A model generated the notes under the pieces. That model worked only from the letters and a program-made list of their open reading frames with translations, was not told the DNA's origin and did not search any database. From positions 1-47,102 of the forward strand of contig SHMU01000006.1 in assembly GCA_008080765.1 (NCBI GenBank): DNA of 47,102 nucleotides. The letters run 5' to 3'. Below are positions 1 to 47,102 of the stretch, piece after piece. The stretch comes from Promethearchaeota archaeon (lineage in GTDB: Archaea > Asgardarchaeota > Lokiarchaeia > Sigyniarchaeales > SOKP01). The translations under genes were made by a program, and so were the position numbers. Numbering within the stretch: position 1 is the first letter of the stretch; the number at the start of each line of letters is the position of its first letter.

Positions 1-124
1 TTGCGCTGTCCTATAATTATCTCCCCGAGCGTGCTACAAAAAATTAAATAAAGAACTAAGATTTATGAAACATAGTCGAAAGAGTAATTTTCAATATAAA
101 GAAGAATAAAAATTTTAAGAGAAC

Positions 125-1294
125 ATGTCAGAATTTATAAATAGGGATTTTACATATTATCAGCTTCCAGATTTTGAAAAATTTAAAGAATTAATTAATA
201 TTTGTGCTTCTCATGATGAGTTATATAGATTAATTCCCTATCTTTTAAGAAATATGTTTGAAAATCTATTATTTTACATATTCAGAAAAGGTTTAAGTAA
301 TCGACATACTGAATGGTATTTTGATACAAAGAAAATAAGAAGAAGAGACTTTTATGTATTAATTGAACTCTTAAATATTTTAAGAAATGAACCTCAAATT
401 CTAAAATTTCACAATAACTCAATAACCGAAAAAACTATTGAATATTTGCATACAATAAGAGAAGATGGAAATAGTGAAGTACATAATATTATCACTCAAT
501 TAACTAAAGATTATTTACAAAAAAGAGAGGAAATGGTAAATAGGTTATTAGAAGGATTATTATCATTTTATAATGCAATGCCAAAAGATCCTACAATAAT
601 TACGGATACAGATATTCATACTAAGGTTAGTAATCTATTTTCTATACCCTATTCTATTCAAGAAACAAGAGAAATTATAAAGGAAATTGAATCAATGAAA
701 AAAGAAGAAATGAGTGATTTGATAATAGATTTAATTTCTGATTTTGAGAAATTAGAAGATGTAATCAAAAAAGCTATGGCAGAATTAATTCTAGTAGAAA
801 AACCTATACAATTTGCTCCAAGAGAAAAAGAATATCTTTTTGAATTTATAAAAATTGCAATTATATTAAATCAAGAAGATAAGAAAATGATATTAACTGA
901 AATTATTTATAGGAGGATTTTATCCAATCCTAATTATGTTTATTTTTGGGATTTCATTGATTTAATTCCTGAGTTATTGGAATTTGAAGACATTTATAGA
1001 TTTTTTAGTCAAAAGTATTTAGAAGAATTAATATCATGGTTTTGTGAGAGTACAAGTTATAGTGCTGCAGGAATATATTCAAAAATTTTATATGGTCTTA
1101 AAAAGGAAATAACTAAACCTGAAATAGAAAAAATCGTTGAATTTACTTTAAGGAATAGACAAATTTATGAGTCTGGAACGGCCAATAAATATTTAAAAGA
1201 TCTATTCCTTTTCCGTCAAGAGATCTTCCCTTTTAAGTATAATGAAAGATTAAAAAAATATAATATGAATATTGAGGATTGGCAAATGTTATAG
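125..1294 (+). CDS. Uncharacterised alpha-helical protein with an N-terminal DUF4145/HEPN-like segment
   Basis: Complete ORF with no signal peptide. Motif 'YLHTIREDGNSEVHNI' (nt ~446-493) matches the R-x-x-G-N-x-x-x-H pattern I associate with DUF4145-type proteins. The remainder is helical and Lys/Glu rich. Confidence 0.6.
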   Translation: MSEFINRDFTYYQLPDFEKFKELINICASHDELYRLIPYLLRNMFENLLFYIFRKGLSNRHTEWYFDTKKIRRRDFYVLIELLNILRNEPQILKFHNNSITEKTIEYLHTIREDGNSEVHNIITQLTKDYLQKREEMVNRLLEGLLSFYNAMPKDPTIITDTDIHTKVSNLFSIPYSIQETREIIKEIESMKKEEMSDLIIDLISDFEKLEDVIKKAMAELILVEKPIQFAPREKEYLFEFIKIAIILNQEDKKMILTEIIYRRILSNPNYVYFWDFIDLIPELLEFEDIYRFFSQKYLEELISWFCESTSYSAAGIYSKILYGLKKEITKPEIEKIVEFTLRNRQIYESGTANKYLKDLFLFRQEIFPFKYNERLKKYNMNIEDWQML

Positions 1295-1344
1295 TTTCTA
1301 AGAGATAAAGTTTTTGTTAAGATTATTCAAAATAGTTTTTAATA

Positions 1345-2517
1345 TTATTTTAAATAAATTCGAAGTTTTTGATCTTTGATCCTTCGTGGTTCTTCATATG
1401 AAAAATGACAATAAAGAGTTATAACTTCTGTTTTCACATTTTCTGGAAGTTTCATTAAGATTGGCTGTAAATGCCCCTCCATTTGATGATGTAAACTTTT
1501 TATTCTATAGCCAAATTCCCATTTTATAGTATTTTTCTTTGTAGATTTTTTTTTTGGTTTTATATGAATTTCATCTGATTCTCTTATACTTGGAATATTA
1601 TAATTTAGAAGGTTCGCCATAAAAAAAAGAGGGCGATTTCTAGAGGGTTTTTCAGGTAGAGAAATATCTTCTGCAAATTTAAAATCAAAACCTTGTTCAA
1701 CTTCCAATGTGAAAAATACAAAAATATCTTGATAGGAATGATCTGAGTGATTTGATAATACGAAATAAATTTTTTTATATTTATTATATTCTTCTAACTT
1801 CTCATTATAATTCCGAATTTCTGTATTATATTCTTCAGCAGATTTTGTTGTTAAGTTAATTACATGTTCAAAATTAAACAGACTACTCTCATTTGTAGGA
1901 ACATAATCCATTAATTCTATTTCTTCATCTTTGATATTAATTTCTATATCAGAATATAACTTTGAATCTTTTTTATCTTTAAATAGCATTAATAAGTCGG
2001 GTAATTTCATAGGTTTAGTAGTTTCTTTTCTAAAAAACTCCGAAAAATCATCATCTGCAGGATCGATTACCTTAATATTATATTTCCTCAGTTTTAACTG
2101 AAATGTATAATCATTTGAAATTATTATAATTTCATACAAAGGATTTTCTTTCCTAAAAATCAATATTTCTACCAAAGTATTATCATCATTGATATTTCTA
2201 TCAAAGTTTTTTGCTTGCCTATCCGTTAAAATACTCCAGTCCGGAGATCTGTCAGGTAATTGCAAATAAACATTGTCTTGGAACTCTAATCCTTTCTTCT
2301 CGATTCTCTTGAATTTATTAATCGTATTTCTTGCTTTTTTTATACTATATTTTTTTTCATCTAATTCTTTCAATACTTGATGAGGAATTATAATTGAAAT
2401 CTTCGCTTCAAACTCATTTATAAGTTTAGACCAATTGATAGAACTAAAGCTTTTAAAATGAAGGAAGACATTAGTATCTAGGAAAATTGCTATTTTTTTT
2501 TCTAAATTTCTTTTCAT
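1345..2517 (-). CDS. PIN-domain (putative RNase) protein with a C-terminal beta-sandwich-like domain
   Basis: N-terminus 'IAIFLDTNVFLHF...IIIPHQVLKELDEKK...NDDNTLVEILIFRK...IIIISNDYTFQLKLRKYNIKVIDP' gives the acidic-residue order typical of PIN domains (DTN, E, D/N-D, SND). Then a 'EEYNTEIRNYNEKLEEYNKY' coiled-coil and a beta-rich C-terminus ('LSNHSDHSYQDIFVFFTLEV'). Confidence 0.8.
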   Translation of the reverse strand: MKRNLEKKIAIFLDTNVFLHFKSFSSINWSKLINEFEAKISIIIPHQVLKELDEKKYSIKKARNTINKFKRIEKKGLEFQDNVYLQLPDRSPDWSILTDRQAKNFDRNINDDNTLVEILIFRKENPLYEIIIISNDYTFQLKLRKYNIKVIDPADDDFSEFFRKETTKPMKLPDLLMLFKDKKDSKLYSDIEINIKDEEIELMDYVPTNESSLFNFEHVINLTTKSAEEYNTEIRNYNEKLEEYNKYKKIYFVLSNHSDHSYQDIFVFFTLEVEQGFDFKFAEDISLPEKPSRNRPLFFMANLLNYNIPSIRESDEIHIKPKKKSTKKNTIKWEFGYRIKSLHHQMEGHLQPILMKLPENVKTEVITLYCHFSYEEPRRIKDQKLRIYLK

Positions 2518-2594
2518 TTTTCTATAATTGATCTTATTTTATTTTAGGATTTAAGATTATATTTGAAATTTTAATTTTATTCAAAAAAATGATC

Positions 2595-3791
2595 TTAAAA
2601 AGATGAGAATAATTTTCCCAGCGAATCATACATTTTTACCATTTTATTTATAGACTCAAAAGGTTCTTGTATCATATTAAATATTTTAAGCCATCTCATA
2701 TTGAAGAGTATATTATAAGCATCCATTTGTTCTGCAATTTTAAAAATTGGAGAATTAATATTTAATGATTCAACCCAATTTGTTTCAAACGGTCTATAGA
2801 AATCTTCTATTTGGTTCATTATTTCAAAAATACTATACGGTTTTTTGATTCTTCTAAATGAGAGATTTACTATGCTCTGTTCAAGTTCTAATGTTTCAGC
2901 GATATAAGTAAAAAAATTAGAATAATAGAATGATCGAATTGTATCATAGGTATAGTTCTTTAGCTCTGAAATGTTCTCAATAACCCTAAATTGTCTATCT
3001 AATACTTTATTTTTTATCTGAATTAGCAATTCTCTCATTGGAGAATTAGGTATTTTCATAAGATATGCATTCCATCGCTTCTCAAATATGATAGATTTAA
3101 ATCTGTTATCTTGGAAAGCTCTATAACCTGCGAGAAAATAAAAAATATATTTAAACAAGAAATGTTGAATAAAATAAATTATTTTCATTTGCTTTTCAAA
3201 ACTAGGTATATTTTCTTCTAATATCTCTCTAATCTTTGTCTTATATTTATCATCTTCTCCTAAATAATCAAGACTATTCTTTGCTAATATATATAAGTTA
3301 ATTTTTCTATATCCTTTTAAATATAATTGAATGAGTTTATTAATTGCGTTGTATTCAGCAAAAAAATCATTCAAATGAGTTTCTAATAAATTTTTAATAT
3401 ATTTATTTGTATCAATATATACCCCTTCTTCTCCAAGAGATTGTATATGATCTGGTTTAGTCTCAAATGGATCTCGAAAATGATTAATTTCATGTAATAA
3501 TCCTTGAATGAATAAAGTTAAATCATTTAACCAGCACACATAGCATATACGTAGATCTCGGAATGTTTTTCCAGCAACAATTCTATTGAATCGTTCTTTA
3601 TCTTCATATCTTAGTTTTTCCTTCAATCTAGTATCTTTATAAAGCTCTTCTCCTAATATACCAAAATGGCAAAGATTAATTTCAAAATCAAAAGTGAATT
3701 GGAATTCGTTTATGAGAGTGTCAATTAATCCCCCTTTTTGTATCAAGAATTCCTTTTTTTTTCCTTGTTCTCTAATATAAATCTTATACAT
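2595..3791 (-). CDS. Uncharacterised cytosolic protein with a zincin-like HExxH motif
   Basis: 'FIQGLLHEINHFRDPFE' (HEINH at nt 3480-3494) followed ~45 aa later by 'LNDFFAEYNAINKLI' (AEYNA at nt 3345-3359). Upstream GAGGA Shine-Dalgarno-like site precedes the ATG on the minus strand. No signal peptide. Confidence 0.6.
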   Translation of the reverse strand: MYKIYIREQGKKKEFLIQKGGLIDTLINEFQFTFDFEINLCHFGILGEELYKDTRLKEKLRYEDKERFNRIVAGKTFRDLRICYVCWLNDLTLFIQGLLHEINHFRDPFETKPDHIQSLGEEGVYIDTNKYIKNLLETHLNDFFAEYNAINKLIQLYLKGYRKINLYILAKNSLDYLGEDDKYKTKIREILEENIPSFEKQMKIIYFIQHFLFKYIFYFLAGYRAFQDNRFKSIIFEKRWNAYLMKIPNSPMRELLIQIKNKVLDRQFRVIENISELKNYTYDTIRSFYYSNFFTYIAETLELEQSIVNLSFRRIKKPYSIFEIMNQIEDFYRPFETNWVESLNINSPIFKIAEQMDAYNILFNMRWLKIFNMIQEPFESINKMVKMYDSLGKLFSSF

Positions 3792-4189
3792 TTTTTCCTC
3801 GAAAACAAAATAAATTTTATAGCTTTAATTTCGACCCTCTTCCATTTTAAAATAAAGCTAATTATTTAATAAATGGAAAGATTAATATATAAGTCTTATG
3901 CATTTCCTTACTCAAATAGAAATCTTGATTATTATCTAATACACAATAATATATTATATTAAGGAATAATATTCGTTATTATCTAGTATTAAAAAAATTG
4001 TTGGATATAAAAATTAAATACATCAATTTCAAAAGTTAATTCGATCAAATGAAAAAATAGTAAACGGAAGAAAAAGATACGAAAGTTACTTGAATAATGA
4101 ATTTTCTTTTAATTTTTTAAGAAGAAGTGGACTTAAGCAGATATATTCCTAAAATAATGAAGAAAAAAAGAAAAGAGAGAATATCAAAA

Positions 4190-4948
4190 TTAACTTCTGC
4201 GTTTCACTATAAGGATAATAACTCCGACTATTATTGCAGCTCCCGCAATCCCCCCGCCAATTAATGAATAGGTTAGGACATCATTATTCTCTTCCCCTGC
4301 GGATTGACTCGCTAACAACAACTCCACGGGTAAGTCTGAAGAAGCTACTGGTGATCTGATAGAATCATCATAATAGGTTGTTAAGGGTACTAGCCACCAC
4401 ACACTAAATATTCTCATAGTCTCGCTTGAATTGAGAGCTAAAACGATTGTTGGAACGAGTAAAGTAATATTATCGTTGCCTACAACTACGATGTCTTCTA
4501 AATAATCATAACCAGAAAAGCCATCTTGCCATGTATTTGTTGTTTTATTCCAGTAATTTTCTCCTGAAGAATTGGTTTTTACCGGTTTTATACAGATTTT
4601 CGAATTATTTCGCACGAATTCAAAACGATAGCTAGGATAATCAATTGTATCTCGATAAAAAAAGCTTAAAGATAAATTTTGATTCATATCATCAATAATT
4701 CCTATTTCTGTTACAGAACGCCAAAACTCAAATGTCACATTTTGTCCTTGAACGGTCAGGCTTTTCAAATCGTAATATTCATTGGGAAAATCAGCATCAT
4801 CGGGATCGGAAATATGAATACTTGCGGATCGGATATCTTTTTCTGGAGGGTTTATCCAATGAGTAGCTTGTAATTGGATATTAGAAAGCAAAAGCAAGCC
4901 AATAGAGAAGAAACTAAATAGAAGTATAAATTTGCAAGACTTTCTCAT
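4190..4948 (-). CDS. Secreted/cell-surface protein with N-terminal signal peptide and C-terminal TM anchor
   Basis: 'KFILLFSFFSIGLLLLSNIQLQA' signal peptide, beta-rich ectodomain with several N-x-S/T sequons, C-terminal 'LIGGGIAGAAIIVGVIILIVKRRS'. Confidence 0.8.
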   Translation of the reverse strand: MRKSCKFILLFSFFSIGLLLLSNIQLQATHWINPPEKDIRSASIHISDPDDADFPNEYYDLKSLTVQGQNVTFEFWRSVTEIGIIDDMNQNLSLSFFYRDTIDYPSYRFEFVRNNSKICIKPVKTNSSGENYWNKTTNTWQDGFSGYDYLEDIVVVGNDNITLLVPTIVLALNSSETMRIFSVWWLVPLTTYYDDSIRSPVASSDLPVELLLASQSAGEENNDVLTYSLIGGGIAGAAIIVGVIILIVKRRS

Positions 4949-5562
4949 TTAAATCACATTTTTTTAGATTTTTAACTTATCTATTTAATTTTAATTTTTT
5001 TGGATTAGTCGAAAATTATGATACAATTTAATAGGATTACATTTAAAACTATCGTTTTTAGTATTCCGACATTTTTGATTAGGAAATGATTAGATCATAA
5101 ATCTGGACAAATTTATTTCAAACTACCATTGCGAAATAACTAATGTTGACTTGTGTGCGACTTGAAAATAAGACTATTTTGAAACCCTTTTTTACACACC
5201 TAAAAACATAAAATTATGTTTTAGACTTTTTAGCTGTTAAGCAATAAATAAATACTGTTAATGGAATTGCTCTTATCATGAACCATAATTAACTTAAGGA
5301 TAAATAATAGAATATTCATTTTGTGATAACCCTTAAATAGAAAAAAAGAGAAGTAAAATTATAGATTTAAAAATTATCCAAGAACAAACAATAGATTTTA
5401 GAGATTTTCATCTTAAAAGAAGGAAATAGAAAAAAATATCAATGTTTGCAAATCATTTCCATCACTGTATTAAAGAGTCTCTATTATAAGTCAGTTCAAT
5501 TTACATTTTTGATAAAAATAGGACATTTTGACATATCTTTGATTGATATTGAATATTTTTTT

Positions 5563-5570
5563 TTTAAATA
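5563..5570 (+). promoter_or_regulatory. Candidate TATA-like box (TTTAAATA) upstream of uORF and giant gene
   Basis: TTTAAATA in the 770-bp divergent intergenic region, ~43 nt upstream of the uORF start and ~153 nt upstream of the giant ORF start. AT-rich background makes this weak. Confidence 0.25.
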
Positions 5571-5612
5571 AAAAGATCATTAAAATCTCTTATAAAAAAA
5601 TCTCAAAGGAAA

Positions 5613-5720
5613 ATGGAACCTATTAAAAAATTAGTTAATACTCAATGCTCTATTTCAAAATTTACTTTAATAGGTGATATTGGTTATTTTAAAAATCCAA
5701 AAAAAGAGGTAACTCAGTAA
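5613..5720 (+). CDS. Putative 35-aa leader peptide/uORF
   Basis: ATG GAA CCT ATT ... ACT CAG TAA = MEPIKKLVNTQCSISKFTLIGDIGYFKNPKKEVTQ*. Preceded by AAAGGA; stop codon ends 2 nt before the ATG of the giant ORF, in a different frame. Below the length cut-off of the ORF track. Confidence 0.4.
   Translation: MEPIKKLVNTQCSISKFTLIGDIGYFKNPKKEVTQ
5705..5710 (+). promoter_or_regulatory. Candidate Shine-Dalgarno (AGAGGT) of the giant ORF
   Basis: AAAAAGAGGTAACTCAGTAATCATG; ~12 nt spacing to ATG; lies inside the uORF. Confidence 0.4.
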
Positions 5721-5722
5721 TC

Positions 5723-8700
5723 ATGAATCGACTAATTAAAATCCCTATAATGATCATATTTTTATGCTTAATGCCTTTAATTGTTGGCATCCCAAATATT
5801 GAACGAATAGAACATCCAGAAATTGAATTTAGTTATGTTGATCCTGATTTACGGATGGGATTAGCAGGGTATGAATTTGATCCTGATGATATAGATATGC
5901 TCGAATTTGGTTCCTTTGAGGATACCATCGGAAGTAAAAAACTCACGATTAATGATATGTTCATATCAAAAGTTACTATTCCCTATTTGAAACGATTCCA
6001 ATTAGGTCATATGCTTTACTTCATTTATCCCGGAGATAATGTATTTTGTAATCTCCCATGGCACGAAATTGAAAATGAATATCGATTAGTAAGCAATTAT
6101 ATATTTGGACCTGTAGAAAATGAAACACTATATACCCAATTTAAGTTTAATGAATTAGATCTTATTCCTGGTAATTACACTTTAAAATCTTACTATAGTG
6201 TATTCAGATGTTTTCAATGGCAATTAAGTTATCCAAAAACTTTTAATCTTGAACTTCATAAAGATTCTTTTCATGTTATTCCGCACTTAAAATATGAAAA
6301 CTCTAGCATCACTCCTGGAATTGTGTATACTATTGATAATCTGGATGGATCTTTCACGGTTATATATCGGGGAAGGATTATCAATTCTGCGGGTGAAGGA
6401 GTATCTGGAAAAAGACTCAACTTATTCTTAGAACATTATAATGAATTCAATTCGATTGCTAATATTTCAACAGGACCTGAGGGATACTTCAATTATAATA
6501 AAACGGTATATGGTGCATTTGATGTCAATTCACTTGCCCGAATTACCTTTAACGGCGATTATTTATATAAACCATGGGATCATGTGGAATATGCTGGATT
6601 GGAATATTCAATAAACGGAGAAAGATTCTTTCCTGATATTGATCCAGAAGATGGAATACCCGACTGGCCGTTTGATTGGGATGATCTTCCTCATGAGGAT
6701 CATACGGAATATGAATGGTCTAAAGAAGAGCTTTCATTTCTTGCGGAATTTAATGAGACCGAAGGACAATATACTTATGATTCTATTAATAATCTTCAAG
6801 GGGTCTTACAAGATAATACATCATTTACAAATTATGGACGACATGATAATGGAATGCAATTTGGAGCTATGGGGGGTTCAATATATTTTGACGATATTTT
6901 AGATGAGATTTTAAATAATACAGACCAATTTACTGCAACTGCTTGGATTAAACCTTCTCAATTCAATCTTAATAAAAGTGAAAATGAGATTCAAAATACC
7001 TTTTTATCAAAAGAAGGAATTTTTGAAGTCGGATTTAATAAAAGCGGACTTCAAGTATTCTTAAATACTAATGATGGCGGTGACCTAGCGATGTACGGGA
7101 ATAACAATACCATTATCTTAAATGAGTTTCATTTCATCGCACTAAGATATGATAAAAACGATGTTGATGTGTATATTGATAATACATGGTATTACCATAC
7201 CTCAGCACCAATAGAGGAGCCATGGCTAAACGCTACAAATACTTCATCTAATGGAGGGGATCTAGTAATTGGTTCAGATGCTCATAATAAATCTTATTTC
7301 TCAGGGATTATTGATGAAGTCTCTATTTTTAATACTTCCCTATCAGATTTCGGAATTGAGTATTATAAAGGATTTGATGCCCTAAAAATAGAACCGCAAA
7401 TTCTAAAACCCGATGGAGAGGGGGACTGGACACCAATTGAAAATGAAGAATGCTTGAAAGAAGAAATATTGTTTAAGACATCCATTTTAACGGGAAATAC
7501 TTATATAGATGATGTTAGCTTTTATTTATCCGAAAGTTATCCAGATCTTACATCTCCCGAATTAGAAAATTGGACACTTATTAAGAAATTTGATAAAAAT
7601 CAAAGAGAATATCATTATTTGAAAGATTCTTTTGAACTTCCCGATGGAAATTATTTTCTAATTGTAAAAGCGACTGATATAGAAGGATATACCATATATA
7701 ATGTCGCTAAGAAAAACAGTCAACCTATTTCATTTAAAATTGAAAATATAAATAATTCAATTAATTTTAGTTATGTTGATATTAATGGGAGAATAAATCA
7801 CAATTCACAAATCAAATTATATGCGGAAAATCTTATTACTCCTTATATCAATTCCATAGATCTCTCTCTTACCTATCAGAATAATACTGATCACTTAACT
7901 AAAACTCCAATTCCCTATAGTATTATAAAAGAGAATTATAATCTAATAGAACTAAATTCTATTAGAGAATGGGTAGATAATAACTCGTTGCTTCCTGCTC
8001 ATTATGAAATTTCTCTTGGGGTAAATGTGAGTTTCTATTATCCTGAGTTTGATTCCTATTACAATTCTATATATTATCAATTAGAACCAATTACTCTCGA
8101 TATTAAACCTTCAGATGTATCAATACTCACGGGGGGTGATTATTCCTTGTCCTTTGGAACAATTTATGATGATAAAGATAATTCAATAATCACCTTTGGA
8201 GCACAATGTGATGAATCTGATTTCCATTCTATTGAAGTAAAATATAGATATAATACCACATCTAGTCAAGAGTGGATATCATATAAAACATTTAACCTCC
8301 AACAACCTTCTTCTCTTTTAAATGCAACTATAGATTTGTTTAGCATGAGAGATGACAGTATTAACCTTCAATTTGTCGTGTATGATAATTTGGGAAATGC
8401 TAAAGTTCTTCAAAATATTGATTATTTTCTTATAAAAGATATGAATAATCACGATTTCGATGTTGTGGGCATTAATGATGATATAATTTATGAGACCACT
8501 ACTTTAGGATTCATTGATCCTAATGTATGCATCCTCCCTTATGATAATGATATAGATAAATGTGTAATCTCTACTTCTTATGAAACTTTCGAGCTTACAA
8601 CGAAATATACTGAAGACGAATTTGTATATTTTTCAGATATAGATCCTTTAGAAGATTTTAAATTGGATTCATCTCTTTATAATATTCTTGGCTCCACTTT

Positions 8701-11700
8701 CACTTCGATTCCAATTACAATTGATCTAATACAAAATGATCAAGTGATATATCAGCACATAATCGTTATTACTGCAACAGATAAAACATTCAATGATACT
8801 GTGCAAATAACAGATCTCTCAGTAAATACATCTCTTATAGAAAATAATATATATTTAAGCGTAAATGGTAGTTTGGATATTTATGCAAATCCTCATAGTA
8901 TTCCTTATATTGTGCAAGGTAATGCACCAATTATATACATATATAATCAGTTTGGAACTTTAATTGATACTATTATATTATCTCCCGTTTGCGATGGAAA
9001 TGCATCTCTTACTTATTCTCAGCAAATTGAAATTCATAATAATAAATTTATTGTACCTAAACCAGCATTAAATGAAGGAGATTATATCATTACAATAGAT
9101 GAAGTTATTATTGATAATATTGAATACAATTGCTCTTATTATATTGATGATGATGAAATATTAATAAAGATTTTAGCATTAGAGAATGTAGATGGTTTTT
9201 ATAATGATACAAATCCAATAAAAGTAGATTTCTCATATACTTCATATAATAGATCAAGTGAGCAATATTTTGGGAGTTATAACTTCCAAAAGCTTCCTCA
9301 AGGAATTTATAACCTTACTGCTGTCTTTTATGATATATCACAAGAAGAATCAATATATCATTATAATAATTTAATAATTGACTTTCAAGCAGTTGAAATT
9401 TATCCTCTCTTTGAAGGAGTTCCTCGCATACATCCAGAAACAGGAATGATCTCCTTTTATTTAAATGATGTCTCAGGAATTCAATCTGTTTCATTAAATG
9501 ATACGATTAATGGCTCTTGGGTAATTGATGAAAATTTCTATACATTCGCTTTTAATGATAGTAATCTTAATGATGGATTTCTAGATTTACAGATTATTGC
9601 AACAGACACACTTAATCAAACCTCAACTCTAAACTTCACAATCTTTCTCGATAAAACACCCCCTCAATTTGACATTATGGGGGATTATCCTACTCATTGG
9701 AATGGATTGTATTCTATGCAATTTGAAATTATTGAAGATTCGCCTTATGAACTTCTATTTTCTGTAAGTCATTACAACACCTATTATGATGATCTTCGTT
9801 TTACTACTCTTAGAGAAGGTGATTTGTATGAAATTTTATTTGATTCCTTACAAGTAAATGATGGAAGATATAATATAACAATATTTGCAATTGATGCTGC
9901 GGGTAATATTGCAAACTTCACTTATGAGGGGATTTATTTTGAGAATTCCCCTCCATTAATCCTATCAATAACTGAGAGTGTGTATGTAGATAATACATTA
10001 ATTTATTCTGAAGAGTTTGATGAGATGGTTTATTTTAACGATCAAAAAGTAATTGACATCTTAGCAATTGATCTTGTGAGCGATGATTTTGATTGGATAG
10101 ATGTTAATCCATTATATCAAGAGCAATATGGTGTGAAAGCGATTAATATGTATTATACGGAGCCTTTAGCATGGTATCCTTTGTCAATTGCAGGAGAATT
10201 TGATTATAATATCCTTTCATATAAATTAGAGGGAGATCTTCAAGAGATAAAGTCATTAAAGTCATTACGAATAAAGGATACTATTCTTGATGAGTTTGAA
10301 CTTATTCGCAATGGAGCAGACCTTTATATTCAATTTAGTGAGCAGTATGCTTATTTATTATCTCCAGAAAATTCAGACGATTTAGAAGGATATTATTATA
10401 AGACTGTTGAGACTCCCATATCATTACAATTTAATACAGAAAAGCACTGCTGGGAACTCCTTTCAGATAATTTAAATTATTTTAATATTTCAAACCTATT
10501 CTCTCTAAATCAAGGTGAGCAATTTCTTTTTTGGTTTAACATATCCGATTTTATGAGTGAAATTAACAATAGTTTTTCTGATAATTTATTCATTACAAGA
10601 ATCTATACGGGTATATATGATAATGAAATCGACATAACTGATGATGGAGAATTATTTGAGTGGTCACTTGGAACTACCAGCAATGAGGAGGGAATTATTA
10701 TCTTCGGTTCTGAAGACTATTCTGATTCAACATTAAACCTAAATTCTAGTATCATAATACCAAATAATTACAGTCTCTTCAAGGATATGAACGATGTAGC
10801 TCGAATTCATCTTTATTTCTCAAATGATTCTCAAACTTATGAGCCATTAGGTCGGGCATATTACAGCGGACGAGATGCAATCTGGAATTATTATTGGGAT
10901 TATTCAACAATCCAAAATTATAATGAAACTCTTTTTTATATAAAAGTACTAATATTTGATCCTGCGGGAAATTATATCGAGCAAATCCAACCAGTTCATA
11001 TTTTTGATTATACTGCTATTCAAATGATTGCAAATGATGTATATAGTGCAATCATTAACTATAATGCTAGTGCATTAGAGAATGTAAAAGATTTTCAAGG
11101 TATAATAGAAAATCTTGGAAATAGTAATTTAATTTGGGACTCGGTGGTGCAATATTACCATCCTTTAGAATGCGAATGGTTTCCTCTTTCAACCTCTCCT
11201 ATTCAATTAATTTCTAATGGCACATACCACTCATACGAGATTACATGGGATATCAATATAGATGCTGATTTTTTAAATTCCATTTATAACTTAACCTATC
11301 AATATCTCCCTGTGAAAGTATCTCCATTAACAGAGAATACGGTGTGGGGAAGCTGGGGTCTTTTTGAATCTCATTGGCAACCAATCATCGTATTAAAAGA
11401 GGGGGATTCCGTTAATATTGAAGTTTATAAGTTTAATGAATCTAATGGGTGGGTTTTAGATGAAAAATATAGTTCCCAAGGTTATATTGAATATTTAAAT
11501 GATTCAATTTATAAATTATTCGATATAAATGGGGATAACCTCCCTGAAATTATCCGATTGACCTTATTAAGTATAGACATAATCTATTTTGATGGGGTTA
11601 AATGGGATATCATTGAAAATGCAACTAAACTATCTCAATTTTCCTATTTCACATTTGATGTGTTTAAGGATGTAGATTTTTCTTATTTAATAACTGCTCA

Positions 11701-14700
11701 AATAGATAATTTAGGAGAATATTCTATTTGGAAATATATCTTTACTTCTGATTTTGAACTTCAGGTCGTCAGATATATGAATGCTCCTGAGGATTTAACG
11801 CCTACTGCCCTTCATATTAATTATATTATGAGTGCTTCAGAACCTTCTATTCTTTTAGGTGGAAGGATGGGAGACTCATATACTTCACAATTATTCCTTT
11901 ACGATTTTAATTTAAATTTCATAGAGATTATTTCAAATTATATTTTAGGTAAAATCTCACTGATTAAGTCAGAAACAATAAATGGAATAGACACTATCTT
12001 AGTAGGAATAGAGAGATTAGCGATAGGACAAATGGATATTATCTTAACATTCCATTATGATTACCTTTTACAAGAATGGATTAAATACCAGATTAGTGAT
12101 TTTGGGGACAGACAATTTAGACTCATAGATCTACTTGCAATTACCGAAGGGAATACTCAAAAGCTTATAATTGCTTCTAATAACGGTATTTTTACGACAC
12201 AAATAAATTTTAATACAGACATTCAAACGATTACTAGCCCCAAATTATTTGTTGTAGATACTTTCTCTAAATCGGAGCTTTCCTTAGATGGAACAAGATA
12301 TATCCAAGTAGAGTTATTTAATACTCCTATTGAGTCTATTAAAAACATTTTCTATAAAAAAGATGGAGCATGGACTCCTTTAGATTCGAGAAATTATGAA
12401 CACTCGAAATTTGAAGTAAAGCTATATTTAGACCAAGAAATTTACGATAATTTCGAAGAAATTAAAATCTATTACACCTTTATCTCATTTTCCCAAGAAG
12501 AGAAATCAATTATTGATCCTTCCTTTAATACTTTAGAGGGAATAGTAAATACACCTAGCATTCGAGCTTCAAGTATAATATATGATGAGTCTGAGTTACC
12601 ATTGCTATGGCTTAATCCCACTACTCCACTGGAAGGCACATCATCTACACAAGATTGGAAGCTTTTTTCTGATCTCTCCGATTGGAACTCACGGGGTATT
12701 AATTATCATTATAGTCCTTTGCTGAGTGGACCGGGCTCGTTTGCCGAATACCCATCAGTAGAAACAGAATGGACTGAAATAAGTAATAGCAACCCCTATG
12801 AATTATTTAAAACGAATGAACTTGAAAACTCTTTAATTAATTATGGGGATAATTATGATTCGGGGGAACTTTCTCAAGACCTACGAGGGTATGGTGACTT
12901 TGAAGAAAATAATTATATAGATGGAGTCTATTTATCAAATCCGTTACTTTCAGAAAGTTATGATTTTACAGAGCTTTACCAAGCTGGAATCCATAATGAA
13001 GAAGATAATTTAGATAATGTGTATAATTATTATGAAGGCTCACAAAAAATTATCGTACAAAATGAATTAATCGACTACAACCTATTAGCCGATTTATCAG
13101 ACACCAATATAATTTCTGCGGGAGAATTTCCGTCTTTTGATGTTTTATTTTCAGGTAAAGAATTTGCTAATAATTGGGATTTCGACGGGAGCGATGAGAT
13201 AGATAATGATAAAATAAAAAGTGTAGATTATCAATATTGGAGTACATCTTCTCCCGTTCCTCAAGCTACTGCAAATATTATAAGAGGTTATTCACAATCC
13301 ACGGATACTTATTATATGGAATCTGAATATGATGCAGATATTTTTGATTATTTAATAGATGTCTATCATGGAATAATTCTTACTTTTGATACCAATGTAG
13401 ATAGATTTGGAGAAGAGAAAATTAAAGATATTAATCTAAATATCAATTGGAGAGCATATATGAAGGAAGGCACAGCACCATCAAGTGGTGACATTAATTA
13501 TATACAAATTCTTAATCTTCAGTCAGAAGTATGGGAGACAATTGATTCAAATAATTATGATAGTACAAGTTATAGAGAAGATACTTTAAATCTTAAAGAT
13601 TTAATCTGTAATGGGAATATTGACAATATAGATGAATACATAGAAGATTCTACAGGAAAGGTAAAAATACGAATATTAAATAAAGGAAGAACTGTAGACA
13701 TTAATCCTGGATTAGCCACAGATTATTATTGGAATGCAAGAATCGATATTTTAAATCCAAACACATATATTTCCATAGAGCACAGCTATGATGATGTTCT
13801 TTATGAAGATAATACATTACTTCAAGATGCTTATGTAGTATCATGGTTTTACACAGCTACCAATTTTGGAAATGAACCTTATCTTGTTGTAGGAGATCAG
13901 CGTTTTGGATGGCCACCTGTTATACGATATTATTTATATACCTATTTACATGCAAATATATCTAGTTCTTACTTAACAGAAAGCTATGCTGAAAACCCTG
14001 ATTTATATTTATATTGCACCAGTTACGGGAGAGATGTTTGGCTTGCTCCAATGGACATGCTAAGGTTGTATAATACCACCGAATTTTATGAAAGTACAAT
14101 CACATGGAATAATAAACCCCCTTCCACAGGCATATTAGGAGATTATTATAATTATGAGGATCATACATGGATATCAATGGACCTACCACTTGATCAAGAA
14201 TACTTTTTACTTGAGCCTTCTTATACAGAATTAAAACAAGCTGAGTTTCACAGCACAGAACATAGTTGGAATAAACCCTATACTCGAAATTATATTAATA
14301 AATTTTTCCAGAACGATAATTATGTATATATGCAAACAGATGATTATCAAGAGCTTAGTCTTATATCTCCCACATTTGAGGATACTTATCTTGAAATGGG
14401 GGATTTCTTCATCCTAGATTTACAAACTAATCAAAATGATTTAAAACTAGAATTATTATATAATGGAGAAGTTCAAAAAGAGATTAGTGTATATGAGCAA
14501 AATGATTGGTATGAGCGCCAAACTAGGGGAGCCTATATTGATGAAGATGTAAAATTCAATCAAATAAAATTGATTGCTTCTTTGCAACCAACTGACTATG
14601 TAAAAATATTTAATATTGAAGCGGGGAGAGTGTATAAGTCTCCTAATATTCAAACTAAAGAGCTTGAGAGTGTATTAAATGATGAGGGGGATGAATATCT

Positions 14701-17700
14701 CTCCCTTTTCATGGCTACAGCAGGACAGAATTATGGCGTAGAGCTAACTCAAAACTTACCTATGACAGATAGAGAAGGGTTTGATTCGCTTCTCGTATCT
14801 TTTGATGCATCTATTTTTTCGCAATACTCACAATCCGATTTAGACTTGCCATTATCGGTTCAAATGTATAATTATAAAAGTGGAGAATGGGAGAGCATCC
14901 CAATATTCCCTGTTGTAACTAATTTAGCTGACACCCTTGCAGGTTATAATCAAGAACTTCTGGATTATTCCTTTTGGAGATGGAAAAAAGAAATAACCGA
15001 ATTTGGTTCTCTTTCTGGATTTAGACCAAGATGGACTTCAATTATCGAAAATGGCTATTTCGATCGTACGGGTATCATGGGGAGTGAGACAACCAATCAA
15101 GGGCAAATTTCTGTACTCAGCGATACGCAAGCTCCTTATCCACAACAAATTAGATGGACAAAAGATACAACAGAAGATGCAGATTGGCATGGAACTTGGG
15201 GTAATCGTGATATAATGGATCTTTCAGTTGGAGATACTTTTGTTTATTCTGGATATTACAAAACATCAAATACGGGAACGTGTGATACATTGCGGCTTGA
15301 TATGAGAATGACAAATTGGGATCGTATTTCAAATTATGAAGATATTAACCTTATTGAGGATGGACAATGGCATTATTTTGAGACGATTATAAGACCAAAT
15401 ATTAAATATTCAGGGGAAATAGTATGGCTATTTGAGTGGGGAGATGGGAGCGGAGGACATCTTGAATTGTGCGGGTTAACAGTTTCAAAAGAGAACTTAA
15501 ATACAATAAGTTTTGGCTCAACATTTCCCGCGTCTATTTCAGACTCAAAGTTATGGTTTGATAATACGGAATTTGATCCAACATTAGGAGCTTGCTTTCT
15601 TGATAATAGGCAACAGCAACCCCATAAACTCAATTCTTATTGGGCATATAAACATTATTCTGATTATGAAGGTTTTAGAACAAAAACTTTATACTATGAT
15701 TCGGATTATAACTCCCATAAATTTCAATTTTCACCTATAGAGATTGATCCTCATAATTTTTATACTTCAACCGAAGACTTTCCCGATGCTCAATCAATTG
15801 ACATGCAATTTTCTAAAGCAAATTTCTTTGATGATTTTATTAAAAATGGTCGGGAGATTAAGATCCGCTTAATTACTAATAAATTAGGTTCAGGAGAATA
15901 TATGTGTATTGGAGATTTTAAAACCCATACACTCACAAATAGCAGTTATTTGAATTACGATAATTTTGATTATGCTTATGATCTTGTTGAAACTACACGA
16001 TTTCCCGATAAGATCGATTTAAAAGAAGATGGAGTATATTTATATGGACAGAGCAGTTTTAATTTTGATACTCAGCAGAATCTAATCGAAAAATTTCAAA
16101 CTGATTTGAATTTCTACTTTGATTCTTATGATACGATTATGAAGCCTATTCTTCTTTATGAACCTATTCAATTATATGCGGGAGACGAGATTATTGTAAC
16201 ATGCAAGCCATTTACCTCTAATGATATTATTTTAAGTTTAGGTTCACCAAATTATCAGCAAGCATATCAACTGTTATTATTAGAAAATCAAAATAAAAAT
16301 TTCGAAACTCGAAAGATTAGACTTAATGTTCCTCAAGATATTTTGCTAGATTCAATAACATTTATGGGTCAGTTAGGAAGGAATGAATTTCTTAATATTT
16401 GTTCCGTCTCTATTATGGGTTTTGATAGAGATCCGAGAATAGATGCTTTCATAGAGAAAATAGATATGCGGAAAGTGGAGGTCATAGATGGTATCGAGGT
16501 TTCTGATAGTTCTTATGAAAATGCTGAAGAAACAGATTTACAATATTGGTCTATCAATTCTGAGTATAAATCTGAACATGAGCTTACAATAGAAACTTGG
16601 TTCTCTACCCTTTCTCCAGAACAATTATTAGATGCTAAAAAACTGCAAATTCGTTTAAATGCCTATTCTAACCAACTCCCATTAATTATGTTTTCTTATT
16701 CTTTTTGGAATTTTGGAACAGGTCGTTATGAAGTAATTACTCCAATTTTTGAAGAAGAAACGGGAGATGTACTATTTGAATTTGAAAGGGATATATTCAA
16801 TGAAAAGCTGTTTAATACTGAAAATAATACTTACATGCTCCAATTCAAAATCCAATGTAAGTGGAATCAACCGTTTAGCCTTAATATTGATTCTTTATAT
16901 GCTAATATAGTTGGTTTATGGAACAATGCTTATGATCTATATCAAGCAAAATTTGTATTTTCAAAAGTTCAGAGTGTTCAAAATGGACAAATAACATTAA
17001 TGTTAGATGATGATGTGTTTATAACATTAGATGATGAAGACCTACGACCTCCAGAGTGGGGTGAAAATGAAGTGGTATTCTATTATAATTCTAGCTCAGA
17101 ATTATGGAATATCTATGTTAACTATGATAAAACTATTCGCAGTACGACACCCCCAAATAAAACAATATATGATCCATTTCCAAAAATTCCAATACCTCGA
17201 ATTATTACAGATTATTCTCAAGATAATGATGGAATTATTTTTCATACAATTGATTCTCTTTTCTATAGAAGGATACAAAATGAGTATGATTTCGAGAGTT
17301 ATAAACATCTTATTGCTTGCTCTAGAAAGGAACATATAGATTTTAGGGATTTCGGAGACTCGAATATTATCACTCAGTCCAAGCATACTTTTACACAAGT
17401 AAGCTCAGATATTCGCGTTTTATACTCTTTCCAAGATGAGATGATTCCAGAAAATATTTTTTCATATAATTTAATTCCTGAATATATGGATAATGATACT
17501 CTAGATAACTTCTTTTTAAATAAACATGAATATTATGAAAATGTAATTCCTTTAACTAAATTTAATTTATTGGAGGCAGAATATCATAGTCCAATTAATA
17601 TCTTAGGTAAATCCTTTTTTGAAGCGGATTCACATTTAGATGCTTTAAAGCCTTCAAATGATACTTTATATTCTATGAATCCTTGTCTTTGGGGTTATTC

Positions 17701-20700
17701 GGTAAGCGAAGATTTAGATAATTTAGATATTGGTGCTACAAGTGGTTTAGATATTATCTCTGCAGAGAGAGAATGGTCATTTAATCTCCCTTCTGAGTAT
17801 GAAGAATATTATGATGATGAACAAGAACATAATGGTAGATGGCATCATGCTAATATTTATGCTGATATCTCGACTGGTGGGGGCCCCTTAACCCCACTGA
17901 CAGGTTATGCTCTTTTATCAGCAAGTTTAGATGTATGGGATTATGCAGTTGGGAGTTTTAAAACGGTCTCCACATGGGGAGTTATCCCTATGGTTACTCC
18001 TGATGGAATTCCTTATCCTATTATAGACTCGAAAGATGATGTAATGTATATCGATACATCATCATTAACAGATCCTATTGCAGATAATGGGCAAATGAAT
18101 TTTAGATTTACTTATATTGGAATGAAACAAGGTGATTGGATTACGATTTGGGCGGATTTCGGAGATTTTAAAATTGATCTTTATTTTGAAAGTCATTTAA
18201 ATGCTACGCTTGAATTTGAAGAAGATGTTTTAGATGGTGAAACAGATTATGCACTTTTCTTTTTAGGAAAGACAGATAGTTTTTCTCTCTCTAAACCAGA
18301 AGTACGCATAAAAAGAGAGGGGGAAGAGGCTTGGGAACGTGTATTTGAATTTACGGATGAATGGTCTTTGCACTCAGTCTATTCTTTAGATAACCCCACA
18401 GCTCTGAATATTTATTTTCCACATTATCCGTCTTATACACCATCTATTTCTCTCGATGACTTTTTTCTATTCAAGATGGATTCTATTTCAGAGAGTAATT
18501 TCTCTATTGATGATTGCAAATGTATTGAAATAGAATCTTCAAGAGCGAAAAATTATACTGGTATCGTGGGAAACGAGGATTCGGAAAATTATATGAGATT
18601 TTATAATGATCCCATTTTTGGAAATAATAACCTTGAATTCACTCTAAGAAATACAATTATCACTCCCACATTTGGGAGATCCGATGAAGTATTTACTGAT
18701 TTAGAATTAGATGATTTAAATTTAGATTTCCATCTATATACACAGAATTTCCCCAGTTCATCTGATTTTGTAGAGGGTTTTGATCCTACAAAATATGATA
18801 TTGATACATTAAATTATTCAGAGGGGAGATTCAAGCATAGTGCAATTGATGAGATACAAGTGCCTCTCATTACACCAATCCAGCTTACATTTGAAGAAGA
18901 TTTAGCACTTTTAAATGATGCAAGTCTTCAATTAGAGTTGGCACTATTCGAAGAGATTTCAATACAAAATAGAAAGTATAATGATGAATGGGGGTTAAGA
19001 CATAGATTAGTTTATTATAATCATAGCTCTGAATCGTGGGAAGATTTTGATGGAATAATTAATATAAATAGTAATGGCATTACAAGATCTGTATGGACTC
19101 CTGAAAATGAGGACTTATCAAATCCATTATATTATATCCAAGAACCAGATCTCAATTATTTTGTACCACTTTATGATACCAATGATATTTCTTTATTTAA
19201 TCCCTTCCTCCTTAAGAATTTGCATTCTGGAATTCTAAAGGATAATCAAATAAGCTTAGCATGGATTTCATATATTTTTCCTTATAATCTTAGTGAAAGA
19301 CCGTTTGAGCGGGAAAATTCAAGTATTCCTATTTTTATCTCTCAAGAAATAGATGTTAAGGAATGTGTACTCTTACAAGATTATATGCCCGTTGTATATT
19401 CTGAATCCACCTTTTCTTCTACACAAGAACTAAACGATGATTTTGAAATTCCCCTTAACATTTTAGAGCCAAAAGTAGGAGAAATCGTGAAGGTTATAGG
19501 TCACTATAGAACTATTGATGGTATCTTAGAAAATCATCCTATTTTTAATTATTATATTACTAATGATGGAAAGCTTTCCATTAAATTTTGCAATAAGCGT
19601 GATCTTTTTACCAATATTACTATTTATTATACTCCTTTAGTTAAGTTTAAACACGTTTCCGAAGGTTCAATAGAAAAATGGTATGCCCCAGAAAGTATTG
19701 GGTTATATTCATCACCTTACTTCATTACAAATGTTCAAGATTCTGAAAAAAGTTATGGCTCCGCAATCCATCCGAGTTTGCCAACTAATATTACATTTTC
19801 AGAAGATGATCAAGGACCATATATCATGTTTAAAAATGGAATTATACCTATTGATGATGTATATGGTGCGGTTCATTATGCAAAATATGATGAAGCTTAT
19901 ACATTCTCTCATCCTATAGAAGATTATATTCTTTGTCCCCATGAAATCCTTGAGAACCAAGATAATCTCATTGATGGAAAACTCTCTATTGACATTAAAG
20001 TAGGATTTAATGATGTGAAATATAGTGAATTAAGCCAAGTTGATGCCCAAGATTATCACATAAAAGTTCAATTGTATTTAAGGGATGAGAAGGGGCAAAC
20101 AACATATATAGGAAAGAAAAAATATTCGTTAAGCAGTGATTCATTAGACTTTTCTCTACATAGATTAAATATTTCATTAAGCTCATTTAATCTCATTGAA
20201 AAGGGGATGAGTCTTATTGCTCAAGCATTAACCAAAGACTTGAATAATGATTTATTGATAAAAGTATCTTCACAAATAGCAAATGTAAAGGTGAATGGTC
20301 CCCTATTTAGGGGATATTACGCTCAACAAATCATAAACAGCACATTCTCCGCTCAAACTACTAATGAACAGAAAAATTATAATGGATATTCAGTTACTCA
20401 AGATTATATTCAAGAATCTCAGCAAAATGTTGCGCTTACCTTCATTCAGCAAGGGAAATATACCTTTAACTCAGAATTATTGAAATACAATGAATTATTT
20501 GAATTAATTTCCTTAAAAGCGGGTAATATCCATGTGAATGAAAAGGATTATATATTCAATCAGGCAGAGCAGACTATTACTCTTTTAGGAAACTATTCAT
20601 CCTTTTCTGGAATCTTGCTAGCCAACATATCTTATCAAGCATTTCAATGGAAGCATAATCGAATATCCACCTTAGAACCGATTATAATTTCCTTCCCTAG

Positions 20701-23700
20701 TCAAAATTACATTGAGCAATATACAAAATATCTTGAATTTTGTATTGATTTTAATTCAATACCAGGATTCGAAGTATGGAATTTTGATCCTATTACAGGT
20801 GAACAAATTCTTACTCAAGAAGAGAAATCTGCAAACTTGTTATCTCTCTATTTATTCAACTTTGCTACTTATATATGGGATAAAGTAAATCCTATTATAT
20901 ATGAAGCGTATAATACTACTTTCTCCTATGTCCTTGATAGAAAAAACATACAATTTGAAAATTATTATAATAGAACGAGTGAAGGGTTTCAAGTAAAAGC
21001 AATTTTAGCTGTTGAAAGTGAAGAGGGAATTGAAGAGTATTTCTCTGTCTCTTCAAGTTTAGATATTAATGGTATCTCCGCTAATCTATATTATAATCTA
21101 CCTAAAACAGAGTATTACATGAATCCATCGGTTATGTTTGATATTGATGTATCAAAATATCTCAAAAATGAAGACAATATCCTTCAAGAGCTTACTATAA
21201 ACCTAAATTATCAATCAAACTTAGAGATGGCAGATGCATTAATGCAATATGCATTAATAGAAGAACAGTATAGCTTTTTCTTACAAGATAAGTATCTCCA
21301 TTTTACAGAATTCAATTTAACCGATGGGATCTCATTAACTTTGAGTAAAGAGCAATTAGAAGGTTTAGTTTTCCATTCTAAAGAGCATGATGCGTATTAC
21401 TTGCGGGGAAAATTGGAGTATGATTGGAATTGCATAATGGAAATGAATCTTCAGAATGTAAATGCTGAAATTACCGCTTCTCTCTCATTGAATTATTATG
21501 ATATGATTGCAAAGTATACATCTATTGATACCACACAAATCTCTACATTCAATTTAAACGGTGTGAATGCTAATAGTTATGAACTTCAAGAAATACAAGC
21601 ACCAAATTATGTTGAAAATGATGGAAGTATTCAAATGATGGAAGATGATTCCATTTCCGATATTGGTATTCTTGGTGGCTTTTTAAGAAACTCTCCTTCT
21701 AAACAGCGGTTAATGATAAAACAACAACTATATAATCGCTTTGAGGAAGCTCAAGAATATGAATCTCAAGATATTTTGATTGAGCAAAGATATAATGATT
21801 ATATATTACGATTTAACACACCAATTGGATATTTAAACTCTCCAACCATATCTTATGTCGCAAATAATCAAAATTTTATATTTACTACTTGCTATCAAGT
21901 AAAAAATGTAAGCTTTTATTATTTCAATGAATCAATATCTGAGTATTATTATCTTGATGAGTTTATTTCTGAGCAAAACGACCATGAACATTGGTCTTTA
22001 GAACTTATTAATATATCGGAATTAACGGGTATAGGGAATAATGAAACTTTACAAGTAAAAATTACACTCGAAGACTTTTTCGGAAACACTAATGATTACA
22101 TATTTAATTATACTACAGATTACGAAGCTCCACTTTTGCAGATATTCATAGGTGATGGTTCAGAAAGTTTCGAACATCCCTCAAATAATATCGCAACTCC
22201 TAGCATACCAATTATGTTTAACCATAATGAACTCCTTGATACAGTTAGCACACATCAATATCGAATTATTGATTTAACTACAGGGCTAAACACTGAATGG
22301 ATAGATTTTAAAATAGAAGATATAACTATAATCGGAAATTTGGCAAAAGAGCTTCCACAAAATTTTACAATAGAATATAAAGTAATTGATATATGCGGTA
22401 ATACTGCTATTAATAGTACTTATAATAATGATTATAGACAAATCTGTTATAGTTCTGAAATTGATATTGTTTGGAATGAAAATGATAATACTATAAATCT
22501 TAGCTCTCAAGAATTTAGTGAAAGAGAACTCACTTTCGAGGGAGACTTCGGAGGAATAGATACTCTTGATGTAAAAATTAATGGATTTCATTTCGGTTCT
22601 GCGGTGAAAATTTCGAGTGATAATATCTATTCTATAAATTTTGGTACAGAGAATACAATGAACACGATTATTGGATATTCAGATTCCTTGCTAAATTCTA
22701 AAATTTTTAGTAATAATAATCCAGCAAACCATTATTGTTGGGATACCAGAAGAGAGAATATGTTTGGAGTAACTAAACATGTACTCATTGATGGTGATCT
22801 CTATATTGTGAATCCCCTCACGGATAACAAAACTGTGGTGATGGATTTGAATTATTTATATGAAAGAGGATTTTCCTTACCAGAATTTGTGAATATTCAT
22901 GAAGCGTATTATTATAATAAGTCCGCAGATTACTCTAAGGAATCTATCAGTTTTGGACATTATTTAGTAGATAGAGATGGAAAAGTAGCTTTTCCTAAAA
23001 ATTCAATAATCCATTTATTATACAACGAATCTCAACATATTGCGGGGCAAAAAATATATTTTGATTATACATCCTCCCCATTTGCTGAAAGCTTAAGATT
23101 GTTAAATGCAGAAGGATTCTTCATAAATATCAGTATCCCTGCCCTTTATTATAGGCATACTACATTAGAAAAGCTCACAGTTTTGTTTAATGACATAATG
23201 GGAAATACCTATTCTAAGACTTTTTATGACCTTGATCTTCGAAAATATTTCATGGATACTGTGAAAGAACAATATGAGCATATTGTTTTCGGAATGGGGA
23301 AGATGATGAATCTTCAACTATTTATTGATATGAATGAACTTCGCCTTTCAAATCCTGACGCGGGTGGAGTGTTTGATTTAGCCCTTCTTGATTCGATATC
23401 CTTTCAAATAGCTGATAATAAACGATGGCCAACATCTTTTATGGAATATAATGAGGATTATAGTGTTTTGAATCTGCCTTATCAGAGGTTTGCTGTTCAT
23501 GATATTAGGTTATATAATTATCTTTCAGATATAGTTCACACGGATGAAGAGGGATTAGTGTCTTCAACAATAGAGTTAATCGCTTCTGAGAACTATAATT
23601 ATCACGCAAATGACCAAATAAAAATTGCTCGACAAGTCATCCCAATTACAGAACTTAAAATTTTCCATAATAGAGAAGAAATTACAGGACAAGAACAAAC

Positions 23701-26700
23701 CATACCTCAAGTTGAATACTCGGATAAAATAGAAATTTATTTCAAGTATAATCATTCAAATGAGCAAATACCTTTTGATGATATTTCTAATCCCTTACTT
23801 ACATTAATTAATAGAGATACTAATGAAATTATTTCCTTAAGTAATTGTTATTATATCACGAAATTTGATGAAATTTCTCCCGATGGTTATTATAAGGGAT
23901 ATTATTACGGGGAATTTGATCTTCCAAAACGCTTGGGAACCTATTCATTAAAAATCGGTTCGAATGGCACTCCAATTCAAGATTTTGTAATGGAAGAAAA
24001 AGAATTTGAAATAGAAGTGATTCAAGAGAAAGTTAGCAACATATATCTTGAAGATAATACTTTTGAACTTAATTATGGGGAAGACTCTCTTATCTTAGAG
24101 GGTTGCATCCTAGATAATGATAACACGCTGATGGAAGATGAAGTATATGAATATAAATGGGAAGAAGCATATGATGGGGAAACATCTCATATTCTAAACT
24201 TTCAATTCCCCTATGGCGATAGAAATTTTATTGATAAAAATCAGTTTATAATCTACTATTTAACCGAGAATCTAGAGAAGAAACCGCTTTATGTTAATTA
24301 TGAAGGAGAGTATTTCAAAAATAACAGCATTTTAGCTGAAAAAAATCCTCAAATTAATTTTGTTAATAACCAATTCATTTTAACAATCTATTGGAAAAAA
24401 GGAATGGAAGAGACAGCTTCCTTTATCAATTATGATACGAATCTTTTAGTTTCCTATAAACTTTTAAGGGGCAATCCCATCTCTCCTGTATCTTATAGTT
24501 CATTTGATACATCTGAACATAGTAATTTTGATAATCTCGTTAATGTCCCCTTTAAACAATATGATATGATTACTAATACATGGAAGAGTGAAGGAAATTT
24601 CATTGAAACCTTCCAAATCGAAAAGCAATTGATCGAAAAGGAAGTACAATATACATCTACTCCGCAAATAATTATTGAAGGTCCCAAATATGAAAATGGA
24701 GGAGAGAATATAACTTTAGGAATTACATATCTCCATTCAATCTCAATAAATAATTCTGAGACGATATTCTATAGAACTTTGGATAGCAGTAAATATAATT
24801 GGAGTATAGACGAAAATGGAAGGTTGATTATTGATTATCAAGATTTTAAAGCAGATGATACGCTTATAGTATCTTATCATAGTTATCATCCTGTTCTTCT
24901 TAGTCATCCCATAGCGGAAAATGATCCAAGTTCATATATAAAATCTCTTAATATATCTCGTATTAGTACGCAAAAAATAACGTATCAATTTAATTCAGCC
25001 GAATTTACAATTTCTGAGGATGGCTATCGTCTCTATTTCCATGATCTTTATAATTCCGTAATTAAAAATAATTTCTCTTTAACCGATAATTTTGAAATTT
25101 CTTATCATGCTCCATTTGACAAGAAAATTGATTTATCCAAGAATTTAATTTTGAGTTTATTAAATGAACAAGGAGAATATATCGCATTCGACACGGTTTC
25201 ATTAGATAGTTTGGGCTTCTTCAAATATGAAAATTCCTTTGATAAAAATGGATTAAATCTTCACTTGCAATATGGTACTACCATTAATACGCTAAGACTT
25301 TCCTACTTACCTTTAGAAATTAATAGACAATTATTAGATTATACACAAGATGAAGAACCGATCTATTCTCATCAGCAAGGTGTTTGGGAAAAATATATCC
25401 AAGTGGTTGCTGAAGGTACGAAAGCGAAGCTGAAATTAGTGAATTATGCAACACAAGATATGGTTGTCAGCCAATCATTTATTCGAGAAAGGCAGTATCA
25501 TTTCAATAAAAATCCCCTTGAAGCTCTTGAAGAAGGGCAAGAATATACTTCTTTAAGTTTTGATGTATTAGCAAAAGAAGATTATGAATTTACCTATAAA
25601 TTAACAGATTGGAATGATAATCCCCTTCAAGACGCAATTATTTGGATGCATATTGGATTTATGCCGAAAAGTAAAACGGGCTTTATAAATGAGAAGGCAG
25701 TGTTAGACGATGGAACACCTATTTATTATGAAAGTTTAGGAACGGAATTGCTAACTTCTATTGGACCTGGTGAAATGCCTAATAAGATGTTTAGCAGACC
25801 TTTAGTGTATCCAATCCAATATCCAAATACAGAAAAAAGTAATTATGGACCATTAATATGGGATTTTGCGAAGACGAATGAGTTTGGAGAAGTAACTTTT
25901 GATATTAGTTTTGATCATGATTATATTGAACAGTTTGCTGATATTTTTGGCACAATAGAAGGCATGAATTCAATAGAAGATATCGTTTTATACCATCGTG
26001 CGTTTTTGGCTCCATTTGAATGGAATAAAATGATTATTAATGATCCAAATCAGTTTGTAAGTTCTGCAAGCGGAAAAGTGTTTAATTCAACTGAATCAGT
26101 TCCAGAATATAATGAACAACAACAAATCTTAACAGATCCGACCTACGTTGAGGGTTTAATTAGAATTCACAAGGGAGATATTGCGTTAGGTGGAGGCGAT
26201 TATCTCTCATATAAATTACCTGATCTGACCATCTTTGAGCATTTAGAGGATCTTAGTTTTCCGATTTATGTAACTGAAGCAAATCCAATCCCAACTGATG
26301 TAAGCACTACATTAGAAGGGTTAACAAAAATATATGAAGCAACCGAATTAGAAGCAACTTCTAAAAACATTTTAGATGATGATTATAATTATCGAGTTCT
26401 CATTGATATTTTTAATCCTTCTGGAGAGAATGTTTTTGAGCATACTACTATGTATGATATTGAGAAGACAGCCAATGGTGGTAGAATAACCATCACCAAT
26501 GAAACTATGCGTCGCATTATTGAGCAACTTGGTTCAGGAATATCTACGATTAAGATTCAAGTAGCAGAATCAGAATATTATAAAGAGTCGCATCCAATAT
26601 ATATACCCCTTGAGATAGTACCCCCCAATTACCTGCGATTTGGGGAGAAAAATATGCACATTGATGTGATAAGTCCCTTTGTGTCTGCTTGGGGTACAGC

Positions 26701-29700
26701 TAGAGATAGTGATAATAATGAAATGATTTTTGAATCAAATTATCCTGTGCTTTCGGGGGCAGTTTGGATGGAACCAGACTTCAATGGAGAAGGTGAGGAA
26801 TTAGAACTAAACAAAAATGATGAGATTCAAGTAGATCTTGATTGTATTTTGCATAATGATGATGGAACCCATACCCGATTTACTCTGAGAGATGATGTAC
26901 TGCTCTCTTCGGGAAATTTAGATGGAATAATGACTTTTGAGTTACCACTTGGTCCAGAAGATGCATTCCTTATGGGATTAGAATGTGATCTGAATATTTC
27001 ATTCGATATTGATTATTATACTAAAGATAATATTTTTGAAGAGAATCGTGATATCACTATTTATTTGCTTGATCTTCGATTGGAAGCTAATCCTAGCTCA
27101 AGCACTCCTAAAACTTATTGGTCACTATACAGAGATGGCATTATATCTCCAACAGAAAAAGTAAATATTGAACAAAGTAGCGGATTTGAAATAAACGAGG
27201 GGAATTTAGAACTTGGAAAAAGTACAGAAGACTATTCTTATGGTCAACCCTTCTATAATATTTATTATGAAGATAAAAATGAATATGGATTTGAGCAAGA
27301 AAGTCCACTACTCGATCTAATAGCTCTTTCCAATATCATTCCTTTATCTATTGTTGGAATAAAGGATGGGAATACTTATGAATTTAAAAAAGATATGGAT
27401 TGGGAAATAATAAATTCACAATCTGATGAACTTTACAAGAACACACTTATCAGATTTATTGAAAATACCCCTGATGTTGGAACGGAATTTGCTATTTATT
27501 ATAATTTTATTTTTGATTTTGATTCTAATAATTATGCCAAAATTATGTTAGGTTCCACAAATTCACTGAATGAATCATCCATTGAGATCCAATTAGATGA
27601 TGGATTTTTACCTCCAAGCAATGAATCTCGGGCACCGATGTTTACTGAATTTCGAGAAAAATTCGATGATACAGTAGCCACAGAATTTGACCTTAATTAT
27701 GGAAAAGTGGATCTAACTGAAGATGAATTCATAATATATAATAAAGAGGAATTGAACAAAACAGGAGATTTAACTATTTTTATAACTGAGAATAAATTTA
27801 TTCATCTCTCTTTTGAGAATCCCCCGGATGATTTTACCGTAATGTATGGGATAAAATCTCAATATGAGCTTGGTTTTGGATTCCAAAAAGTAAATAAAAC
27901 ATATTCTAATTCTATTCGTGAGCTCTTTAATTGTGAATCATCTATAATTGTTGACCGAAATTATAATGAGTTATCTGCTTTAGAACTTGATGAGACGGCA
28001 CTCTATATAGGTTTAGATAATTTGAACGAATCTACCAAAGTAATAATCCAAGATTTACCTCTATTACATTCTCCCGAATTAAATTTCTCGTTTGTTCTTG
28101 ATGACTTATTGATGAATTATTTACGGAATTTTGCTGGGGAGCCGAATACTCTAACTTTCCAATTTGAATATGATTTTGGAGAATCATATACTTATCAATC
28201 CGAATCAGAAGAGATTCTATTAGATTATGATGAAATAGTAAATTACTATGATGCAGGAGAAAATGGAAGTTATTACTTTAACTTTAATAAAGAATTTCAA
28301 GAACTTTATGACTTTCTAGGAGCAACCAAAATTGATGTGATAATTACCATTAGTCAGAAAGGAAATAATAATAATGTTATTCCTTATCTCATACTAAAGA
28401 AGATGGACTATTTATCTGATACCAGAATCTTAGAAATGTATGATAATATGCCATATACTAAGAATGGACAATTAGATGTTAAAAGTGTCTTAAATACTCC
28501 TCATTATTTGCAAATTCTCACCTTACCGTTTAGAGATAGCAATACATTTGATTTTGAAAATATGCCCGACTCCCCATTCAATCTATTAGAAAATTCTGAG
28601 ATCACTGTGAGTATTTCTGATTTACCACACTCAGCTTTGGCAGCTCTTCACATTACACAAAATGAAATAGAAAAATTAGGGGATAAAGTAACTCTTCCTG
28701 TAAATGATGAAAATTTTAATATAATTATGAATTTAGCGTTATTTACAGACGCTTATAATATCGAAGAGACAATATACCAACAAGGATATATTGATTTATA
28801 TTATGGTTCAGGAACAGAAATTGATGGTGAGAATTATTATACTACTAATCTCACTCTAAGTCGGGAAGGTGTAGGAGATTATCAATCCGAGATTAGTAAT
28901 CATAATCCGATTTCATGGATGAATGAATATGCATTTACTAATAAATTTATATCTACGGATGATATCAATGTTTACGGCAATGTATTCTACCATGAACTCT
29001 TTAATTTATCATCTCATTCGTACGATGTTTTAAATCAAACACAAATTGCAAGTCTCTTTGATTTTGATCTGTATGATACTACAATCTATTTTGGATTAAG
29101 ACTTTCACATCATGATGTTCAGACTCTCGATTCTATTCACTTCCCTTGTAACTATTCTCTCAGTATCCATGGCTTTCCGATTGGAGAATATGAATGGGAG
29201 CAATTGAAATATATAGAAATTATCAATAATACATTTAATTGTGAATGTGAAAGCTATGATTTATCTAGTATCTCTTGTTTAAGCCAAAATGATTATGCCT
29301 TAGCTGAATACTATGGAGTACCTTATATTCTATTTTTCCAACCAATTGAGACCATAAGACAGTATTGTGATGAAGAAGGATTAATAATGGTCGATTTTCA
29401 TGCAAAAGAAATCTTTGATGAAGGATTTGATTATAGTATTCATGAAAGTACTGCTAAAGGAATACCCTCAACAATTGAATGGAATTTCAGCTATGAGAAT
29501 TTTACCAATTATAATTTGCATCCTGATTTCAATGAAGATCATTTCTTTACAATCTCTTATCCTGCATTAGAATGGGATCAATTTGATGAGATGTATATTA
29601 GAAATACAACCGATGAGTTTATTTTTCAGCCTAAAGAAGTGTTCAATATCTCATCCATCTATTTCAGAGATGTCTATAAAATTAACATCTCTATTGAACA

Positions 29701-32700
29701 TGAAATACCCGAAAGGGAATGGAGCTTAGGAACTCAATTATTTAGAAAAATATATTTGCTACTTCAGAACAAAAATAACAAATATTATACAAAACAAATA
29801 TCTATTCCAAATCTTAATTTCATAATACAAGATACTAATAAATCTTATATTTATGAAATTGATTTTGATGCTTTAAATGAGTATATTTCTATAAATTATC
29901 CTAATTATCAAATTAAGGATGAGACATACATCTTTTTTGAAGCTTCTTATGATTCTGATGAATTACGTTATGAATTAAGCCAAGTACCTTTTAATTATCA
30001 ATTTATTGAGAGTAATGATCCCGAACATCATATAACATTATATATCAATGGACAATTTGTATGCACTTCAAACGAAGCACTCTTTAATGAATATGTTTAT
30101 GCAATTAAGCACGGATATATTTATTTCTCTGAGTATGCTCAAAACGATCTTCTAAATCCAGGTGATAAGGTAAAAGTGGAATATAACTACAAAATGAGTC
30201 CGCATTTATTAGAGAGAAAGGAATTATTAATGACGATTTATCCTTGGTCAAATCGCTTTAATACACCTATTAATAATTTACTAAGTTCGGGAACAACATC
30301 AAGCTCAACTCAATCAACATATAGAGAACGCTGGAGAAAATTATCAGGTGGCTCACTCATAATGCCATTTGAGTACAGTCTAAATATTGACGATATTTAT
30401 TCTCTATATTTAAGCTATCGGTTAAACCAAAGAGATTATTATGAAGAAAAATTCGAAGTTGACTATGGAAGCGATTACACTTATGAGATCATCGAGGATA
30501 ACTTGAAAAGTACTGTTTCATTATTAAATCATTCAGTACAAGTGTTTTATTATGATTATAATAACGAAATTCAATTTTTAAAGGAAGACTATTTTGAAGT
30601 TAACTATGAACTTGGCACTCTTAAACTATTACGTGATATATCTAAAGATGGCACGTATGACCGAAATCCTATCACCGCATTTAATGCATTAGATGAATTT
30701 TATGTTTCTTATAAGCCAATTGCTATTGATCAAGAAGTATTAACTTATAAATTTACCAATTATAGACCAAACCATGATGCCACTGATCAGAACTTAGAGG
30801 TCGATAATTGGAAAGTATATGGAGAAAATGTATCTCAAGTCTTACCTAATTTTGATGCATTCTATTTTATGGATGAGGAAGAATCTGATTATTCTAAATA
30901 TATATGCTATGCTTCTCAACTTGGTGTGTATCTAAAAGAAGGAGACTTATTAGAATTTGATATTGAAAATGAATTAGAGGGTATTGATGAGGATTTACTT
31001 TCCAAAATTCATCAAGGACAATTTAAAGCTCTTCATATAAATACTAAAATCGAAAATCTCGAAAGCTTGGATTATCTTCTGGTAACCCTTAAGAATCATC
31101 AGAATATTTCTATATCCGAGCAATACTTTACAAGAGAAGATTTGCTATTATTAGAGAATGAAATCAATATTAATTTACCGCAATCTCCGAATACTTTAAA
31201 ATATGTTACTTTCGAACCATTTAGCAGAGAAGATGGAAAATATACTTCAGAGAATAAAAAAGGGATGCCAAATATCCAATTTGCTACGTGGGAAGATGAT
31301 AAAACAACTATTATTGACAATAGTGATTATCTTTCAATTGTTTTAGAAGAAGATCTCTTAACCGATCCAGGAAGTTTAGAGATTGCATATATCTTCAATG
31401 AAAAATTAGAGCAATTTAATTTCCCTGATTATTACCCTATTAAATGGAAGTATGAAGATGAGGTCTACTTTTTGCAGATTCCCCATCAATATATAGATTC
31501 CACCGATCCTTCTGTGCTAAAATGTTTTGAAGATGGAGAACAACTTATTATCCGTTATCAAACACCTATTAAGAAAGGTATATCCATCGGTTTTGGGAAG
31601 ATGTACTTTGATAAGAACGAAAACTTGGATATCCCTCCTATTGAATGCTTACTTATTAATGCAAATAAAACTACTGAGCAATATTACCATGAATTTACTA
31701 AGGATTATTACTATTCTTTAGAAATCCCGCTTACTCCATTTGATACTGAATTTAGTGGAACATATGGCACAGCAAAATTAGATATAGATTTATCAGATCT
31801 AGAAGAATTTGCTGATGATTCAAGAGAAATAGATTTTAGCAATCTTTTGTTCACGGTAAACGATCCTTCTTATGAACTCTCAATAAATGAATTTGTATTG
31901 GTTGATTCCGTGCAAAATCCAATTAGATCTTATGATTCAGTCAATTTAAATAGAATATGGGAATATACGGAGATTGAAGAATATGTAAGTGATGAGAATC
32001 CCATAGATGATGAATACTACTTTGATTTTGAGAATCCACATCTATTCTATGAGTTACCAAATGCTACGTGGTTACAATATATAAAAGTCTATGATAGTGA
32101 TGGAAATTATTATTCTGCGGGGGAAAGTGGAGACCAACACCAATTACACTATGACAATAAAACGAATACATTTAGTTGGAATGAAAATTATACTTATCAA
32201 GAATTACTCGGATTTATTTTCGAAGACAAGAAGATAATTGAAGCAAATACAGAATTATTTATCGAATATTGTATCAATACCTCATGGCAACATCCAATTA
32301 CTATAAATAAAGAAAATATCGATGTCAAGTCTCTTTTATTAAAATATTCTTGCGATATTGATGAATATTATTTATTAGGTACTCATGATGAACTTGCTTC
32401 TGTATTATCGCCAGAATATGATATCACCCAATATTATCAGGAGAATTTTAACGTTTATAGGCAAACCGATTCATACACATGCAATCTTTCTATTTCTGAC
32501 TATGCAGGAAATTTGACTCTTATTGATGATTTTATGAATGTTTCTCTCTATAGTGTGATTGGAATAAAAGTAAATTTTGAATCAGATGAACTTATTGATA
32601 ATCCCGATTTTGCTGTATCTTTTAATATTGAAGATGAATCAATTGCTATTACTGATCTAAATCCTTCAGATGGATTATTAGATGTGTTTGATACGATCTC

Positions 32701-35700
32701 AGTTATCTTGAATTATTCGAGTGGACCAATTTCGGCTTATACTAAAATCATTTTATTAGATCATTTTTATAATGACACTTTATCTAATTATGAACTAAAA
32801 GATACATTTTATAGTTATATAGATATAGAATTTAGCTCCATATCAGAAACAGGAGTAGAGAGAGTTTTAATTGGTGAATCAGCAGATATTATAGCAAGTG
32901 AATATTCTCAATTAAACCCCATTTCATATTGTCGCAATATTCATATATCCACAAATGACATCTTCAATAATTATGGTTCTTCAGCTTATGATTATTATGA
33001 ACTCTACTATGATGCATTTAATATTGTATATGAAGCGGATTCTGATTATGATGGGAGGGGAGAATACAAACATGTCATAGATGTTGATAAAGATGGAATT
33101 TATGATATAATTAAATATGGAGTTGAAAATGAAGAAGAATCTATTATTTGGCATACAATTATCCAAGATTATCATGGATACAAGAAAGAACTCCAAATGA
33201 CAGAAGATGAGCGCGTAGCAACGGATTGGTTTGATCTTGAGGATTCAGAGTTTACAGGACTTGCGGCAAGTATTATTAATCCCTTTGACATTGCAGGGAG
33301 TATCTTAACGGGGTTAGATAGGGATGATTACTGGGGAAAGAAAGTTATAGAATCAGAAACCAAAATTACTCGATGTTCTCAAATTGATTATTATAATCTT
33401 CGATTAGATCTTGATAGAGATGGATATGCAGATAAAGAAGTGACATATCAGAAATTTGATACTGTTGTTGAGCAGGAAATTTCCAAAACTATCAAATTCT
33501 TAATGGCAGCTAAAAAAGTTTCGGGATGGGAAGCAATGATGAGCGATTTAACCCGACTATTCAAGGGAGAACAAATGGATCCCATCTTTAATTACCTACT
33601 CACTGAAAAGGGATTAGATTTAATGGTTCAAGAATTTTGGGAGCTTCCCATTCTTGCTAAATTAGGACTATTATTAAGTGGAAGTGACCTCGCAACTCTG
33701 CTTTTAACTTATAGAAAACTCATTTTGCATGATACTAAAGTTTATAAGGAGCAAGTGAGTTCAGAAGAGCTCACGTATGCAGATTGGGAGCAAGGAATAG
33801 TGAAAGAGAAACGAATCTATACCAATGATTTTTCTGAAGATAATATGGATATGAATAGCAATCTGTTATTTGGTAATATCTTAGCGAGAAATAAGATTAC
33901 AAATATCGAAACGGGAGAATCTCAACAAATTTCCTTTAATCCGTTTATACCCTTTACAGATCCCAAAGATATAGCTTGGTCAAAGCAAACTTGGGGTCCT
34001 GATAATGTACCCATCTATTATGATTCTTTAACCATGATGAATGATGAAGATGAAGTTGAAACAACAAACTATTACGAGCGTACGATTACTATTAATTTAT
34101 TCACCAGATCCTCTCTTCTATATGGTTATGGAGACTTATTTGCTCCCGTTGGAGCTTCCCATATTAACAGATTTGAGCTTACTGGTGTTTTTATTACGCC
34201 ACCTGATGGGGTATATTTCTCAAGTGATAAAGAATATTTCCTTTTAGGGGCAAAGATTCCTGGGCATTATTTCTATTATGATACAGCAGAAGGAGAAAAA
34301 GATGGATATTATGATACTGTTTATATTCTTGCTCCGGGGGAAAATCCCGATGGATCATATAATGTAATAAGTCTTGCTTTTAATTATGATGGAAAACATG
34401 ATATAAAACCTTATACTATTATCCATGATTTAGATCTATCTGTAGATGCAGAAGAAGTATTCATGATCTCTCTGCTTACATACGGGCATCCATTTGCCGA
34501 AACCATCCGAGATTATTTTGCAGAAGAATGGCTCAAAATATTCGAGCTTCGACCCCAAGATTCTATATTTGAAGTCTATAAATCCGTTTTATCGGCAGGA
34601 ACACATCCCTTATTGTTTGAGATTGCAAGAACAGAAACTTACACTCGGTCATGGAATATTTTCGGAGAAAGGATGCTGGAAGATATTTTAGAGCAGACAC
34701 TAATTACTACGACTTCTATGGCAATTGGATTAGTTGTAAAAATATTGATGTATTCCAATCCGTATACAGCCCCATTGGCGAAAGTGACCAGCGGACTTGC
34801 ATATTTCACATGTTATTCGATATTAACAAAATATTTCATGGATGAAAAGGCACATTTAGCTTCAACCGAACAGAAAGCTTATACATTCTATACATTTGGA
34901 AGTAGACTTCCAATTTCACTAAATGATAGGGCTTTTAGTGACCGATTACTACGTGATAGTCAAGCGGCGGCGTTAATGGGACATCCCGCAGCTTATTATA
35001 CTACAGTTCGCGGGGGAGCAACAGGATATGAATATACTGCTGAAGTCATTACTTCGCCACCGAATCAAGCACGAATGTGGTCTGCAATGGCAGGATTACC
35101 ATTATACATTGTCACTTTAAGACCTGAATTTTATCTTGGATTAGATTTTGATAATACGGTCATTGATTATGAACAATTCACATCCGAGCTTTATGCTTAT
35201 AATGATTATCCATTCTATACCTATTATCATACTTATAGGAGTGAGCTTCCAAAAATGTATGATACATATCAATATAATACTTTAGGGTACGTAGAGCAAA
35301 AAATTACAGGAGCAACATTAGTAGCAAATCTAATTTCTCCAGCAGAACCGATTTTAAATGAGATACGACCTGTATGCGTCGATGGAGTACCCCAATATAT
35401 TTTCGATAAAGAATCTATTATTTCCCATGAAAATCCTCTTTATAAGCCAATTGTCCTTTCTAAAGAACGATATATGATATTAGAACGATACGGAATGATT
35501 ACTCCCGGACATTTAGGGATAATAGTAAAAAATTGTGAAGTGCTTAATTCTTTAGGACTAGAGCCCTATGCTATGAAAGCTACTGAAGCCACAGAGTTTG
35601 GAGCCAAAATCCCCTTGTCTATCGGAAAGGGATTTGACTATCCAATAATTTCTATTAACCTTAATATTAAACAGGGGTCAAATACCATCGATACAATTCC

Positions 35701-38700
35701 TTTATCAGAAGATATTTATACCATTAAAGATGGGAATCTATATTTAGATACTTCTTTAGAAGAGATTTCATCAAAATCAAATAAATATAGGACTTTATTA
35801 ATCCAAGGTGGGAACAATGTTTACTACTATATAGAAATCATTTTCAAGCGGTTTGTAAGTATGGACTCTTTAAATCCTTCAGATCCTAGTTATCAAGATT
35901 ATATAAATTTGGCATTAATTCAAGCAAATCAGTATGCAATAATGGACATCATGCATCAAAAGACTTTTGCGGAAGTTTCATCACAGATGATTGCGGAGAT
36001 TGGATACACTGAAGTTTTAACTTTAGCTTCCACAGCTCTTACAGCAATGGCGATGATCTTGGATTCTTGGAGTACGCAAGCTCTCCAAGAAGCGTATAAA
36101 AAAGTAGGACAAGAAGCAACTAAATCTTTCTACAAAACGTTTATATCCACATTCAAAAATAATATTGTCCAAAAATTCAGTAAAGATTGTGCTACAAAAT
36201 TATTAGGAGAGCTTGCAATGGCATTCATTATTAATCCTATAAATGAAATGCTTGAAGAAGTAATAAGAGATGCAGTTATTGAATCTTTTGTTGAAGGTTT
36301 TGTACGAGAGATGGGAGGTAGTGAGAATTTAGGCTTCTGGCTGTCTAATTTGGCAACTTCCTTAAGAGAAACAGTTAGTTTTTCAAAAATGAGTGAGGGT
36401 ATTTCTCGAATCTCACAAGAATATAAGTCAAATAGCATCAATTCCCGAATTGCCGAGATTAAATCCAACATGGAAGGAGAAGAGATCTCACAAAAGGAAC
36501 GGACAGAATTGGCAGAGGAGTTAGATCAATTAAATAAGGAATCTCTATCATTATATTCCTCTGAAGAGAAAAGTGAACAACTGTCATCAGTTTCAAAATT
36601 ATGTGGAGGATTAATTACCTTATTAAGTTCATTATCATTTAATCTCGGTGGCGGTATTCTCCTCTCAAGTATGACTAAATTCCTTAAAACCTCTTTCGGT
36701 CCTTATTTCAAGCAAAAATTCATAGATATCTATACTGAATTAACATCTAAAAAAGATACAATTTCAAAACAAAAAGAAAAAGGAAGAGTATTAACCACTA
36801 AAGATTTAAAAATTGATGAAAAAATATCATTAGATAAAGATCGCCCTCCCATTCCTATGGACATAGATCAAGATACTTATAGCAGTTCGGAAGTTAGAGG
36901 AGGTCCAAAGATCTTTAATACATATGATTCAATTAATTCTGAGAAACTCAAAACATTATTAGATCAGATTAGGTTGGATAGATATTATAAAAGATATGTT
37001 CAAAAAGAAAATGTGTATCAAGAAAATGAATATGTTAAAGATAGTATAGATAAAATCGTTAGAAATTCAGAAGATCTGGATTTACATGGAAAAGGTGAAG
37101 AAATATTTGGAATCTTGTTTGATGCAAAAACTGAACTTATAAAAGAGGGTTTTTCTATTGATGCTCGTGTATTTGATATGTATAGTTTATGCTTTATAGA
37201 TCCTGATACAATGATAGTAGGCTTAACTGAGGATGATTTTGAATCATTCTGGGAACTGAGTGATGCAGAGTTAACAGCAAGAGGGTTTAATACCAGAGAA
37301 ATGCAAAGAGCATATACAAGAAAGACTGGGAAGGATCCCTATTATCGAGGTGACTTGTCAAAACCATACAAATCTTTTCTGAGAGATGAATTTTCATTTC
37401 AATTTGGAAAATCTTATCGTACAGCAGAAATCAAAAATTATAAATTAATGAAAGGTGCTAGTCTATCTCAAATAACTTATGAGATTAAAACAAAATTATT
37501 AAAAAGAAATAGACAAAATATTGATTTAGGATTAGTAATAGTAGAAGGTAAGACTGTTGTGCCAATTCCTCCTAATACTGCTAATGTTTATGATTATTGC
37601 ATTTCACATGGAATAAATAATATTGCACTTTCTAAGATGATTTTTTATCCATCTCGATTTATTCGGGTAGAAGGAGGCACTAGACCGCTTTTTATTCAAA
37701 CACCGAATTGGGAGACCATGGTTCGAAATGGAAAAGCTGGATCACCATATTATAAAATGTTCTATGATTTAAGGGATGACTTTATACCATTTTTAAATAG
37801 TCTGGGCTTTAATGTCAAGGAATATTCAGATGTAGAAAAAACTTTAGGGATGGCAAAGAAATCTTATATACATTTACTTAAGAAACTAAAAGTGGGAAGC
37901 TACCAAGAGCGAGGAACACTAAAATTCTACTTCCAACCAGAAGAAGAGTTTATAGTTCGCTGGGAGTCTTCATTATTAGTGAAACTCTATCGAGAAGGTA
38001 TAAAAATAGGTTCGATTAACGATAAAGGGGAAGTTGCGCCAGAACTTGAAAGAAAACTCAAAATGGTTAAAGATTATTTTGAACCTATTTATTCCCTACT
38101 AGGATATACAAGACCAAATATTTATTACAGAGATGCATATCGGTTCCTATATATGATTTCATATACATTATATGATTATGGAATTGTATCTTCTCCCTAT
38201 CCAACTACGATAGATAAATTGATTCATGGTAAAAAACATGATTCTGGTTATAGATTAATATACAAGTTTTTAAAAGATAAGGATACTTACGAAACTACAG
38301 AATCGGGAAAAGCAACATTATTCTGGAATGACGTTATTCATCTACTTGATAAGAACTTAAGAACTGGAGTAATAGATCAAAATAAATATAATACAATATT
38401 ACGAGAACTTTATGAAATAAAAGTTGGCGAAAAATGGGAGGAAAATCTATTTAATCCCGTTAGAAAGTTCGATTGGTTAGATTATTCTAATACCAATTTT
38501 GGAAAGTTTTTTATAGATTTATTCAAAACAGAGCCTTTCAAAACTTTTTGGGGGGGTCTATCCAAAACATATATTTCTGAACTCTTGTTTGGCAATTATG
38601 CTTACGTATCAGCTCAGATTTCAGGAGGGGGGGAAGCTAGTATTTCAAAATTAATAGAAAGTATATGTCGAGTCCTTAGTCTAAGTCAAGAAGATTTTGA

Positions 38701-40207
38701 TTATACTATTTCTGATGATGTATTAAGAGTAATGAAAGAGACATATATTATGAAAATAAAAATATATATTAAAAATTATAAAATGAATATGGATCTCCCA
38801 CGAAGTTTTGATTTAGATCCTTTCAATGAAGAATTATTTTTTGATACTAAACTTGATGTGTATATCTATGTATATTTATCATATTTAGTGCACAATAATA
38901 TCTATTTTACCCAAGCAGAAAATGTAAATGATTTAATGGCTAATTTTAGACAGTTTTTACCACTTCCGTGGACATCGTCTGCGCCAACCTTAAAAGCGAC
39001 TGCTGATGAGATTCTTAGGTATATTGATGATAACATAAAAGATTATTACTATACGGATATTTCTTATGAAGATTTTGCACGAAAAAATGAGATTTATCAA
39101 CAAGCATTATATTACATTAACAAATATATTACAGATTTTAAATTATCTCAAAAATCAAGTTATGAGCTTCTTTCAAAATACGAATTTACTTCTATTACTC
39201 AACTATTACAACATGCGAAATATATGTCAGAAGAAGTCTTTGAAAACCTAATCAATGAGATTTTCAGCGCGAGTAAAACTGCTAAAAAAACCTTAGGATT
39301 ATATAAGAAATATTATGCAAAAGATCCTGAAATAGTAGATATCTTGGCTCCTTATCGTTTGACTGCTAGTCAAATGACTAAATTTGATGGTATTTCCATA
39401 GATCACTTCAAGGAATTTATAGAATATGCACATGAAGCAGACGCTTTTAATTTGTATCTTTATGGTAAAGAAGCTCTTTCTGATAAAGATTTCTCCGAGA
39501 GTTTTATTGAATTGATTGAAAGAATTCAAGAAAATGAATTTTTTGATCCTAATAAAAAGTCTCACACACACCGTACGTCTTACGTAGATACGACTGAAAT
39601 CCTTCGATCAATGGGGGAATATCTTACTCATGAAAAACCTAGTTTGGGAAAGGCTCAAGTAACCCAAAACTCTTATAGATATTGGAACGCATTTATAGAC
39701 CTTTATCTGCATGAATTAAAGGGTATGAATAAATTTGCGATAAGAGATTTTAAACCCCGATGGAATTCAGAAACTTCTGGGAATTTAGATTCCCATTTTA
39801 TAAATACATTTCCTCAGATAATCGTTTATTGTTTAAATGAATTAGCCGTTTTGGAAGCTGGTATAGATATCAAAAAGGATAAAATAGATATGAATGGGGG
39901 GGCTTTCAATGAAAAAGAAGCAGTTGAAATTAAACCTAGAAAGATGTATATTTTACTTTTTGATTTACTACTGAATGTAGAGAGTTCTGAATGGCATAGA
40001 AGATTGGAAAAGAATATTAATTTAGAAACTGATTATGAAGTAGATTTGCCAGATATTTATAAAATGTTTTTTATCGATTTTTGGAAAATTGGAAACATTA
40101 AAAACTTTCTGGAAGATTCCGGCTATTCCGAGAACCAAATTGAAGATTATGAAAATAAAATAAAATCTTTACAAACACAGATTGGAGACTTGATTCCTAC
40201 TCCCTAG
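5723..40207 (+). CDS. Giant (11,494 aa) secreted/cell-surface multidomain adhesin-like protein with hydrophobic block and long alpha-helical C-terminus
   Basis: Single open frame of 34,485 nt. N-terminal 'LIKIPIMIIFLCLMPLIVGIP' signal peptide; numerous beta-sandwich-type modules; abundant N-glycosylation sequons; C-terminal hydrophobic segments. Coding nature supported by consistent domain-like motifs along the whole length. Confidence 0.93.
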   Translation: MNRLIKIPIMIIFLCLMPLIVGIPNIERIEHPEIEFSYVDPDLRMGLAGYEFDPDDIDMLEFGSFEDTIGSKKLTINDMFISKVTIPYLKRFQLGHMLYFIYPGDNVFCNLPWHEIENEYRLVSNYIFGPVENETLYTQFKFNELDLIPGNYTLKSYYSVFRCFQWQLSYPKTFNLELHKDSFHVIPHLKYENSSITPGIVYTIDNLDGSFTVIYRGRIINSAGEGVSGKRLNLFLEHYNEFNSIANISTGPEGYFNYNKTVYGAFDVNSLARITFNGDYLYKPWDHVEYAGLEYSINGERFFPDIDPEDGIPDWPFDWDDLPHEDHTEYEWSKEELSFLAEFNETEGQYTYDSINNLQGVLQDNTSFTNYGRHDNGMQFGAMGGSIYFDDILDEILNNTDQFTATAWIKPSQFNLNKSENEIQNTFLSKEGIFEVGFNKSGLQVFLNTNDGGDLAMYGNNNTIILNEFHFIALRYDKNDVDVYIDNTWYYHTSAPIEEPWLNATNTSSNGGDLVIGSDAHNKSYFSGIIDEVSIFNTSLSDFGIEYYKGFDALKIEPQILKPDGEGDWTPIENEECLKEEILFKTSILTGNTYIDDVSFYLSESYPDLTSPELENWTLIKKFDKNQREYHYLKDSFELPDGNYFLIVKATDIEGYTIYNVAKKNSQPISFKIENINNSINFSYVDINGRINHNSQIKLYAENLITPYINSIDLSLTYQNNTDHLTKTPIPYSIIKENYNLIELNSIREWVDNNSLLPAHYEISLGVNVSFYYPEFDSYYNSIYYQLEPITLDIKPSDVSILTGGDYSLSFGTIYDDKDNSIITFGAQCDESDFHSIEVKYRYNTTSSQEWISYKTFNLQQPSSLLNATIDLFSMRDDSINLQFVVYDNLGNAKVLQNIDYFLIKDMNNHDFDVVGINDDIIYETTTLGFIDPNVCILPYDNDIDKCVISTSYETFELTTKYTEDEFVYFSDIDPLEDFKLDSSLYNILGSTFTSIPITIDLIQNDQVIYQHIIVITATDKTFNDTVQITDLSVNTSLIENNIYLSVNGSLDIYANPHSIPYIVQGNAPIIYIYNQFGTLIDTIILSPVCDGNASLTYSQQIEIHNNKFIVPKPALNEGDYIITIDEVIIDNIEYNCSYYIDDDEILIKILALENVDGFYNDTNPIKVDFSYTSYNRSSEQYFGSYNFQKLPQGIYNLTAVFYDISQEESIYHYNNLIIDFQAVEIYPLFEGVPRIHPETGMISFYLNDVSGIQSVSLNDTINGSWVIDENFYTFAFNDSNLNDGFLDLQIIATDTLNQTSTLNFTIFLDKTPPQFDIMGDYPTHWNGLYSMQFEIIEDSPYELLFSVSHYNTYYDDLRFTTLREGDLYEILFDSLQVNDGRYNITIFAIDAAGNIANFTYEGIYFENSPPLILSITESVYVDNTLIYSEEFDEMVYFNDQKVIDILAIDLVSDDFDWIDVNPLYQEQYGVKAINMYYTEPLAWYPLSIAGEFDYNILSYKLEGDLQEIKSLKSLRIKDTILDEFELIRNGADLYIQFSEQYAYLLSPENSDDLEGYYYKTVETPISLQFNTEKHCWELLSDNLNYFNISNLFSLNQGEQFLFWFNISDFMSEINNSFSDNLFITRIYTGIYDNEIDITDDGELFEWSLGTTSNEEGIIIFGSEDYSDSTLNLNSSIIIPNNYSLFKDMNDVARIHLYFSNDSQTYEPLGRAYYSGRDAIWNYYWDYSTIQNYNETLFYIKVLIFDPAGNYIEQIQPVHIFDYTAIQMIANDVYSAIINYNASALENVKDFQGIIENLGNSNLIWDSVVQYYHPLECEWFPLSTSPIQLISNGTYHSYEITWDINIDADFLNSIYNLTYQYLPVKVSPLTENTVWGSWGLFESHWQPIIVLKEGDSVNIEVYKFNESNGWVLDEKYSSQGYIEYLNDSIYKLFDINGDNLPEIIRLTLLSIDIIYFDGVKWDIIENATKLSQFSYFTFDVFKDVDFSYLITAQIDNLGEYSIWKYIFTSDFELQVVRYMNAPEDLTPTALHINYIMSASEPSILLGGRMGDSYTSQLFLYDFNLNFIEIISNYILGKISLIKSETINGIDTILVGIERLAIGQMDIILTFHYDYLLQEWIKYQISDFGDRQFRLIDLLAITEGNTQKLIIASNNGIFTTQINFNTDIQTITSPKLFVVDTFSKSELSLDGTRYIQVELFNTPIESIKNIFYKKDGAWTPLDSRNYEHSKFEVKLYLDQEIYDNFEEIKIYYTFISFSQEEKSIIDPSFNTLEGIVNTPSIRASSIIYDESELPLLWLNPTTPLEGTSSTQDWKLFSDLSDWNSRGINYHYSPLLSGPGSFAEYPSVETEWTEISNSNPYELFKTNELENSLINYGDNYDSGELSQDLRGYGDFEENNYIDGVYLSNPLLSESYDFTELYQAGIHNEEDNLDNVYNYYEGSQKIIVQNELIDYNLLADLSDTNIISAGEFPSFDVLFSGKEFANNWDFDGSDEIDNDKIKSVDYQYWSTSSPVPQATANIIRGYSQSTDTYYMESEYDADIFDYLIDVYHGIILTFDTNVDRFGEEKIKDINLNINWRAYMKEGTAPSSGDINYIQILNLQSEVWETIDSNNYDSTSYREDTLNLKDLICNGNIDNIDEYIEDSTGKVKIRILNKGRTVDINPGLATDYYWNARIDILNPNTYISIEHSYDDVLYEDNTLLQDAYVVSWFYTATNFGNEPYLVVGDQRFGWPPVIRYYLYTYLHANISSSYLTESYAENPDLYLYCTSYGRDVWLAPMDMLRLYNTTEFYESTITWNNKPPSTGILGDYYNYEDHTWISMDLPLDQEYFLLEPSYTELKQAEFHSTEHSWNKPYTRNYINKFFQNDNYVYMQTDDYQELSLISPTFEDTYLEMGDFFILDLQTNQNDLKLELLYNGEVQKEISVYEQNDWYERQTRGAYIDEDVKFNQIKLIASLQPTDYVKIFNIEAGRVYKSPNIQTKELESVLNDEGDEYLSLFMATAGQNYGVELTQNLPMTDREGFDSLLVSFDASIFSQYSQSDLDLPLSVQMYNYKSGEWESIPIFPVVTNLADTLAGYNQELLDYSFWRWKKEITEFGSLSGFRPRWTSIIENGYFDRTGIMGSETTNQGQISVLSDTQAPYPQQIRWTKDTTEDADWHGTWGNRDIMDLSVGDTFVYSGYYKTSNTGTCDTLRLDMRMTNWDRISNYEDINLIEDGQWHYFETIIRPNIKYSGEIVWLFEWGDGSGGHLELCGLTVSKENLNTISFGSTFPASISDSKLWFDNTEFDPTLGACFLDNRQQQPHKLNSYWAYKHYSDYEGFRTKTLYYDSDYNSHKFQFSPIEIDPHNFYTSTEDFPDAQSIDMQFSKANFFDDFIKNGREIKIRLITNKLGSGEYMCIGDFKTHTLTNSSYLNYDNFDYAYDLVETTRFPDKIDLKEDGVYLYGQSSFNFDTQQNLIEKFQTDLNFYFDSYDTIMKPILLYEPIQLYAGDEIIVTCKPFTSNDIILSLGSPNYQQAYQLLLLENQNKNFETRKIRLNVPQDILLDSITFMGQLGRNEFLNICSVSIMGFDRDPRIDAFIEKIDMRKVEVIDGIEVSDSSYENAEETDLQYWSINSEYKSEHELTIETWFSTLSPEQLLDAKKLQIRLNAYSNQLPLIMFSYSFWNFGTGRYEVITPIFEEETGDVLFEFERDIFNEKLFNTENNTYMLQFKIQCKWNQPFSLNIDSLYANIVGLWNNAYDLYQAKFVFSKVQSVQNGQITLMLDDDVFITLDDEDLRPPEWGENEVVFYYNSSSELWNIYVNYDKTIRSTTPPNKTIYDPFPKIPIPRIITDYSQDNDGIIFHTIDSLFYRRIQNEYDFESYKHLIACSRKEHIDFRDFGDSNIITQSKHTFTQVSSDIRVLYSFQDEMIPENIFSYNLIPEYMDNDTLDNFFLNKHEYYENVIPLTKFNLLEAEYHSPINILGKSFFEADSHLDALKPSNDTLYSMNPCLWGYSVSEDLDNLDIGATSGLDIISAEREWSFNLPSEYEEYYDDEQEHNGRWHHANIYADISTGGGPLTPLTGYALLSASLDVWDYAVGSFKTVSTWGVIPMVTPDGIPYPIIDSKDDVMYIDTSSLTDPIADNGQMNFRFTYIGMKQGDWITIWADFGDFKIDLYFESHLNATLEFEEDVLDGETDYALFFLGKTDSFSLSKPEVRIKREGEEAWERVFEFTDEWSLHSVYSLDNPTALNIYFPHYPSYTPSISLDDFFLFKMDSISESNFSIDDCKCIEIESSRAKNYTGIVGNEDSENYMRFYNDPIFGNNNLEFTLRNTIITPTFGRSDEVFTDLELDDLNLDFHLYTQNFPSSSDFVEGFDPTKYDIDTLNYSEGRFKHSAIDEIQVPLITPIQLTFEEDLALLNDASLQLELALFEEISIQNRKYNDEWGLRHRLVYYNHSSESWEDFDGIININSNGITRSVWTPENEDLSNPLYYIQEPDLNYFVPLYDTNDISLFNPFLLKNLHSGILKDNQISLAWISYIFPYNLSERPFERENSSIPIFISQEIDVKECVLLQDYMPVVYSESTFSSTQELNDDFEIPLNILEPKVGEIVKVIGHYRTIDGILENHPIFNYYITNDGKLSIKFCNKRDLFTNITIYYTPLVKFKHVSEGSIEKWYAPESIGLYSSPYFITNVQDSEKSYGSAIHPSLPTNITFSEDDQGPYIMFKNGIIPIDDVYGAVHYAKYDEAYTFSHPIEDYILCPHEILENQDNLIDGKLSIDIKVGFNDVKYSELSQVDAQDYHIKVQLYLRDEKGQTTYIGKKKYSLSSDSLDFSLHRLNISLSSFNLIEKGMSLIAQALTKDLNNDLLIKVSSQIANVKVNGPLFRGYYAQQIINSTFSAQTTNEQKNYNGYSVTQDYIQESQQNVALTFIQQGKYTFNSELLKYNELFELISLKAGNIHVNEKDYIFNQAEQTITLLGNYSSFSGILLANISYQAFQWKHNRISTLEPIIISFPSQNYIEQYTKYLEFCIDFNSIPGFEVWNFDPITGEQILTQEEKSANLLSLYLFNFATYIWDKVNPIIYEAYNTTFSYVLDRKNIQFENYYNRTSEGFQVKAILAVESEEGIEEYFSVSSSLDINGISANLYYNLPKTEYYMNPSVMFDIDVSKYLKNEDNILQELTINLNYQSNLEMADALMQYALIEEQYSFFLQDKYLHFTEFNLTDGISLTLSKEQLEGLVFHSKEHDAYYLRGKLEYDWNCIMEMNLQNVNAEITASLSLNYYDMIAKYTSIDTTQISTFNLNGVNANSYELQEIQAPNYVENDGSIQMMEDDSISDIGILGGFLRNSPSKQRLMIKQQLYNRFEEAQEYESQDILIEQRYNDYILRFNTPIGYLNSPTISYVANNQNFIFTTCYQVKNVSFYYFNESISEYYYLDEFISEQNDHEHWSLELINISELTGIGNNETLQVKITLEDFFGNTNDYIFNYTTDYEAPLLQIFIGDGSESFEHPSNNIATPSIPIMFNHNELLDTVSTHQYRIIDLTTGLNTEWIDFKIEDITIIGNLAKELPQNFTIEYKVIDICGNTAINSTYNNDYRQICYSSEIDIVWNENDNTINLSSQEFSERELTFEGDFGGIDTLDVKINGFHFGSAVKISSDNIYSINFGTENTMNTIIGYSDSLLNSKIFSNNNPANHYCWDTRRENMFGVTKHVLIDGDLYIVNPLTDNKTVVMDLNYLYERGFSLPEFVNIHEAYYYNKSADYSKESISFGHYLVDRDGKVAFPKNSIIHLLYNESQHIAGQKIYFDYTSSPFAESLRLLNAEGFFINISIPALYYRHTTLEKLTVLFNDIMGNTYSKTFYDLDLRKYFMDTVKEQYEHIVFGMGKMMNLQLFIDMNELRLSNPDAGGVFDLALLDSISFQIADNKRWPTSFMEYNEDYSVLNLPYQRFAVHDIRLYNYLSDIVHTDEEGLVSSTIELIASENYNYHANDQIKIARQVIPITELKIFHNREEITGQEQTIPQVEYSDKIEIYFKYNHSNEQIPFDDISNPLLTLINRDTNEIISLSNCYYITKFDEISPDGYYKGYYYGEFDLPKRLGTYSLKIGSNGTPIQDFVMEEKEFEIEVIQEKVSNIYLEDNTFELNYGEDSLILEGCILDNDNTLMEDEVYEYKWEEAYDGETSHILNFQFPYGDRNFIDKNQFIIYYLTENLEKKPLYVNYEGEYFKNNSILAEKNPQINFVNNQFILTIYWKKGMEETASFINYDTNLLVSYKLLRGNPISPVSYSSFDTSEHSNFDNLVNVPFKQYDMITNTWKSEGNFIETFQIEKQLIEKEVQYTSTPQIIIEGPKYENGGENITLGITYLHSISINNSETIFYRTLDSSKYNWSIDENGRLIIDYQDFKADDTLIVSYHSYHPVLLSHPIAENDPSSYIKSLNISRISTQKITYQFNSAEFTISEDGYRLYFHDLYNSVIKNNFSLTDNFEISYHAPFDKKIDLSKNLILSLLNEQGEYIAFDTVSLDSLGFFKYENSFDKNGLNLHLQYGTTINTLRLSYLPLEINRQLLDYTQDEEPIYSHQQGVWEKYIQVVAEGTKAKLKLVNYATQDMVVSQSFIRERQYHFNKNPLEALEEGQEYTSLSFDVLAKEDYEFTYKLTDWNDNPLQDAIIWMHIGFMPKSKTGFINEKAVLDDGTPIYYESLGTELLTSIGPGEMPNKMFSRPLVYPIQYPNTEKSNYGPLIWDFAKTNEFGEVTFDISFDHDYIEQFADIFGTIEGMNSIEDIVLYHRAFLAPFEWNKMIINDPNQFVSSASGKVFNSTESVPEYNEQQQILTDPTYVEGLIRIHKGDIALGGGDYLSYKLPDLTIFEHLEDLSFPIYVTEANPIPTDVSTTLEGLTKIYEATELEATSKNILDDDYNYRVLIDIFNPSGENVFEHTTMYDIEKTANGGRITITNETMRRIIEQLGSGISTIKIQVAESEYYKESHPIYIPLEIVPPNYLRFGEKNMHIDVISPFVSAWGTARDSDNNEMIFESNYPVLSGAVWMEPDFNGEGEELELNKNDEIQVDLDCILHNDDGTHTRFTLRDDVLLSSGNLDGIMTFELPLGPEDAFLMGLECDLNISFDIDYYTKDNIFEENRDITIYLLDLRLEANPSSSTPKTYWSLYRDGIISPTEKVNIEQSSGFEINEGNLELGKSTEDYSYGQPFYNIYYEDKNEYGFEQESPLLDLIALSNIIPLSIVGIKDGNTYEFKKDMDWEIINSQSDELYKNTLIRFIENTPDVGTEFAIYYNFIFDFDSNNYAKIMLGSTNSLNESSIEIQLDDGFLPPSNESRAPMFTEFREKFDDTVATEFDLNYGKVDLTEDEFIIYNKEELNKTGDLTIFITENKFIHLSFENPPDDFTVMYGIKSQYELGFGFQKVNKTYSNSIRELFNCESSIIVDRNYNELSALELDETALYIGLDNLNESTKVIIQDLPLLHSPELNFSFVLDDLLMNYLRNFAGEPNTLTFQFEYDFGESYTYQSESEEILLDYDEIVNYYDAGENGSYYFNFNKEFQELYDFLGATKIDVIITISQKGNNNNVIPYLILKKMDYLSDTRILEMYDNMPYTKNGQLDVKSVLNTPHYLQILTLPFRDSNTFDFENMPDSPFNLLENSEITVSISDLPHSALAALHITQNEIEKLGDKVTLPVNDENFNIIMNLALFTDAYNIEETIYQQGYIDLYYGSGTEIDGENYYTTNLTLSREGVGDYQSEISNHNPISWMNEYAFTNKFISTDDINVYGNVFYHELFNLSSHSYDVLNQTQIASLFDFDLYDTTIYFGLRLSHHDVQTLDSIHFPCNYSLSIHGFPIGEYEWEQLKYIEIINNTFNCECESYDLSSISCLSQNDYALAEYYGVPYILFFQPIETIRQYCDEEGLIMVDFHAKEIFDEGFDYSIHESTAKGIPSTIEWNFSYENFTNYNLHPDFNEDHFFTISYPALEWDQFDEMYIRNTTDEFIFQPKEVFNISSIYFRDVYKINISIEHEIPEREWSLGTQLFRKIYLLLQNKNNKYYTKQISIPNLNFIIQDTNKSYIYEIDFDALNEYISINYPNYQIKDETYIFFEASYDSDELRYELSQVPFNYQFIESNDPEHHITLYINGQFVCTSNEALFNEYVYAIKHGYIYFSEYAQNDLLNPGDKVKVEYNYKMSPHLLERKELLMTIYPWSNRFNTPINNLLSSGTTSSSTQSTYRERWRKLSGGSLIMPFEYSLNIDDIYSLYLSYRLNQRDYYEEKFEVDYGSDYTYEIIEDNLKSTVSLLNHSVQVFYYDYNNEIQFLKEDYFEVNYELGTLKLLRDISKDGTYDRNPITAFNALDEFYVSYKPIAIDQEVLTYKFTNYRPNHDATDQNLEVDNWKVYGENVSQVLPNFDAFYFMDEEESDYSKYICYASQLGVYLKEGDLLEFDIENELEGIDEDLLSKIHQGQFKALHINTKIENLESLDYLLVTLKNHQNISISEQYFTREDLLLLENEININLPQSPNTLKYVTFEPFSREDGKYTSENKKGMPNIQFATWEDDKTTIIDNSDYLSIVLEEDLLTDPGSLEIAYIFNEKLEQFNFPDYYPIKWKYEDEVYFLQIPHQYIDSTDPSVLKCFEDGEQLIIRYQTPIKKGISIGFGKMYFDKNENLDIPPIECLLINANKTTEQYYHEFTKDYYYSLEIPLTPFDTEFSGTYGTAKLDIDLSDLEEFADDSREIDFSNLLFTVNDPSYELSINEFVLVDSVQNPIRSYDSVNLNRIWEYTEIEEYVSDENPIDDEYYFDFENPHLFYELPNATWLQYIKVYDSDGNYYSAGESGDQHQLHYDNKTNTFSWNENYTYQELLGFIFEDKKIIEANTELFIEYCINTSWQHPITINKENIDVKSLLLKYSCDIDEYYLLGTHDELASVLSPEYDITQYYQENFNVYRQTDSYTCNLSISDYAGNLTLIDDFMNVSLYSVIGIKVNFESDELIDNPDFAVSFNIEDESIAITDLNPSDGLLDVFDTISVILNYSSGPISAYTKIILLDHFYNDTLSNYELKDTFYSYIDIEFSSISETGVERVLIGESADIIASEYSQLNPISYCRNIHISTNDIFNNYGSSAYDYYELYYDAFNIVYEADSDYDGRGEYKHVIDVDKDGIYDIIKYGVENEEESIIWHTIIQDYHGYKKELQMTEDERVATDWFDLEDSEFTGLAASIINPFDIAGSILTGLDRDDYWGKKVIESETKITRCSQIDYYNLRLDLDRDGYADKEVTYQKFDTVVEQEISKTIKFLMAAKKVSGWEAMMSDLTRLFKGEQMDPIFNYLLTEKGLDLMVQEFWELPILAKLGLLLSGSDLATLLLTYRKLILHDTKVYKEQVSSEELTYADWEQGIVKEKRIYTNDFSEDNMDMNSNLLFGNILARNKITNIETGESQQISFNPFIPFTDPKDIAWSKQTWGPDNVPIYYDSLTMMNDEDEVETTNYYERTITINLFTRSSLLYGYGDLFAPVGASHINRFELTGVFITPPDGVYFSSDKEYFLLGAKIPGHYFYYDTAEGEKDGYYDTVYILAPGENPDGSYNVISLAFNYDGKHDIKPYTIIHDLDLSVDAEEVFMISLLTYGHPFAETIRDYFAEEWLKIFELRPQDSIFEVYKSVLSAGTHPLLFEIARTETYTRSWNIFGERMLEDILEQTLITTTSMAIGLVVKILMYSNPYTAPLAKVTSGLAYFTCYSILTKYFMDEKAHLASTEQKAYTFYTFGSRLPISLNDRAFSDRLLRDSQAAALMGHPAAYYTTVRGGATGYEYTAEVITSPPNQARMWSAMAGLPLYIVTLRPEFYLGLDFDNTVIDYEQFTSELYAYNDYPFYTYYHTYRSELPKMYDTYQYNTLGYVEQKITGATLVANLISPAEPILNEIRPVCVDGVPQYIFDKESIISHENPLYKPIVLSKERYMILERYGMITPGHLGIIVKNCEVLNSLGLEPYAMKATEATEFGAKIPLSIGKGFDYPIISINLNIKQGSNTIDTIPLSEDIYTIKDGNLYLDTSLEEISSKSNKYRTLLIQGGNNVYYYIEIIFKRFVSMDSLNPSDPSYQDYINLALIQANQYAIMDIMHQKTFAEVSSQMIAEIGYTEVLTLASTALTAMAMILDSWSTQALQEAYKKVGQEATKSFYKTFISTFKNNIVQKFSKDCATKLLGELAMAFIINPINEMLEEVIRDAVIESFVEGFVREMGGSENLGFWLSNLATSLRETVSFSKMSEGISRISQEYKSNSINSRIAEIKSNMEGEEISQKERTELAEELDQLNKESLSLYSSEEKSEQLSSVSKLCGGLITLLSSLSFNLGGGILLSSMTKFLKTSFGPYFKQKFIDIYTELTSKKDTISKQKEKGRVLTTKDLKIDEKISLDKDRPPIPMDIDQDTYSSSEVRGGPKIFNTYDSINSEKLKTLLDQIRLDRYYKRYVQKENVYQENEYVKDSIDKIVRNSEDLDLHGKGEEIFGILFDAKTELIKEGFSIDARVFDMYSLCFIDPDTMIVGLTEDDFESFWELSDAELTARGFNTREMQRAYTRKTGKDPYYRGDLSKPYKSFLRDEFSFQFGKSYRTAEIKNYKLMKGASLSQITYEIKTKLLKRNRQNIDLGLVIVEGKTVVPIPPNTANVYDYCISHGINNIALSKMIFYPSRFIRVEGGTRPLFIQTPNWETMVRNGKAGSPYYKMFYDLRDDFIPFLNSLGFNVKEYSDVEKTLGMAKKSYIHLLKKLKVGSYQERGTLKFYFQPEEEFIVRWESSLLVKLYREGIKIGSINDKGEVAPELERKLKMVKDYFEPIYSLLGYTRPNIYYRDAYRFLYMISYTLYDYGIVSSPYPTTIDKLIHGKKHDSGYRLIYKFLKDKDTYETTESGKATLFWNDVIHLLDKNLRTGVIDQNKYNTILRELYEIKVGEKWEENLFNPVRKFDWLDYSNTNFGKFFIDLFKTEPFKTFWGGLSKTYISELLFGNYAYVSAQISGGGEASISKLIESICRVLSLSQEDFDYTISDDVLRVMKETYIMKIKIYIKNYKMNMDLPRSFDLDPFNEELFFDTKLDVYIYVYLSYLVHNNIYFTQAENVNDLMANFRQFLPLPWTSSAPTLKATADEILRYIDDNIKDYYYTDISYEDFARKNEIYQQALYYINKYITDFKLSQKSSYELLSKYEFTSITQLLQHAKYMSEEVFENLINEIFSASKTAKKTLGLYKKYYAKDPEIVDILAPYRLTASQMTKFDGISIDHFKEFIEYAHEADAFNLYLYGKEALSDKDFSESFIELIERIQENEFFDPNKKSHTHRTSYVDTTEILRSMGEYLTHEKPSLGKAQVTQNSYRYWNAFIDLYLHELKGMNKFAIRDFKPRWNSETSGNLDSHFINTFPQIIVYCLNELAVLEAGIDIKKDKIDMNGGAFNEKEAVEIKPRKMYILLFDLLLNVESSEWHRRLEKNINLETDYEVDLPDIYKMFFIDFWKIGNIKNFLEDSGYSENQIEDYENKIKSLQTQIGDLIPTP
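6340..6610 (+). other. Ig-like/CNA-B-like domain in giant protein
   Basis: 'GSFTVIYRGRIINSAGEGVSGKRLNLFLEHYNEFNSIANISTGPEGYFNYNKTV' follows the 'G..i.d..G.pv.g..v.l......t...G.f' pattern. Confidence 0.5.
6706..7380 (+). other. LamG/concanavalin-like jelly-roll domain in giant protein
   Basis: 'GRHDNGMQFGAMGGSIYFDD...FTATAWIKPSQFN...EFHFIALRYDKNDVDVYIDNTWYY...GGDLVIGSDAHNKSYFSGIIDEVSIFNTSLSD' carries the hallmark LamG 'G.iDEv.iyn.aLs' ending. Confidence 0.85.
9460..9980 (+). other. Tandem bacterial Ig-like domains in giant protein
   Basis: '...LDLQIIATDTLNQTSTLNFTIFLDKTPPQFDI' and '...RYNITIFAIDAAGNIANFTYEGIYFENSPPLILSI' (classic 'a.D.aGN......vD.tPP.v'). Confidence 0.8.
11360..12220 (+). 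other. Beta-propeller/VCBS-like region in giant protein
   Basis: Repeating 'LFDINGDNLPEIIRLTLLSIDIIYFDGVKWDII', 'FDVFKDVDFSYLITAQIDNLGEYSIWKYIF', 'IILTFHYDYLLQEWIKYQI', 'LIIASNNGIFTTQINF'. Confidence 0.5.
13770..14190 (+). other. DNRLRE-like domain in giant protein
   Basis: 'LLQDAYVVSWFYTATNFGNEPYLVVGDQ...PPVIRYYLYTYL...MLRLYNTTEFYESTITWNNKPPSTGILGDYYN' matches the DNRLRE pattern ('da.v......nyG....l.vG', 'l.f.l..l', 'vTWnn.P'). Confidence 0.8.
15010..15500 (+). other. CBM-like (carbohydrate-binding jelly-roll) domain in giant protein
   Basis: 'ENGYFDRTGIMGSE...DLSVGDTFVYSGYYKTSNTGTCDTLRLDMRMTNWD...LIEDGQWHYFETIIRP...GGHLELCGLTVSK' resembles CBM4/9-type 'NGdFE.....G....SGw.k.......DG.W.......' modules. 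Confidence 0.6.
33038..33433 (+). other. DxDxDG calcium-loop cluster in giant protein
   Basis: In-frame 'DSDYDGRGEY' (33038), 'DVDKDGIYD' (33080-33106), 'DLDRDGYAD' (33407-33433). Confidence 0.7.
34700..36700 (+). other. Hydrophobic (possible TM) block in giant protein
   Basis: Hydrophobic stretches 'MAIGLVVKILMYSNPYTAPLAKVTSGLAYFTCYSILTKYF' (~34718-34840), 'VLTLASTALTAMAMIL' (~36000-36065), 'LLGELAMAFIINPI' (~36200-36245), 'LCGGLITLLSSLSFNLGGGILLSSM' (~36598-36675). Confidence 0.55.
36930..40204 (+). other. C-terminal ~1,090-aa alpha-helical domain(s) of unknown function in giant protein
   Basis: Abrupt switch from beta-type, Asn-rich sequence to helical, Lys/Tyr-rich sequence after a charged linker ('SKKDTISKQKEKGRVLTTKDLKIDEKISLDKDRPPIPMD'). 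Confidence 0.6.
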
Positions 40208-40232
40208 ATTTTTTTTTATTTTTCTATTATTT
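40208..40232 (+). terminator. T-rich archaeal-type termination region after giant gene
   Basis: 'tttttttttatttttctattatttt' immediately after the TAG stop codon. Confidence 0.45.
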
Positions 40233-40271
40233 TATAATAAGCATTATTTTATTGTAAATTAATATCAAATT

Positions 40272-41339
40272 ATGGAAAGAAAAGAAATTAATCATGAGGA
40301 TATAAGATTATTAGAATTATTAGAGATTGCTACTCAGAAAAAAGCCAAACAAATGTCAAGAATGTCTTCACGATTTTCTCTCACAAAGCATCACTTTGGT
40401 TTCTGTGTTTCTGATGGAGCTGTAACTGTTATATCATTCTATAATTTGAATCTAACATCCTTTCCGAGTCCAATTTTGGAATTTAAGAATCTCTCTCTCT
40501 TAGATTTAGAAGGAAATCCAAATGTTAAATTGCCTCCAGAATTATGCCATCTCAAATCACTTAAGGAATTACGATTAGCCTATAATAATTATGAGAATAT
40601 ACCATCTTTTTTTTCGAAATTCTCGTCTCTTGAGGTTTTAGATCTACATGGTAATAAATTATCTGAAATTCCTGCTCCTGTAAATAAATTAAATTCAATA
40701 AAATATTTATTCTTAAATAATAATTTAATAAATGATTTTGGTAACATTATACTTAATTGTTCAGCATTACAAGGTATATCTTTAAACCGTAATATGATTG
40801 CTCACTTTCCCCACTTATTATTAAAATGTATAAATTTAGAGTATCTTGATTTAGAATATAATAATATATCATCCATACCCTCTTCTATTAGCAGATTATC
40901 TTCTCTAGAAAGATTTTTACTCTCAGGAAATAATTTAAGATATTTGCCAGAAACTATTGGAGATTTAAGATTGCTTCAAATACTTACTGTAGGATCTAAT
41001 AGATTACATTCTCTCCCCTCTTCAATAGGGAACTTAACAAATTTAAAATACTTATCTGCACCTGCAAATATGCTAGAAACATTACCAGATACTATCGGGA
41101 ATTTACATAAATTAGATTCATTGATATTATCTAAAAATAATCTTAAAGAGTTGCCACCGAATCTAAATAAGCTTAGGGCGCTCTCATGTATAAATTTAGA
41201 TGGGAATCCAAACTTGAGATTAACATTGATACAAGAAAATTTCATAAAAGCGATTAAGAAGAATTATTGGCAGAAATGGTCTAAATCAGCAATTAAGAAA
41301 CTTAATAATATTCGGGATGATTTAGGCGAGTTTTCATAG
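40272..41339 (+). CDS. Leucine-rich repeat protein (about ten 23-aa LRRs), cytosolic
   Basis: 'LSSLERFLLSGNNLRYLPETIGDLRLLQILTVGSNRLHSLPSSIGNLTNLKYL...' ; no signal peptide. Confidence 0.95.
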   Translation: MERKEINHEDIRLLELLEIATQKKAKQMSRMSSRFSLTKHHFGFCVSDGAVTVISFYNLNLTSFPSPILEFKNLSLLDLEGNPNVKLPPELCHLKSLKELRLAYNNYENIPSFFSKFSSLEVLDLHGNKLSEIPAPVNKLNSIKYLFLNNNLINDFGNIILNCSALQGISLNRNMIAHFPHLLLKCINLEYLDLEYNNISSIPSSISRLSSLERFLLSGNNLRYLPETIGDLRLLQILTVGSNRLHSLPSSIGNLTNLKYLSAPANMLETLPDTIGNLHKLDSLILSKNNLKELPPNLNKLRALSCINLDGNPNLRLTLIQENFIKAIKKNYWQKWSKSAIKKLNNIRDDLGEFS

Positions 41340-41453
41340 TTAGATGAAAACTTGATTTGTTTTTCTTAAGATTTAAATAAAGTAAATATATATCTAATTT
41401 GCAAAATTAATATTATTATAACAAAAATAAAATATAATTGGGCTGTTTGGGTA

Positions 41454-41732
41454 ATGGTAGAAAATTGGGACGGAAAGAGTTGCTCAGAGTGCGGAGGAAC
41501 TACATTCAGGCTTGTCCATGATGAGTGGATGAAGAGGATCTTCTCCTGGATCAAAGATCAATTAAAGATGTGCGAATCTTGTGGTGCAAAGTTTCTGGTA
41601 TGCGAAAACTGTGGAAATTTATATACACGTGTACATCCAGCATTAGAACAGTGGGAAGTCTCTGAAGAATGTCCCTCCTGTGGACATGTAGACCCAGATG
41701 TAAAAGCGTGGGATGGTGTATCCGCGCGGTAA
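41454..41732 (+). CDS. Small zinc-ribbon protein with four CxxC knuckles
   Basis: 'CSECGG', 'CESCGAKF', 'CENCGNLY', 'CPSCGH' in 92 aa. Confidence 0.85.
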   Translation: MVENWDGKSCSECGGTTFRLVHDEWMKRIFSWIKDQLKMCESCGAKFLVCENCGNLYTRVHPALEQWEVSEECPSCGHVDPDVKAWDGVSAR

Positions 41733-41739
41733 TATTTAC

Positions 41740-41758
41740 ATTTTTTTTCTTATTTTTA
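41740..41758 (+). terminator. T-rich termination region after zinc-ribbon gene
   Basis: 'cattttttttcttattttta' just after the stop codon. Confidence 0.35.
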
Positions 41759-41835
41759 AAAAAGTTTATCTTAAAATTTGGAAATAATGATCTAAGTTTA
41801 TTTTTCCCTTACTAAAACAAAGACTTTTTCGTAGT

Positions 41836-41865
41836 TTCTCTCATACATGCACGAATGTAAGAGAA
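41836..41865. ncRNA. Candidate structured element (hairpin) in intergenic region
   Basis: TTCTCT-ca-TACAT-GCACGA-ATGTA-AGAGAA: 11 bp of pairing with a 2-nt bulge, flanked by the 9-bp direct repeat TTTCGTAGT (41827-41835 and 41876-41884). Confidence 0.3.
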
Positions 41866-41994
41866 GATTTAAAGGTTTCGTAGTAAAGTAGAAGCAGAAA
41901 AGTGCAAAAAAATACTCGGTACTGTTTAGGTGCTGGTAGTTCAAATCAGGAATATTAGTGTAACAATACATTAGAAATTTTTTATGAAGATGAG

Positions 41995-42177
41995 ATGTAT
42001 AATAATATTGAATTCCTCCCTCTAATTCTTGATTATTATAACTCTGAAATTAATGAACTCCCAACAACTTCAATCTCTTTTTTAGTAATTCTTTCAATTT
42101 GCATCCTATCATTATTATTATTCTTCATAAGAAAAAATCGTAAATTCACTATAGAGAAGGTTATAATAAAATATTAA
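41995..42177 (+). CDS. Possible small membrane protein (60 aa)
   Basis: One clear TM stretch 'TSISFLVILSICILSLLLFFI' followed by positive 'RKNRK'. Short and AT-rich, so uncertain. Confidence 0.35.
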   Translation: MYNNIEFLPLILDYYNSEINELPTTSISFLVILSICILSLLLFFIRKNRKFTIEKVIIKY

Positions 42178-42219
42178 GAATAGAAAAAAATAAAAAAACA
42201 AGAAAAAAAATTTAAGAAA

Positions 42220-45200
42220 TTAATTATATTTATGTTTTTTCTTCAACAGAGTTGTATATCCAATAACACCAAGCGGTAGGGCAATCAATGTAATTAATAG
42301 TATAAACAGAGACGAGTTTTTACTTGAGAATCCTAAATTTTCTCCGCTATTTGAAGGATTTTTGCTTGGCACAAAAAATGGAGAAAATGGTGAGAGCAAA
42401 GGAATATTATACATAAATTGTGAAATTCCGATACTACAATCTGTCAAGTTTATTCCATCATTAACATAAACCTCAACTCGATAATTACCAGAGATCCTAA
42501 GTTCGAAATTTCCTTTAAATTTTGTATAATCGGAAAACTCTTGCTTTTGCATAAGTATCGTTTCTAAAAACTCTCCATTGTGATAAATATTCGCGTATAC
42601 CGTTCCATCGTATAAAGGTCTATCTCCCAATGCAGAAGTTATAGACGCTGAAATCTCTATCTCTCGATTACTAGAAGTGCCCGAAATGGAAAAATCTGTA
42701 TTTAATTCATAACTCGTGCTAAATGAAATAGGATATTCTGCAACTTTATCTAAGTTCTCATACACGCATATATTTGCATAAATCATCGGAAAATTGTTCG
42801 ATTCTAAAGGTACGTGAGCATTATATTCGTAGCTTCCGTTAAACAAACGCTCGAAAGTATGAATTCCCAGTTGTTCACTTTCAATTTTAACCGTAGCATA
42901 GGATCCTAATTCTTCCAAGACAATATTGCATATTGATACTGAAATCTGATTTTCTCCTTCTAATAATATTTCAGGGCTCATATCTATTTCGTAGCGGTAC
43001 TCATCTTCAGTTGCCATTTCTGTTAGCCATCTCAGAACTTCAAAACTCATAGATATATGATTAGGAGTTAAGTATAATTTATTTTCCATTTCACTATATA
43101 TATTATGAATTAAAGTGTGCGTTTTATCCGTGTCAAATTGAATCTTGAGATTTAACAATTGGTCAATTTTATAGCAATAATAAATATTTTCGATATTTAT
43201 ATAATCCATAGTTTGAATAACAAAGTTCTCAATCTTTTGATCATTCAAATTGTATTCCTCAAGTATTTTCGATGTTTTAATTGCATAATATGTATTCTTA
43301 AGCACTATTTCAGATATTTCGGAATATTCAGGTTCATAATATTGTAAATCAACATATTCTAAAATATTTCTGAAAATATAGACATTAATAGCATTTAAAT
43401 CTATATTCGCATCGGAAAGCTCTCCCAATCCCAAATAATCCATAAGAAAATCAATAGTTTTTACTGCAAAATAGGTTTGCTCGAAGAAAACCATTTTTTC
43501 TTGATCATCAATAGGTCGTTCTGTCCAATATTCAAACGGTAAAAATGCTCCGAAGTAATTTGATTGTGGATCAAGTATCTGACAGTGTTCGATACTTTCT
43601 AATAATTTTGTAAGATTATTGGAAAACGCAAAATCGTCTAATTTAAAAAGCTTCTCTAAAGATAGCAAGGCTTCATAAGTAAACTTATGGTTAACCATAT
43701 AATCAATCTGCTCAATATAATCATGCATACCTATATTAAAAAATTCTACGGGAGGCACTCGGAAGAGTTCACAGGAATGTGAATCATCTATATATCCATA
43801 AAAGCCCTTGTATTCATTTCCCTGTAAATCATAATATGCTTCAGAAATGGATTCATACAGCTCATTTAACTGAAGATCGCTAATTCGCTCATATCTCCAG
43901 AAAGACTCTACAATGGCATAAATTTGCTCCAATTTTGTATATTCTCGTGAAATGATGCTATACCCATTCCCACTTTTGAATAAATCCATTGCATTAGCGA
44001 TATCCTGCGTATCTTCAGCACCTAAATCATTTAGCCTCGAACAACTCAATAAAGACCTAATAATTTGAAATGTATCGATCAATTCGTAAAAACCAAAAGT
44101 AGGGGAAGAATCCCAAATCCCCAAGCTATTTCTATTAGAAAGAAGAAATTCTAATACTGTTGCTTCATTTATACCAGAAAATTCCGTTAAAATAGATAAT
44201 TCTAAGCCAATAGCAGTCGCACTATAGAGAGAATAATTATTGTACGGAGCAAGTTCTACACATTCGAAATATCCCTCTGTATCATGATATGCATTATCTA
44301 AAAACGAATGGAATGCGTCCACATTAATAACCTCCCACATATCAAATATATCTAAGGTATTCAAAGCATAATAACTAGAAATCATATTGGGACCAAAAAT
44401 TCTCAGAGAATGATAATCTGGATCTTGGTCATTTTCAAAAGATCCGTAGAAATCAAGAATCGGATCAAGATTCTGAAGACTTTCGATGAAGGAGATAATT
44501 TGTGTCTTCTGTATGCTATAACTCATCCACGAATCCATTAATAGATTCAAGGTTTTAACCGCAAAGTATGTATTATCTAAAGTTGCCACATTAAAATATT
44601 GATGGAGAGACTCATTATATTGTTGCCCTATAAATCCGCCTTCTGTTGTATCAAAACAATCCCAAATAAAATCAATGAAATCTTGTATCTGAGGCTCGAT
44701 CAAGTCTAATTTCCCAATTAATTCTAAAGATAAGATTGCATAACAATTTACTTCCAATAATGAATTTAGGATAGAGAAATCTAGCTCGAAATCCGTATCA
44801 AGATATCTTTCAGCATAAGTATCAATAAATAATCCCATAGTATCATCGAAATAACTCATGATTATATCTGCCATTTCCTCAGGGTTAATAAGTGTTAATT
44901 GTTCTGTTACATTTAAAATTGAGAGTACATAATATACTCCTTGAAGAGAAGACTCATAATAAGACGGAAAATACCCATAGGTTGCATATTCATCCAGATA
45001 GTAAGCAAATAACTCATCTATTATATCGGAGGTTTGCGTTCCAATGTCTTGCACCGAAATTTTGATGACACAGCTCCTTTCATATCCTAATGTATCATTA
45101 ACATGAATTGTAAACCAATAGTCACCTACAAGAAGAACTGATGTATTAGTTATAATACCTTCATTATTGATTGTAAAACAACTTGTTCCTGTTAGCCAAT

Positions 45201-46491
45201 ACTGATCGATTCCCGAAGGATCAAATGCGTTCACATCATACATAAAGGAGTATCCAAATTTTATAAATTGATCTCTTGGCATTTGAACCCAAGTAGGAGG
45301 AGCGGAGTCTTCTCCAAAATATACAGATAATGTTTCATCATCATAGTTTGCGGTCACAATATCATTATATCCATCATTGTTGATATCCCCTACTCCTATA
45401 TCCTCCGGGGACTCACCTACTGATCGTATAATCTGAGGATTCCAATCCTGAATAGTGTCATTCCAAAGTAGAATTGAAATTGTATCATCCATGTTATTTG
45501 GAGTAACAATATCGTTTAATCCATCATCATTTACATCATCGAGCGCAACGCTTTTTGGATCATTGCCAACTTCACGAAAACAACACGGATTCCAGTCATC
45601 AAGTATAGTATTCCATGTCATAATGGATACTTGATCTTCAATTGCAATTATTATATCATTATACTCATCATTATTGGCATCTCCAATACATATTGATTCC
45701 GGTCCATTTCCCGTGGCTTTATCAATAGGCAAATTCCATTCTTGAGTTAGATCATTCCAAGTAAAGATAGAAATTGTAGAGAATAAAGAATTAACCACCA
45801 CAATTTCGTTAAGACCATCATTGTTCACATCCCCTACCTTAACATCTAAGGGACCACTTCCCACAGGGAGATCAATAGCTGGATTCCACCCTTGAGCTAC
45901 TTCATTCCAAACTGATACCGTAAGAGAATGAAGCATAAAATTAATGGTTACAATATCATTATACCCATCATTGTTGGCATCTCCAATTACAATAGTATCT
46001 GCCACCACACCCTCATGAGTTAGTGCGGGGTTCCATTCAGAGGAAGTTTCATTCCAACAAAAGATGTTGAGGTCACTCAAAAAATTTCCCACTACGATAT
46101 CATTATAATTATCGTTATTTACATCGCCCACGGCTCCGCAACATGGGAATAAGCCTCCGACCCCGTATAAAAGAGGATTCCAATCTTGAATAGAATCATT
46201 CCAAGTAACAAGCGTAAACGGAAAACTCAACGAGCTTATAACAAAAATATCATCTATATCATCATTATTTACATCTTCGATGATGACTTCGGAAGGACAT
46301 CCCCCTATTTCTATTACTTGTTGATTGCTCCATTCTCCAGAAGCTTCATAAAGAGTTGAAGAAAAGTTTTTTATCCCTTGATTTTTCAATTCTGTATTTT
46401 TTGTCGGCATATTAGACTCGGAAAATAAAATTGAAACACTTAGCACTGCTAATAATACCAAAAAAATTACTCTAATGTATCTATTATTCAT
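42220..46491 (-). CDS. Membrane-anchored surface protein: seven-bladed FG-GAP/VCBS-type propeller + cadherin/Ig-like domain + alpha/alpha-toroid repeats + Ig-like domains + TM
   Basis: Signal peptide 'YIRVIFLVLLAVLSVSILFS'; seven 'D[VAI]N[ND]DxxxDI' blades; 'SSYYALNTLDIF', 'NTYFAVKTLNLL', 'QTYFAVKTIDFL', 'NTYYAIKTSKIL' repeats; C-terminal 'LFILLITLIALPLGVIGYTTLLKKKHK'. Confidence 0.9.
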   Translation of the reverse strand: MNNRYIRVIFLVLLAVLSVSILFSESNMPTKNTELKNQGIKNFSSTLYEASGEWSNQQVIEIGGCPSEVIIEDVNNDDIDDIFVISSLSFPFTLVTWNDSIQDWNPLLYGVGGLFPCCGAVGDVNNDNYNDIVVGNFLSDLNIFCWNETSSEWNPALTHEGVVADTIVIGDANNDGYNDIVTINFMLHSLTVSVWNEVAQGWNPAIDLPVGSGPLDVKVGDVNNDGLNEIVVVNSLFSTISIFTWNDLTQEWNLPIDKATGNGPESICIGDANNDEYNDIIIAIEDQVSIMTWNTILDDWNPCCFREVGNDPKSVALDDVNDDGLNDIVTPNNMDDTISILLWNDTIQDWNPQIIRSVGESPEDIGVGDINNDGYNDIVTANYDDETLSVYFGEDSAPPTWVQMPRDQFIKFGYSFMYDVNAFDPSGIDQYWLTGTSCFTINNEGIITNTSVLLVGDYWFTIHVNDTLGYERSCVIKISVQDIGTQTSDIIDELFAYYLDEYATYGYFPSYYESSLQGVYYVLSILNVTEQLTLINPEEMADIIMSYFDDTMGLFIDTYAERYLDTDFELDFSILNSLLEVNCYAILSLELIGKLDLIEPQIQDFIDFIWDCFDTTEGGFIGQQYNESLHQYFNVATLDNTYFAVKTLNLLMDSWMSYSIQKTQIISFIESLQNLDPILDFYGSFENDQDPDYHSLRIFGPNMISSYYALNTLDIFDMWEVINVDAFHSFLDNAYHDTEGYFECVELAPYNNYSLYSATAIGLELSILTEFSGINEATVLEFLLSNRNSLGIWDSSPTFGFYELIDTFQIIRSLLSCSRLNDLGAEDTQDIANAMDLFKSGNGYSIISREYTKLEQIYAIVESFWRYERISDLQLNELYESISEAYYDLQGNEYKGFYGYIDDSHSCELFRVPPVEFFNIGMHDYIEQIDYMVNHKFTYEALLSLEKLFKLDDFAFSNNLTKLLESIEHCQILDPQSNYFGAFLPFEYWTERPIDDQEKMVFFEQTYFAVKTIDFLMDYLGLGELSDANIDLNAINVYIFRNILEYVDLQYYEPEYSEISEIVLKNTYYAIKTSKILEEYNLNDQKIENFVIQTMDYINIENIYYCYKIDQLLNLKIQFDTDKTHTLIHNIYSEMENKLYLTPNHISMSFEVLRWLTEMATEDEYRYEIDMSPEILLEGENQISVSICNIVLEELGSYATVKIESEQLGIHTFERLFNGSYEYNAHVPLESNNFPMIYANICVYENLDKVAEYPISFSTSYELNTDFSISGTSSNREIEISASITSALGDRPLYDGTVYANIYHNGEFLETILMQKQEFSDYTKFKGNFELRISGNYRVEVYVNDGINLTDCSIGISQFMYNIPLLSPFSPFFVPSKNPSNSGENLGFSSKNSSLFILLITLIALPLGVIGYTTLLKKKHKYN
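45361..46290 (-). repeat. Seven ~148-nt (about 49-aa) tandem repeats encoding propeller blades
   Basis: 'EDVNNDDIDDIFVI', 'GDVNNDNYNDIVVG', 'GDANNDGYNDIVTI', 'GDVNNDGLNEIVVV', 'GDANNDEYNDIIIA', 'DDVNDDGLNDIVTP', 'GDINNDGYNDIVTA' at regular spacing (~46250, 46100, 45955, 45805, 45655, 45510, 45361). Confidence 0.9.
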
Positions 46492-46537
46492 TTTGCAAAT
46501 GCTTTTTGATTGAATTAGAAGTGATTATCTTTTAGCC

Positions 46538-46547
46538 TATTTAAATA
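46538..46547 (-). promoter_or_regulatory. Candidate TATA-like box for the 1,423-aa surface protein gene
   Basis: TATTTAAATA ~47 nt upstream of the minus-strand start codon, consistent with a short leader. Confidence 0.4.
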
Positions 46548-47102
46548 AAAAAATAATTTTGAAGCATATTTGATGTAAATGATCTATAAACTTCTGAAGG
46601 GTTATTTTACTGACTATGAACTAAGGGATGGGGTTGATATTGATAATAATCACTAAATGAGATAACAAGAAGAAATTCTAAAGAGAATCTTCTTTAAATT
46701 TCTATAAGTTATTGATAGTAGAGTTTGAAGCATGAAAGACAGTAATTTCGTTTATTTTTATTCATTTAATAAATGATTATAGAAATTGATTAAAAATATA
46801 AAAAAATGTTTAGAGAGAAGAACTTAAAAATCCTAAAATACCTATAGTAAGATGTTATTTTTAAAAAAAAGGAGGGAAAAACAAATAAGGTTCCAATACA
46901 GAAAAAAAAAGGTTTGTCAGGCGATTTGCATTCTATATAGATGTGGGAACCTATTTGATTGTGTGCAAGATAATGACATTTTTATTGTTTATAAAAAAAG
47001 ACAGTATTTGAATTTTCTAATTTATAAAAGACTGTTGATAAAATATGAGAAGCTTTCCATATTAATTTTCGTATAGTAATCGCCTCAAACTAATGCAGTC
47101 TT

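What the first reader, a model, noticed from the sequence alone, without database searches (positions are those of the whole stretch)
5723..40207. 11,494-residue single-ORF giant surface protein in an archaeal-type genome
Sequence shows one uninterrupted 34.5-kb frame with a signal peptide and recognisable extracellular modules throughout. Proteins above 10,000 aa are rare in prokaryotes. Most of this one (e.g. nt 7,400-9,400 and 17,000-31,700) has no module I can name, so it could hold several undescribed domain families.
Basis: partly seen in the sequence, partly recalled or inferred. Interest (0 to 1): 0.78.

Follow-up and report, generated by a model that had tools for sequence, protein, structure and literature searches.

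The report
Giant tethered toxin in Lokiarchaea
This 11,494-residue archaeal protein looks like a huge cell-surface arm carrying an interchangeable DNA-cutting toxin at its far end, with a neighbouring gene that probably protects the maker from its own weapon; it would be a new type of killing system in the archaea closest to eukaryotes.

Summary
The ORF is real: 11,494 codons, no stop or N. Co-linear homologues of 9,218-14,832 aa exist in independently assembled Candidatus Lokiarchaeota MAGs; relatives occur in 30 of 65 genomes of the family. It is more than a surface protein. Identity to homologues is flat (~40%) along the arm and collapses after residue ~10,200. The own C-terminus occurs in only 5 of 228 Asgard genomes, the conserved domain just before it in 31. 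C-termini are swapped: in one genome two genes share 87% identical DNA over 1.95 kb, then nothing. Tips carry different nuclease signatures; the own tip is PD-(D/E)xK. A gene follows each tip closely; 27 of 41 are LRR proteins (background 6/277), and partner type tracks tip type (22/30; shuffles mean 1.7, maximum 9). The last 1,000 residues of 41 family proteins hold 7 N-glycosylation sequons against 285 expected, while the reversed motif is normal (246/286): these domains apparently pass the glycosylating export route and must stay unmodified. Best explanation: a giant, membrane-tethered polymorphic nuclease toxin with LRR immunity, on a delivery arm without known CDI or Rhs modules. Toxicity, immunity and delivery are inferred, not shown.

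The parts
5723..40207 (+). giant ORF, 11,494 aa
   Evidence: co-linear homologues
5735..5791 (+). N-terminal hydrophobic segment (residues 5-23), signal peptide or membrane anchor; aligns with the last of several N-terminal TM segments in some other giants
6908..7348 (+). Laminin_G_3 domain (residues 396-542)
   Evidence: E 1.6e-15, over cut-off
9827..10009 (+). weak Big_3_3 Ig-like match (residues 1369-1429)
   Evidence: E 1.7e-5, below cut-off
13820..14182 (+). CBM96 / DNRLRE domain (residues 2700-2820)
25535..26572 (+). best conserved arm segment (residues 6605-6950, ~50% identity among giants), no known family
32774..40204 (+). sequon-free zone: no N-x-S/T in residues 9018-11494
35255..36502 (+). 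conserved pre-tip domain (residues 9845-10260): confident beta domain, then hydrophobic helices modelled with low confidence; proposed translocation/presentation domain
36770..40204 (+). variable C-terminal tail (residues 10350-11494), found only in own genus by single-sequence search
39239..40186 (+). tip portion of the tip-plus-partner DNA unit shared with genome G004 (residues ~10973-11488, 70.9% DNA identity)
39590..40042 (+). PD-(D/E)xK nuclease core (residues ~11290-11440; E11304, D11326, D11342-x-K11344, Q11365, Y11369)
40272..41339 (+). downstream LRR protein, 355 aa, proposed immunity protein

Best explanation
The ORF encodes a giant polymorphic toxin. It is inserted into the membrane by its N-terminus. 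A ~9,000-residue glycosylated beta-rich arm projects from the cell, a conserved pre-tip domain presents or translocates the cargo, and an exchangeable C-terminal nuclease (here PD-(D/E)xK) is delivered into the cytoplasm of a contacted cell, where it cuts nucleic acid. The LRR gene 65 nt downstream makes a cytosolic immunity protein that neutralises the matching tip when kin deliver it. Shown by sequence: ORF, conserved arm, variable tips, tip exchange, nuclease signature, linked partner gene, partner-tip covariation, sequon avoidance. Inferred: extension as an arm, contact dependence, translocation, killing, neutralisation, target identity.
For: (1) Arm conserved at ~35-50% identity along most of residues 400-10,060 in up to nine giants, then collapse; own tip profile in 5/228 genomes versus pre-tip profile in 31/228. 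(2) Tip exchange: G054 C74 and C66 share 87% DNA identity over 1,951 nt, then no similarity; OWN and G004 share the tip-plus-LRR unit in DNA (71% and 69%) while the stretch before it is diverged; a diverged second giant (G049 C41, arm ~25% identical) carries a tip 34% identical to that of G040 C48 and the same partner family. (3) Nucleases: own-tip profile matches G001:C15 (E 7e-18), itself over the PF12705 PDDEXK_1 cut-off (E 7.7e-6); hhalign with PF12705 members 61% on exactly the catalytic motifs versus <1% for three controls. A GIY-YIG domain over the Pfam cut-off in G015:C6, in one frame with a pre-tip match; PBECR1 E 7e-4 in G000 C37. (4) Partner gene: LRR in 27/41 versus 6/277 background, Fisher p 2.7e-23; best partner match has the same tip type in 22/30, permutation mean 1.7, maximum 9 in 5,000; 26/40 partners hit Pfam LRR. 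(5) Sequons in the last 1,000 aa 7/285 (0.02), last 300 aa 0/70; reversed motif 0.88, QxS/T 0.97, cytosolic ORFs 0.90, N-terminal-TM ORFs 1.04; separate second gene set 1 versus 27 expected. Own genome encodes STT3/AglB. (6) Orphan cassettes: stand-alone tip plus LRR in G000:C4, a tip copy behind a broken frame in G001:C15.
Against: No experiment. AlphaFold of the own tip failed (pLDDT 37), so the nuclease fold rests on sequence. No known secretion, Rhs, TPS or HINT module was found. 14 of 41 partners lack LRR motifs; some LRR-type partners are convergent rather than co-directional. Pre-tip helices have low-confidence models and no PDB match, so translocation is a guess. The genomes are MAGs.
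Confidence: 0.83

Rival explanations
1. A giant adhesin or S-layer-like protein for cell-cell contact (for example syntrophy) whose C-terminus varies as a receptor-binding tip; the LRR gene is a chaperone or adaptor.
For: LamG and CBM96 domains and a long ectodomain; sequons at or above expectation in most arms.
Against: Tips carry catalytic nuclease motifs and lack sequons, unlike the arm; partner type tracks tip type; stand-alone tip-plus-LRR cassettes.
Confidence: 0.07
2. A secreted nuclease for scavenging extracellular DNA, with the cytosolic LRR protein protecting the producer before export.
For: Own tip is a predicted nuclease; Lokiarchaea live in sediments (general knowledge); explains a protective partner.
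Against: Does not explain tip swapping among unlike classes, a PBECR RNase-like tip, or lineage-restricted tips on one arm.
Confidence: 0.05
3. The C-termini are homing-endonuclease-type selfish elements that invade the 3' ends of giant genes.
For: GIY-YIG, LAGLIDADG_3 (L116, E 1.7e-7) and PD-(D/E)xK are also homing-endonuclease classes.
Against: Predicts no partner genes matched to tips, no RNase-like tips and no sequon avoidance; all three are seen.
Confidence: 0.03

Closest known systems
Bacterial polymorphic toxin systems (Zhang et al. 2012, PMC3482391)
   Same: Long conserved exported part, exchangeable C-terminal toxin domains of several nuclease folds, stand-alone cassettes, partner gene immediately downstream.
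   Different: No RHS/FilH repeats, HINT or other known pre-toxin domain and no known secretion class found; far larger than typical members (general knowledge); partners mostly LRR. The paper reports a general paucity of classical systems in archaea.
CdiA contact-dependent inhibition toxins (from general knowledge)
   Same: Surface arm with a C-terminal nuclease at its end and an adjacent immunity gene.
   Different: No TPS domain, no CdiB-like partner, no haemagglutinin repeats detected; archaeal host with an N-terminal TM or signal segment.
VARTIG modules of Thermococcales (PMC8416519)
   Same: Large archaeal Ig-type surface protein with a hypervariable C-terminus and variable downstream genes; its authors note similarity to polymorphic toxins.
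   Different: In VARTIG the variable part is an Ig domain, not a nuclease; restricted to Thermococcales; no LRR partners seen in what I read.
Aloposon giant genes of Heimdallarchaeum (PMC8813620)
   Same: Giant Asgard proteins, largely without known domains; the authors also note unrelated giant genes across Asgard archaea.
   Different: Tandem 3,000-6,000 aa pair integrated at tRNA genes with a MinD/ParA ATPase; here one 11,494 aa gene, no tRNA in the window, no such genes adjacent.

Membership tests
Polymorphic toxin systems | exchangeable C-terminal toxin domain on a conserved exported body | tested here: met
Polymorphic toxin systems | linked immunity gene directly downstream | tested here: inconclusive
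   linkage and tip-specific covariation are met; neutralising activity could not be tested
Polymorphic toxin systems | stand-alone toxin cassettes | tested here: met
Polymorphic toxin systems | toxin domain of a known class | tested here: met
   PD-(D/E)xK by transitive profile match and hhalign, GIY-YIG over cut-off in a relative; structure model of own tip failed
Polymorphic toxin systems | known trafficking, repeat or pre-toxin module (TPS, RHS, FilH, LXG, PVC, HINT) | tested here: not met
   no Pfam/NCBIfam match; common but not required in all members; hence filed as a new variant that works like the family, not as a member of a described subfamily
Polymorphic toxin systems | toxicity and immunity by experiment | not testable with these tools
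   none
CDI (CdiA/CdiB) | TPS domain, CdiB transporter, FHA repeats | tested here: not met
VARTIG | variable C-terminal Ig domain, arCOG07710 homology | tested here: inconclusive
   tip is a predicted nuclease, not Ig; direct arCOG07710 comparison not run
Aloposons | tandem giant genes at a tRNA gene with MinD/ParA ATPase | tested here: not met
PD-(D/E)xK superfamily (PF12705-like) | E...D...(D/E)xK...QxxxY motif | tested here: met

The most novel reading that the evidence does not exclude
Lokiarchaea make contact-dependent killing proteins of 9,000-15,000 residues whose toxin tips are moulded to escape the producer's own N-glycosylation, with LRR proteins as strain-specific immunity; sequon voids then become a genome-wide marker of exported effectors in archaea.
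Probability: 0.6. Interest if true: 0.93.

Novelty: new variant of a known kind. Interest (0 to 1): 0.86.

Why it matters
Polymorphic toxins are described as rare in archaea (PMC3482391), and my searches of the held literature found none reported for Asgard archaea in this form (the most relevant review, mBio 2019 e00715-19, was not held, so I cannot exclude a mention). Toxin bodies of 9-15 thousand residues are far beyond usual sizes. The near-total lack of N-glycosylation sequons in the tips gives a sharp, independent and reusable signature of exported effectors. It also offers a function for part of the LRR repertoire of the archaea closest to eukaryotes: strain-specific self/non-self immunity.

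Tried and rejected
Assembly chimera: rejected, co-linear homologues in independent assemblies. Viral or mobile origin: no relatives in IMG/VR with one pattern scan, no tRNA. Single-protein search of genome contigs with the own C-terminus found nothing, itself explained by tip rarity. AlphaFold of the own tip: pLDDT 37, not used. Foldseek of the pre-tip domain: no match at E<=0.001. PDB sequence searches with tip and arm: nothing. Pfam YL1 (E 0.046) and a type III translocon NCBIfam hit (E 0.11) in the C-terminal part: treated as chance. PADLOC on tips: only chance-level hits. A nucleotide or codon cause for the sequon void: rejected because S/T-x-N, QxS/T and NxxS/T are normal in the same residues. 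A lost multi-TM N-terminus just upstream of the own start: no trace found. RNA folding around the start codon: no structure beyond chance. HNH reading of tip class T7 (G054 C66, G056 C143) is by eye only.

Full report
OBSERVATION. The ORF at 5723-40207 (+) is intact: 11,494 codons from ATG to stop with no N. The open frame begins only 10 codons before the ATG. Pfam recognises LamG, CBM96 and a weak Ig-like match in the first 2,820 residues and nothing credible from 4,501 to the end. The window is a complete contig of a 3.9 Mb, 73% complete genome.

RELATIVES. The C-terminal 2,494 residues found matches in 27 of 97 related genomes, many inside open frames of 9,240-14,833 codons. I fetched these genes and listed them: single ORFs of 11,373, 13,767, 12,736, 14,832, 11,220, 12,880 and 9,218 aa, two more running off the fetched region at over 12,600 aa, and shorter copies of 1,400-2,560 aa. 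One of the giants (G054 C74) contains a masked stretch. Named records are all Candidatus Lokiarchaeota or Lokiarchaeia MAGs from different projects and assemblers. A profile of the pre-tip domain hits 31 of 228 Asgard genomes: 30 in the own family and one in a neighbouring family; the family has 65 genomes here.

ARM AND TIP. Identity to the own protein is about 35-50% along most of the arm, except a less conserved or rearranged stretch at 2,400-4,000, and falls off from residue ~10,060 to little or nothing beyond ~10,550 in most homologues. The own tail is found by single-sequence search in only two genomes of the family, and its end by profile in five of 228. Within genome G054 two genes are 87% identical in DNA over 1,951 nt up to the tip and then unrelated. 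Between the own gene and G004, same genus, the reverse is seen: the tip (71% DNA identity over 1,562 nt) and the following LRR gene (69% over 921 nt) are alike while residues 10,200-10,800 before them are only 24-28% identical as protein. A second, diverged giant in G049 (9,130-codon open frame, about 25% identity in the arm) has a tip 34% identical to that of G040 C48 and a homologous partner gene. A stand-alone 748-aa ORF in the own genome is a tip without pre-tip domain, again followed by an LRR gene; a copy in G001 lies behind a frame broken upstream.

WHAT THE TIPS ARE. The own tip alignment keeps E, D, D-x-K and Q in all five members, with Y in most: own residues E11304, D11326, D11342, K11344, Q11365, Y11369. 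Its profile matches G001:C15 (E 7e-18), and that place is independently over the PF12705 PDDEXK_1 cut-off. hhalign of the enlarged tip set against PF12705 members gives 61% on exactly the catalytic columns; three controls give below 1%. Other members carry a GIY-YIG domain over the Pfam cut-off (G015:C6), sub-threshold PBECR1, PRTase-CE and S24-like matches, a LAGLIDADG_3 domain before a barnase/EndoU-like end (the end by eye), and an HNH-like motif by eye. Most individual tips have no Pfam match, so diversity of activity is supported but largely uncharted.

PARTNER GENE. In 41 family genes a further ORF begins within about 200 nt downstream. LRR motifs occur in 27 of 41 partners versus 6 of 277 neighbours of other genes in the same contigs, p 2.7e-23; 26 of 40 partners hit Pfam LRR families. 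Partner sequence tracks tip type: 22 of 30 versus 1.7 on average and 9 at most in 5,000 label shuffles. Shared ancestry inflates this to an unknown degree, but the two carriers of tip type T5 (G036 and G056) differ in the rest of the tail and share the same 180-aa partner at 67% identity, and type T2 spans three genomes with the same LRR subfamily. The choice of the longest ORF within 300 nt tends to produce some neighbour, so the bare presence of a partner is weak evidence; its identity is the strong part.

SEQUON VOID. N-x-S/T (x not P) is the N-glycosylation signal; the own genome encodes STT3. In the own protein the last sequon is at residue 9,017; none follow in 2,477 residues. In the last 1,000 residues of the 41 family proteins there are 7 where composition predicts 285; in the last 300 there are none where 70 are expected. 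In the same residues the reversed motif (246/286), QxS/T (181/184) and NxxS/T (282/294) are normal. Cytosolic ORFs from the same contigs show 0.90, ORFs with N-terminal TM 1.04, partners 0.82, and arms of six giants 1.16 with N-x-T at 1.45. Seven further genes not used to form the idea give 1 versus 27. A cytosolic domain would feel no such pressure, and an ordinary ectodomain would tolerate glycans. I infer that tips cross the producer's membrane past the oligosaccharyltransferase and must then stay bare to be translocated or to work in another cell's cytoplasm.

MECHANISM. Inferred order: membrane insertion by the N-terminus (one TM or signal segment here, several in other giants), export of the arm, display of the tip by the pre-tip domain, entry into a contacted cell, nuclease action, and neutralisation in kin by the cytosolic LRR protein. 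Steps shown are architectural; delivery, killing and protection are untested. The hydrophobic pre-tip helices are the obvious candidate for membrane passage, but the model is of low confidence there.

NOVELTY. It meets the organisational features of polymorphic toxin systems and lacks the known trafficking modules, so I call it a new variant: a new delivery body, extreme size, Asgard host, LRR partners, glycosylation-evading tips. VARTIG in Thermococcales is the nearest archaeal parallel (PMC8416519); Asgard giant genes have been noted without this function (PMC8813620).

Noticed in passing
42220-46491 (-): 1,423-aa secreted protein with FG-GAP repeats, a prenyltransferase-type alpha-alpha toroid and a C-terminal hydrophobic segment; function unknown.
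   Followed up: no
4190-4948 (-): 252-aa putative surface protein with N-terminal signal and C-terminal TM, divergent from the giant gene.
   Followed up: no
1345-2517 (-): PIN_4 domain protein (E 2.4e-11) in the same neighbourhood.
   Followed up: no
41454-41732 (+): 92-aa cysteine-rich zinc-ribbon-like ORF after the LRR gene.
   Followed up: no
L116 9395-10654: LAGLIDADG_3 domain (E 1.7e-7) upstream of a barnase/EndoU-like end; could be an intein or a second cargo.
   Followed up: partly
L043/L044 (G036 C75) and L048-L049 (G020 C21): Whole arms of these two giants are also poor in sequons (0.21 and 0.42 per 100 aa), unlike the other giants; unexplained.
   Followed up: no
L037 (G000:C37), downstream of the 2,222-aa gene: A second LRR gene resembling the partners of another tip class, without its toxin: candidate orphan immunity gene.
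   Followed up: no
41 family C-termini: N-P-S/T is about twofold over expectation where N-x-S/T is nearly absent, as if proline were used to disarm sequons; the arms show a similar NPS/T excess, so the meaning is uncertain.
   Followed up: partly
L171-L172 (G049:C41): Second, strongly diverged giant of the same kind (9,130 codons, ~25% identity in the arm).
   Followed up: partly
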